Positions 1 to 64,000 of a stretch of 64,000 bases of DNA are shown here, in pieces. How positions within the stretch are numbered: position 1 is the first letter of the stretch; every line of letters starts with the position of its first letter. Source of the DNA: Tetradesmus obliquus (taxonomy: Eukaryota; Chlorophyta; Chlorophyceae; Sphaeropleales; Scenedesmaceae); contig CP126202.1 in assembly GCA_030272155.1 (NCBI GenBank), positions 4,981,501 to 5,045,500 of the forward strand. The letters run 5' to 3'. Below the pieces are notes generated by a model that saw only the letters and a list, made by a program, of their open reading frames with translations, did no database searches and was not told the origin of the DNA. Position numbers and translations under genes: made by a program.

Positions 1-1389
1 AGCATCCTGTGAGTGTTGCCTGCATGCACGCGTCGTCTCATGCCATCGAGTACACACTGGGTGACATGCACAAGAACAAGCATACACTCTGGCTGCAAAG
101 CCTCGATGATTGTTAAGACCAGGCTTGACATTCGTGGTGTGATATGCAAGTTTAATCTGCTGCCGCAAGCTCTGATAACAACGATAACAACACTGAGGAT
201 GACATGACAGCCTGCCCGGTGCTGAGCAGTTACAATGCGTCAGCGACACATTCACAGCCACAGCAACAAGCTTCACAGGCAACTGCGGAGCCGCAGATAT
301 GCAGGCAGCTCTTATGCTTGCTGAGTTAATATGTTTGAGCGGCTCTTCAGCAACCGAGTTAGGCATGTCAGCCAGCCGCTGGCAGAGTCTTGGCCATAGA
401 TTGATGTCGAGCCGCTGGCAGCCAGCCGCTGGAAAACCGTTGGCTTGATGTGCGTTTTGATGTCCAGGGTGAAGATAGACTGCTATGACCACATGCTGCT
501 ACAGACCGCACATGCTAAAACATGATTCCCCTGTGCCAAAAAACCAAGCAGCAACTGAAAAAGCAAAAGGCTCGCAATCTCGTGCATGCGTGCAAAGCTA
601 CATGCCTGGCCGACATGTGCATCTGACGCCCCCACTGCACTGCTTCAAAAGCATGCGGCTAAACAGCGAGTGCGGTGCAGTGCACGTGTGTACGTGCTGC
701 AGCATGAACACAGCCAGTGGCAGGATGTGAAGGACCACAGTACACAACTCTGTCAAATGGTGTGGCATATTTGTGATGGTCCGACTCGGTCAGGAGGCTC
801 CTGTTGAACGTTGCGGCATTGTCTGCTGCCAACAGTGCCTGGCAGCTATTCCCCTAGCTGCCACCAATACCATCCAGCATGATGCAGCATGATGCAGCAG
901 ACTCACAGCCTGGGCCTATGCACTGCATTAAACTTTGCATCATGCTTGAGCAAGGAACCCTGCTCAGAGAACCCAAACATCTTGAATGGAAGGCTGCACT
1001 CGGCTCAACATCCACAGTCTAAAACCGCTGCACGGGAGCCCTGGGCTGCATTCCCTGCACAGCAACCCGGGGCTGCAACTGTGCCAGGAGCTGGCTGGTG
1101 CTAGGCGGTGCTTCGGCTCTGCCTCCTGCTGCTGCTGCTCCTGGACGCATGCCTCCTAGGTCCAACATTCGCTGCGCCTGCACACCACAGGGCACCGCGT
1201 ACACCGCGCGCACGACAGATGCACAGATAGAGATCAGAAACAGAGGCGGAACGGAACAGCAAGCACGATGCTGGAACAAATCTGCACTCACGTATTGTCT
1301 CTGCACGGCTGCGATGGTGGCAACGGCACTGACAGTACTGGTAAGCGCTTCTGAAATCCATTTGTCAACGCCCCCCTCCCTTCTGCACC

Positions 1390-3911
1390 GTGCAGTGCTG
1401 CAGCACCTGCAGGCTGCCCCAGTCCAGGTTGGCATTCCAGCCCAGCCACAGCTCACGCAGGTTGCGGCAGCCAGCCAGCTCCTGCGGCAGCGTGAGGCTG
1501 CTGTTCTTGTGGTTGTCATAGCCCGAGGTGTTTCTTAAATCCAGTGTTTGCAGGCAGGGCCGGGCAGCCACCAGGCTGGCCAGGCTGGGGACTGTCGGCG
1601 CCCTCAGGCCCGACAGCGGGTTGTGACTGCAGGTGTACACACAGACATGTGGCCAGCAGCCGCGCAATGTTGCGCACTAATGCGGCGAACAGCTAGGGGA
1701 CTGCTGGCGCCCTCAGGCTCGACAGCGTGGTTGCAAATTCTGTCTGGATGAGCATGCTGTACACAAACATGCCAGATGCCCTCGTGAATGCAAGCAAGTT
1801 CAAACACGCAATTGCGGGTACTACTAGTATCAGTAGCCTTGTATGCTTGGAGCATCTGGTTTTGCTGCTGCTGGCGCCCCCATTGCACCCTACCTTGCGT
1901 CAAACAGCGCCATGTTGCTCAGCGCAGTGAGCTCCTGGGGCAGGCTCCTGAGCCAGCAGCGGGTGAGCCGCAGCGCAGTCAGAGCAGACAGGCTGCTGAT
2001 GCAGCCAGGCAGCACTGCTGCCTGAGGTGGCCCCTCCAGGACGTTGTAGGACACGTCCAGCTCCTGCGGCAGCAGCCGCGCCGGCAAGAGCAAGCAGAGC
2101 ACAGCACATTGATGTTTCGTGTGCACACGCAAGGCATGCGAGCGCACATACATCGTCCATGGACTGGCCAGTCGAGCACAGGCAACGCCTGACAGATAGC
2201 ATTGCCACAAACATGGACGACGGCAGAGCAAGAACAGCACAGCATAGTGACGATGTGTATGCACAAGCAAAGAACGCAAGTTGTGTCAGCGACAAAAGGC
2301 GCAATCGTTTAGTTCGACAAAACGGATGACCGGGAGGCACCTCCTGCACACCTTCAGTCCTGACAGCCCCTCCCAGCCCTCAGTAGGCAGCTCCTGCAGC
2401 GTTTTGCGGGACAGTTCCAGAATCTGTAGCGCCTTGCAGCTCAAACCAGCCTGCCTTATGAGAGCAGCAACAGCACCGTCATACATGCGGCAGCTGCGCA
2501 GCCGCAAGCATTGCAGGCGCGTAAGCTGAGGGATGCATGGCGGCAGCCAGCCCAGTGTCATGCCCTCTATGCTCAGAGACTGAAGCTTGCTGGACCATAC
2601 TGTTGCATTTATCATGAGGCACGCGGGGCATGCGGTTCCTGTCCACTTCTTTGCTGTCTATGCTGCCACTGCCTGTGTTGCGGCTGCTGCCACTGTGCTT
2701 GGATGGCTTGATAGACACGGAAGTCAGGCCTGTAACCGTCGTGGCAAAGCAGGCAAGTTGTATTAGTATCAGCAACAAAATATGGTTGTTCGCTGGCTTC
2801 AAGGTGTTTGTAGCTTGTGCAGGGGCTGGATGTGAACCCAAGACTCAAATATTGTCTCTGAGGAAAGCATAGCGCAACAATTACGCCATGAACAGTGTGT
2901 GGTTGCTGCAGAGCCCTGGCTGCCTGCAAGCCGTGCTACTAGCTAACCTCCTGCAGTGGCAGCCATGGTCACGCGCAGCGTGCTCACCCGGTGCTGCTGC
3001 CAGCCAGTCAAGCAGCCAGTACACCCAAAGGCGTTCGTTGGAAGCCAGCTCTGCATACTCCCTGTCAGTTTTTTGGTGCTCTGAGGTGCTGCTGCTGCTG
3101 CTGCTGCTGTTGTGTGAGGTGTCAGGGGCTTCGTCCATCACCCCATGAGCCCTCCTCAGATGCCCCACGTGCTGCAGATCCCCACTGCTCAGAGACAGGC
3201 TAGTCAACCTTGGTGAGCAGTTGCAGTAAATCAGGGCAGTGCAAGCTTGTCAGAACAACATCGGGTACACATGTGTACAGGGAATGACAATATTGTCATA
3301 TTGGTGCATTAATGCACCTGCACCTGCACACGTCTGGTGTGATCCTTGATTGACAGCTGCCTGAGCCCCTGACACAGCCATGGTGTGACGAATATACAGA
3401 AAATAGGCAGGCTGTCCTTGCTCGGACCATGCCTTGCCCGTCACATGGGGAGAGCTGCACCTTGTGAGTGAGGCCAGCTGCTGTTCCCAAGGGCCCGCGA
3501 GCTGCTGCACCTCCGTGTAGCTTCGTAGCTGCTTGAACAAGCTGCAATGCAGTTGATCCAGCGGAATTTCAGCAGCAGGTGTAAGCTGATCGGCGTCTGA
3601 CGTCTACGCATTGAACACAGCCCTTGCTATAGCTTAGCGGCATACCTGTCTGTGTGAAGCTGCTGTAGGCTCGGCATGCGCCTCAGTAGCTTCATGGTGC
3701 TGCCCGCATCTGATGTCACATCTAATCTGTCCAGGTAGAAGTCGATTGCACTGCACAACGACCTACTGCATAAGCGGGCACTACCAAGGTCCCGCCGCTC
3801 GCTGTGTCGCACAATCAGGCTTCCGCAATCAGCTAGGCCAACAACAAACGTTAAGGAATCATCCATTGTAAGCTCTGCCAGCGCCTGTGATATGCAGGAT
3901 GGCAGCATCAT
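1390..3911 (-). CDS. Leucine-rich-repeat protein, multi-exon
   Basis: Several separate stretches on the minus strand read as LRR exons: about 3646-3911 (ends RMPSLQQLHTDR before a GTATGC donor), 3461-3541, 2988-3205, 2352-2597 (LQSLSIEGM, LTRLQCLRLRSC, ALQILELSRKTLQELP), 1894-2063 (LSALTALRLTRCWLRSLP, then LTALSNMALFDA) and about 1410-1630 (CLQTLDLRNT, CRNLRELWLGW). The LPQEL and LxxLxxLxL spacing is the plant-type LRR consensus. Exons end at GTGAG, GTGCA or GTAGG donors and follow CAG acceptors, so the breaks between them look like introns rather than decay. No signal peptide, kinase or nucleotide-binding domain is visible. The start at 3911 and the 3' end near 1390 are uncertain; further repeats may lie between 1020 and 1390. 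Role unknown: LRRs bind proteins, but no partner is indicated. The next gene to the right is also an LRR protein on the other strand. Confidence 0.6.
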
Positions 3912-5811
3912 GAGCAGCTTTCAAGTGGTCTGGCTGATTCTCTATATTTGGAGGTTCTCAAGATGGTCACCCAGGCCATGTATGCCAACGCACTATCGGA
4001 AGCTAAAAACCAGAGCTTTCAAGCCCCATGAGACTGTACATACCACTGTTAAGCGAGCCAGCAAACCCTAACACGCCAGCCTGACAGGGCATCACCTCCA
4101 AGGTTGCTGCTCAGTCAACAGCTCACGGGCAGTTCTGCATATAGCTGAGTTCTTTGGAGTCCAAAGTCGTATGGTTTCATCTCTAACCAAGACGAAAACA
4201 CACAGATACATGCATAGATTACATCGGGCGTAACAACGCTTATCTGTCAGCCGTGGTTGGTTTGATTCCCAATGAAAAATCCGCCTCTGGACAGTCAACA
4301 GAACAGCTTGATCAACACAGGTGTCATCATGGAAGAACAAACCACAGTAAAAAAAACACCAAGGACACAGATCTGTGCAGCATGGCAGCAGTGCGCAAAC
4401 CAACCATGCCACCACCACCTGGCGGCGGTTTTTTTGGTTGCAGCTGGCAGGTGCTGCAGGGCTGCATGCAAAACCAAGTGGGCTGCCAGCTGCACAGCAT
4501 GGGCATGCCCATGCCACTGTCTTACTCCCATCCTGCGCCTGCTGTGGATGCGCAGCCTTGTGCTGCACAGCAGCTGTGCAGCAGCAGCACTGCATTGGAT
4601 TGGGACTACGGCAGCAACAGCAGTGGCTACAAAAAAATAGCAGTGGCTACACCGGGCGGCCCGACATCGCAGTCAACATTCTGTGTGAACAACAACTTAC
4701 TTTGCAACCACGAATGCTGCCAACCTGGGTGTTCAACACCACAAGCCAATTTTTTGCAGCCACAGTAACTCCAGGAACCCTGCGCCCCAGGAGTTTGAGA
4801 CCCAATGCCATGCCCTGCCAGGGACCAACAGCTCGCACGCAAACCTTTTAATGCAGCCGACCAGCTGTAGGCGGCGACCAGTTGTGCCAGGTGTGCACTG
4901 CCTGCTCTTGGAGTCAGCTGGTGCCAGCAGCTGCAGCCGCTACAACAGCGGCGCTTCCACTGGACAAGATGCCAGGACCGTGCTGGCGCTGAGCGCCAGC
5001 TGGCTGCAGCCTGGCATGATCCGCACTCTCAAATGGGGTGTCGTGCAGCAGCACTGACCTGGCGCTGGCTCAAATATTGCACGTCAATTCACCCAACAGT
5101 CTGAGCTGTCCCCTTGCCTGGCATGACAATTTGTGGGGGTTAAACTTGCAGCGCGTGCTGCCTCAGCACAACATGTTGTGTACACGAGGTGTGACACGAT
5201 CCGTAGGCCTTTGTTACCGGATCTGACAAACCCAAAGCTTTCAGTTAATATTGATGAACAAACGATAGCTGTGATCAGAGTCAGTGCACTGTGTCGTGCG
5301 TTGAATGCCCACGTGGTCAAGCATGTCAGTACCAGTGGTGAATAACAGATGCATTGACGCAGCGAACGACCTAAACTGACTATATGTTTGTTTCATAGCG
5401 TACCTGTTTTTTGTGCGTTTGAGTTGATCAAATCGCTGTCAAGCGAGTTTCCCTCCTGTCTCCTCAGCCTGGTTCGGCTCCCTGGAACGCTGCCTCTCAA
5501 GTCTTCCGCTCAAACATCGAAAAATTCAAAACTACGATTTATGGCGCTGCCTTGGAGTGCGTATGTGATCAGCCAGAAGTGAACATGATGGTGGGTCGCC
5601 TCACATTCTGTGCTGCAGGCACCAGCCACACGATATGTGCTTGCAATTATCTCTATGGCTGATCACTGTGCATGTAACACACACGCAATGTACGTGCATG
5701 CAGCAGTAGCAGCAGCAGCAACGCCTGCATCTGCATCATCATGTTCCGGCAGCAGCAGCAGCACCATACACACAACCAACACAGCATTGGTGCTGTACAC
5801 TGTGTGTCCAG
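3912..5811. other. Region without a recognised gene
   Basis: This lies between two LRR genes that point away from each other, so it should hold both promoters and probably the first exon of the F-box gene. No coding stretch of known family, RNA gene or transposon end was recognised. A CAG/CAT-rich patch near 5700-5765 directly precedes the first F-box exon. Confidence 0.4.
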
Positions 5812-7384
5812 GACTTCCGTGCCCAGTCCTGCAGACCGCTGCCCCAAGAGGTCGTGGTATGCGTGCTCAAGCACCTGGACCAGCGCACCCGGCTTCGTAC
5901 AGCTGCCCGGGTGTGCCGCGCCTGGCGAGCAGCAGCAGCAACAGCCAGCACAGATGTCGCCGCAGTGCTGCCAGCATGGGACAGCAACAACAAGAGGCAG
6001 CGCAGACTCAGCAAGTGGCTGGCAGCACACAGCAGCAGCGTTCTCCATCTGTCTAGAGAGCGGGCATACAGCAGCAGCATGGTCCTGCCCTTCACGCAGA
6101 TGGGACAGCTGCTCAGCTGCAGCTTAGTGAGTTGCAGCCTGCCAGCGCAGGTGTCAGATGGTGGCAGCAGCAGTGGCAGCAGTGGCAGTACCTTTGCTGC
6201 TCTCACCAGCCTGACAGCGCTGCGGCTGAGCAAGGTGAGCCTGCCCAGCTTTGCGGCCCTCAGCGCCCTTTGCAACCTGCAGCGCCTGCAGCACCTGCAG
6301 CTGCACGACATTACAGCAGCAGGCAGCACTAGCAGCTCGCAGGATCAGGGAGGTATTTCCCTGTGCCTGCGGCAGCTGACGCTGCTGACAAGCGTTAGCC
6401 TGCAAAGCCTAGGGATGTTCCCTACGAATGCCAGAGCAGAATTCAGCAGCTTGCAGCAGCTGCAGAGCCTGGAGGTGCTGCAGCAGCTTGGCAGCAGCGA
6501 CAGCCTGCGGCAGGATGCGCTGCTGCTTCAACTGCCGGCGTCCCTTACCAAGTTGAAGCTGGCACTAGTGGCTGACAGCACCCTCAGCAACATAGAGACA
6601 CCCTGGCTACAGGGCCTGACAGCCATGCGGCATCTGCAGCTGACAACAAAGCCTGCGGATGAACTGAATGGCATACTGCCCAGCTTCCTTGGCAGCATGC
6701 AGCAGCTGCAGGTGCTGATACTGCAAGGCATGGACGGCAGCGCCCTGCCAGCCGTGGCTGAGGCCATGCCAAGCCTCAAGGGCTTGAGGACCGTGCAGCT
6801 GCATGTTGAGTGCGAGCAGCCCTCAGAGTTTTGGCTTGGGACGCCGCTGGAATCACCGCAGCAGTACAGCGTGCTGCTGCCGCGCAGCAGGCATCTGCAG
6901 GAGCTCAGCCTCAGGCTGCCAGGCAGAGCGCTGCGCCACGGCTGCTAGCAGCACATGTTCCCAGCTACACGCAAGCTGCCAAGCCTAACACAGCTGACCA
7001 TTGACATAGCTGGCAGCCGCTGGTCTGTCGCTGGCTACCTGGGGCTCTGCTCGGGCGACATGCAGCGGCTGGCGGGCTGCTGCCCAAATCTTCAGCAGCT
7101 GTGCCTACGCGAGGGACTGCGGCACCTTGGCGCAACCTTCTGTGCGCTGCGGCTGTTGACTGGGCTGACCTCATTGACGTTGGATATTGGGCAAGAGAAG
7201 CCCACGGAAGCTGTGCCCAATTACCTGACGCAGCTCACAGGGCTGCGCCGGCTGCGTGTAGAGGGGCCCTTGCCTGATGCCGCCCTGCAGCAGCTGACAG
7301 CGCTGTCACGCTTGACAGATCTGGACGTAGCAGCAGGCCGCCCTGGCGCTGCAGCTGGGCTGAGCCTGTGGTTTGAGTGCGAAG
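5812..7384 (+). CDS. F-box/LRR protein, with an in-frame stop
   Basis: After the acceptor ending at 5811 the frame opens as an F-box: LPQEVVVCVLKHLDQ followed by RLRTAARVCRAWRAAA. It continues into leucine-rich repeats (LTSLTALRLSKVSLPSF, LQRLQHLQLHDI, LTSVSLQSLG, MQQLQVLILQGMD). F-box proteins are substrate receptors of SCF ubiquitin ligases, with the LRRs choosing the target; that role is inferred from family knowledge. The frame meets TAG at 6946-6948, yet the same frame resumes at once with LRRs (LPSLTQLTIDIAG, LLTGLTSLTLDIG, LTGLRRLRVEG) until a likely GTGAGC donor at 7385. No convincing intron removes the TAG without also removing a good LRR, so the gene may be damaged or end early. The first exon was not found, and the exon after 7384 is unknown. 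Confidence 0.65.
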
Positions 7385-7866
7385 TGAGCTGAGCTGCTCT
7401 CAGGCTGCCAATGGCAAGTGCAGCATGGTGCAGCCGGCACTGCGTGCTAGGAGCAGCTTGCAGCTGGCATGCGTGTGTGCAAGCTGTGCAGCACCAACAT
7501 ATTGCATGCGTCCAGTGAGCTTGAGCAAGACTGAGTGTGCTGTGCCTTGTGTGTAACGGCTGTAGGAGTCACCTCCTACAGTGTGGCTGCAGCTGGTGGG
7601 TCACTTCTGCCTTCGCAAGACGAATCGCGCATCAGCAGTATGGCACAGACTGCAACGCCACATCCAAGGTGAGTGGCTGGTGCATGCGGCTGGCTGGTGC
7701 AGCCTGGTGCTGTTGCTGCTTTATGGCGCCTGCAAGGTGCACAGCCTGCATTCAAGTTGATATGCTTTGCCATAGGCACTAAGCCCCGGACACGCATCCT
7801 TCTGTTGAACTCGTAAGTGCTGCTTTCAACATTGATGTGCACTGTGCGCATGTTTGTGCAGATACG

Positions 7867-9318
7867 ATGCGGAGTCAACAGCAGCTGACTGGGCAGCTGG
7901 CAGCAGCACAACAGCAGGTGGCAGCTGCAGAGACGGCAAAATCTTCTTTACAGCAGCAGCTTGCAGCAGCTAAACAGCGGCTAGCTGCTGCTGGGGCAAA
8001 GGCTGCTTCCCTGCATGCAGCCGCAGCGCATGCAGAGGCCTCCGCTGCCGATATGCAGCAGCGCCTGGCAGCAGCGGAAGCTCAGGCTGCTGCTGCCCAG
8101 GAGCACGCAGCACGGCTGCAGGAGCAGCAGCAGTCAGCAACAGCACGCATCAAGGCAGCAGAGGCCGCTGTTGCTGACCAGCAGCAGCAGCAGCAGCTGG
8201 GCTCAGGAGCTTGTCAGTCAGCTGCTGCTCAGGCCCAGGCCAGCCAGCTGGAACAAGCAGAGGCACGAGCAGCGGCTGCAGAGGCAGCCACAAGCGCTTT
8301 GCAGCACAAGCTGGCAGCTGCAGAGGGCAGGCTTGCTGCAGCAGAGGAGCATGCTGCTGCTGCACAGCAGCACACCGGCGTGCCTTGGCCGCAGCCAGCA
8401 GCACCCACTCGCGCATGTCGTCCAACAGAAGCAGCGATTGATGACCAGGTGCAGCAGTTTATTGCTGCAGAGCACAGTGCAGCAGTGGCACTGCTGTAAC
8501 CCTTACAGGAGGAGGCAGCAGCGGCAGCAGGAGCAGCAGCAGCGGGGGCAGCAACAGCCCTGCAGGCCCAGCCAGCACCTCCCAGCAGCAATTTGTCAAC
8601 AGCAGAAGAGACGCCTTCACCATGCTTACAGCAGCAGCAGCAGCAATGCAGCACAGCAGCTGCAGCACAGCCAGCCACAAGAGCCTTGGAGCAGAGGCTG
8701 GAAGCTGCTGAGGGCAGGCTGGCTGCAGCAGAGGAGCAGGTTGCTCCTGTGGGGCAGTACACAGGTAGGCATGGGCGGCAGCAAGCAGCAGCAAAGCAAG
8801 CATGTGGTGCAACAGAAGCAGCGATTGATGACCAGGTGCAGCGGCTTATTGCTGCAGAGCACAACGCAGCAGCGGCGCTGCCACAACTCTCACAGGTGGA
8901 GGCAGCGGCAGCGGCAGCAACAGCAGCAGCAGCAGCAGAGGCAGCAGTGTTGCAGGTGCGGCCAGCATCTGCCAGCAGCGAACTGGCTACACCTGAACAG
9001 ACGCGCCCACCACGCTTGCAGCAGCAGCAGCAGCAGCAGCAGCAGTGCGGCATAGATGCAGCAGAGGCAGCCACAAGAGCCTTGGAGCTGAGGCTGGCAG
9101 CAGCTGAAGGGAGGCTGGCTGCAGCAGAGGTACAGGCTGCTGCTGCACAGCAGCAGAAAGCACGGCTGCAGGTGCAGCAGCAGGCTGATACTGCCTACCT
9201 GCAGCAGCATATTGACGCAAGCAACAGCAGGATGGCTGCGGCAGAGATGCGTGCTGTCAGGTTGGAGCAGCAACTGCAGCGCATGCAGCAGCAACTGGCA
9301 GCAGCTGAGGTGCCATGA
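7867..9318 (+). CDS. Ala/Gln-rich coiled-coil protein
   Basis: An acceptor ending at 7860 leads into a frame of heptad-like repeats rich in Ala, Gln, Glu and Leu (LAAAEGRLAAAEEHAAAAQQ). This suggests a long coiled coil. The block ending TEAAIDDQVQ occurs twice, about 400 bp apart, so the gene contains an internal tandem duplication. In the first copy TAA at 8497-8499 interrupts the frame where the second copy has CAA. A 60-nt stretch 8449-8508 has GT...AG ends and a branch-like CTGTAAC, so the stop may be spliced out without shifting the frame. It may instead be the 3' part of the F-box gene upstream, but the splice phase does not fit simply. The stop is TGA at 9316. Function unknown. Confidence 0.45.
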
Positions 9319-10287
9319 GTTGCAGCAGCAGGAGCAGCATGCCGGCATCAGGCCTGCTGAGCGGCAGCTTGTGCAGAAGCAGCACAAGCTTCAACCATAC
9401 ACGCGCTATAGAATAAGAGACATGCGTTAGTGATATAGCACAGGCCAGGGGCGTCACTGACATCCCTTTGTAACCTGCACTGTGACACTCCCGCCCTTTG
9501 TCTACTTGCGCAGCAGGTTAGCTGAATCTGCCGCATCCACCACAACAACGGAAGGCAATAGATGCGGCTTACGGCTAGAGTGGCTGGCGATGATCAGCAG
9601 TAGCCACTGCAGTCATTGTAGCAGCAATCCTGTGAGTTCAAGGCCCATGAGCCATGTAGTGATGTACAGCCTGCAAACCAGGATTCCGGTCCCCGAGCCG
9701 CAGCTGAAACCGCAAGTGCAGTTTCAATGTAGTGTAGTTTCCAGTGGAAACAGAATTGCCCTCTTACTGCTCCTTCAGCGTATGTATGTGTCGCAGTGTC
9801 TGGTGCCACTTGGTGACATGCAGTGTCTCATTGAACGCCGAAGGACTCTGCAGTGAGCGCAGCAGCTGCAATCGGTGATCTTCCATACATGAAACCACAG
9901 AAAGTTCACGAGACGTTGAGGTTGGCATACTTGTCACCTGCTGGTTTAAATCGCACTTTCCCTCCAAGCCAATCTACTGCTATTCGGATCTCGACGAATG
10001 CACGGTGTCTGACCCTGGCTTGAGCTGAAGCTCGTACATTTACAATATGAAACCCATCACGGAACGCAGCGACTACACACTCGGTTGATCGAGGGTGAGG
10101 TGTGCTTCCTGCTGCTGTGCTCTGCCAGCTTTGCAGTGATCTGCCAGATCAGCATTGCAAGCTACTTTAAGCGTGACAATTGAACGGATGTTGTGCAGGG
10201 AGCACGCTGCCAGCAGCAGGAGTAACAGCAGCAGCAGAAGTGCATGTTGCTGGTCAGTGCATGTCGGGGTGGTCACCAGGTTGATCT
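9319..10287. other. Region without a recognised gene
   Basis: Nothing with family similarity was seen on either strand. The stretch probably holds the 3' end of the coiled-coil gene and the promoter and 5' leader of the polyglutamine gene. A short CAG-rich patch lies near 10205-10235. Confidence 0.4.
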
Positions 10288-11124
10288 ATGGGGCAATCAT
10301 CACTTCCTCAAAGTACTGCCCTTGCTAGAAGCTTCAACTTGTTGTTGCTATACACCTGCAGGCTGGTGATGCATGTGACAAACACTATCCGAACAAAAAT
10401 GTACAGCCAAGAAGTCGCCAGCATGCTGTCACTTGCCAGAGTGGCAGCAACAAGCAACCAGCCAGCATCCGCAGCACCAGAGGCTCAAGCAGATGCAGTA
10501 GCAGAGGCAGCAGCACATGCACCTGAGGTGGCAGGTGATCAAGCAGCAGTGCAGCCAGCAGCTGCAGCAACAGCAGCTGGGAAAAGTGACACAGCAGCAG
10601 CAGCAGGCAAGACGCCACCCTTTGAGGCCGATGTGCGCGCACCGCCGCCCCCCAAGCGCCCGTATTTGCAGCAGCTGGAGCAGCAGGAATGCAAGCGGCC
10701 GCGCAGGGCACAGCAGCAGCAGCAGCAGCAGCAGCAGCGTGGCGGGCAGCAGCCAGGCAGGCAGCTGCAGCGCAAGCGCACCCCCAGCCAAGCGGGTGCT
10801 GCAGCTACTGCTGCTGCCGGCGCAGCAGGTGGCGCTACGCGTGTGCGTGTGCGTGCGCTGTCGCAGGCAGAGCAGCAGCGGCAGAAGTTGGCGCAGCTGG
10901 CTGGGCGGATCGTGGCGAAAAAGCTGACGGCACGAGCCTTCGGCATGCAGCAAGGTGAGGGGCAGGAGTGGCAGCTGCAGCAGCTGCAGCGGCGGCAGGC
11001 TGTGCAGCGCTTCCTGCAGAGCACTACATTTTCCTGCGAAAATAGTCAAGCGCCTGTGTGGATCAGCGCATGTGCCACCAGCATTAGCAGACAGCTTACT
11101 TGCGTGCTTTTGACGTTGTTGCTG

Positions 11125-11159
<35 letters not shown>

Positions 11160-11304
11160 TGCTGTCCATCCAACAGCTGCTCCAACAACAGCTGCACATG
11201 CGACTCCTGGCGCAGGCATGCTGGCAGCAACAGAGCAGCAGATGCAGCAGGCAAACCCTGAGGAACTGCATAGGGCGCAGGCAGCCCAGCGTCAGATACA
11301 GGCG

Positions 11305-11338
<34 letters not shown>

Positions 11339-11505
11339 TGAAGGCAGACCACCAGCAGCAGCAGGTACAGGCAGACCAGCAGCAGCAGCAGCAGCAGCAG
11401 CAGGCAGACCAGCAGCAGCAGGTACAGGCAGACCAGCAGCAGCAGCAGCAGCAGCAGCAGGTACAGGCAGACCAGCTGCAGCAGCAGCAGCAGCAGCAGG
11501 CGGAC

Positions 11506-11553
<48 letters not shown>

Positions 11554-12354
11554 GCAGACCACTACCAGCAGCAGCAGCAGCAGCCGCAGCAGCTTAGCAC
11601 AGAGCGCCGGTCATCAGTAGCAGGGCCAGCCACACCTGCCCCAGCTGATGTGGCCACCGCGGCAGCTGGCACACACCCTCCTCTTGCAGACCTAGACCCT
11701 ACCAGCCTCACCATAGTGAAGCCGCAGGAGCTGGTGACCCCGCCCAGCAGCAGCACTGGCAGCCTCAGCAGCCAGCCGCAAGCGGCAGCTCCCCCAGCAG
11801 CTGCTGCTTCTGCTGCTGCTGCTGCCCTGGCCCTGGTGCAGCAGCACTTTGGGACCCCGCCCAGCGACAGCACTGTCTGCTGCAGCAGCCAGCTGCAAGT
11901 TGAAGCTCCCCCAGCTGCTGCTGCTGCTGCCCTGGGCCCTGTTGGGCTGGCCCTGGTGAAGCAGGAGCTAGGGGCGCTGCCTTGCCAGCAGGAGGTGCAG
12001 TACTGGCAGCTGTCTGGTCTGCCCTTCGATTCAGGGGACCTGCATCAGCTGGTGACAGAGTACCTGGAGCAGGGGGAACAGCTGCTGCCAGGCAGATCTA
12101 CGCGCCGCGGCACGGCCCCGGATTCTGTTGTGCAAGTGCCAGCCATTGTGCAGCAGGGGTACCCAGTGCTGCAGCCAACCCTGAGCAGCATGCTGGTTCA
12201 AGCGAAGCAGCAGCAGCACGCCGGCAGCTATCAAGAAACATCAGACGCAGTGGTGCTGCTGTTTGCGCTGCGCTGCCTGCACATGTGGCACACCATACGG
12301 AAGTGCCAGCCAGACACGCCCATGCCGATGCTGCTGCAGCGGCTGACGGGGTGA
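10288..12354 (+). CDS. Polyglutamine-rich protein of unknown function
   Basis: A long open frame codes for a low-complexity protein; a second possible start, MYSQEVASMLSL, lies at 10399. The N-terminal third is Ala-rich and holds basic, nuclear-signal-like patches (KRPRRAQ, QRKRTPSQ). A charged helix follows (EQQRQKLAQLAGRIVAKKL), then a polyGln region at about 11310-11600 built from repeats of QADQQQQ, then Ala/Pro-rich repeats (APPAAAA). The last ~120 residues are ordered (VQYWQLSGLPFDSGDLHQLV, LLFALRCLHMWHTI). The frame between about 10955 and 11172 has GTGAGG at one end and a CTG tract plus AG at the other, and reads as a polyCys run, so it is probably an intron inside the open frame. The basic patches and polyGln would suit a nuclear regulator, but no DNA-binding domain was recognised. 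Confidence 0.6.
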
Positions 12355-13338
12355 GGGGATGTGCCTGTTATGGGGCTAGGTGGCGGCCCTGGTGGAGCAG
12401 CTTCATAGGCTTACTGTTGGCAGCAGCTGCCTTCGGCCAGCATAGCACTCAGACGTGTTTGCATGCTATGCTGTCAGCATCACATTGTGCATAACTTGTG
12501 GGATGCGCCAGCATAACTGTCGCACTCTTTTCGTGAACTTTCAGTGACAACTTTTGATCGATGCTCATGACATCCATATCCCACAGAGTATCCTTACAAG
12601 TTGATCGTAACAGCCTGTGGGGTTGAACTGTCTCCGTCATGCAGACTGTGATGCTGTTTGCAGCTGAGATGTTGCTGGTCCCAGTGACTGACCTCGTCTG
12701 ATGCAACAATACGCACCCAGAGCTAGCTAGCACCTGAGGCGTTTAGTGAATCCGCATACCATGCATGGCATTTCACTGTGGCGCCCAGGTGCGGCCTTCA
12801 ACCAAGGACACATAGCTTCTCTTCAAACTCCTGATCAAACAGCAGCCGCATGCTTGGCATGTGCGTCTCTTCTCACGGACTGACGAAAGTAGCTCAAGCA
12901 ACAACGGGTGATGCGTGCCAGTGGCGGCAACGTGCCACAGTGTGGGCAGCCTGTAGCACACGCAACGCCATGGCATGCACTGCAGCCCTCAGCGCGCTGC
13001 TGCTGGCAACATTGCTGACACATCCGTGCCTCACAGCCAGGCCCTCGATGCGGTCTGCAGCATGGTGGGGTGACTGTATGGTTGCTGCTGCCAGCTACAG
13101 GTGCATAAAGGTCAAATGCAGCATGCACGTGCATTGGCGACATCACGCAGCTGCAGCCGCCGCCACCTGGCTTCAGCACAGCGCACAACAGCAACAACTC
13201 GACTGCTGCGTCTGCCAATTCAAGTACAGAAGTTGACAAGAAACACAGACAAATCACTGTGTGGGTAGCACATGGCAACTCACACAAAATGCAAACTCGT
13301 GTACATAGCACCTCATTCGTAATTCTTTAGCCTAAGCT
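12355..13338. other. Intergenic region between convergent genes
   Basis: This is the tail-to-tail gap between the polyGln gene (+) and the EEP nuclease gene (-). No family-level coding similarity, RNA gene or transposon terminus was found. Confidence 0.4.
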
Positions 13339-14728
13339 TCAGCTCGCGTCGCTGTGCCCCTGCTGGCCCATCACCACCCCCGCAGGCAGGCAGCGCAGCT
13401 TGGCCCCAATGGGCAGGTGGTCACTGGGGTGGGCCGCATTGGGCAGGCCCGTCCTGCTGTGCGGCAGCCGCCTATCTGCTGGCAGTGCGGGGTCCAGCGG
13501 CTGCAGCAGCGCTGTCACTGTGAGGGAGGCCGACACGAAGAGCCAGTCTAGGCTGCTCTCTAGCTGGGGCACCTGATGATGGAAGCAGCAGCGGCAGCAG
13601 CAGCAGCAGCAACGCTGTGACTGTGAGGGAGGCCGACACAAATAGCCAGTCGAGGCTGCTCTCTAGCTGCAGCACCTGCAGGGTCAGGGGCAGCAGCAGA
13701 ATTGGAGCAAATGCAGTCCGATCGTGATGTCGACTTGTCACTGCCATGTGTGCATTTTGGCAAGCAGGGCATGCTCAGCACGACACACCCCGCTGCAAGG
13801 CGACAAGCAACACAGCAGCAAGCGTCTGCAGTCATTGCTTTGTGCCATATGCGGTTCCAGCTGCCACCACCCGCACCTTGCGTGTGAAGGGCAGGGGCCG
13901 TGCTGCGTACGCATCCGCCAGCAGGTAGGGCTGGGCGGCATCACCTCCGCCCTCAGGCAATATGCGCACCTGCAGTGCACAGGACACAACACCACAGCAC
14001 ACACTTACTGGGTGAGCTTCAAGGCTTGCCGGGTGAGGTTCAAGGCGTTGTGGTTGGATGAAAATAGCAGGCAACACCATGCAGTTGTGTCCATAGCTTG
14101 GCGCAAGGTTGTTGCGCAGTGCAGCGCCACACCATTTGCATGCCCCACACCTGTGGCAGGTGTGGCTCCGTGTAGCCAGCAGGCAGCCAGCCGCTGCTGA
14201 GCAGCCTGCCCACCGCCTCCCCTTTGCTGCTGTTGAAGTCGCCTGCAACAACCACGTGGCACTCCTCAGGGGGCAGGCCTGCTGCTGTCTGGTGCTTCTG
14301 CAGGGACGCTAGCGCGCTGCGGGCCTGCAGCAGCATATGTGACGTGGCAGCAGTAGCAAAGGAGTTGCATCAGGCGGCACTGCAGCCAGGTGGTGCTGTC
14401 ACGGTCGCGACAACGCGCAGCGATCAGAAGGGCGGCGACAGATCAACAGCGCTCAACAGCCACTGACATCCTTTGCACAAGCCAGCAGCAGCAGCAGCAG
14501 CAGGAGCAGCAGCAGCAGCAGCAGCAGCGACACAACCCCACCTGCGCAAGGCGCTCTTGTGGCTTGTACGGGCTGCCCTCCAGGTGCAGGTTGGCCACAT
14601 ACATCAGCACAAGGCAGCAGCAGCAACAGCAGCAGCAGCAGCGACACAGCCCCACCTGTGCCAGGCGCTCCTGTGGCTTGTATGGGCTGCCCTCCAGGTG
14701 CAGGTTGGCCGCATACAACAGCACCAGG

Positions 14729-14765
<37 letters not shown>

Positions 14766-14849
14766 GACACAGCCCCACCTGTGCCAGGCGCTCCTGTGGC
14801 TTGTATGGGCTGCCCTCCAGGTGCAGGTTGGCCGCATACAACAGCACCA

Positions 14850-14895
<46 letters not shown>

Positions 14896-14975
14896 CAGTC
14901 CCACCTGTGCCAGGCGCTCCTGTGGCTTGTATGGGCTGCCCTCCAGGTGCAGGTTGGCCGCATACAACAGCACCA

Positions 14976-15021
<46 letters not shown>

Positions 15022-16113
15022 CAACCCCACCTGTGCCAGGCGCTCCTGTGGCTTGTAAGGGCTGCCCTCCAAGTGCAGGTTGGCTGCATACAACGCTTGT
15101 GTTGCTCCGGTGGAGTCGGTGAACAGGAAGGCTGCCAGCAGCGCCCTGCTGCGGCTTTCCTGCCACCACAGCTGCAGCTTGCCGGGCTTGAACAGCGTCA
15201 TGCACACCACCTGGTGAAGCGAGCAGCAGCAGCAGCAGCAGCCGTCAGAGCAGGGCATTGGCGGAAGTGAAGTACAGGAGGCTGCACAGCGTCTGTCTAT
15301 CTGCTGGCGTTACTATGGGCTATGCATGCATGCTGCCTTGAGCACCTTCAGCCAAGGATTGGCACTACCAGTCTCCACAGAGCAGTTGCTGAGAGTAAAG
15401 CCGATCCGCAGCGCCCCAGCATGCAGCAGTTGCTGCTGCAGCCGCAGGCGCTGCCGTGCCAGCTGCGCGGTGTCAGCTTCTGTCTCAGCTACGCTGGTCA
15501 CCTGCTTGCCCTTGCTATCCTGGTGGATGGCTGAGTAGCCGGCAGCAGCAGCAAATGCAAGGTACTCCGACAGCCTGAGAAACAACAGAAAAGGGCAACA
15601 GCAGCAGCAACAACAGCATCGGCTTAGCCAGCTCACGTTTTCGTGCAAGTGTGTGAGGCTTTGGTCAAGGAAAAGAAATTGCTGTCACTGCTGGCAAGGC
15701 GGTTCAGTTGCAGTTGCTGTGGGTGACACATAACGCACAGCATTGTGTGGCGCAGCGAAGAGCAAGCGCCCTGCTTCTGTTGCATGCAGAGTTGATCAGG
15801 CAAGTTGCCCAGCACAGCATCATCACTGGGCTGTCACTGTCGCTATGTCTGCACTCCCCGTAGCAGCAGCAGCAGCAGCAGCAGCACCACCACCAGTTGC
15901 AGCAGCCACTCTCAGGCTGACCGCTGCATGTCGTGCAGCGCGGCTGCCCGCCTCACCAGAGCACGTCCACCTCCTGCAGGCATACAATGTCTGCACTCCA
16001 CGCGCGAATCTGTTGCTGGATGAGCGGCCATCTGCAGCACATTCCACATCATTTAAAATGCGTTCGACCGGATCCATTCAACATTGTAAGCACAGCTTGG
16101 TACAGGTGCATTG

Positions 16114-16155
<42 letters not shown>

Positions 16156-16428
16156 TCCTCACCTGTGTTCCCGCCAGTCCAGCAGAGACTCGTCCGCGTA
16201 GGTCAACTTCTTTGAAAACACATCTGCTAGTATATTGTATGAAACTATTGAGATCTCGTCTGCACTAGTAGTTGCTAGGCTGCCTGTTTTGTGCACTACT
16301 GCTGGCTGCTGCCCTGAAGCATCCTCATTGGTCTCTGCATCCGTGCTACCCTTTATAAGCTTGAATATGATGCCACCAGCGGATGCGACCACTGCAGAGA
16401 GTGCAATCGGCAGCCAGCGTGCCACCAT
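13339..16428 (-). CDS. Endonuclease/exonuclease/phosphatase (CCR4/nocturnin/Angel-type) protein
   Basis: Seven exons give about 408 residues: 16163-16428, 15957-16031, 15369-15574, 15031-15210, 14151-14324, 13877-13969 and 13339-13572. The catalytic motifs appear in order: VSYNILADVF (Asn), IVCLQEVD (Glu), ANLHLEGSP (His), VVAGDFNS (Asp/Asn) and PSDHLPIGA (Asp/His). LDWLFVSASL fits the family's LDYIFVS region. Members of this family are Mg-dependent deadenylases, 3' RNases or related phosphodiesterases; which substrate applies here is not shown. The N-terminus has a hydrophobic stretch (WLPIALSAVVASAGGIIF) that suggests a membrane anchor or targeting signal. All junctions keep frame except exon 3 to exon 4, where the obvious donor (GTAGTG) and acceptor give a phase mismatch. 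Two exons have tandem partial copies, described separately. Confidence 0.8.
13545..13690 (-). repeat. Duplicated start of the last EEP exon
   Basis: The segment for QLESSLDWLFVSASLTV occurs twice, each with its own acceptor (AG at about 13573 and at about 13680), separated by a CTG tract. Only the downstream copy joins in frame to the C-terminal motif. The other runs into the CTG tract and shifts frame, so it looks like an intronic decoy. Confidence 0.75.
14527..15100 (-). repeat. Five-fold tandem array of a catalytic exon segment plus CTG tract
   Basis: Five units start at 14527, 14641, 14764, 14890 and 15016, with periods of 114, 123, 126 and 126 bp, all multiples of three. Each has ~87 bp coding for ANLHLEGSPYKPQERLAQ, the motif with the family's catalytic His, then a GTGGGG donor and a CTG tract on the gene's sense strand. 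The unit nearest the 5' side (15016-15100) joins smoothly to the upstream exon. The others lack an AG acceptor before the coding part, so they may sit in an enlarged intron as decoy donors. If the last donor is used instead, they are read through in frame as repeated motifs separated by polyCys. Confidence 0.85.
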
Positions 16429-16849
16429 CGCGACAGCAAGAGTTCACACGTCTTCTGCTGCCAAGCATGCGCACATCCGTATTAAATGTTTGTTTTATCA
16501 GCATAAGTAACGTGTTTAATGCTCCATAATTAGGACACCGCCAATGAGCGACGTGAAACCTCAAGAGGGTGCCCTTCCAAAGTCAGCCAGGAGTCTTGGT
16601 ATGAACAGCCTTCATCTGCGAACGAGGCCCGCCATAACTTAGCCCATAACCAGCAGAAGAAGCGAGATGACTAAAAATGCGAAAGTTTAAGCACTCTGCC
16701 TCGCGCCTTGACCGTTTCCCGACTGTAAGCTGGCGTCCAACGTTGCAGGCACGGCCACAGGGGGTACAGTTGCTGACGACATGCACGACCACCACACAAC
16801 AAAAACATAAGCACGAAACGAGCTTGCAAGAGGGAAACAAATCACCAGT
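16429..16849. other. Intergenic region between two minus-strand genes
   Basis: This lies between the 3' end of the biotin gene and the start of the EEP gene. It should hold the EEP promoter and 5' leader; no motif stands out. Confidence 0.35.
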
Positions 16850-17225
16850 CACACAATCACGCCATCACTACCGGAGGCGCCCCACACGCCCTCAGCATCA
16901 AGCACCTCCCGCCCACCCCCTCTGTCACTCGTGGGCGTCAGCATGCAGTACACCACAGGGCCCAGCGGCCGCAACGCAATGCCGCTGGCCCGCAGCGCTG
17001 TCGCTTGTGGGTGTCAGCATGCAGGACACCCATGTGACCACCGCAGGGCAGATGCCAAGTACCCAGAAATTACATTTCACACAATCACACCGTCACTGCC
17101 CGAAGCGCCCCACACTCCCTCAGCATCAAGCACCTCCCGCAGCTGCCCCAGCCACCACCCACCCACCCCTCTCTCACTCGTAGGCGTCAGCATGCAGTAC
17201 ACCACAGGGCCCAGCGGCCGCGCAG
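16850..17225 (-). repeat. Tandem copy of the biotin gene's C-terminal coding segment
   Basis: The real end of the biotin gene (about 17077-17225: RPLGPVVYCMLTPTSE, then REVLDAEGVWGASG and stop) is followed downstream by a second copy at about 16850-16985 with the same motifs, open to a stop at the same place. A third fragment of the middle part lies near 17000-17035. The copy could serve as an alternative last exon or be inert. Confidence 0.8.
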
Positions 17226-18858
17226 CCACCCCCCTGGCCCGCAATGCTGTCACCACATCTACTGCTGCACTACTGCCATAGCCTCCACTCACAGGCTGCC
17301 CGTCTGCCCCTACTGCCGCCAGCTCTACTGCTAGCACTGATCCCATCACTACAACCCCTTTGACTCGGGGGTGGCTGCTGAGGGCTGCTGCTGCTGACTC
17401 ATCCCACTGCGGCAGCAGCTGCCCACACGGCTGGCTGCAGCTGCAGCCAGAGCCCTCTCTGGTTCCATCCTCACTACTACTAATGCTGCTGCTGCTGCTG
17501 CTGCTGTTGCTAGAGCCGGATAAGGCCTTCTGGCAGCGGCCAGGCAGCTCAGGCGTGCACAGGTTTGGGTTGAGCTTGGGGTCCTGCAGTATGGCCAGGC
17601 TGGCTAATGCAGCCGCGCAGCCCAGGGGGTAGGCTGTGTAGGAGTGGCCATGCAGCAGCGCCTCAACCTGCGGGGCAAGGCATCAGCACGGCAGATCATG
17701 TTGCATACGCGATGAGTCAGCTTGCCTGCGTCAGGCAGGGGCAGTTGCAGTATGCTTGCAGCATGCAAGTCGCTGCTCGCTGGCACCAGGTGTGCATTGG
17801 TCAAGGTCAAGGCAGGGCACGAGGGCAGGAGCACACAGGCTCCATAAAGCAAGGTGAGCAACGTGTATGCCAGCACAGCAGCCACAATGCCATCACAATG
17901 CAGCGGCACAGTTTTGCACCGCACCTTGCTGGCCCCCTTGAACGCGTCAAACACCTCTTCACTGGCCAGCGTCACAGCCAGGGGGGCCACGCCGCCAGTC
18001 AGCAGCTTGGCGTAGCAGGCGATGTCTGGGGCCTGCCCCAGCAGCGAGCCTGCACTGGGGGCGCCCAGCCGCCAGCAGCCGGTGAAGACCTCGTCGTAAA
18101 TGACGGGTATCTTGTGCGCCCGCGCCACCTGCAGAGAGGTACATTGCAAAGACCAGCAAACATGGTGGCAGTCAGTCGAGTCAGTGAAGACCTCAACACA
18201 TTTGACAGGGATGCGGGCAGTTGTAAGTGTGCATGCGCACCAGTGCGGGTACTTTCTGGCAGTAGGTGTTTTAGTGTTCGCACAAGCCCAGCAGCATGCG
18301 TGAAGCAGTTGGCAATCGCCGGCAATGACGTCATGGGCCACATACGCAAGCTATAGCCATCACCTGCACCAGTGTTGCCTGGAACAGTGGGTCAGCCAGC
18401 AGCATGCCGCCAGCCCCCTGCAGCAGCGGCTCAATGAGCAGCGACCCCAGCCTCACGCCGCGCTGCTGCTCATGCTGCTGCAGCTGCTGCGTTATGTGCT
18501 GCTCGTACAGCTGGCGCAGGCCGGAGCTGCGGGGGTGGCAGCAGGTGCAGCGGCAATGTGCAGCTCAGTGAGAGGTGAAGCAAGCAGCAGGTGCTGACCT
18601 ACAGTGTGTCACAGGACAGCCGTTGAGTGTAGGGCACGCAACTGGCCAAGTACGTGCAATATATACAAGTTGACTTGTTAGTTGTACAGAAGTTGCAGCA
18701 AGGGCAGCATCCACCTTATTGAGCACAACCGACACTATTTGAAGGCAGTCTGCAGCCGCATGAGACTGCGGCCGCCCACGCACCTGCTGCGGCTGCCCAT
18801 GTCAAACGCCTCCTGCCTGCTGCCCCACGACCAGCCCTGCTCGCCACTGCTGCTGCTG

Positions 18859-18891
<33 letters not shown>

Positions 18892-19414
18892 AGCCAGTCC
18901 GGCGCCTGCAGCCGCCAGCGCCCCTGCTGCAGCTGCAGGTAAGGTGGGTCTAAAAACAGGCCGCGCCCGGCGTACCAGGGGCTCTGCAGCCGCCCGTTGA
19001 AGGCGCTTGCTGCCGCGCAGTCCATGGCACCCAGGGTGTCACCATGATAGGAGTTTTGCAGCGCAAGCACCTGCAGATGGGTAGGTGAGTGGGTGCGTGT
19101 GGTAGGGTGACAGCAGTGCAAGAGGCAGCCGAGGCATTGAGTCAGTGGAGGCCGCGCACGTCGGCGCTGCAGGCACCACCATGGCAGCCTGTGGACACAC
19201 ATTGCACACGCAGCTGCCCCAGTTGAGGTTCCAACACTGCAGCGTTGCCAAAGGCACATTGTTGGCTGCGCCACCAGGTGCAAGCAGGCAGCTGCTGCAG
19301 CTGCGGCAAGCGCACCTCCAGGCGTGTGTTGTCCGGGCTGCCGTCCCGCTGCTGCAGCAGGGCGTGGTCTGCCATGAACTTCCTGAACGCCATCTTCAAT
19401 GCCACCTCCACCTG

Positions 19415-19447
<33 letters not shown>

Positions 19448-19812
19448 GCAGCAGCAGCAGCGGCAGCAGCAGCAGCAGCAGCAGCAGCGGCAGCAGCAGC
19501 AGCAGCAGCAGCAGCAGGTAGAGCTCAACCAGCGGCAGCATAACTCTGTTGTCCACCAGCACCCCTCCCCATTCTGACAATCTGTGCGCGAGCTCAGCCT
19601 GGCAGCAGCCAACACAGCAAGGTGAAGCTGCAGGCACTCAACCCGTCAGATGCAGGCCCCGCGCTCACAGCTGCTGCATTCATAATGCCAGCCCCTGCCA
19701 CTCACTGCGGTGCTGCCGTCGTCGCTGAAGAAGGCACGGCCGGCCCAGCCAGCGCCCAGCGGGCCAGCCAGCAGCGCACGGCTCAGCTCCAGGCCAGGCG
19801 CATGCGCCACCT

Positions 19813-19852
<40 letters not shown>

Positions 19853-20452
19853 AGGCAGCAGCAAAGGCAGCAGCAGCAGCAGCGGCAGCAGCAGCAGCAG
19901 CAAACCAGCAGCTGTTACTACGTCGTGGCTCCACTCCAGACATGCATATACAACAACGCACAGCAGGAGCACTAGTGAAAAGTGCACAGCTGCTGCAGTA
20001 TTACAGCGGGGCCCGCATCGGCCCTCCTGCAAACCCAGCGCTGCTGCTGCTGCTGCTGCTGCTGCACTCGCCTGCGCCTCACCTGCGGCCACATGACATG
20101 CATGTAACACACGTGCTTGCTGACCCCCTCTGCACGGTTGGTGGGTCACCCACCCAGCACTGCTGCTGCTGCTGCTGCTGCTGCACTCGCCTGCGCCTCA
20201 CCTGCGGCCACATGACGTGCATGTAGCGCCCCGCCGCTGCTGCCACCACCCTTGTCAACTCCAGCTGCAGCTGGCTGCTGGCAGCGGTCTGTGTCCACCA
20301 GCTGCTGGCGGCATCATGCAGGTGGGTCAGCACAGGGCCGCCGCTGCTGCTGCTGCTGCTGCCCTGCTGCTGCCTGTAGACCAGCCAGTCCTCGCCTGCC
20401 CTGCCGTCCACCACAGTCACCTCCCTGGCTGGGCAGAGCAGCCAGCCAGATG

Positions 20453-20492
<40 letters not shown>

Positions 20493-21659
20493 TGCGTGCC
20501 TGTTTGTGCCCGACCATAGAGTTAATGCAGCAAACGACACGTCGACTGAGCACTCCCAGCTGCTTTCGCACACAAGAGCATGCTTTCACACAGCACATAC
20601 ACGCACTAAGCTACTTCAGTGAGCGTACTTGCTTGCAATGCACTAGACACCTCGCTCACCCGTGTGGTAGCTTGGCGTGCTGCGTGAAGGGCCACCACAC
20701 GGCCGCTGCAGCAGCGCCAGGCGCTTCCCTCAGCCATGCCAGCCTTGCCTCATGCTGCTGCTGCAGCAGCGCCAGCAGGCCATCAAAGTGCTGCGCACTG
20801 GCGGCAAGCCATGCGGCCAGCTGCGGGTCGATGCCTGGGGCAGCGCTGCCGCCGCTGCTGGTGGCTGCTGCGGGCGGCTGGCACAGCGGCAGGCTCAGCA
20901 CAGGCAGGGGCTGGCCCAGCCTGCAGCACACAGGGCAGCGCACATGAACACACAAAACTTGAAAAAATTCTGCTGTGTCAACGGTTTTGTGCTTGCAGCT
21001 GCTGGCTGGCGCCTGGCCAGCTGGCCCCCCCTGCCCTGCAGCGGCACCACCCAGTGACAGCCAGCTCAGACAACTGCCCTACACTTTTGGACATACAGTT
21101 GTTGTGCCGCGGATAGCATGAAAGATGCACACAGCCCGCAGCTTCTGGCTGGTGCCTGGCATGCTGGCACCCCCTGCCCTGCTGCAGCAGCACCACTGAC
21201 ACAGGACACTTCACCACTGCCCACCTGTGCACTGCTGCATGCTGCAGGTGTGCCGCCACTGCCTCCACATTGTTCAGCCGGCCATCCGCCATCATGATCA
21301 CAGCAGCAGGGCTGTGCCCCCGCAGCAGCAGCGACTCGTATGCTGACAGCGTGGTGGCGATGCCTCCCAGGGCTGGGTCACCCACCAGCAGCGCTGGCAG
21401 GCCCAGAGGACGCAGCAGGTCGCCCTGCAGGAGGAGCAGCAGCAGCAGCAGAGGGTCTTGAAAATTCACAACTGGCAGGCGTATGCTTAGCTGGCTGGCA
21501 GAGCCCAGGGGATGACTGCTCAACAGACACCCCGCCCAGACTCCTGACGCATTCGCAGACAGCATGGTGCAGTTTCATCAACGCGATTTGCAGCCGGTTG
21601 AGCACAGTGCCCCAAACTGCACAGCATGCCGCAGCAGCTGTCGACACTGATTGGCTGCA

Positions 21660-21701
<42 letters not shown>

Positions 21702-22208
21702 CCCACCTGCAGGCTGCCAGAGGGCCCAGGACTGGTCACCCCTCCAGCCGTCTCCACCACGCTCAGGCCCTGAACCCCTGAGCCCTGTTTCAAAACCCCA
21801 GCCGTGAACTGCTGCAGCTGCTGAGCCAGACCAGCCACAATGTCAGCATCTGGAATGACCCGGCCCTCCTGTGCTGCTGCCAGGTGGGGGCTGACCGGGT
21901 CACTGTAGGCGAAGAGTGTGCTGCTGGCTTGCAGGTAGGCCTGCGCTGCTGCTGCGCTGGTGGCGTGCGCCGCTGCGGCCGCCTGCAAGAAGGCAGTGTG
22001 TGTTAAGTTATGCAGGAATGTGCGGCCAACAGTTGCTGCTGTGTTTGCTTGCGCCACCACTGCATCTAGCTTGTGTCATGCGCTGCAGGTGATTGCCTGG
22101 CGCATGGATGGGTAGCTGGCGAGCTGTTACTACATGCAATGGCACATGACAGGTGTGTGCATGTATAGCATAAGCCAGATGTTGCTGTTGCTGCGATTAT
22201 AAGCCTGG

Positions 22209-22247
<39 letters not shown>

Positions 22248-22685
22248 CCTCACCACCAGGCGCGAGTCGGAGTCCTGTGGGTAGCCAGTCTGCACCGGCT
22301 TCACAAACTGCACAAACACCTGCGCCAGCAAAACACACGAAACAACAAATATAATTCACCCTTCTGCTACCCAGTATCACGCATGTTGGATGCTGAATCT
22401 TGTTGTGCTGTACGCACAGGCAGCATCGAGACCAGCACCAGCAGCACTCACCTTGTTGCGCACTGCTGCTGCCACCAAGCCAGCACTGACCAGCGTCTTG
22501 CCCACGTTCGTGTTCGCGCCCCAAATACAAACAGACGGGAAGGTGAGCGGAACGTCGCACGCCTTGGTGTGTATGCTACTGTGTGCGGGCAGCACCAACT
22601 GCTGCTGCAGCTGCTGCTGCTGCGACAGCAGCAATGTCCATTGACGGCTGCCTCGCCACAGACGGCCTGCTACAAGCGGTATCAT
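17077..22685 (-). CDS. BIO3-BIO1: Bifunctional dethiobiotin synthetase / DAPA aminotransferase
   Basis: Twelve exons (22452-22685, 22254-22319, 21707-21982, 21225-21424, 20660-20920, 20202-20424, 19706-19810, 19316-19411, 18784-19070, 18364-18526, 17925-18128, 17077-17667) give about 900 residues. The N-terminal half is dethiobiotin synthetase: P-loop GANTNVGKT, FVKPVQTGYP, FAYSDPVSPHLA, VETAGGVTSPGPSG, LVGDPALGG. The C-terminal half is the PLP enzyme: WWPFTQHAKL, LTHLHDAASSWWTQ, FSDDGSTAVEVALKMAF, NSYHGDTLGAMD, IPVIYDEVFTGCWRLG, the probable PLP lysine in YAKLLTGG, and HGHSYTAYPLGCAAA. The two domains catalyse consecutive steps of biotin synthesis, KAPA to DAPA to dethiobiotin. The order and fusion match plant BIO3-BIO1, which is mitochondrial. 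The basic, Gln-rich N-terminus before the P-loop fits a transit peptide. PolyGln and polySer insertions are coded by sense CAG tracts. Confidence 0.92.
20041..20220 (-). repeat. Duplicated 3' end of a biotin-gene exon with its donor
   Basis: Two near-identical blocks of ~55 bp (about 20041-20102 and 20157-20218) each hold the codons for HVMWPQ, a GTGAGG donor and a CTG-rich stretch on the plus strand. The right block joins the exon body; the left one is an orphan donor copy in the following intron. Confidence 0.7.
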
Positions 22686-23373
22686 GTCCGACGCTGTTGC
22701 ATATGCAGAGAGCGTCGCGGCACTTCAAACAAGAAAAGCACCAGCAACCCTATCAGTAAAGTCGACTCTGATGCTAGCTTACATATGCATAAATTGTGAT
22801 CATGCGTATCCAGATTGAGCTTCTGCAGGCCCCTGGTCAACCTGTGCGATACATTCAGTGCAAATCACGTAACCCTTGTATGAGCGTTTGGCGGACATTA
22901 GCACGCTCCGATCCTAAGGGACAGCGCTCGGTCAAGCAGCTGTGTATTTTTTGGGTCCACTGTTCGCTTGGCGTTGCAGACGAAGTGCTGCTTACGTGTG
23001 CTTGAAGGTAGGGGGCTCAGACAGCAGCGGAGCTACAGCCGGATGTAGCAGTGCTAGCGAGTCCTGGGCGGTGCAGAGCTTGCTCATAAACCATACTAGT
23101 TCACGCTTTTGTTGAGTTTGAAGCTGAGCCAGGTCATATGTCGCGCACTCCTAGGCAGTACGTGTGCAGTACAGTTACACAGCTGTAGCTGTCCTGATGT
23201 TGTGGTTTACCTGTCTCTTTGTACTGGGGCCCCCCTGCCATTGCATGACGCACTGCCACTCAATATAGGTCATCGTTTGGTTTGGTTTGGCTCTGCTTTT
23301 TGTGAACCGTGTTTCACCCTTGCTCCAGTGCCTCATATTGGTTTCGGACTTGATTTTCGGAGAAGCAGTAGAG
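22686..23373. promoter_or_regulatory. Shared upstream region of BIO3-BIO1 and the RCC2-like gene
   Basis: The two genes start on opposite strands about 690 bp apart, so both promoters must lie here. No coding similarity and no certain TATA-type element was identified. A short TTGGT repeat lies at about 23276-23290. Confidence 0.4.
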
Positions 23374-25361
23374 ATGGCCGCTGAGCAGAAACCAGAATGG
23401 AATGGAGGAGAACTGCTGTTTGCAGGAGGCACAGATTGGGCCATGGTGCGCTGCACTGCAGCAGGCAGCGAGCACGGCGTGGAAAACTGCTGCTGAACTT
23501 TGTAGCCACTCTACTGCGTGCAGCTCGGCCGAGGTGGAGGAGGCAAAAGCAAGGCAAACCCAAAGGTAATTCGTCGCAATGGGATCACAGAATCTGTGCA
23601 CCCCCTGATACGCACGGGTGACTGAATACGAAAGGCTTCGAAATACGCTGCAGGATGAGCTGGAGCGCCAAGAAAAGTATCCAAACCTTGTGGAGCCACA
23701 CCGTTTAAAGGCGCTGCTGGTGGGTGTGCCGCTGGAGCTCGGGTTTGGCGCCAAGTTTGAAGCCACAGCAGCAGCAGAAGCACTAAGGCATGCAGAGCAT
23801 TACTTGCACCACTAAATCATCGCGTCCCTATGCAGGCACATGTTTAAAACCTGTTATTCTTGAGATCACAAAGCTTTTAGCTGCATGGCGCATCCTGTGC
23901 TGGCCCTCCGCATGCGCATGCCTGGCTGGTGCACTTATGGGTCTGATCTGCCCTGCCTGCTGTGCTGCGCTCTGCTTGCAGGACGTCAAGATAGAGTTCA
24001 TAGCAGCAGGCAGCGCAGCAGCACACTGCATAGTGGGCGATGTGAATGGCGTTTGCTACACCTGGGGGCGTAATGAGGTGCGGCGCCTGCTGCTGCTGCA
24101 GGGTGTGGTTGTGCTGCAGCCCTTACGCAGTGGCACGCATGCAGCCAGTGACGAGCGCATCTTAGTGGTCAAGGCAGCACCCTGATCCCGCAACACAGCA
24201 AATCACTTCAATTCGAAACACGGTGCAACACAAGAGCGGGTGCAGTAATGACAACAGCATAGCAATGACTGGCAGCGCTCACTGCCCACAGCTGTACATA
24301 GACAAACCAGCTCTCTGTAAGCCTGATTGCTGTTCCTTGCACGTGCTGTTGCCACCTGTTTGTGTGTTGACTGCTGCTGCTGCAGCGTGGCCAGCTGGGC
24401 CATGGCGACCTGCTGCAGCGCAGCGCACCCACAGTGGTGGCGGGGCTGACGGGGCAGCACGTGGTGGCAGGTGGGGGGCATGCCGGTGGCAGCAGCAGCA
24501 GCAGCAGTGGGCAGGGGTGCATGCTACTGAGGCAGCAACATGCAAGCAGCTGGAGAGGGTTGCTTCGCAATCGGCATGTGCTGTAGTTGACACCATGGCG
24601 CTTGCACCGTCAATGGTCAGTAGAGCTACCTGGATTGTGTCCTTGGCATGGCCCCAAGCGCCCTTTGTGTTCATCACCCTCACTTGCTTGATCCCGCTGC
24701 TGCTGCTGCTGCCGGTGGCGTGTGCCTGCAGCGGCTGGCGGCAAGCACCACACTGTGGTGGTCACAAAAGATGGCCACAGCTTCGCCTTTGGGCTCAACA
24801 GCCAGGTGAGCAGCAGCAGCAGCACAGGCAGCAACAGCAGGGGCAGCAGCAACAGGCAGCAACAGCAACAGCAGCGGGGGCAGGCGCAAGGGTCGGCGGG
24901 AGCAGCGAAGGCAACAGCTTTGGCTTCGGGCTCAACAGCCAGGTGCGGACGGAACCGCGGCAACAGCAGCACAGGCTGGGGCAGGGCCGGAGGTAGCAGC
25001 GGCAGCAGCAGCAGCAGCGGAGGCTGGCGGAAGCAGTGTCAGCAGAACATTTCACAGCAGGAAGATGCGGTGGTTGCTTTGCGAGCGCAGAGATGCCAGC
25101 AGCGGCTGTGACGTAACGCCGCCAGCCGGGATGGGCTCCAGGACCAGTTGCACGCCCTGTGGGGGAGGTTGACAGGTCGAGCAGCTGAGCTAGCCCCGCA
25201 CTGGTGCTGATGCACCCCATAGCACTTGTTCACACTGACAATGTGTTACTGCTGTGGCGCTGCGACTGTGGTGCCGCTGTGTGCTGTTTGCTGCTGCTGC
25301 TGCAGGGCCAGCTGGGCATTGGGTCCATCAAGAAGACCAAGGCCACGCCTGAGGGTGAGGT

Positions 25362-25393
<32 letters not shown>

Positions 25394-26734
25394 CCACACC
25401 ACTGGTGTGTAGGGTACTCGCCTGTGCCTCTGCATCTCAGTGCTCTGTTTCTTTGCATGATCAGCGGCTGCTCCTGTCACACCTCTGCATCATGTGCACC
25501 TAGCAGCGGCAGCTCCAGCAGGCAGTTGCCATTGCAAAAGCGTGTTGCAGTGCCGCCGTTTTGACATGCTGCCTCACTTTGCCCCTGCATGCCTCACTGC
25601 TTCTGCGCCGCATCATGCCTGCGCCTGCCCCTGCAGACCTGCAGCTGTCCCCTGTGAAGGCGTTGGTTGACAATGCTTGGTTTACTGTTCTCTGCTGCGC
25701 CGCTGTTCACTGTTGCCGTGACTTGTTGCCCTGCAGACCTGCAGCTGTCACCTGTGAAGGCACTGGTGGACAACGCAGCCAAGGTGTCATGCGGTGCTGA
25801 CTTCACCGCGTGGCTCAGCAAGACAGGCCAGGTGCGGCAGAAAGCACCCGCTTTTTGCTGTGTCATGGACAATGCAGCCATGCAGCCCGGAGTTCACTGC
25901 GTGGCTCACCAAGACGGGCCACGTGCAGGGCGGCCGCGCGGGATGCAGCAGAGCCCTAGATTGACCAGCTGTGGTTCACAGCTTGCTGCGCTGAACGTGC
26001 TGCTGCTGCTGCTGCCGTTGCCGTGTGCTGCTGCTGCTGCTGCTGCTGCCGTAGGTGTGGACAGCGGGCAACCCCCAGTATGGTCAGCTGGGTGGCGGCA
26101 CCGACCACATGTACAACGCCAAGGACAGTGAGTGGCACGGCTGGATCGCTGCTAGGCACTGCTGGCAGAGCACACACTGCTGCCTTTGATGGATCCATGC
26201 TCACGGCAGCAACGGCCCTGCACATGCGTTGCAATTCTGCAATTGTCAGCACAGACGACATGGAAGATATGATGCATGCATGCACGCCAACGTAACAGAT
26301 TGGCACGCAGCAATGGCGGCAGCCTTGCACTGCCCTTGCGCCTGTCCCTTCCACCTGCCTGATCACGTGATGCTACCTGCCTGCCTGTTCTGCTGCTGCT
26401 GCTGCTGCTGCCACCCCCAGCCTCAATTAAGATCATGTACGAGCCGCAGCCCACACCCAGGGCAGTGGAGGGGCTGCTGGGCGTGACAGTGAAGCAGGTG
26501 CGCTGGCACGCAGCAGGTGCTTGTCATAGTATGTTCTTATGTCCTGGGCAGTGGAGGGGCTGCTGGGCGTGACAGTGAAGCAGGTGGGGCGCTGGCTTGG
26601 CTGGGGCGCATTGGCTCACAGTGCTATGCATAGCATATGCCACACTGTGTTGCTGGCAGCAAGGGCCAAGCTGGCATGCATCTAAATGTTCAGTGTCTGC
26701 GGATTGGCTGTATGCTTATGGTTTCTGTGCCTCT

Positions 26735-26778
<44 letters not shown>

Positions 26779-28469
26779 AGGTGGTGTGTGGCCACAGCCA
26801 CAGCCTGGCGCTGGCTGAGGGGGGTGGCGCCTATACCTGGGGCAACGGCAACTACGGCAAGCTGGGCCACAAGGTGCGTGAGTGTGTGTGGTGGTGGTGG
26901 TAGAGGGGGGGGCGTGATGGGGGCTGGTGCGGTATCCTGCCCTGAGTCATTAAGTCCCTGTCTGCAATCCTGTCCTTTGTGGTCTGCTGACTTGTACTGC
27001 TGCTCACCCTACTGTCGCTCTAACACTGTATTGCTGTTTTGCTGCTGCTGCTGCTGCTGCTGCTGCTGTGTCACCACACCGCAGGTGCAGCAGGACGAGA
27101 TGAAGCCGCGCCTGATCGAGTCCTTCCGCGGGCGCATGCTGGCACTGCCTGAGGGCGTGGTGAGTGTGGGTGGGGGGAGGGTGGGGCGCTTCCGGTTGCA
27201 GTGCGGTTGGGTGGGCGCAAGGTACAATGAGTGCAAGGACGGCAGGAGCTGCCGGAACGGTTTGGTGGCGCCAGGCAGCAACATGCACAGGCACCAACAG
27301 CACATGCATGCTGACTGACTGGTGGTTCAGCATGGATCTCTCTTACTGTATATGTTACTGTTACCCTGGGTGACACTGGGCGGCACCGGGGGCCGCTGCT
27401 GCTGTCTTCCTGTTTGTCAACCCGATGCCGGCTGTGCGCACCATCTGTGCGCCCTGCAGTGCGGCGCGGGCGGCACCAGCACCTTCTGCGTGGCCACGGG
27501 CCCTCAGCTGTACGCGTGGGGCAAGCTCAAGGTGTCGGGGGACAACGCGACGCACCCCATGCCCCTGGAGGACCTGAGCGGGTGGAACGTGAGTGTGCAA
27601 CGCCTGGTTTGAAGCAGCACAGCAGGTGTAGGCCTCGCAGTCACCGTCCCTGCAGATTTATATTCATACGGAGCAGGTGGCCGTTGCATGGTGTACAACT
27701 ACTGCATTATGCTTGAAGCTGCTATGTTTACTGAGTATCTGAGTCAATGTTGCCTTGCGCTGCAGCCACTGCTGCGCCGACACCTGCTGACTGCTCCGCC
27801 TACCGCTTGCTGCTGTCTCCTGGCCCCTGCACCCTGTTCTTTCATACTTCCATCACCGCAGCTGCGCAGCCTGTCGTGCGGCCCGGGCACGTTTGCGGTT
27901 GCTGCTGACAACAGCGTGATCACCTGGGGCGCCGCCACCAACGGCGAGCTGGGCTACGGGCCGAGCGGCAAGAAGAGCAGCGCACGGCCTGACAAGGTGC
28001 GTGCGGGTACTGGGGCGGGTGCTGGTGCTTAGGGGGGCTGTGTGAGGCAGCTCGTGTGCTGCATTAGGCATGCATGTACTGCGGTGTAACGTGACACCAC
28101 CCGCTTTGTGCGGAGCTCGTGTGATACGGCAGCAGCGGTCATGGCACTACCGTATTCGGTACTCACGAGCGTTGATTCATGCTGTTGCTGCTGCTGCTGC
28201 CCTTGCAGTGCATGGCGCTGGAGGGCATGTCCACGCAGCAGGTGGCCTGCGGGGTGGGCTTCACACTGTTCCTCACAGAGCCCACCGCAGACAAACTGGC
28301 CAAGTTCCCGGTGTATGAGCCTGCAGTGGCTGTGGAGGAGGCAAAGGGAGGCGGCGATGATGGCGAGACAGCAGCAGGCGGCAGCAGCAAGGCGGCAGCA
28401 GCCAAGGGTGCTGGCGCGAAGCGCAAGGGCGCTGCTGCGGGTGGCGGCAAGGGCAAGAAGGCCAAGTGA
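23374..28469 (+). CDS. RCC2-like RCC1-repeat beta-propeller protein
   Basis: About fifteen exons give ~485 residues. Clear ones are 23374-23445, 23524-23565, 23982-24077, 24386-24470, 24732-24805, 25306-25354, 25737-25831, 26055-26127, 26421-26497, 26781-26873, 27085-27159, 27460-27588, 27862-27996 and 28209-28469. The third exon ends at 23719, but its acceptor is unclear. The start ELLFAGGTDWAM matches RCC2 rather than RCC1, as do WGRNE, RGQLGHGD, KHHTVVVTKDGHSFAFG, ADFTAWLSKTGQ, NPQYGQLGGGTDH, HSHSLALAEGG, NGNYGKLGHK, DEMKPRLIESF, FAVAADNSVITWGA and NGELGYGPSG. RCC2 acts in chromosome segregation and small-GTPase regulation at centromeres in animals; the algal role is inferred. The last exon adds a Lys/Ala/Gly-rich basic tail (GAKRKGAAAGGGKGKKAK) that could be nuclear-targeting. 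Several introns hold partial copies of adjacent exons. Confidence 0.85.
24780..24945 (+). repeat. Duplicated donor edge of an RCC2-like exon
   Basis: The real exon ends SFAFGLNSQ at 24805 before GTGAGC. About 135 bp later, 24908-24942 again codes NSFGFGLNSQ before GTGCGG, separated by a CAG/CAA-rich tract. The second copy has no upstream exon body. Confidence 0.65.
25636..25932 (+). repeat. Partial copies flanking an RCC2-like exon
   Basis: The functional exon (25737-25831) begins DLQLSPVKALVDNAAK and ends FTAWLSKTGQ. A copy of its 5' part with acceptor lies at about 25637-25680 (LQLSPVKALVDNA). A copy of its 3' part lies at about 25884-25932 (EFTAWLTKTGH). One exon is thus flanked on both sides by its own fragments. 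Confidence 0.75.
26455..26590 (+). repeat. Duplicated donor edge of another RCC2-like exon
   Basis: The end of the exon (VEGLLGVTVKQ, 26466-26497, donor GTGCGC) is repeated almost exactly at 26546-26582 with a GTGGGG donor. Confidence 0.75.
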
Positions 28470-29500
28470 GGGGCTGGTCTGTGCAGAGTTGACCTGGTGT
28501 AGTTGTGGTGCTGTTGTTGGGTTGATTGCAGCTGTTGTGGCTGTGTGCAGCCGGAGATGCCAGTGGTATGTGTGGCCGCAGGACTAGCAGCACACTGCCA
28601 CGTGACCGCAGCGGGATGAGTGGATGGCGTCAAAATGTTGAACTGCCAGCAATAAGCGCCTTCAGATCGCAGGCTCGTTGCCGTGCCATGTAGAAGCCAC
28701 TGAAAGGCACTAATTGAGTGCCTTATGAGGTTGACAACAGTCGGTGCATGCCAGAAACCAAGGATGTAGCTGATTAACATCACAGAATATATAAAACAAA
28801 TAAACTGTTCACGGGTATGCCCACCAGCATTTACTGGTATGTCATGATGCACACAACAGTGCCTAGTAGGCACTGTGGTACAATCTTCAATGCATTCTGG
28901 CAACAGTTGTGCCGCATGGTGCATCATGGCCGAAGACATCAACTTTAGGAAACAACGCTTGTCACACGCTGCTGCCATACAGGAATAAAGGATAATACAC
29001 CGTACATTGAGGGTCTGGAAGCCTATGCACGGCACAAATGCCGGAGTGCTGTCATTGTGGCCAGCAGACAGCTCGGCTTGCAACTTGGTGCGCTGTGCAG
29101 CCGCAGCAACCGGCCTGGGTCCGGCCTGGTGCTGTGGTCCAGCCCTGCCAAGGTGTCTGTGCCCATGAGCTGCAGCGCTGAACTTCAAAGTTCTTGATCT
29201 GAGATATCAGCTGTCAGCAGCTGCCGCATCTGCTGGTGGCTGCGGCAGCCGTACCGAAGTGACCGGCTCCGGCGTGGCCCTGCACACAAGCAGTGAAACA
29301 GAGGCAGCAGACGCACAGTTACATTCTACTGGTACATGCGTAGGTGTTGAAGTTGTGCACACGACACAGCGTCGCAGCCAGGCAGCCTGCAGGAGTGCGT
29401 TGCACGTGTTCATAATGTGAAGCAACGCAAGGTGCATGAATTAGCATGGCCAGCAGCACAAACTCGGCTTTGCTTGTCGGGCAATATATGCATGCCACGT
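28470..29500. other. Region without a recognised gene
   Basis: This starts with the 3' flank of the RCC2-like gene. No coding similarity, RNA gene or transposon end was found on either strand. Confidence 0.4.
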
Positions 29501-29519
29501 CAGCAGGCTGCTGTCGCGA

Positions 29520-29780
29520 GCGCAACCCACAGACGCAGCTGCGCCCCGCACCTCTCCTTGCAGCAGCCCAGCAGGGTGTTGTTGCATGATATCCTAGTAC
29601 CACATCATCTTCGTCTCCTGCAGAGCTGCCACACGCACCTCTCCTTGCGGCTGCCCAGCAGTGTGCTGGCCACGCTGGCCAGCGTGGGCAGCGCCCGCCG
29701 CGCACTGGCTGCGCCGCCCGGCGCCGCGCCGCTGCCGCCCGCCGCCCCCGCCAGCGTGAGCGTGTGTGTCTTGCTGAGCA
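29520..29780 (-). pseudogene. Orphan exon fragment, unknown family
   Basis: The minus strand reads ARRALPTLASVASTLLGS and then RKERCVWQL (about 29620-29720). Downstream, near 29545-29575, a second piece reads LLGCCKERCGAQL. This looks like one exon edge copied twice, as in neighbouring genes, but no intact gene body was found around it. Confidence 0.3.
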
Positions 29781-29881
29781 GCAGGCTGCTGAGGCCGCGG
29801 CCCAGCCCTACGCAATTGCTGCAGCATTGGGTTTTGCAAAAACAGTTGCTGTTTTTTTATGACGAGCAAACGTGAACCGCA

Positions 29882-30158
29882 AGAACATGCCCCAAGAAGA
29901 AGAGGGGTTACACGGTGTGCACAGGCAACTACGTTGCAACGAACATGCCCCAAGAAGAGGGGTTACACGGTGTGCACAGGCAACTACGTTGCAACGAACA
30001 CCCGAAAATCTGGAACGTCGCAGATGACTCAGCAAAACATGCCCTTGTTTTGTGTGCTCGTTGCCGAAAGAAGAAGAGGGGTTTAACGGTGTGCACAGGC
30101 AACTACGTTGCAACGAACACCCGAAAATCTGGAACGTCGCAGATGACTCAGCAAAACA
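29882..30158. repeat. Tandem repeat, three units
   Basis: A ~55-bp unit beginning AAGAAGAGGGGTT and ending CAACGAACA occurs three times (from about 29894, 29951 and 30070). The last two copies share a further ~40 bp (CCGAAAATCTGGAACGTCGC and on). Confidence 0.85.
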
Positions 30159-30567
30159 GGCTGTCACTCAAGGAGACTCACCCCAGAAAGTCTCTCTGTG
30201 TGTGTAACTTGACATATGGCCTTGCAGGCAAAGCCGTCAGTCACAGCACACGCAGTGTTGATGCTAAACAAAGGCAGGACTAGTGTAAACAGTGTCAGTG
30301 ACAGCAAGCTGCACTTTATGCAGTGCAGCGGGCGGGCTGAACCCACAGAAACAACACCCACCAGCAGCAACACAGCCTGGCAGGCGGTGGTCTGAGGCGA
30401 CAAACTGGGGAGAGAGAGCAGAGAACAAGCCAGCTGCTGCAAGGGCCGCACAACTACATGTTGCAGCAGCGATACGGCAACGCACAGCTCCTGCAAAGCA
30501 AGACAGCTAGCTCTGGCATGTCAGAAGCTCACAGAGAAAGCACGTACACACCGTGAGAAGAAGGCCA

Positions 30568-31104
30568 TCACCGCCGCACCACACACAAACCATTGCCACG
30601 CAACACAGTATGCCAGGCAATAAAAGGCTGTTGTGTGAGCAGCCGATTTCTATACCGTGACGGCACCCTAGCCGTAGCAGCAAAGTCCGCAAGTGCATCC
30701 CAAAAAGCACCTACTGCTGCTCTCACAGCCACTTGCTCCACCAGCTGGGGTACCCCAAGGTCACTTGACACAGCCCACGCTGCCCTGCGGCCTTTCTCAA
30801 AAGCATGCACTGCTGCAAGACAGACCATGTCCCACACCAACCGATGTACAGCGCTATGAGGTGGGCACGCCAACCATATAGCTCGGCACGGCAGTACAGC
30901 ACCTGCCGGCAACAAGTTGAACGCCCTTAGTTGACTTTCCACCTCACGCCGCACCGCCACAGCAACAGGACATGTCCAAAAATGATGCTCCACCCCAGGC
31001 CCTGCAGCAGAACACGCTGCACACCCCGGAGAGAGGCACACCCCGGGAGAGGGGCTTGTTACAGGAGAAGCACACGGGAGAGGCTTGTTACAGGAGAAGC
31101 ACAC
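30568..31104 (-). mobile_element. LINE (non-LTR retrotransposon) 3' fragment
   Basis: The minus-strand frame has a zinc-knuckle (CAACSAAGPGVEHHFWTCPV) of the kind found behind LINE reverse transcriptases. It is followed by a family-like tail (HRLVWDMVCLAAVHAF, FWDALADFAATARVP) and a stop at 30568. No reverse transcriptase or endonuclease domain is present, so this is a 5'-truncated or decayed copy. The tail motif FWxxLADF is shared with the fragment at 31784-32194. Confidence 0.6.
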
Positions 31105-31266
31105 CCCCGGAGAGGCTTGTTACAGGAGAAGGCAAGCTATCACCCGAGAGTGAGTCACTCGCCCTACTTTCAGCTCACATATCGTCACCCGGAGAGGCTT
31201 GTTACAGGAGAAGGCAAGCTATCACCCGAGAGTGAGTCACTCGCCCTACTTTCAGCTCACATATCA
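31026..31266. repeat. Tandem repeats within the LINE remnant
   Basis: Short units containing GGAGAGGCTTGTTACAGGAG recur from 31040. The last two are extended to an 82-bp period (starting 31109 and 31191) with near-identical sequence through CTTTCAGCTCACATATC. The array lies where LINE coding sequence upstream of the zinc-knuckle would be expected. Confidence 0.85.
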
Positions 31267-31588
31267 TATGAACTCGATAGCAAGCCACAAGACGCCACCA
31301 AAGAAAACTCCAGAGGCGTCTCGCAGCCCCTATCTCCCCATAAACGAACATGTACATGCAGGGCAGCAAGTGCGAAAAGCAGCACGAAAAGCAGCATGTG
31401 CTCCACGCACCAGGCAAAAAGCGCACAGGGAAGGACAAGCATGGTCAAAACAGTAAGCGGGGTGCACAAAGGTGCTGCTCACCATGAATGTCTGGCATGA
31501 TTGCATCAAGGCACTGCTGTACTCACCAGACTGCAGCAAGCAGGAGCATGCATAACTGACGCAGTGCACGACTGACAGGCAAATCAAA

Positions 31589-32194
31589 GCAAACTAAGGC
31601 AAACTAAGGCAAACTAGGGCTCTGCTGCTTCTGCAATCCTTACGGCTGACAAGGACAGAAACATGCAGCACGGAGGAAAGAGCTGAGAAACCAGCGCTGT
31701 GACACCCAACACATGCAACATGTCCTTGACAGAAACTGGAAAATCGACAACTGCTGACAGCACAACATGCAGAGGCAGGAAGGTCAACCAGAGCGGGGCG
31801 CCAGTACAATGCGCAGCTGCGCTGGATCAGAGCACAGAAACGGGTGATTGCCAGGCACCGCAACCCGCCAAGTAGCGGGCGCTGCCTCTGTTGCCACAAA
31901 ATCAGCAAGCAACTCCCAAAACCTTAACACCGCTTGCTGCTTAGCCTCCTGTAACATCTGCGCTACCAGCTGTTGTCGCTGTTGTTGTTGATGCAGCTGC
32001 TGCTGCTGTCGGCGCTGCTCTACCAGCTGATTATGCTGTTGCTGCGCAGCAGTGAGAGCTGCATGCTGTAGTGTATCAGTAATAAGCGCCTGGCCCGCCG
32101 GCAGCGGCGGTGGCTGCTGCACGGCCAGGGCGGGCGGCGGGATGCTCAGCTTATTAGCATCGTCACCCCCTTTTTGTTTGTGTTTGTTACACAT
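31589..32194 (-). mobile_element. Second LINE-type 3' fragment with decamer tail
   Basis: A Gln-rich frame (32194-31784) ends in VLRFWELLADFVATEAAPAT and GNHPFL, related to FWDALADFAATARVP and QQPFI of the neighbouring fragment. About 165 bp past the stop, three short units of the type AGTTTGCCTT (plus-strand positions 31589-31618) form a tail like those that end LINE copies. The N-terminal part overlaps the LTR-like repeat at 32179, so the frame may be a junction product. Confidence 0.45.
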
Positions 32195-33913
32195 GGGGGC
32201 CAGGCAATTCCAGCCTCTTGAACTGGCGTATCATACCAGCCAGGTAGGGTTTCAATTCCAACTCCGTCCCCCACCACCATCACGACGGAACAGCAAGTCT
32301 GCAGCCTTACTGCCCGCCTAGCAAATTGACCACAATGCTGCAGCAGAACGGAGTGGCCGCCTCCAAGGAACAGCATGGCATGGCAAGCAAGCATGCAAGC
32401 GCACGGCATGATAGGGCATGCAAGCATACACACTTACAGAGACCTGGCTGCAACACCACACTGCTGTTGCTGCACGACAAGCACTAGGCTGTACTACATC
32501 CAAGCAAGAAGAAAACCACTCCTACCGCTGCGGCTAGCTAAGCTGACCTACAAAAACAAAAAAAACCACTCCTACCGCTACCTACATGCAGCAACTCCAC
32601 CAGATGGCTACACTGTCGCCACAAGTAAGGGCACCACCACAGCCCCAGGTAGCTGCCCAGACACGTAATGCATTTGACAACGGCTGATGTGAGAACAGCA
32701 ATGCGAATGCAAGCACATTGCTGCTCCCTACGCGCAGCAGACACAAACCAAATAAAGTACACTGCCCAGACAGCACTACTGGCAGGCAATCCACTGATCC
32801 ATAGCAGCAGTTGCAGGGGTCATCATCTGCAACACGTTGCTGCCGCTGCAGGCCACCAACTGCAGCAGCCTGCAGAAGGAATTTAAGGACACTCCAGACA
32901 CTGAACCAGCAGTCCAGCACGCTCAACAGTCACAAGGGGTTGCCTAGCCAATCACATCATGTGGTGAAAGGCGATTGCAAGGGCACCGCAGCACCTCGAG
33001 CATTACCAGCACCTTGCCTGCTTCTGCTGTAGCCCTACTGCTGTGACCATGACACAACTCCAGGCGCCAGCTTGGGTACCAGCGAGCGCTCACAACTAAA
33101 CTATTGCTGAGCACATCTTCCTGAAGTTGTAGCCGACTGCCTGGGCTTCCACTGCGCGCTGCACGGCTGTCAACTGTGCTGTCTCTTCGGCGACCCGGCG
33201 TAGCTGCGTAGGCAGGCAGTATCGGCCTGCAGGACGCCACTCCTCTTATCTAATATAGCTTCCAGCATTAAAAGAAGCTGCACTAGACGGTCTTCCGACT
33301 CGCGGGCCGCAACTGGGCTGGGCCAGAGGGCAAAGCAAGCCAAGCCTTTTTACGCCTTGCTCAGGGCCCCCCCGGGTTCGAAATGCTGTCTCTTTGTGTT
33401 TGTTACACATGGGGGCCAGGCAATTCCAGCCTCTTGAACTGGCGTATCATACCAGCCAGGTAGGGTTTCAATTCCAACTCCGTCCCCCACCACCATCACG
33501 ACGGAACAGCAAGTCTGCAGCCTTACTGCCCGCCTAGCAAATTGACCACAATGCTGCAGCAGAACGGAGTGGCCGCCTCCAAGGAACAGCATGGCATGGC
33601 AAGCAAGCATGCAAGCGCACGGCATGATAGGGCATGCAAGCATACACACTTACAGAGACCTGGCTGCAACACCACACTGCTGTTGCTGCATGACAAGCAC
33701 TAGGCTGTACTACATCCAAGCAAGAAGAAAACCACTCCTACCGCTGCGGCTAGCTAAGCTGACCTACAAAAACAAAAACCACTCCTACCGCTACCTACAT
33801 GCAGCAACTCCACCAGATGGCTACACTGTCGCCACAAGTACGGGCACCACCACAGCCCCAGGTAGCTGCCCAGACACGTAATGCATTTGACAACGGCTGA
33901 TGTGAGAACAGCA
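32179..33913. mobile_element. LTR-retrotransposon-like element, short and non-coding
   Basis: Two direct repeats of ~520 bp (32179-32700 and 33395-33913) flank 694 bp. Both begin TGTGTTTGTTAC and end GAGAACAGCA, the TG...CA ends typical of LTRs. By eye they differ at only a few positions, so the duplication is recent. The interior has no gag, protease, integrase or reverse transcriptase, so it would be a TRIM-like non-autonomous element. No clear target-site duplication, primer-binding site or polypurine tract was found, so the LTR call is not secure. The right repeat ends 50 bp before a tRNA gene. Confidence 0.55.
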
Positions 33914-33963
33914 AAACCGCATTAATTTTTCTGAAACCAGTGCATGGCAGCACATTTGACCCC

Positions 33964-34055
33964 GCGTTCGTAGTGTAGTGGCTATCATCCTACCCTCCCA
34001 ACGAGGGAGATTCTGGAGACCGGTAGGGACCCGGGTTCGATTCCCGGCGGACGCA
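33964..34055 (+). tRNA. tRNA-Gly (anticodon CCC) with a ~20-nt intron
   Basis: The acceptor stem GCGTTCG pairs with CGGACGC, followed by discriminator A. The T arm is CCGGG-TTCGATT-CCCGG. The anticodon stem CTACC pairs with GGTAG, and between them lies loop CTCCCA with anticodon CCC. About 20 nt (roughly 34002-34021) interrupt the loop after the base 3' of the anticodon, the standard site for eukaryotic tRNA introns. The intron contains GAGGGAG, able to pair with the anticodon. Without it the tRNA is 72 nt. The D arm (GTGTAGTGGCTATCAT) resembles other eukaryotic tRNA-Gly genes. Confidence 0.88.
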
Positions 34056-34659
34056 GCCGCTTTTGCATTTTGTGATCTGCTGCTTTCTCCACTGGTCACG
34101 TTTTGCTGGTTGCTGGTTACCTCCGTCGTCAGACTGAAGTATGAGTTGACCTGCACGTTTAGCTGCTGAAAACCTGAAGTACATGACGCAGCAACTAAAC
34201 AGTGACGTGGCAATCTGCAGAAAGTTCCTCACCATATCACAGATCGCTGAACTTCATGCTCACATTGCAAGCCATATGTGGAAGGCTGTTGTTGCAGGCG
34301 TCGTTGTGCTGCGCCCTAGTACGTTCCCTACTAGGCTACATTGCTGTCACGCCAGGCTGGTGCTGCGTCCAGCATGAATGTGCAGTCTTGTTCTGCACAG
34401 CAGCGGTACTATGGAGTTGAAAAATCGAATTCTGCAAGCACTATTGTGATCTTGTCGTTGGCAGCAATCATTGTGCAGTGGAGATCCAAGGCGCAGTGCT
34501 GCGCAGTATAGCAGTACTGCAGTGCTGCGCAGTATAGCAGTACTGCATGCGCATGCAGGCTGCAGGGTGACCCTGAAGTGCTGCAGGCGCCACATCCACG
34601 CCAGATACATCGGCATAAACGTTAATTACGTGCAGATAAAGCGCCTGTTTGCATGCTGC
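34056..34659. other. Intergenic region with a small tandem repeat
   Basis: No gene was recognised. At 34495-34546 a 26-bp unit (AGTGCTGCGCAGTATAGCAG plus TACTGC) occurs twice in tandem and contains the palindrome GCAGTACTGC. Confidence 0.6.
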
Positions 34660-34735
34660 CTCCTCGGTGGACCCCAGATCGGGGCGTGAGGACGAACCGT
34701 CGCTATTTTCGATCGCCGCGTGCTGTAGCAATGCA
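34660..34735 (+). promoter_or_regulatory. Conserved 5' block of paralogue A
   Basis: GGGGCGTGAGGACGAA, CGTCGCTA and GATCGCCGCGTG occur in order about 100-150 bp upstream of the ATG. They recur in the same order before paralogue B (41110-41185), while the sequence between block and ATG has diverged. This suggests a promoter or 5'-leader element under constraint. Confidence 0.5.
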
Positions 34736-34825
34736 GGAGGACGACATCACAGATGTATTAAACGAAAACATTTAAATAAATTCCATGATGTTTAGTATAG
34801 GCAATGGTGTCTCATGTAGCTAGCA

Positions 34826-37800
34826 ATGATGGTACATGCACTTCAAGTGTGTACTGCTATTCGTCTTTGCTCCAAGACAGCATTGATACGCGCGTTAGCC
34901 CCTGCAGTGACCGTTTTGCTACCTAAACTAGTTGATAAAGTGCCTGGCAGCGTCCCTGCTTGTGCATTGGCACCAATGGCAAACCTTGCACTGCGTGCTC
35001 AGGCCAGCCTGAGCAGCGCTGCCCTCCCCAGGGTGACGCCGCCAGCAGCAGACACCAACTTCGGCAGCCTTGTGCCACGTGTTGTTGGTTGCAATGGAAG
35101 CGGACATAAGGGCGTCCAGACAGCAATAACCTCCAGCAGTGGCAGGTTCATACCTGCACCACATGCAGTCAGCCTGTCGAGCCACACCAGCAGCTGGATG
35201 AGCAGCAGTGGCACAACGCGCGCCCTCAGCGCGGTGACCATGCGCAGCAGTGCGAGTACATGCACTGAGTTGAGCCGGAATGCCAGCCTGAGCTGGCCCA
35301 TGACACAGCTGGACGATGTTGCAACCAAAGGCGCAAGGGCCAGCAGGGAGGCAAGGCCTGCCCATAAAGTCCGCGCGGAGCACTTGAGCCTTGAGGAGTT
35401 GGAGGCGGTGATGAAGGGCATTGCGGGTGAAGGGCTGGCCAGAGCAAAGGTGAAGCATATCTGTTCACCTACCCAGGTGTTTTCCATCTGCATGATGCTG
35501 TTGGTCTGGCAGCCACACAGCCGCAGCGACCAGGAGCTGCTGCAGAGGTGCTGTTGATGTGCCGAGTGGTTATGCGGTGTCAGACGGCCAGTGGACCGAG
35601 ATGCAACTGTGCAGGTGCTCTGCCCAGTCACGCAGCACACCACCACACATCACCTGGGCTTGAGTCATTAATACAAACTTGAACATCAGCACACACACTA
35701 CACCAGCACCCATATAGTGCAGCTGTCAGCATGTACGCAGCGCCCTGCAGTTTTTTTTACCTTCGCAGCAGTTTGTACACTGCAGTGGCACACAGCTACG
35801 TATCTACTCATGCAAAAACAATGCCGTGCTAACTCAGCACATCCTGCCACCTGCCACTGCAGCAGCCCTACTTGGTGCAGGTAGCCGCTGGCGGCGGGCT
35901 CATCACCACTCGCCCCGAGCTGAAGAAGGCTGCGCCTGACGAGGGCGTGTATGTGCCGTGTGTCAGGCCCCCAGGGGCACTGCCGTGGGAGTGGACGCCG
36001 CTCTACATTGGAAAGGCATCCACATCCATTGGCGAGCGCTGCAGCAGGTACCTGGACACGGTCAACGGCATATTCTGCTGCGACACACCACCAGCCACAG
36101 CACATACGGCAGGCTCATCCTGCAAGTGCGCCATGTTCAAGGATGCTGCTGACAGGCGCTTCGACGTGGCCATTTTGTGAGTCTGCCTGTCCTGCTGACT
36201 AGTAAGCTGGCAGGCCCACCCCGTACGCCGTGCATGAGTCAGCAACATGGCTCAGTAAACCTGCACGACACGTCACAAACGTCAAGCATGCACATTCTGT
36301 TTTGCTGCAAGCGCCTTTCATGTGAAAGAAGACCATACAGTAGCATGCGCATCTTCCAGCTGCCATCACACATCGGCTGTGGTTGAATCAGTAAGCTAGC
36401 ATGATGGTGACGGCTTGCTTTTGCAGCAGCACCCTTCAAGCGCTGTAACAAGGGTTTGTTGTGATTGAAATCTGCCGCCAACTGCCCACAATGCAGCAGG
36501 TGGTGCTCCATAAATAAAGACTGGCATACAAGCCCCTCCAACTAGTCCTGCTGCTTGTTGTCTGCTGTCGGCTGCTGCTGCTGCTGCTGGCTGCAGCTGT
36601 TTCCCCACTGGTCATCTACTTTCAGAGACTGTCGAGGCTGGCGGGCTGGCCGTGATGAACTTCGCGGCCAACAAGCAGCAGAATGGCGGCGATGGCGGCG
36701 TGCGGCCAGACTACATGGTGCGCTATCAAGGCAAGCAGGTACTTGCCAGCAGCTTCAGGAAGTTGCCTGCACTCCCAGCTCAGCATGGCGGCCAGGAGGC
36801 TGCAGTGCACACGGATGCCGAGGCAACACAACCGCAGCTGCTGCCAGCGCACGCCAATACTTTGGGCAGCAGCTACACCCCGCGCGGCGGGGCAGCAGAG
36901 GCAGCAAGCAGACCTAGCAGCAGAATGGGGTTTGTTGCAGGAGCTACCCTGGCTCCGCCAGCACAACCGCGCACAAAGGCGCACAACCTTGACGCCATCA
37001 TCGACAAAGGCTGGGCAGCAGTCGGGCCGATCATCAGCCTGGCGGCCGCGGCCCGGGGCACAGGCTGCACTGCTGCCGCGGCTCAAGCCCTTCGCCTGTG
37101 GCTGCATGGCATGAAGCATGACGCGCTGAAGGAGCTGCTGAAAGGCTGGGGAGTGTCAGGTGCAGGCAGCTTCAACGTGACAAAGTGCAGGGTGAGTGAG
37201 GCTTAAATGGTGGGCAGTCAAGCAGCAGCATCTTGAAGCACCCCGCGGCTGGCTTGTGACTAAGCGGATTGCTGCTTGTAAGGAAGGCGTACTTCTACTC
37301 GTAAGGAAGACGGTTATGCTAGCATGACCAATATCGTACCTTAGGCACAGAGGTTTTTCTGGGGTTAAAACCTCAGAGTGACAGCCCGAGCTGAGCTGCT
37401 TGCAGCTTCCTATTTTACCAGGTGTCTGTGGTGGCGTATGCCGCATGAACACACCGTGTAACCCCTCTTTCTATCTATCTATTGCTGCTTGGCAAAGGCA
37501 TGGCCGGCAGTCCTGTCATGGCCGGCAGTCCTGTCATGTTGATCAACAGCAGCGAGCATGCATGTGGGTGTGCTACAAAAGGCGGTCACTTTGCCAGTCG
37601 TTTGAATGTAGTGATTGCTTCAAACTACTATCAAGTCAGTGTGCTGCAGCTCCTGCCACGGTGGACACTTCATAGTGCCTGTCCGCTCGCTTGCCAGCGT
37701 CGATAGGCTCCCTCATCTCTTGCTGCTGTTGCTGTTCTTGCAATGTGCTTTGCAGATGCTGGTGCTCGCGCACATGTGCAAAGCAGTGGTTGCCGGACAG

Positions 37801-38389
37801 GCCACCATGGCCGACCTGTTTGCTTCTGTCGCTGGCTGCCCTAACATCACAGATAGTGACGTGACGGCCATAGCGCAGCATGTGCTGAGTCAGCAGGAGC
37901 TTGCAGAGGCACGCATGCAGCTGCTGCAGCAGCTGATGGAGGCGATGCGCATTGAACAGCCGGCCCGGCCGGCCTCAAAGCCACGCAGCTCCTTGAAGGC
38001 GCCTGCCGACAAGAGGCTTGTGAGTTCACACAAAGCCGCTTGCTGGTCTCGCAGCTGCTGCCAGGCCAATGCGGGGCACGCTGCACGACTCAACAACCAC
38101 ACAGCGGGCATTGCAGCAATCAGCTGCCAGCTCATGACATGAAAGCCATTGAAGGTAACATGTCAGATTCAAACTGCTGCTGAGGCGGCAACCAGCAGGA
38201 GTCACGTTGGTGTGTGCACATAGTAAATGCATTTGTTCAGACTTCTGAGCCAAGCCACTCAGCACTGCTGCTGCTGCTGCCGCTGCCGCCGCCACTACCA
38301 CCGTGCAGGACGTGCTGATGAGGCATGTATCTCCAACTGCGCTGCTGCAGCACAATGAGCTCGCAATGAGCAGCAGTGCTGCTGCATAA
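34826..38389 (+). CDS. Candidate GIY-YIG-like domain protein, paralogue A
   Basis: Five exons (34826-35449, 35863-36176, 36597-37191, 37756-38019, 38309-38389) give about 625 residues, in phase throughout. The N-terminus (MMVHALQVCTAIRLCSKTAL) is basic and hydrophobic like an organelle-targeting peptide and leads into a Ser/Ala-rich stretch. Exons 2-3 hold GVYV, then TPLYIGKAS, then GERCSRYL, a Cys-rich piece (FCC, CKC), then GGLAVMNFAANKQQNG and VRPDYMVRYQGKQVLASSF. G-V-Y, Y-I-G-K and the following Arg match the first motifs of GIY-YIG nucleases, and the later Asn may be the fourth. The fold is a motif-based inference; no known family was recognised. The last exons are helical (LADKR-type charged ends, QELAEARMQLLQQLMEAMR). 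The tandem paralogue B is downstream on the same strand. Confidence 0.7.
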
Positions 38390-39392
38390 CAGGTTCAGCC
38401 TCAAGTAAGAATGCGGCTGTTTGAGGACTAGATAGCCACCTGCTGATATTGCAGGGGCAGTGGATGCAGCGGCATTCAGGGTGGTGTAGGGCAACCCAAT
38501 GTGCAATGATGACCTTGACATCTACATCGCCAGCAATGAGCCCCCAAGTGATGGATCGTCTTGGCATCAGCCCAGCAGAGCTCAGGCCATGCCGTGTAGA
38601 GCCTGCAGGATTGGGAAGGGTGCGATGCAATATGTTGTGTCCAGAGATGCATGGTACAGTTCAGCACAGCATTGCATCTCATGCTGTGTGCAGCGCTGCG
38701 CCCTCACTGGGCTCACTGTCTGGCCTGGTGTGGCAGCAACAGTGTGGAGTCCTGAGTAGACCAGTAATGCGTGTCTTTAGTAGAGCTTTGATTAATCCTA
38801 TTGCTTGTGGCAACCTCGCAGCGCAGCTTGCTGCAGTGTTGTTGTTGGACAGCTGCACATGCCATGTGGCAGTGCCACGTCATGCCCTGTCCTGCCACGC
38901 ATGCGGCATATAGCCGCAGGCCTGCGACTCCTAGGTGCCGCCTAGGTGCCATGCCACCAGTAGTGAGATCTCACAACAGCCATCTAGATGGCTGCAGGCG
39001 AGCACCCACTTGAGGTGCGTGAGGCATCTGATAAGTTACTGATTTGTTAATGTACGTAGAGACAGGTGCATGCAGGCATGTGCGCATGATGGTTTCATTC
39101 TGATAGGTCAAACTTGTGGCGTGTATAGCCAGATGTGCATGCACACATGCACACTGGTTCAGGCTGAACTTGCATTATGTACAGTGACACCTGCAATCAG
39201 GCAGCCCATCCATCCATTTAATCATCTTCTTGTTCGCTCATTGATTCGTTCAATCAGTCATCAAAATTCCCTAAGTGCGGTATTGCGGTAGTGCGGTAAA
39301 TGTTTGCTGCTCGCAGATAGTGAATTGGTTACTTGCGTGTACAACTACGCGTGCATGCAACATGCGCAGATGGTGGTTACAACCTTTTGGTC
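38390..39392. other. 3' flank of paralogue A, no recognised gene
   Basis: This part of the segmental duplication is similar to about 44.7-45.4 kb but holds no open frame conserved between the copies beyond the last exon. Confidence 0.4.
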
Positions 39393-39428
39393 TGCACTTG
39401 CAATGAGTACGTACTCATTGCAAGTGCA
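39393..39428. repeat. Perfect 36-bp palindrome
   Basis: TGCACTTGCAATGAGTAC is followed directly by its exact reverse complement, with no spacer. A 16-bp palindrome (ACTGTATATATACAGT) and a 14-bp palindrome (GCTGAAGCTTCAGC) follow within 50 bp, making a cluster able to form hairpins. Confidence 0.95.
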
Positions 39429-40875
39429 CTGTATGCACTGTATATACTGTATATATACAGTGCTGAAGCTTCAGCCTGCAGTCAGGCAGCCCATCCAATT
39501 ATCCATTTATACACGTGTTTCAATGCCAGCATCACTTTAGCAAAGTCCTTGGCACCAGCATGGTGTGATAACATATATTTTTTGGATGTACTTGCTGAGA
39601 GCAGTATTCTTTGCTGCTTGCAGCCAGCAGCAGCAGCTGATCGTCATGTTGAGTGCACTGCATACAGGGGAGCACTTGTAAAGGCACATTGTGTTAACAT
39701 TGTTGGTCTCTATGGTGGCACCTCAGCAGGATTCTTGCACAGCATGCTGGGGAGCGCGGGCCGCCTGCCTTGCTCAGGCCAGGCGCCTGTCGCATCATAG
39801 GGCAATCAGCTACATTGGTGATGTTCGCTAGGCCGTGGCATTGTTTGCCATCATCTTTGGAGGGGCTCGTCAGTCCCAGCGGGTGCAGTCACCATGCTTA
39901 TACCACGTCAGTAGAAATTCTTTCATGTAGTGGGTACTTCGGAATGTGAACTGGTTGTGTGCCAGCCAGCTGCCTAGGGCATGTGCCTTTTGTAATGCAT
40001 CAGCGATCATTAACAGGAGGTGCGGCAGCTATTGTCCATTATGCTGCCTAAAAGCTGCTGGCTCCAACTTGAAGCAAGGCAGACAAGTGTCAGGGCTGTC
40101 CCATGGTTGTGTGCGGCTTGCCAAGGCCTGGGCACCTGAGCGCAATGCGGTGTGCCAGTGCACTGCAGGCAGCAGCGCTTTGACAAGGTGGAGACAGCAA
40201 CCGCTCTTGCATGAAGCCTATGCTAGCCTATGCTCGGCTGCACCAGTGACATGCAGCAGCTGTGGACTCCACATGATAAATCATTGAGCAGTAGGGCGGC
40301 ACATAAAAGGTGGAGGGCCGCCTCTCGGTTGCACAGTTGTGTCTGGTGCCATCAGTGTTGAGGGCCTGAAGTTGTGTCAGCATGGCATGCCTGCGCTGGC
40401 ATGCCAGACTGAAGACCATCACGGCAACTCCTGCATAGAGTGTATGTAGCCTACATGCACCGTGCACGGTGCTTGCAACGGGCGGACCTGGCACAAAAGC
40501 TCTTGCCCAGTTATCTGTCAGAAAGCAAGGCTGACACCTGACATCATTGTGCAATCTTCAATTGTCCGGCTCTGCACGGCAGCGGCTGCCGTACAGCGGC
40601 TGCACACATGTGGCAGTGCTGCTGACCCAGGTGCAAAGGCTGTTGCTTTGCAGTGGTTTCCTGCAAGCAAAAACCTTATTTTCCGTTTGCAGCAGCTTTA
40701 TTACCCCCAGTAATGACTCGTTGTATGGGTGGCGCAGTACTTCAGGCTGCAGGCCCTGCAAAAAATCGTCGGTGTCACCCTGGCTATAGCCTAGCTAGCA
40801 GTCACGGAAGCACGTGGGTGTCAGGTGCCTGAAAAATGACCACTCCGTAACTCTGTGCAGACAGCCTAGCAGGCC
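39429..40875. other. Region without a recognised gene
   Basis: This continues the duplicated segment to about 40.0 kb and then becomes unique. No gene, RNA or transposon end was identified. Confidence 0.35.
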
Positions 40876-41079
40876 ATGAAAATTCGCACATACAATCTTA
40901 ATAAGTACATAATTGTCTTTATGAGGTTAAATCTGCGATACAAGCAAGTCGAAGTTCTGCTGGATGCCGTACAGGGTGACCTGCCTCAGTTCTCAGTGAG
41001 AAATGCTGCAGGTGCCCAAATCTTCCTGCGAGACTACAGCGGCTCAAAGGCACAGCCCGCGACCTTCAAAATTACATAA
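40876..41079 (+). CDS. Small ORF of unknown function
   Basis: The 67-residue frame has a balanced composition, unlike the surrounding repeat-biased frames (VEVLLDAVQGDLPQFSVRN, AQIFLRDYSG, ATFKIT stop). It could be a short gene or the last exon of something upstream. It ends just before the start of the second segmental copy. No family was recognised and no homologous frame was seen in the first copy. Confidence 0.25.
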   Translation: MKIRTYNLNKYIIVFMRLNLRYKQVEVLLDAVQGDLPQFSVRNAAGAQIFLRDYSGSKAQPATFKIT

Positions 41080-41109
41080 ATCAAAACATCCTCGTGCATT
41101 GCGCCTGCA

Positions 41110-41185
41110 TGCTGCCTCGGTGGGCCTCAGACCGGGGCGTGAGGACGAATCGTCGCTAATATAGATCGCCGCGTGTTACGCTCGC
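41110..41185 (+). promoter_or_regulatory. Conserved 5' block of paralogue B
   Basis: This is the counterpart of the block before paralogue A, with GGGGCGTGAGGACGAA and GATCGCCGCGTG kept. A few nucleotides (TTACGCTC) are inserted after the shared GATCGCCGCGTG. It lies about 115-190 bp before the likely start codon. Confidence 0.5.
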
Positions 41186-41297
41186 TGTAGCAATACAATA
41201 GAACGGAATAATAGCTTCGTGAAACATATAAAATATTTTGTATGTCTTTTTGCTATATAGTGGCGATGCTGTCTCGCGCAGCTAGATATGATGGTAC

Positions 41298-44200
41298 ATG
41301 CACTTCTCATACATATATGTACTATATAGTACTGCTATTCGTCTTTGCTCCAAACAAGCATTAACCAGCGCTTTACCCCCTGAAGTAACCGTATTACTAC
41401 CCAAATTCTTTAGTAAGGTGCCTGGCAGCGTCTCTGCCTGTGCACTAGCACCAATGGCAAACCTTGCACTGCGTGCTCAGGCCAGCCTGAGCAGCGCTGC
41501 CCACCCCAGGGTGGCACCCCCAGCAGCACAGCCCAACTTCGGCAGCCTTGTGCCACGTGTTGTCAGTTTTAATGCAAGCAAGCATAAGGGCGTGCAGGCA
41601 GTGCCGACCTCTAGCAGTGGCAAGTTCATACCTGCACCACACGCAGTCAGCCTGTCGAGCCCTAGAAGCAGCTGGCTGAGCAGCAGCAGCACAGCCAGCA
41701 CCCTCAGCCCGATGGGTGTGCGCAGCTATGCAAGCACCGCTGCCGTGCCCAGCCGAGCCGCCAGGCCGAGTGAGCCCATGACACAGCTGGAGGATGCCAA
41801 GCCTGCACTAAAACCCTTTGCAGAGCGTGAAGCACCGGGCCCTTCCAACTGGCTTGCAGTGCTTGAGGTGAGGACTGCGTGTACGCAGCTTTTTAGCTGA
41901 GAGGTATTGCACATTCTTGCAGTGTTTCAGGCGTTTGTATATACTGCAAGCCTTGGGTTCACAATGATAGAACATTGCTGCCCAGGTGCTGTCAGACAGC
42001 AGCACAGAGGTTCATCAGCATGCTGTCACACACAGCCAGTGCTGAAAGCCGCAAATGTATCTGCCGATTCTGGCCGCAGCGTTTCGGCCCACTACCTGCG
42101 CATGAGTAATCACCATCCCATCGTACACCTGCACCCAACAGCGCAGGTGTCGCACTGCATGGCAAATGCCCAGCGTCCTGCTGCTCTGAGCACTCTGCCT
42201 ACCTGCCGTGTGGCGCTGCAGGGGTGTGGCATTGTGAAGCCAGGTGAGCAGCTGACAGTGGCCAGCAACTTCCTGCAAGTGGTGGCTGGCGGCGTGCTGG
42301 CACAGAAGGCTGCCGCACTGAAGAAACTTCTGCTGCACCTTGCCCCATACAATGGCGTGTACATGGTGTTTGTCAGGCCGCCAGGTGCACGGCCGCATGA
42401 GTGGACGCCGGTGTACCACGGACAGGCGACCGACCAGACAGTTGGCGAGCGCTGTGCTAGCTACCTGGGCGGAGGCGTTTTCTGCTGCGACACGACAACG
42501 GACAAGTGCAAGATGTGCAAGGACTTTGCTGACAGGGGCTTTGATGTGGCCGTCATGTGAGTGTTGGCTGCGCCGCTGAATCATTCCAATGATTGGAAGC
42601 GCTGTATGTATGTCAGGAGCACGGATCAGGTACCTGCAAGCAGCAGTGTGAGATCTGCGTGCGCAAGTCTCCTTCTGCTGGAATATGACCTTGCAGTGGC
42701 ACGGCAGCCTTCAGCTGCTGCTCAACATGCAATCTGGTTGCTGACTTGCATGCATCCAGCAATTGCTTGGTGCTCTGTCGTTGCAGCAACATACTGTTTT
42801 TGCACGCAGCAGCTTGATGCTGCAATGGAAAACATGCCACCGGCTGCCTGCAATGTTTCTAATTCAGCTGGTCATCGAGTATTTGAACTTTACCTTACAA
42901 AAGGCTGTCTGCTGCTGGCTGTTGGACACAGGTTTGTTCCCACCATCGAGTCAATGCCAAAGATCGCAGAGGCTTTCATGCTGGGCGGCTGGGACTTTGC
43001 AGCCAACATGACTCTCAATGGCAACAAGGTGCGGCCAGACATGGAAGTGTGGTTCCAAGGCAAGCTGGTGCGTGCTAGCAGCTTCCTCAAACTCACAGCA
43101 CTGCCAGACCATGAGGCGGATATGGTGCGCAAGGCTGCTGCAGCAAGCTACAGGCAGCAGCAGCTAGCTCAAGCGGAGATGGAGGACAGCCGCAGCGCCC
43201 TGCACAGCAGCAATGCAGAGGCAGCAAGCACACCAGGCAGCGGCTCGCCGCGGGTTGCGGCGCTGAGCGTGGCCGTGACAGCAGCACAGCTCGCGCCACA
43301 CACCCTGGACATCATGCACGGCATCAGCGCAGCAATCAGGCCCATCACCCGCCTGGCGCTCATGGCTCAGGACACAGGCCCTGCTGCTGCAGCTGCCAGG
43401 GCACTTGACACGTGGCTGCATGCCACAGGCTGCGATGGGCCGAGGCAGCTGCTGAAGGAATGGGGGCTGAAAGTGCCCAGCAAAACCCCGATGCACAATG
43501 TGAAGGTGAGCGAGGCATGACTGGGTGGGCAGCTGCAGTGCTTGCGCCAGCAGCAGGTGCCTGGCTTGCACAATGAACAACTTCAAGACAGCAGTGCTGG
43601 CAACAGCAGCAAGCGTGTATGTTATACGCTGGCAGCGAATGGACGAGCACTAGCAGTAGTGCCACATGGATGTTGCAGCAGGATTGTGCTGTAATTCGGC
43701 TGCTTCCTTACCAAGTGGCAGTGGCAGTAACAGTTGCAGCTGCAGCTGCAGCCTTTCAATGCTAATGGCTTGCCATGTATTTTCAGAAGGTCAGCAAGTG
43801 CAATATGCATGTTCATGCACTGTGTTTGCAGAAGCTGATGCTTCAGCAGTGGTGCAGCAAAGGGGTTGTTGGAGATGCAGGCCTGCTGGCGCACTGCGCT
43901 GATGCAGGCATCACAGCGCATGACTTGAGGGTCATCCGGCAGCAACTGTTCAACCAGCAGCAGCCGCACAACAGCAGCGCAGCTCAACCAGCAGCAGCAG
44001 CTCCCGCCAGCACCTCAAGCAAATCTAGCGCTGTACAGCATGCTCAGCATGCAGCCGCTGCCAGCAGCACAGCAGCTGCAGGCGGCAAGGCCAAGCCGTA
44101 CAGGCAGCTGATGCAGGAAATATCGGAGCTGGTTGCCGGGGAGCTGCTTGGAGACATGCCCCCGCAGCACAGCTGGGCATATCTGTTGAGCAGCTGCAGC

Positions 44201-44664
44201 AAGCCCATGGGCCCTGCAACTTCTGGAGGATGCACATCCACCTCAAACTGGTGAGGCCACATGCAGCTACCAGCATGCATGCTGACCAGTGCTGGCCAGT
44301 TCTGGGCTGCTGGTACAGCAGCAACACTTGCTACACAGCATGTGCAGCAGTCGCAACGACTGCACTACAACCATCTGTGTCCATCTCATGACAATGGTTG
44401 CTGCAGGCATGTCAGTGTCAATATGCTGCTGAAGCAGGTGTACACAGGAATCTGCAGGTGTGGCTTGTGCATTGCGCCAAATGCTGTTTAACGCCTCATA
44501 GCCAAGTCTGTCAATTCTTGTGCTGCTGCTGCTGCTGATGCTGATGCCGCCGTGCAGGAGTTTTGATGCAGCGCGTGCCTCAACCCGCACTGCTGCAGCG
44601 GCATAGGCTGGCAATAAGCAGCAGCAGCTGCAATATGTGTCAGCAGGGCCTGCCTGCAGTCTGA
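41298..44664 (+). CDS. Candidate GIY-YIG-like domain protein, paralogue B
   Basis: Exons at 41298-41867, 42222-42556, 42932-43505, 43832-44250 and from 44558 match paralogue A exon by exon. Shared pieces include TAIRLCSK, ANLALRAQASLSSAA, NFGSLVPRVV, FIPAPHAVSLSS, RPPGA, GERC, DRGFDVAV, FAAN, KVRPD and RASSF. The first motif is GVYM, but the second is PVYHGQA, so the Ile of Y-I-G is His here; the Arg in GERC is kept. The Cys-rich piece is FCCDTTTDKCKMCKDFADRG. A small insertion shifts the ATG used by A out of frame with an early TAG, so translation probably begins at 41298. The C-terminal end is unsure: joining exon 4 to exon 5 at the best sites gives stop TAG at 44603, while the frame homologous to A ends at 44664. 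Exon 4 is longer and more Ala/Gln-rich than in A. Confidence 0.65.
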
Positions 44665-47547
44665 TGTGTGGCTGATGGGAGCCTTCTCCCATGTTTTGTG
44701 CTGCTAACACTCTAGAAGCGGGCTGCAGACAGCCTCAGGTCAGGCCAGGCCAGGTCAGGTCAGGGAGCCCACCATGGTGCAGCAAGCACCACGCTGGAGG
44801 CTGTGACGTCAGCATGTCCCACACCGCCAGTGCCCTCACTGGGAGTTGCATGCCAGCACGCCAGCTGCACTGCAGCCGCAGCAGCCCAACAAGGTGCTCA
44901 GGCCATGGCCTTGCAAAGCCTATAGGTGTCTGACGGTGGACTGAAGCTGAGTGTGTCCACGGATGCATCGTGCGCTACAGCATGGCATTGCAGTCAAAGC
45001 TGGGTGCAGTGCTGCACCGTCACTGGGCTCGCCATTGTGGCCCAGTGCAGCAGCAACTGTCCTGCATTGTGTACAACCCTGTGTATACCATTCAAGACTG
45101 TGGCAGGTAGAGCTTCACCTTCACTCGACGCATGTAGCAAGCTTGCAGCACATGTGGCTGTACAGCCTGCAGTGTTCATGCATGATCATCATATGATGGT
45201 CAGTTGCACTTGCCATGTAAGCGCTGGCTGCCGATGCTGTGCATGTCCATAGTGTGTGTGTCCAGCTGCCACACCACTTGTTGTGAGGTCAGCGCCCACC
45301 TGAAGTGTGCAAGGCATTTGGTTTTTTACGTCATAGTGTGCATGTAGTCATGGCGGTTTTGTAGGCTGAACATCATTATGCATAGTGCTGCTGCCTGCAA
45401 TCAGGCAGCTCCGCCTTCTATGCATTCACATACGAGTTTTCTAGACACCATATTCATTTCAGTGCTTTGCATCAACATGAGAATATAGCATGAGCTTGGT
45501 GGTATTTCTTGCAGCTTGCAGCCAGCAGCAGCGGTTCACAGCTGTCAAGAAAAACTAAAGTGCGCTGCATCAACTCAGCACGTTTGAAGGTCGGACTGTT
45601 TATGTTTGTGCGCAAACTGTCGGCAGGGTGACTCTGCAGGGAGGGCCACCTGCTGCCCTGCTTGGGCCAGGCACTCGCCACATCACACAAGCATCTGGTG
45701 ACCTTCATAAGCTGTAGCATTGTTGACCAGTATTGTTGGGGCATGGGTTTAGGTGTGTGGGGCCTCCGGTTTGCTATATGCGCACAGCCACGCGTGCATG
45801 CACACATGTGCAGGCGGTGGTTTCATTCCCGTGGGTCAAACTTGCCAACTCCACATTGCTTTGATCCTACAATAAGGCAGCCCATTCATTCATCCACCCA
45901 ATTCATTGTTTGATGTTGAGACATTTGTAGGCAGATATATGGTCATAATCATGACGCTGATGATGTGCAGCTTGCCTGGTGTCCTTGGTGGCTGGCGGCA
46001 GGAGCAGCGGCTGACAGTCACCATGATTACATAAAGTAGTCACTCGGTTGCGTGAGTGCACAGCATTTGTGTGAGCAGCTTTAAGTTCATGCTGAGTTTG
46101 CTTGTAAGTGGAAGGCAGCATCCAACATGACCTCCCCATGTGTGGACGCTGCACAGCATCGAGGGCGCAGCGTGGCACCGCCTCTGCTTGGGCGATGCAC
46201 CCAGCGCATAACAAGGGAGCTGGTCATAGTCATAACCATACATACAGCTCCGGCCGTCATAATTTTATAAATGTTTTGACAGGAATTGCTGTTCTTGGGA
46301 AGCATTTGGCGCGTTCAGCATGGTTGGCTGCTGGCCTTGCTACTAGCAATGGGCACTGCAAGCATCAGAGCACCTGGGTGTGAGCCGTTGGCATACACCT
46401 CATGCGCAACATGCACACGCATGTACGTGGATGCATGATCACGACTGTTACTGGCGGCTACGGCAGCTAGCTCCACGCGCCATGCTGCTCGAGGCTGCTG
46501 GCTTTGGGTTGAAACTGCAGCAAGCAGGCCGCAGCAGCAGAGCAATGGTGACAGGAGGCTGTACCACAATCTGCGCACCAGATGTTTGATGTAGGTTGCG
46601 CTGCAGCAGTGCACCCACAAGAGGGCATCAGTCATGTATGTTTTGAACCTGGGCCCAGCCCTGGCTGCATCCACTGCACAGTATGTTCGCATGCATGTTC
46701 AGCTTGGTGCATGGTTACACCATACCTGTGAGCCAATGCATACAAGCAACCACGACAGCGACACGTACACGCATGCATGGCGCCTCAGCCATGCATGCAT
46801 GCATGCACGCCGTGCGCAGATGGCGCGCCAGCCTGCACAGGCCCGCATGCTGTGCACAAGGCAGCCAGCGCAGGCAGCGCCTTGGCGGACACAGCACGAG
46901 GTATGGCACCTGTAGGCGCGATCCTGCTGCCTTCAGTGATGCGGCACCAAGCGTGGTTCATCCCACATGCATGACCACGCCCTGGCGCAGGCCTGCACGG
47001 TGCAGGGCATGGCTGTGCCAGACTCTGGCGCCACACCAATGGCATGTGTACGCCACACACTGCAAACAACACACATCCAAAGCAACAGTAGCCAATCATA
47101 CAATATGTCTGCAGAACCCTCATTGCACCCCAACAGGATGCAGGCTCAAAGCGCAGAACACAACCAGTGTAACAGAGTAACAGTGCGCACGGCAACTTTT
47201 CAAACACCACCACACCCCCCTTCCAAGTATGCTGTGGACAGCACAAGCCGGCACGGCAGCAAGCCCCATGAGGGGGTGAGCGCCAGTCCACCAAACCACA
47301 CACGCCCCAACATCCAGCACACTGCAGCCTTGCAGCATGCTTGACGATGGCTGCAGCCACCAGCGTTGGCAGGAACCTGTGCAGCTATCGAGTGGCGTCA
47401 CACCCCAAGCCACTGCTGCCTGCTGCTGCAATGCATCAGCTCTTCAGGCTGCAGATGGCCAGCCCGACCCACCCTGTGCCTGCTGCCTGCCACTGCACGG
47501 CCTAACCCTGCCAAACTAGACACAACATGCGCAGGCGCAGCAGCCGC
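44665..47547. other. Long region without a recognised gene
   Basis: Up to about 46.0 kb this matches the 3' flank of paralogue A. After that nothing with family similarity was found on either strand. A short (TGCA)n run lies at 46788-46806. The right end is the 3' flank of the transporter gene. Confidence 0.4.
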
Positions 47548-48241
47548 TCAGGCCAGCACGCGCTGCAGGATGCCGTTGCCAAACAGTGCCACGCCCAGCG
47601 CCAGCACCAGCAGCGCCACGGCACGCTGCGCCCCGCTGCCCTTGGCGCTGCCAGGGAATGCTGCGCTGAGGTGCTTGCCCCCCACCAGCGCCAGCCCGAT
47701 CAGGCCGGGCACCACAAACGCCTGCACCGTGCTGGCCTGCATGGGGAAAAGGAGGGAGGGGCAAGAAGGGAACAGGTGTGAAGAAGAGGCGGAGCATTTG
47801 GAGCACGCAGCAAACACACGACTATGCCTGCGTGGTGATATGCAGCAGCACAGGCAACAGCAGCATGCCACGGCTACCCATGCATCCCCTGCTTACTACA
47901 GCTGAGCTGGCGGCTGCTGCCACAGCACAGTGACAAAACATGAGCAGTCCCTGCAGCCGGCCACGCACCAGGTCTCCCACGATGCTCAAGGCAGCCCAGA
48001 TGTCCGGCACCAGCACAGCAGTGGCCACAGTGCTGGCCAGGATGCCATACGTCAGCAGCGGGTAGTTTTTGGACTCGATCTCGGCTGTCTTGGCTGCCTT
48101 GGCCGGCCCGCTGCCTGCTGCTGCTAGGGTTTTGCCCCACAGCAGCTCGATGAGGCAGGTGCGCAGCGGGAACATGAGCAGCGCAAAGCTTCCCAGCAGC
48201 GACACCAGGAAGCCCCCGCGCACCAGCACGCTCAACACCTG

Positions 48242-48275
<34 letters not shown>

Positions 48276-48363
48276 GCTCAGCAGCAGCGGGAACATGAGC
48301 AGCGCAAAGCTGCCCAGCAGCGACACCAGGAAGCCGCCACGCACCAGCACACTCAACACCTGG

Positions 48364-48406
<43 letters not shown>

Positions 48407-51400
48407 GATGGTAGCAGCAGCAGCATCAGCAGGAGGCTCAGCAGCGACACCAGGAAGCCGCCACGCATCAGCACACTCAACACCTGGAATAACAACAGCA
48501 GCAGCAGCAGCAGGGTGGTGAGAATGCATGAGACATTGGGTGTATGAGGCAATGCGTGCAGTTCAGAATGGCTTTCAGGTCATGACGTGCAGCAGGCCAT
48601 GTGGCTTCTGCACATCGCCCTCAGCCGCTGCAACACCAATCACCACAGCCAGCCGCTGCAACACCAATCACCACAGCCAGCCGCTGCAACACCAATCACC
48701 ACAGCCAGCCGCTGCAACACCAATCACCACAGCCAGCCGCTGCAACACCAATCACCACAGCCAGCCGCTGCCTCACCCCACCCGCTCACCGCTGCCGCCT
48801 GGCTGCCGATGAGTGGCGCCATGCCTGAGGCGCTGAGGTTGTTCAGGATGTTGCTGGATACACCAGGGCCAAATGCAGCCACGCTGCCCAGCCCCAGCAC
48901 CAGGAAGATGGCACAGCCCAACGCCAGCGAGCCTGCAGGGAGGGGGCGAAGGGTCAGAGTGGCAGCGCAGCAGTGCAAATAGGCGCGAAAGGTCAGGCAG
49001 ACAACACAGGGGCATCACGGCAGCATCCATGCTGCAGTGGTGTAAGCATCGACCACCGGACTCGTGCTCACTGGGTGGGACCATGAAACAGTCGATGGGC
49101 TTGGCGGACCGCAGAGATACGCATGCACAAACATGCATTCACAAACATGCGTCTGCCCGGCAGATGGGGCCCATCCATCAACACCAAGCACGCACCCGCG
49201 CAGACGGCTTTCATCTCCTGCACGCTGTATGGCGTCAGCATGCCCATGATGCCGTGGATGGACTGGTGGCCCACACAGTGTTACCGCGGCTAGCGGTTTA
49301 CCGCAAATCTAGCGGAATGAGGCCTTGCGGTGGCCGCAGGCCACCGCTAGGCACCGCAAGTATATGATAGAAAAGTCAGATCGAGAAAGCAAAAAGCGGA
49401 CTGTGTTCAGCTCACCGAGAGCAGCAGTTTGGCACCCTCAAAAGTTACCTGCACCCCTGGATATACTAGCTACCCTACTAGGCCTCTATGCACAGCACTT
49501 AGCCAGATGTGAGTAATGTGGACTAGAACAAGGGGCCTGCTTGACTGCTTTCACTGCTGAAGTGCTTAAAAATGCAGTGGAATTGGGCACTGCAACCCTT
49601 GAAGTCTCGCCAGCTTCTGGGGCTTCGCCCCAGACCCCACCAGGGGGGGCTATCAGCGGCCCCCCTGGACCCCCCGCCGCGTTTTCCCCTGCTCCAAAAT
49701 AACAAGTTCCGGAATTCGAAGTCAGTCCCGCGGTAACCCTGGGCCCACATGCCCAAACCCTAATACCCTAACACCTAAAACACACAACGGGCCTGCTTGC
49801 GCCACAACCTGCGCTGCGTCCCTGTCAACCCCACCCTGCACCACACCTTGTCTAGGACTCTCAGCACCCCTCCCCCCCTCCCCCACGCACCCGCGCAGAC
49901 CGCCTTCATCTCCTGCACGCTGTAGGGCGCCAGCATGCCCATGATGCCGTGGATGGACTGGTGGCCCACGTAGCAGTTGAGGATGATGGGCAGCACGCCA
50001 GCCATGCCCATGGCGATCTTGAGGGGCGTGTCGCCAAAGGCGGCAAGGTTGGGCGCTGCAAGAGGCACGCAACGCAGCAGGCAGGCAAAGTGTAAGGCAG
50101 GCATTTGCAAGACAGGTTTGTTGTTCGTTTGGGCAGTACGCCAGCCATGCCCATCGTGATCTTCAGCGGCGTGTCGCCAAAGGCAGCAAGGTTGGGGGCT
50201 GCATGCACACAAAGCAACAGGCGGGCAGAGTGTGAATCAGGCTGGTTTGTTTAAGCAGCACGCCTGCCATGCCCATTGCAACCTTGAGAGGGGTGTCACC
50301 AAAGGCAGCCAGGTTTGGGGCTGATTTTCTTGCAGGTGCAAGGGTATGCTGGGTGTGCGCCGATCTCCTTGAGCAGGCATTTGTATGTGGCTGGCCAACA
50401 GGGCTGCTTTGCACAAACATGCGATGTCCCAAACCCCGCAAGACGCGCAGATGCTCACAACAAAAGCGGCCGCGTCGTCTTCCTGACACGTGTGCCACCC
50501 TGCGATGACCGCGGTGCTGAACAACACCCAAGTTGATACGCAAGGAAGCTGTGTACACTGGGCGTCAGCCGGAACAATACTTCAGCTCTCAAATTCGCCT
50601 CACCCACTGGCGGCGCGTGTGCCACGCCCGTGATGACCGCGGTGAGCCCCAGCAGCCCCGCAGCAGCCGCCAGCAGCATCACCGCGCCCACTCCCAGCAC
50701 GTTGAACACGGACAGCTTGGAGATGTCGCTGCGAGGGAAAAAGACAAGGAAGAAAGGGAGGGCAGGTGCATCAGCATCAGCAGCATCAGCAGCATGGGTG
50801 AGCACAGTGTGCTGCGCTGCTTTCGAGGACTGCTGAGCACTTGCGGCCGTGGTTGGCACAAGCAAGTGAAAAGGCCTGACCAAGTCGCAGGCTGATGAGC
50901 TGCAGGAGTGATGCTGGACCTTGAAAGCAACCCTAACAGCAAGCATGCGGCAATCCACGCCTGCATCGCTGCTACAGTCTGGTGCACAAACAGCAGGTCA
51001 AGCGATGACTGCTGCCACCAGCCTCTGAAACAAGATTCGCAGAACAATCTAGTAGTGACTGCTGCAGCCCACTCACCGCAGCGCCACCAGTGGCGCGCAC
51101 ACGCCCGCTGCCACCGCCAGGATGCAGTTGCTGCGCACCAACGCTGGGCCGGACTTGATGCCTGCCACCTCACTGATCAAGCCATTGGCGGCACCGGGGG
51201 CGCCTGAGGGGACGAGGTGCGGGCGGACAAGTAAGGGCGGGGTGAGCGTGTGCGCGGCAGCAAGCAGCAGGGCGAAAAGGGTTGAGCAGTTGGGCCAGTG
51301 ACAGCAGAGGAGACCTTGTTGCGGCCCACAAGCAATGCCGACGCTGCCTGCCCTACCAGTGCTAGGCAGGAGCTGCAGCATGCAGCCGAGAAACTGCACA

Positions 51401-51635
51401 CTTCCCTGCGTCTACCTCCTCCCCGACACGCGCCGACAGAACTCACAATAATTTGTCGCCCCCCCAAACACCCACCTGCCAGGATGTCTCCGATCACCAC
51501 CAGGTACACCGCCATGACGCCGAAGCAGAAGCCAAACAGCGCCGCCTGCAGCAGCGCAGAGCCAGCAGGGCCCACCAGGCGGCCCGCCAGCCCCGCATAG
51601 CTGGCCTCACCAGTCTCAGCGGAGCCCTGGGAAGT

Positions 51636-51683
<48 letters not shown>

Positions 51684-53332
51684 TGTCAAATATGCGCGGC
51701 TGAGCAGCATGACGGGCTCCGCGTCGCTGGCCTCACCAGTCTCAGCAGAGCCCTGCAGTGGCAGCGTGCAGCAGCAGCAGCAGAAGAATGTCAAGGATGT
51801 GCAGTTGAGCATGATAATGAGGCAGCGAAGCAGGGGAGCACAGGGCAGGTGGTGCTGCCCCTCCTGCTGCTGGCTTGTTTGCTGCTGCAGCAGCGCAGAC
51901 ATGAAGCCTTCCATCAGCTGGCGCAGGCGAGACGCCCTGGGCGAAGCATCTGCACCGCCGCCCGCTGCGCTGCGCTGCCGCCACTGCCCCTGCCCCTGCC
52001 CTGGGCCGCACCTCGGCAGCATTCACGCGGCTGCATGTTCCAGGCACCACAATCAACACGGCATATCCTCATGCGCTGCCGCTGCCAATGCTGCCCCCTC
52101 ACTTGACATAAAGGAAGCACTGCTGCTCCCCACCTGCACCATGACTGTGTTGGTCCAGTAGGTGAGCCCCGCCACTCCCAGCAGGCTGCCGCATGCTGCC
52201 ACCCAGCCCAGCAGGTTGAACGCGTGGGGGATGGGCATCATGCCTGGGTGTTGAACACGAGGGTGTACGGGCAGCAGGGTGACGGGGTGGAGCGAACAGC
52301 GCGTATGCGAGCAGTGCAGTGGCTTGCTGATGTGCATGCAAGCAGCCGTGTACAGCGGTGGTGACAGGGGCTGCACAGTGCTGTAGCTGCTCGTCATTGC
52401 GGGGGTGTGGTTGCCACCTGCAAACAGCACCTACGCTGCAGTGCCTCTTTCAGCTGCACAACCACAACGTTGATGAAGCAGTGTTGCTGCTGGTGGTGCA
52501 GGGTCCCTACTGTTGGCGTATCGGCTCACGCCACCAGCTGCTGCTGTACACCACCACCAGCTGCACGGTGCAGCTCGCACTGCTGTTGCCGTGCTGTTGT
52601 GCTAGCAGCAAGCTGCCGCAAACCGCCAAATATTGTATTGTTGTGAGTACAAGCCCACTGCTGCAGCTGCGGCAGGCTGCACCGCTGCAGTAGGCACGGG
52701 CCTAGCCCTGCCAGCTGCAGCCCTGCCAGCCGCAGCGTGTCAGCCCCACCTGCTCCGATGATGGCCTTGGTCAGCGCAAAAGTGCAGTCCCAGTAGTTGG
52801 ACTTGCCTGACTCGGGCTTGGCGAATGCGGCAGCGTCGCCTGCCGCAGCAGCAGCAGTCCAGCTTTGGCATGTTGTGCGCAGACAGTTGTGTCCAACCCA
52901 GTTTGCTTGCACAACTCTGACGCTGTGAGCTGGTTGGTGATGTGCCACCACTGGTCTCATCACCATGCATACAGTCTGCTTTAGGTATGCTTGCCCAGCA
53001 TTTGTGTGCTGGCAGCGTGGGTTGTCTGCTAGGGCTTGCAACAGCTGGCAGTGCAACCACCCTCTGGGGACTGCAGCAGGATCGCGGGATCCCGCCTTAC
53101 CTGCTGCTGAAAAGGCAACTACTCGTCGTTTGTAGTTCGTTGATGGCCAAGGCGTCTGTGCAATGTTGACCACTACTCTGCTGGCCTCCCTGTCATAGTG
53201 CGTGCTGGCCTTTGCTGCTGCTGCAGCACGGGCGGCCTTGAGCCCCGCCGGCTGAATCACGGGTAGCTTATTCATGTAATTAGGCTTTGTATACGTCCTG
53301 GACGACAGCGGCTGCGCACGTAGGGACTGCAT
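47548..53332 (-). CDS. Amino-acid transporter, AAAP (SLC38/AVT-like) family
   Basis: Ten exons (53101-53332, 52750-52839, 52134-52243, 51476-51626, 51077-51203, 50604-50728, 49891-50055, 48790-48932, 47969-48238, 47548-47736) give about 533 residues, in phase throughout. The first membrane helix has the family signature (FALTKAIIGAGMMPIPHAF, then NLLGWVAACGSLLG). Later come ETGEASYAGLAGRLVGPAG, GFCFGVMAVYLVVIGDILAG, VLPIILNCYVGHQSIHGIMG, the loop PYSVQEMKAVCAGSLALG, and a last helix (VALLVLALGVALFGNGIL). The family moves neutral or cationic amino acids across plasma or vacuolar membranes, driven by protons or sodium; the substrate cannot be read from sequence. The ~75-residue N-terminus is soluble and basic. 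Partial exon copies and a MITE lie in the introns. It is divergent with the TPR gene. Confidence 0.88.
48172..48488 (-). repeat. Three copies of a transporter exon start
   Basis: The segment for VLSVLVRGGFLVSLLGSFAL with its acceptor occurs at about 48172-48238 (functional), 48290-48358 and 48440-48484. Each is preceded on the sense strand by a CTG tract. The two extra copies sit in the upstream intron. Confidence 0.8.
48624..48775. repeat. 28-bp minisatellite
   Basis: The unit CGCTGCAACACCAATCACCA plus CAGCCAGC is repeated about five and a half times with almost no variation, inside an intron of the transporter gene. Confidence 0.9.
49187..49275 (-). repeat. Copy of the 3' half of transporter exon 7
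   Basis: It reads GHQSIHGIMGMLTPYSVQEM followed by KAVCAG and a GTGCGT donor, matching the functional exon at 49891-49980 (which has LAPYSVQEM). It is cut at its 5' side by the MITE that begins at 49276. Confidence 0.8.
49276..49741. mobile_element. hAT-type MITE, 466 bp
   Basis: The left end CAGTGTTACCGCGG and the reverse complement of the right end CAGGGTTACCGCGG match at 13 of 14 positions. The 8 bp on each side are identical (GGCCCACA at 49268-49275 and 49742-49749). An 8-bp target duplication with ends starting CAG is the signature of hAT transposons. There is no transposase, so the element is non-autonomous. It sits in intron 7 of the transporter gene, inside a duplicated exon fragment. 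Confidence 0.88.
50122..50326 (-). repeat. Two extra copies of the 5' half of transporter exon 7
   Basis: The functional exon starts PNLAAFGDTPLKIAMGMAGV at 50055. Upstream copies lie at about 50135-50199 (PNLAAFGDTPLKITMGMAG) and 50256-50322 (PNLAAFGDTPLKVAMGMAG), each with its own acceptor. Together with the copy at 49187, this exon has three fragments around it. Confidence 0.8.
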
Positions 53333-53578
53333 TTTGATTCACGCAGGAGCCGGAACAAGGAGCTTGCCTCGCTTCCATTCAGTGCAGGATTCACTGTGCA
53401 GTTCAGTTGTCGCTTGGATCTTATGCGTTGGGCTGCTTGACATTGCCCGCACGTATCGGCACGTGGATCGGTTCCGACACTAAACCGCATAACCAAGCTG
53501 CAACTTGCGACATGCACAGACTGATGTGCAGACAACAAACACGTCTTATGGTGAACTTACTAAACGTGTAACCATCAA
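53333..53578. promoter_or_regulatory. Short bidirectional promoter region
   Basis: The transporter (-) and the TPR gene (+) have start codons only 246 bp apart, so the two promoters must overlap or be shared. No TATA-type box stands out. Confidence 0.5.
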
Positions 53579-54447
53579 ATGCTTACAGTAGTTCAAGGCA
53601 CCATGCGATGTAACCAGGCTAGTCACCTGGCCCTTGCAGCAGCAGCTGCTGCTGCTCAAAGCACCACACCAGCGAGCTTAAACGCTTTGCGCGCATTGTG
53701 CACTTTGTCAGGCGTGCGGTCAGCATCAAGGCATCAGCAGCATGCCGGTGCAGGCGGTGCAACAGCAGGTGGGTTATGAGTGGTTGGGACAGCAACTGCC
53801 CAGGCCAGCAGCATGCGCGCACCAGCAGCAGCACTGAACAACCTGTGGCAATCATGCATGTGCAGGGTCTGGGGCTTGGATTGCTGCAGGCATGCTTGCT
53901 GCTGCAGCTGCAGCTGGCGCTGCACCGGCGCTGGCAGAAGCAGGCCAGGTGCGCGCTCTTTCAACAGACAGTGTTGCAGCAGCAGCAGCAGCAGCAGCTG
54001 TAATAAGCGGTTTGCCTGCTGAGCTGCGGCTAGCATGTAAGCATGGCAGCGCTGCCACTCGTGTTCATCCTGCTGAACAGAAGCCAGCCAATGCACGCAG
54101 CACGCCACAAGCCGAGGTAGTGATGCAGCCAGCTGTACAAGCCTTTTAATGCAACAGGCCAGCTGCAACACCTGCAGCAGCTGGCAAATCTGCTTGGATA
54201 TACAGCTTTGACACTGCACTGTCAGTGTCTGCTGCGCACACTGAAACCTTCGCCCACTACGCTCGCTTGTGCCTGTCTCGCCGCTGCCCTTCACAATGAC
54301 AGGACACCGCAGCAGCCGGCAGCAAGCAGAGCCCCTCCTGGCTCGGCAGGCTCACAGGCAGCAGCAGCAGTAGCACAACGCAGCAAGCAGCGCCAGCGCA
54401 GGCGGAGCAGCAGCAGCCTGGCCCTTCTCCCGCCTCAGGCGCTGCTG

Positions 54448-54483
<36 letters not shown>

Positions 54484-55223
54484 GGGCCGCGAATGGCAGC
54501 GGCAGCAGCAGCGCTGGTGAGCCGCTGTCTGGTGCCATCCCGCTGCTGGGCGATGATGGCTTGACAAACCACCCGCTGGATTACAACCCTATTACGAATG
54601 AGCACACTGCAGCCATGACGCTGGCCAAGCAGAGCGGCATCGAGGCCTACAACGCCGGCAGGTGAAAAGTGTGGCGCCAGCATTCTGCTGTGCAGGTCTT
54701 TGTAGGCGTGGAGTGTGGCAGCGTGCGCGTTGCCATTAGAATGCACGCAGTGGAAAGACGAGTGCAGGGGCGGCAGTGTGTAAGCTGCTGCAGCAGATTG
54801 ACCAAATGAATGCTGCCATGCCAGGTGCCCTGCAGCGCTGCTGCCATGTGAGAGCCAAGTCAGTCTGTACGTGGTACAATGCGTGTGCTGCTGCCGGCCA
54901 GGTATGCTGAGGCTGAGCGCCGCTTCCGTGAGGCGGTTGACGAGGCAAGGCTGGGCTTCCCGCCTGGTGACCCGCACATCCCCAGCGCGCTGCACTACCT
55001 GGCTGAGCTGTACAGGAACACGCGGCGCTACGAGGAGGCGCAGGCGCTGTACGAGCAGGTAGGCAGGTGGGGCTGGGGGAGGGTGCCAGGGCCACGGCCA
55101 GGTGGGCAGTGACATGCTGCCGATGCTGCAGCAGATGACAATGACACGCTGCCTCTGGCGTCAGTAGCGCCAGCTCTTGTCAGCGCCTTACCTTATGCTA
55201 GCATGCGCGTTGCGGAAGGCATC

Positions 55224-55255
<32 letters not shown>

Positions 55256-57809
55256 TGCTGCTGCAATACGTCTGTGTCTGCTGCTGCTGCAGGTGCTGAG
55301 CGAGCTGCTGGAGCACCTGGGTGACCGGCACTGGATGTACAGCGCGGCGCTGTGCAGCCTGGCTGCGCTGCATGAGGCTAAGGGGGAGTACGAGCAGGTG
55401 AGAGTTGGGGCCAGCGGTGGGGCAGCTGGTGCCAGAGTGAATCTGCAGTAGGCTGTGTGGTGGCTGGTTGGTGGGAGTGGGCTGGCTGCGGTGCTAGACG
55501 TCCCTCGGCATGCCACTGACACACGCCATCATCCCTGGCTGTGCTGCTGCCGCATGTTCTGCTGGATCAACCCGCACACCTACAGCAACTGTTTTCCATC
55601 AAACAGGCATGGCGGCTGCTGACATGTTGTGCCACCTGCCTGCCTGCTGCCCCCCACCCCACCCCACCCCACCCCAGGCTGTATCGCTGCTAGAAACCGC
55701 GCTGGAGCTGCGCCGCCAGGTGTTCAGCGCGGGCAGCTACCTCTACGCTGACACAGCATCCGCACTGGCGGCAGCACTACTCAAGCAGCACAAGGCGGCA
55801 GCAGATGCCACGCCCAGCAGCAGCAGTGGGACGGGTGGCGGCGGTTGGCTGCGTGGCCGGGGCAAGGCTGCTGCTGCGCCTGGTGGTGTGCTGCGGGCCA
55901 TAGAGCTGTACCAGGCGGCCATTGACATCGTGGTGGACGCAGGTGCGGCACAGATCAAACGAAGGGCCTTGGCGTCTGGCAATACTAGGTTCTGACCAGA
56001 AGCGGGCGGTTTTGTGCCAGGGGTGCACACTCAGTGGCGCCATCTTCATGCTGAGCTGGCTTGACCCTGCGTGCATGCTCACTGTGCGCTGCTGTCTGCC
56101 TGCTGTTGTCTGCAGGCCAGGTGGCAGGCACGCCTGTTGCCGCCTGGCTGGTGGACATGGCGGCAGCGCAGCAGCTGGCGGGGCAGCAGGCGGCGTCAGT
56201 GGCCAGCCTGCAGCAGGCGCTAGCCTACATGGCACTGCCGCCAGTGGATGAGGCTGGCAGCAGCAGCAGCAGCAGCAGCGGCGGCAGGGATGGCGGCGCA
56301 CCCGCTGCTGGTGATGCTGCTGCTGCGGGCAGTGATGCTGCTGGTGATGGTGGCGAGGCTGCTGAGGCTGCTGTTGTGGCGCGCTTGAAGGTCATGGCAC
56401 AGGTGGGGCGAGAGAAGGTCAACTGAGCGCTGGGCAGGCACACGCATGCTACGCCATGTCGTGCTTTTGTGCTGCATTGTGTACACTGTTGCGTGGGACA
56501 CTCGTGGCATGCTGCCGCCGGTGCACCTCAGCTTGCTTTTGCAGCAGTGTAGACTTTGCTGGCACCAATTGGTTTCATGTGATGACTATCATTTTGTCAG
56601 GGAAAGTCTCGCTTCCCGCTGCACTCATGCCGCTGCTGCCGCTGCAAACCGCAGGGCTCTGAGGTCGCTGAGCGGCTGGTTGACGCGCAGCTGGCTGCAG
56701 GCGACCTGGCAGGGGCGCGGGCCACCATGCGGGCGGCAGTGGAGGCGCGGCTGATGCTGTACGGCAGGTGCGGTCCAGGGGGCTGCTGTTGCGCTGTCTG
56801 CTGCAGGCATGTGGTAGTGATCTCGCCCCATTTAGGCCTGTCCGTACTCCCCTTTGCGTCAATGCATGCGCACTCACGCGCAAACACCTGTTGCAGACAA
56901 TCAAAAATAGCCTGCCCCTGCCTCTCCTCCCCTTGCCCCCACCCTGCAGGCACCTGGTGGTGGCCAAGAGCATGACGCGTCTGGCCAACCTGCTGATGCA
57001 GCACCCACCAGACCCCTCAGCGCCGCAGCTGGCGCCGCACTTTGCCAGCAGCGCAGTGGCCATTGCAGAGAACGCGCTGCAGGTGGGTGACGTTCTTTCT
57101 CGCCGCATGCGGCACTGTGCTGTGATGCCGCCAGCAGTTGGTGTGATGACAGCAAGCTTGATCAGCATACCGTCTTGTCAGCCTTGTCTGCGGGAGCAAA
57201 TTCATCTCATCCTGTTGCAGCCTGTTCTCACACAAGCATCCTTTATGCGGGTGTTGCGTTTGGTCTCATCACTGGAAATATGTGTGTGCTGCCAATGCAC
57301 ACTGCAGGGAGCGCAGCGTGCCAACCTGTGGTCGGGCATGCTGCGCGGTGCGCTACGCGCCGTCAGCAGCAGCAGCGCCGCCGCCAAGGCCAGCACAGCA
57401 GAAGCGGAGCGCTGCAGTGAGCGGCTGCTGGCGGCGCTGCAGCTGGGCAATGCGTGCCTGGCGCTGGCTGCTGCTGAGGGCAGCAACGGGCGGCCTGGCG
57501 AGGCAGCTGCTGCGCTGCGCACCGCCGTGGGGCAGCTGCGCTGGGTGCTGGCTGCTGGCGGGGAGGACCTGAGCAGGCTGGGAGCCACACACGGGGTGGA
57601 GGTGGGTGGGCGGGCTGTGCTGAGCTGTGTGTGTGGTGCAGCCTTGCAAGCTGAGGCATGATCTTGTGTGTGCGTTGCGTGGGGCGCAAGCCTTGCTTTT
57701 GGCAGCAGCTGGCTGGCCGGCACACTGCTTCACCTGGAATCATATCTCCGCACAACACTTATGTTGACCTGCTGTTCCTTACTGACATAATACGCTCGCT
57801 CACCCTGCC

Positions 57810-57842
<33 letters not shown>

Positions 57843-57986
57843 CGCAGGGCTCCCGGCTGGAGCAGGTTGCTGGGCTGCTGGTGGACCTCAAGCTGCTGCA
57901 GCTGGACTGCCTGGAGGCGCTGGCGGGGCAGCTACAGGGTGCAGACAGCAAGCCGGCAGCAGCAGCAGCAGCAGCAGCGCCTGTGG

Positions 57987-58033
<47 letters not shown>

Positions 58034-58108
58034 GCTGGTGGTGCTGATGAGGTGGCGCCGCTGCTGGCTGAGGCTGAGCAGCTGGCTGCACAGCTGACTG
58101 CGGAGTGA
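53579..58108 (+). CDS. Tetratricopeptide-repeat protein, probably organelle-targeted
   Basis: Eleven exons (53579-53768, 53890-53948, 54303-54661, 54902-55058, 55293-55397, 55678-55942, 56116-56402, 56655-56767, 56950-57082, 57308-57601, 57848-58108) give about 740 residues. The N-terminus (MRCNQASHLALAAAAAAAQS, then ALRALCTLSGVRSASRHQ) is basic and Ala/Ser-rich like a transit peptide. After a Ser/Gln linker, TPRs begin: AKQSGIEAYNAGRYAEAERR, PHIPSALHYLAELYRNTRRY, WMYSAALCSLAALHEAKGEY and AVSLLETALELRRQVF. The pairing of ~42-residue units resembles kinesin-light-chain-type TPRs. TPRs bind peptides or partner proteins; no catalytic domain is visible. PolyAla and polySer insertions come from sense CAG tracts, while the introns before exons 5 and 11 carry CTG tracts. 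The stop is TGA at 58106. Confidence 0.8.
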
Positions 58109-58448
58109 GCTGCTGCATGTTGCTGGAGTACGTGCTGGAAATCACCAACTGTTATTCACGCACAAACAACTGATCTCCCGTGCGAGCATGTGAATAGCTA
58201 AACCTTGGGGTTCCGTTTCGTCACCTGGCGTGACGTTTAGATCGGACCGGTTGTTGCTGTCTGCATCAATGGTTCTCCCACAAGTTGAGCAAGTCGCTTG
58301 CCGCAAGTGGCACCCCAGTTGCCCCCTCCCCCCTCGCCCTGTGGGGCCCAAAACGTTGCCAGTTGAAGCGGCAGCAATTGAGCGCGCCACAGCAGTGCAA
58401 CACTGGATTCGTTACCTTGTGGCGGCATGCAACCGACCATCCGCAAGC
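58109..58448. other. 3' flank of the TPR gene
   Basis: No gene was recognised. The region ends at the left arm of the inverted-repeat element. Confidence 0.35.
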
Positions 58449-58511
58449 GCAAGGGGGTCGTGACTACACTAAGGTACTGTAGCACGTGTGTGAGCAGACA
58501 TGTAGCTCTGT

Positions 58512-59380
58512 GTGAATCTGGCTTGGCAGAAAAACTTGGAATATGTGCATGCCCACTCACAGCAGCTGGGAGATGCCGTGCAAAGGCTGCAAAACTTCCA
58601 GTCTCTGGATCTGAAAACCATAGCGCGTGCTTTTGATGGCGTCTTGTATCAGCAGTGGCAGGGGTGCCCTGTCAACCCGCGTGATGCTGCTAGTGGTCAT
58701 GGTGTCTACAGTACTTATGAGCGGTGGTTTGCGGCATGCTCTTCTGCTGACATGCTGTCTGTGAGCCCAGCTTTATGGTGCCCAGATTATGTCTCTCAAA
58801 CTGCTGGGATCAACAGAGAGCATCTGGGGTCCTTGACCCGTTTCCGTTTGGGTGCTCATGATTTACGTGTCTGCAGTGGCAGGTGGCAGCGACCACCTGT
58901 GCCGCGAAGTGACAGGGTGTGCCTACGCCCTGGCTGCCAGTCTGAGGTTGTTGAGGATGAGTTTCATATGGTCTTTGAGTGCCCTTTCTATGCACCAGTC
59001 CGCGAGCGATTTGCTATGTTGTTCGAACCCTTCGGGGACTCGTCACAAACATGGGCTACTATTGCTGGTTGCCACCCAGCAGGCGATGACATGATCACTT
59101 TTATGAAGCAGACACCTGCTTTGGTGGCCGCTTTTGTGCACTGCTGCTATCTGATGCGGTGTCACCCGGACACTGATCCTGAGGTCTTTCTGTCCTCTCG
59201 GGCTATTGCTCAAGCTATTGATGATGCTGATGAATTTTTTTCTGCGTTTTCGTCTGACGGTTTGGACGATGATGAGTTGTTCTTCGATGTTTCCTCCCCC
59301 TATGAGCCTCCCGTTGGCTCCTGACTGGGGTTCCCACTCCTCGTTGAGTGGAGCATGTAATGTAATGTAATGTAATGAAT
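58512..59380 (+). mobile_element. 5'-truncated LINE with ATGTA tail
   Basis: A 270-codon frame ends at 59324. It carries the C-terminal LINE pattern LGSLTRFRLGAHDLRV, then R-V-C-L-x-x-x-C, then EDEFHMVFECPFYAPVRERF, a zinc-knuckle behind the reverse transcriptase in L1-like elements. The RT and endonuclease domains are missing. About 35 bp past the stop, four ATGTA units and a partial fifth (about 59357-59378) form the simple-repeat tail that marks the 3' end of a LINE insertion. The frame is intact, so the copy is young. Confidence 0.8.
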
Positions 59381-59422
59381 AGGGCAACCACAGCAAACCC
59401 ACCTTGGCTACATCAGAAAACC

Positions 59423-59715
59423 GTACCCTGCAAAATTCGGCCGTATGGGCCTGTACTTTGTACCTACGCCATTGCTGAACAGCGCAAATGTAGCCGTACT
59501 TTGTACCTCTGTGTACTCAAGGCCCTGGCTTAGGTACACCGAGCTTACCCCCACCACGTACTTTGACGCTCAAGAGTTTAGGGTTTCTCAGGGTTTTGGT
59601 ACTCTGAAGTACGCTTAAATACACACAAGTACACACCAGGCATACCTTTGTACCTCAGTTTCACCTGCACTGGCCGCCAGGCCCGTACTTTGTACCTCCG
59701 CGTACCTTCAAGTAC
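59423..59715. repeat. GTAC-rich block
   Basis: GTAC occurs at 59423, 59453, 59460, 59496, 59503, 59513, 59534, 59558, 59599, 59609, 59629, 59650, 59684, 59692, 59702 and 59712, that is 16 times in 293 bp where about one is expected by chance. GTACTTTGTACCT recurs three times, but the spacing is irregular, so it is not a simple tandem repeat. Confidence 0.85.
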
Positions 59716-59855
59716 AAGTTTGCACCTACTCATCGGAAACGGAACTGGCATCCCAAATATAGTATAATGCTGCAGGCAGATCCCCTAAGTACACAGAGCT
59801 ACATGCCCGCTAACACACCTGCTACAGTACTTTAGCGTAGTCACGACCCCCTTGC

Positions 59856-60135
59856 AAGTGCTGTAGCTGTCATATGACATAGCACTGCAAAATACTGGCC
59901 TTTCACTGTCATCATGTTCGTAACCATGTTACCAAATTAACACCACAGCAGCAACGCCGACATATAGTACAATACTTTACTGCCACTCAGACCAAGTAGA
60001 CATCACGATCCACGGCCACCGCATTTATCGCTATAATGTCATGCATGGTGGCGGCCGTGGCTACACATTCCGACGCGCTGCACGCCTGCAGCCCAACCTG
60101 GTCAGCGCCAGCCGCTGCTCCCATGGGTGACGTGC
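59856..60135. other. Intergenic region
   Basis: This lies between the TIR element and the 3' end of the polymerase gene on the minus strand. Nothing else was recognised. Confidence 0.4.
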
Positions 60136-61874
60136 CTACAAGGGCCCCTCCCCCTGCTGCGGCATGAGCCTGCCCAGGCCGCCCGCCGCCACCAGCAGCG
60201 CCGCCAGCTGGCGCTCAGCGGCAGCAGCAGACAGCCGCGGTGACGCCAGCTGGCGCAGCAGCTGGGACAGCAGCACTGGCGGTTCATCCAGCTGCACAGG
60301 CGCTGCTGCTGTTGTATCGCACGCTGCTGCAAGCTTGCGCTTTGGCCGCCTCTGGGTGGCAGCAGCAGCAACAGATGGGCCATGCAGAGGCTGCTGCTGT
60401 TGCTGCTGGTATTGCTGCGGCTTGTTTAGCTGAGCTGGCAAGATGTTACCTTGTGCTGCTGCTGCGCCAACACCAGCTGCGGATGCTGCCTGCTGCTCCA
60501 CCAACACACCATCGTCGTCTTCAATTTGTTGCCGAGCCTGCTGTTGATGCGGTTGCTGCTCCTGTTGTAGACTTTGCAGCTCAGTTTGAAGCAGCTGCTG
60601 TTGCTGTGTGGTGGCTGCATGAGCTTGCCTGGGCAGGCTGACCGCAACGCTAGGTGCTGTGTCATTTTGAGGTGCTGCTGGCGCTGCGAATGGCAGTGCT
60701 GCTGCTGGTGCAGTGGCTGCAGCTTCCACTGCTGCTGCCACTGCTGCTGGGGGTGGTCCTGCTGCTGCCGTGGTGAAGCGCCGGATGCTGCCCGAGGCTG
60801 CTGCTGCCTCGTAGGGCCCAAAGTTGCTGGCAGTCAGGTTGAGGATGGTCACGGGGTGGCCGGCGGGCAGAGGTGCCACCAGCACCTGGCAGGCAGCAGA
60901 GCAGGCAGCAGCGCAGCCAGACAGGTGAGCGGCACTGTCATCCAGCTGTGCAAGGCAAATTCCCATGCAGCCAACAGCAAACAGGAGCAAACACGCACAA
61001 GTGCGCGCAAGTCAGACAGTGGGCTGTGACATGACACTGTGCAGTATCCATGTCAGCAGCCAAAAAGGCATGGCAAGATGCTGCTGGAGCTGCTGCTGCT
61101 GGCCCTACCTGAGCCAGGCCTGCCGCCAGGTTGACAACTGCAGCATGCAGCGCAGAGCCCGCAGCGTAGCGCTTCTCTCCCACCACGCCTGGCGCATCAA
61201 AGGCAGCAGCAGGGGCAGCAGGCGCCTGCGCTGCACCCTTTGCCCCAGCCCCACTCACGCCGCCGCCATTGATGCCTGCAGCAACCTTGGCAGGACTGTT
61301 TGTTGCCGCTGCTGCTGGTGCTGGTGCTGCTGCTGCTGCTGCTGCCAGTGCTGGCGTGGGGAAGGTGGTGCTGCGTGTGGCGCTGCGTGGCGGGTTGCCG
61401 CTGGTAGTCAGCGTCAGCGCCAGCTTGCGCGGCCAGCGGTCTTCAACATGCCTGGAGCGGAACACAGAGAGGTAGCAGAAGCCCAGATATAAACAAGAGC
61501 AAAGGTGCAGCAGCTGATGTGACACTCAACCTAGAGTAAGAAATGGAACTGACTAACGCATGACGATCAAGCTGGAGCAGTAATGCAAAGGTTCCCTCCC
61601 TCCTACAGTAGTACAGCCGCTTGTTTGCCCAAACAAGCAGCCCATATCACCCCCCCCCTCCACCTGTCCAGCATCACGCGCCCCAGCAGGTCGCCAGCCA
61701 TGGCCCCCAGCACAGCAGCCAGCCGGGGCGCAGTGTCAGCAGCGCCAGTCAGCAGCGGCACCAGCATGCCACCCCCGGCAGCATTAGAGGCCTGCCCCGC
61801 AATGGGCCCGCGGCCCGCCGCCTGCAGGTTGGGCGGCAGCGGGCGCATCTGTGGCGTGAGCGTCATCTGCACCT

Positions 61875-61912
<38 letters not shown>

Positions 61913-63619
61913 TGCACACGGGGTGTGACGAGTGTGCCACTTGTGTGGGCTCTCTGTGCTGGCATGTCGCAACACGCATCTGCACTGCACTTGCTGCTTG
62001 ATGCCGAGGAGCTATGCGGCTTTGGACTGCTCATTCATCTCTGCTGCACTGCTGATACCATGACACCGCTCAAATGCCAGCACGACCCTCTCAAATATGC
62101 TGGTGAGTCAGGCCACGTTCACCAATCCTCGCAGCCGTCTTCCCCGATCCCAAACACATCAACCTGCAGGCTCTTGGCGGGCCCCTTGTCCACCACCCTG
62201 GCCTCGTCCCGCCCCCAGCCCGCCTCAGCCAGCCGCCCAGCCAGCCGCGCCTGCTGCTGCCCGCCCAGCAGCGAGGCCAGGCTAGTGGCGGAGTGGCCCT
62301 GCAGCTGCTGAGCAGTGGTGATGCCCAGGCGCTGCAGCGCGGGAGCAACGCCGCCCAGGCCTGCATGCAGGGGGTAGGTGGGTAAGGCATAATTCAGGTT
62401 GGCAACCATGGCCACCTGGGCACGCACAGCACGGCGCAGGATAACCACTTGCAGCATGGAGTCGATGCTATTACAGTAGGAGGTGTGTTTACCAAGCTGG
62501 GAGCCCAAGGTTGGCAGCTGCAGCCATTCATGACCTTCAGCACCCCTGACTTCAGCAGCTCTCCGCCCCCCCCCCCCCCCCACCTCCCCCACACACACTG
62601 GGCTGCCTGTCTCACCTGGCAGCTTGTCCACTGGCGTGGCGGCCAGCAGCGCCTGCACTGCCGCCACGCCGCCCACCACGTGCACGCCGTCAGGCTTGGC
62701 TGCCCTGCTGGCCAGCTTGGCCAGCAGCTTGTTGGGGGCCACACCTACTGACACAGTCAGCCCCAGCTGTGCCTTGGCTGCGGCGCGCACTGCAGCAGCC
62801 ATGTCAGCACCCAAGGAGCAGTCCCAGGTGGCGGCGGCGTTGGCCGCCAGCCAGGCAGGCATATCGGGCAGGGCCACGCCAGTGCTGCCTCCGAGGCCCT
62901 GCAGAAGCAAGGAGGGAGACACAAGTGTCAACAGCGGCTTGTGCCAAGAAAAGGCGCTGAGCGACCACAATGTCCTGCATACAGTGATGCACTGTGAATT
63001 CAAAACCCCTGCGGGGTTTATGCCATTTAGCATGCTGCGCCGTGTGCTGTGCGTCCACCTGTGCTGCAAACTGCTGCCCAGCGCCCTGCCCCCCAGCCAC
63101 CAGCAGGTAAGCCTCATCAATGGAGGCCTTCTCCACCACCGCCACACACGACGCAGCAGCAGGCGGCAGCCCTGAGGACAGCAGCCGCATCAGCGCAGCA
63201 GACGCCTCCCTGCAAACGGGTGGCAAGTGAAATGCAGCACGTGCCAGAAAAAGACGGCAGTGCAGTGGGCGCTGTCTCTCTGTGTTCGGGTTTGAGGTGC
63301 TGCACATGCAGCCGCATCAGCGCAGCAGACGCCTCCCTGCGAGGCGGCGGCAGCGCAAGGGTGATACAGGAGTTGTGCTGAATGCGGGTGGACAAGCCAT
63401 CTGCAACTGCATGCACGATGGGCTGACAGCTGCGCCGCGTGAAGCCCCAGCAGGGACCTCCAGGTGACAAGCAGTGACCCACATACTGTGGCAAGTGTAT
63501 ACGCAATATGGAAACTAGTCAACGCTCCCTCACCTGTATGGCCTGTATGACACGCGCCCGTCCGGCTCAGTGAACACGTGCACCAGCAGCCCACCAGCTG
63601 CAGATAGCAGCACGCGCGC
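60136..63619 (-). CDS. Y-family translesion DNA polymerase (eta/iota-like), partial
   Basis: Exons at 63534-63619, 63059-63209, 62616-62898, about 62178-62360, 61664-61872, 61109-61451 and 60136-60945 join in phase. Family motifs appear in order: VSYRPYREASAALM (pol eta has KYREASVEVM), EKASIDEAYLLVAG with the catalytic Asp-Glu, SVGVAPNKLLAKLASRAAKP, LQRLGITTAQQLQGH (helix-hairpin-helix region), then the little-finger pieces RWPRKLALTLTTSGNPP and HPVTILNLTASNFGP. Such enzymes copy past UV and other DNA lesions. The N-terminal catalytic piece (the DMDCF region) lies beyond the right edge. The C-terminus is a long Gln/Ala-rich tail with a basic patch (RRPKRKLA); no ubiquitin-binding zinc finger or PCNA-binding motif was recognised in it. 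ASIDEAY favours eta over iota, but the call is not certain. Confidence 0.82.
63311..63345 (-). repeat. Decoy copy of a polymerase exon start
   Basis: The first ~30 bp of the exon at 63059-63209 (codons for EASAALMRL) are repeated upstream in the intron at about 63311-63340. The copy follows a CAG-type acceptor context that differs from the functional one. Confidence 0.65.
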
Positions 63620-63623
63620 CTGA

Positions 63624-63666
<43 letters not shown>

Positions 63667-64000
63667 CCATCAGCATGGCGCCGATCACTTGCCACGCCGC
63701 AGTCTGCGATGCGCACCCCACAGGCTCTGGGCATGCAGTTGCTGCTGTTGCTGCCTGCTGTTGCCGCCTGCTGTTTCTGCCTAGGAACCGCCAGCAGCTG
63801 CGGCTAAGGGTGACCGGCTGCAGGTGCAGGCACCACAGCAGCAGGGCAGGCCAACAAACGGCTGCAGCACACTCGCGCTGGCACTGCTCGTGGTGTGACA
63901 CGTACAGCACAATCTCCGACGAACACCCCACCGCCAACAGCTCCTGCCGCACCCAGACCTGCTGCAGGAGCTAAAAAAAAGCACCCCAGCCACTGCCACC
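63620..64000 (-). other. Unassigned right-edge segment
   Basis: A CAG/CTG tract at 63627-63663 precedes the first visible polymerase exon on its sense strand. Further out, 63880-63965 can be read as an exon (VWVRQELLAVGCSSEIVLYV) after a CTGCAG acceptor, but this does not match the N-terminus of a Y-family polymerase. It may be a lineage-specific insert or another gene's exon. Confidence 0.3.

Follow-up and report, generated by a model that had tools for sequence, protein, structure and literature searches.

Exon-edge copies in the window

The window, meaning the whole 64-kb stretch of DNA analysed here, carries genes for an EEP nuclease (Pfam Exo_endo_phos), BIO3-BIO1 (AAA_26 and Aminotran_3), an RCC2-like protein (RCC1), a transporter (Aa_trans) and, at 63 kb, a Y-family polymerase (IMS). 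Our hand-built models gave uninterrupted reading frames for BIO3-BIO1 (with one acceptor moved), for the RCC2-like gene over its twelve modelled exons and for the transporter; the EEP model has one ambiguous exon 3/4 junction. The copies and their surroundings are as follows.

13511-13572, minus strand: EEP last exon, acceptor-side edge (original; gene model, Pfam Exo_endo_phos)
13614-13676, minus strand: spare EEP last-exon edge with AG acceptor; 4 synonymous codon changes, 1 nonsynonymous (self-BLAST/alignment)
14542-14966, minus strand: array of four spare EEP exon 4 donor edges (14542-14603, 14656-14717, 14779-14840, 14905-14966) with CTG tracts between
15031-15092, minus strand: EEP exon 4 donor-side edge (original; gene model)
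16839-17002, minus strand: downstream copy of the BIO3-BIO1 coding end (self-BLAST/alignment)
17067-17251, minus strand: 3' end of the final BIO3-BIO1 coding exon, stop codon included (original; gene model)
20083-20107, minus strand: spare BIO exon 6 donor edge; original 20202-20226
20995-21110, minus strand: BIO exon 4 donor edge plus intron, in a decayed copy that has lost the donor; original 21138-21256; absent from the original prediction
24914-24942, plus strand: spare RCC2-like exon 3 donor edge; original 24778-24805
25637-25678, plus strand: spare RCC2-like exon 5 acceptor edge; original 25737-25778; 6 synonymous codon changes, 0 nonsynonymous
25888-25922, plus strand: spare RCC2-like exon 5 donor edge; original 25797-25831; not previously noted
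26543-26583, plus strand: spare RCC2-like exon 7 donor edge; original 26457-26497
29540-29672, no strand: local pair 29540-29585/29627-29672, 35 of 46 positions matching (alignment)
48284-48487, minus strand: two spare transporter exon 9 acceptor edges (48284-48363, 48439-48487); original 48163-48238
49189-49274, minus strand: spare transporter exon 7 donor edge; original 49884-49969
49275-49883, no strand: interspersed repeat of 609 bp between the 49189 copy and its source; 14 genome matches including itself (13 others)
50130-50323, minus strand: two spare transporter exon 7 acceptor edges (50130-50198, 50255-50323); original 49987-50055
51716-51755, minus strand: spare transporter exon 4 acceptor edge; original 51590-51629; also new
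63308-63352, minus strand: spare acceptor edge in the Y-family polymerase gene; original 63181-63225 (self-BLAST; Pfam IMS)

Eleven of the 12 places named in the original prediction proved, by self-BLAST or direct alignment, to be direct local copies of the end of a coding exon. Those expected in the EEP gene at 13545 and 14527 (four copies), in the transporter at 48172 (two), 49187 and 50122 (two), and in the polymerase gene at 63311 were all present. In the RCC2-like gene the copies placed at 24780, 25636 and 26455 exist, but 26455 is the original and its spare lies at 26543-26583. Both BIO3-BIO1 places, 16850 and 20041, are real copies; the former, however, repeats the 3' end of the final coding exon, stop codon included, and not a splice edge. 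Since this copy is 21 bases shorter in total (18 plus 3 in the BLAST alignment), frame and stop are preserved, and 13 of its 17 mismatches fall at third codon positions. The supposed orphan fragment at 29520 is a real local copy, well above chance (35/46 against a best of 27 among 300 random pieces), but its label as an exon edge has no gene behind it. The claim that each copy takes an exon edge with its splice site holds at most places, 16850 and 29520 being the exceptions, and the proposed distance of about 150 bp from the original is exceeded by the 49187 copy, 695 bp from its source.

Gene models and copy detection

The gene finder was trained under supervision on the four hand-built genes plus confident exons, and reached a sensitivity of 0.97 and a specificity of 0.91, with 32 of 41 exons exact, when scored on these same four training genes, which are not independent. 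Unsupervised training drifted to CAG tracts and tiny exons and was abandoned. Independent gene support came from Pfam, for nine sample genes and four hold-out genes, a hit supporting the gene and not each of its exons. We dropped alignments longer than 320 bases, spacings above 800 (above 300 in the case of clusters), exonic pieces shorter than 15-20 bases, copies called exons by the gene finder and masked CAG tracts, as well as borders with more than 6 masked letters in 36 bases or an intron below 60 bases.

Frequent, direct and local copies throughout the genome

In 17 genes with a hand-built model or a Pfam match, the outermost 36 exonic bases recurred in the adjacent intron at 59 of 255 borders (23%), donors (30/128) and acceptors (29/127) being equally affected, and 16 of the 17 genes had at least one such border. 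About one in four exon borders of the tested genes therefore has a slightly decayed spare copy in the neighbouring intron. The same 36-nt test in these genes found no reverse-complement copy (0/255), 2 copies at 220 borders in the intron flanking the opposite end of the exon, and 4 at 255 borders within the first 400 bases of the other introns of the same gene. The original prediction had proposed aligning introns to their flanking exons with shuffled controls. When compared against introns of other loci, 47 of 203 borders had a copy in their own adjacent intron, versus none at border positions in about 2,030 border searches elsewhere (≤0.1% at other positions). Local direct alignments numbered 33 in the window and 165 in 20 stretches of 10 kb from the same genome, versus a single one in 42 fourth-order Markov shuffles; only 5 inverted alignments accompanied these 198 direct ones. 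In a 50-kb hold-out fetched later, four Pfam-supported genes had copies at 12 of their 52 borders, and direct alignments outnumbered inverted ones by 70 to 2. A larger hold-out count, 18/57, was set aside: it includes a repetitive low-complexity prediction, and 3/25 remained positive 100 bases inside the exon.

Genome-wide there are 2.65 clusters per 10 kb, with a spacing of 106-242 bases between copy and source (10th to 90th percentile of clusters), and the copies range from identical to more than 30% diverged. As local duplications also occur far from exons (261/2,750 windows), the process is not confined to genes. Of 69 copies at modelled borders, 68 concern splice sites, and GT or AG is retained in 60 of the 69 with near-original site scores; many introns therefore hold putative splice sites that resemble the true ones. 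These data bear out the idea of a recurrent local copying process acting across unrelated genes. The term "tandem" may not hold in its strict sense, with only 11 of 54 clusters abutting or having a flank-homologous spacer in a test whose power is uncalibrated and in which masked tracts and later indels may hide such an arrangement. Gene content and genome size suggest that the genome is a green alga's. We found no published description of such a pattern in an alga, in a literature short of most subscription journals.

CTG tracts, assembly and mobile elements as possible sources

The original prediction saw the copies as often lying next to CTG tracts and proposed that repeats perhaps drive the copying through template switching; slippage at CTG/CAG tracts was considered along with it. 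Some copies in the window do abut a tract, including the EEP exon 4 array and transporter exon 9. Among the borders compared, however, a CTG tract lay within 150 bp of 11 of 52 borders with a copy and of 100 of 323 without (Fisher P = 0.19), so that proximity does not exceed background, and several copies inspected with their flanks have no tract at either end. Repeat-driven copying is highly improbable.

The copies could also be an assembly artefact, in which unmerged contig ends or mixed haplotypes were placed side by side. All of this work is based on a single genome assembly, and the third-position differences in the window resemble those of two functional alleles. Against such an origin, which we regard as highly improbable, stand a divergence that is graded between 0 and over 30%, the presence of at least three distinct versions in some arrays, frameshifting indels and a neutral-like spectrum over all predictions. 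Moreover, no second genomic copy was found of the part of the EEP gene searched, of the BIO 3' end or of transporter exon 7; elsewhere in the genome the EEP part matched CAG tracts only.

An introner-like mobile element, or one with long target-site duplications, could leave paired copies, as the 49189/49884 pair flanking an interspersed repeat might suggest. An insert shared across loci, as such an element would leave, was not found in 23 spacers, the repeat at 49275-49883 being the only exception found. Searched against the window and the 20 stretches, 18 of the 23 spacers hit only themselves and 5 gave only local, weak or low-complexity hits; one spacer searched genome-wide was unique apart from its local array. 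Copy length also varies between loci, and a mobile element appears highly improbable.

Proposed short local duplication and the excess at exon borders

The explanation we favour, with some reservation, is that ordinary short local direct duplications arise at a high rate and persist where the exon is left intact by one of the copies. It builds on what was observed directly: the copies themselves, their locality, direction, genome-wide spread and range of ages, and a roughly neutral divergence when all predicted genes are taken together. Segments of some 40-250 bases would be duplicated either adjacent to the source or at most a few hundred bases away, probably by break repair or replication slippage, processes expected to give copies that are direct and near the source, as those found here are. 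When a duplication spans a border, the copy joined to the exon body would still supply the splice site that is presumably used, and the gene would keep working; the other copy would fall inside the intron and decay as mostly unused DNA, long retaining splice-site-like sequence. Duplications wholly within exons would mostly be purged by selection, while wholly intronic ones are observed less often, which we attribute mainly to the lack of a selection-protected copy.

Clusters spanning a border are commoner than predicted, 31 of 36 compared to a fraction of 0.49 under random placement (P = 3.6e-6). An earlier placement null with aligned length as its unit had overstated this excess, and was replaced by one using the spacing, compact introns and supported genes. 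Simulated detection bias stayed small up to T = 0.2; for short local duplication to account for the border excess, the protection of one copy would have to produce it, and we count the excess as a point against that explanation.

Divergence of the spare copies

Selection might instead maintain many spare copies for a function or regulatory role in splicing, for instance as alternative or competing sites, while other duplications vanish. The border excess and the retention of GT or AG at near-original scores are both in line with this idea, and the divergence of the copies bears on it in both directions.

Across 57 sample copies, taken from all predicted exons whether Pfam-supported or not, mismatch rates were 0.105, 0.101 and 0.203 at codon positions 1, 2 and 3, and 0.235 in the aligned intron. 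These are close to T, T, 2T and 2T, which fits one copy constrained and the other free. Third positions held 233 of 470 differences over all sample predictions and 98 of 204 when spare copies in the sample were compared with one another; of the 66 exonic indels, 49 are not multiples of three, and the spacings of border clusters are random for reading frame (13, 13 and 15 modulo 3). Over all predicted genes, then, the divergence is roughly that expected of DNA without a use, and our first impression that all copies are protein-constrained was not borne out. Alternative exons would be expected to give frame-compatible, coding-constrained copies, and neither spacing nor indels follow that pattern, although the window subset deviates.

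In the window, third positions held 57 of 80 differences (P = 9e-5 versus 0.5, copies of one edge not being independent), more than free decay allows, so the window copies run against it; between spare copies of one edge, 18 of 19 differences were at third positions. Loci differ among themselves (P = 0.0015). Restricting the data to Pfam-supported genes also moves them away from neutrality. In supported copies with aligned intron, positions 1 and 2 diverged at about half the intron-implied rate, both in the discovery set (74/869 against half of 0.299) and in the hold-out, while neutral simulation gives 1.15-1.3 times that rate. Copies in Pfam-supported genes, most of all those in the window, show less divergence at positions 1 and 2 than unused DNA would; we can explain this only in part, and it too speaks against the reading that we favour.

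In 60 Pfam-supported discovery copies, the 36 splice-adjacent bases were about three times less diverged at positions 1 and 2 than the rest. This contrast was absent from the hold-out (21 copies from five predicted genes, of which four had been Pfam-tested), and we do not retain it as a general feature. An apparent sharp cut-off at the splice site was likewise discarded, being largely reproduced by neutral simulation (T = 0.14; 138 exon-edge hits and 26 intron hits of 220 in the ungapped 36-nt test).

Taken with the frame-breaking indels, the frame-blind spacing and the neutral-like sample totals, retention as selected splice elements is possible but unlikely. We are more doubtful still that the spare edges, instead of being debris, are a large conserved stock of intronic replicas of exon ends that act as splice-site decoys or spares, so that edges born by duplication would regularly take part in regulating splicing in this lineage.

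Comparison with known systems

In exon duplication and in mutually exclusive exons, exon sequence is repeated close to its source, as here; unlike those, the present copies are partial, comprise one edge and ignore the reading frame. Schiml et al. (2016) reportedly described small tandem duplications from break repair in plants. PMC8355091 also deals with small tandem duplications arising from break repair. Our copies are similarly short, direct and local, but differ in that 43 of 54 clusters have a spacer not detectably flank-homologous (in a test of uncalibrated power).

Intron gain by tandem duplication, in which a direct duplication over an exon border gives two copies of a splice site, is treated in PMC3443670, which cites the cases of Rogers, of Hellsten and of Gao & Lynch. 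The classical type of such gain has AGGT inside the duplicated exonic segment, and a new intron is spliced between the copies. In the potato case, splice signals are inherited from the parental intron; as in that type of gain, the duplicated pieces here cross the intron-exon border. Unlike in those intron gains, the spare copy here appears to lie unused within the intron, and no new intron is demonstrated. The known cases concern single genes; here about a quarter of tested borders are affected.

Arguments on splice-site choice and on duplication-born introns usually rest on single genes. Should a spare copy accompany about a quarter of exon borders, this genome offers a natural experiment in how splicing chooses the true site over a near-identical neighbour, and in the frequency with which duplications give rise to new introns or isoforms. 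Gene prediction in this genome will mis-call exons, as copies are read through as coding: a simple gene finder did so at EEP exon 4, at transporter exon 4 and at two predicted loci, L010 and L023.

Exon ends are copied within the genes of the window

The genome around the window comprises 104.66 Mb in 17 contigs. Four genes were modelled by hand, encoding an Exo_endo_phos (EEP) nuclease, a BIO3-BIO1 fusion, an RCC2-like protein and an amino-acid transporter, and all four have Pfam support. The transporter and BIO3-BIO1 models run from start to stop in a single uninterrupted frame (one BIO acceptor was repositioned afterwards), the frame of the RCC2-like gene is uninterrupted throughout its twelve modelled exons, and the exon 3/4 junction of the EEP model is provisional. 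The Y-family polymerase at 63 kb is backed by the Pfam family IMS.

The original prediction placed partial copies of exon edges close to their sources in at least six unrelated genes, and direct alignment or self-BLAST identified copies of coding exon ends at 11 of the 12 named places. That at 16850 is a copy of a coding end, but it includes the stop codon and no splice edge; that at 29520 is a genuine local copy (35/46, where 300 random pieces reached 27 at most) but lacks support from any gene. Three additional copies lie at 25888, 51716 and 20995. Searches with transporter exon 7, the 3' end of BIO and part of EEP found no second copy of these source exons in the genome; elsewhere EEP gave only CAG-tract matches. 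One BIO1 feature is a possible alternative last exon:

Window 16839-17260: second BIO1 coding end, protein-preserving, downstream of the stop codon, with a weaker local match at 17003-17066

Border copies are found throughout the genome

With CAG-like tracts masked, we compared the window and 20 stretches of 10 kb, spread across 14 contigs, with themselves. This yielded 33 rows of local direct repeats in the window and 165 in the stretches, compared with 5 inverted rows in total, and 42 Markov shuffles produced a single row between them. Four of the 20 stretches had no row or one. Grouping gave 68 clusters with a median spacing of 137 bases; their density per 10 kb was 2.65 in the stretches and 2.34 in the window. 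The observation is confirmed and extends beyond the window.

The comparison of exon edges with introns, as originally proposed, was performed on 203 borders from genes modelled by hand or supported by a Pfam hit, a copy being 36 bases with at least 27 matching. A copy was present in the adjacent intron at 47 borders; some 2,030 control searches gave none. The proportion fell from 23% at the border to 0/100 at 100 bases inside the exon. Including four hold-out genes (from a further 50 kb), the count was 59/255, divided between donors (30/128) and acceptors (29/127) and involving 16 of 17 genes. Edge copies were rare in the intron beyond the exon's other end (2/220) and in the first 400 bases of the same gene's other introns (4/255), and reverse-complement copies were absent from all 255 borders. 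Bases just inside the intron had copies at 10/290, less often than deep intron (180/984) or DNA far from exons (261/2,750). According to simulation, this border contrast is mostly what would be expected if both copies of an intronic pair change freely.

In compact supported genes 31 of 36 clusters include a border, against 0.49 expected under random placement (P = 3.6e-6); leaving out L026, one of the sampled stretches, the count is 24/28. Among copies at least 90% identical it is 9/12 versus 0.44 (P = 0.03). As long as T stays under 0.2, detection bias is negligible, T being the divergence at codon positions 1 and 2 when just one of the two copies is in use, for which position 3 and intron should reach about 2T. 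A border pair would have one member under selective protection and an intron-only pair none; such protection should favour border copies and may account for some or all of an excess that otherwise sits poorly with our best reading.

Neither CTG tracts nor a shared mobile element explain the copies

The single repeat-driven process originally envisaged, which would go on generating donors and acceptors, is supported as regards recurrent, genome-wide copying, but not as regards its CTG drive: a tract lies within 150 bases of 11/52 copy-bearing borders and of 100/323 borders without a copy. The spacers likewise lend no support to a shared mobile element. Of 23 searched against the window and the 20 stretches, 18 matched nothing but themselves and 5 gave only local, weak or low-complexity matches; one spacer searched genome-wide was unique except for a local array. 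The exception is an interspersed repeat:

Window 49275-49883: 609-bp repeat inside the transporter gene, with relatives spanning about 465 bases (92-95%) on contigs C13, C4 and C6 and shorter ones elsewhere

Many spare copies resemble unused DNA

Across all exons predicted in the sample, a total that takes in predictions without Pfam support, 57 copies gave divergences of 0.105, 0.101 and 0.203 at codon positions 1, 2 and 3, and 0.235 in the intron, close to the expected T, T, 2T and 2T. Frame-breaking indels make up 49 of 66 in the exonic part, cluster spacings disregard the frame (13, 13, 15), and GT or AG is retained in 60/69 copies. By these measures many of the spare copies resemble unused DNA that differs in age from copy to copy, which also argues against an assembly artefact.

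Selection could instead keep many of the copies as working or regulatory splice elements, which we consider rather unlikely. Consistent with it, third positions hold 57 of 80 differences in the window (P = 9e-5 against 0.5, copies of one edge not being independent), and the BIO copy retains its frame and stop. Where spare copies of the same edge differ among themselves, third positions account for 18/19 differences in the window and 98/204 in the sample; loci are heterogeneous (P = 0.0015), and the Pfam-supported subset departs from the neutral-like total. In 60 supported discovery copies, positions 1 and 2 were three times less diverged in the 36 splice-adjacent bases than in the rest (54/1,304 versus 69/547, alignment ends trimmed). 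This slowdown is absent from the neutral simulation; however, it was not seen in the 21-copy hold-out (35 differences near, 19 far, at equal rates). Supported copies with aligned intron, in both discovery and hold-out sets, diverged at positions 1 and 2 roughly half as fast as their introns imply (arithmetic on counts), whereas the neutral simulation gave 1.15-1.3 times the intron-based rate, suggesting that some spare copies may be under partial constraint. That conserved replicas of exon ends form a regular layer of splicing regulation, as decoys or spare sites, seems improbable.

The best reading, in our view somewhat better than an even bet, is frequent short local direct duplication leaving mostly unused intronic copies. 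Such duplications would arise locally and often, by break repair or replication slippage, and those that survive would be the ones after which the exon body still has a functional edge. A strict head-to-tail structure was seen in just 11/54 clusters by a test of uncalibrated power, which would imply that insertion of the copied piece a short distance away, or later indels between the copies, is common.

In published accounts, small tandem duplications form at break ends (PMC8355091), a duplication across an intron-exon border created a new intron in potato (PMC4974935), and tandem duplication is termed a prevalent route of intron gain (PMC3443670). Our copies share with the first their short, local and direct nature, and with the second the crossing of the intron-exon border. 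They differ from these cases in occurring at about one quarter of the tested borders and in that many seem to be unused.

Other repeats

Four further repeats were seen in the window and in two sampled stretches, L010 and L028:

Window 7879-9374: long CAG-rich repeat region, period about 390
Window 32170-32701 and 33386-33914: 532-bp direct repeat, 98% identity, 1.2 kb apart, in none of the curated genes
L028 1-3958 and 4086-6039: long repeat arrays with units of about 275 bp and 350 bp, 84-97% identity
L010 3631-3893: P-loop exon of an EFTUD2-like (Snu114) gene present as a tandem triplicate whose copies are separated by Ala-rich runs

The gene finder reads through the L010 exon copies and Ala-rich runs, and this triplication is possibly a new intron arising through duplication.
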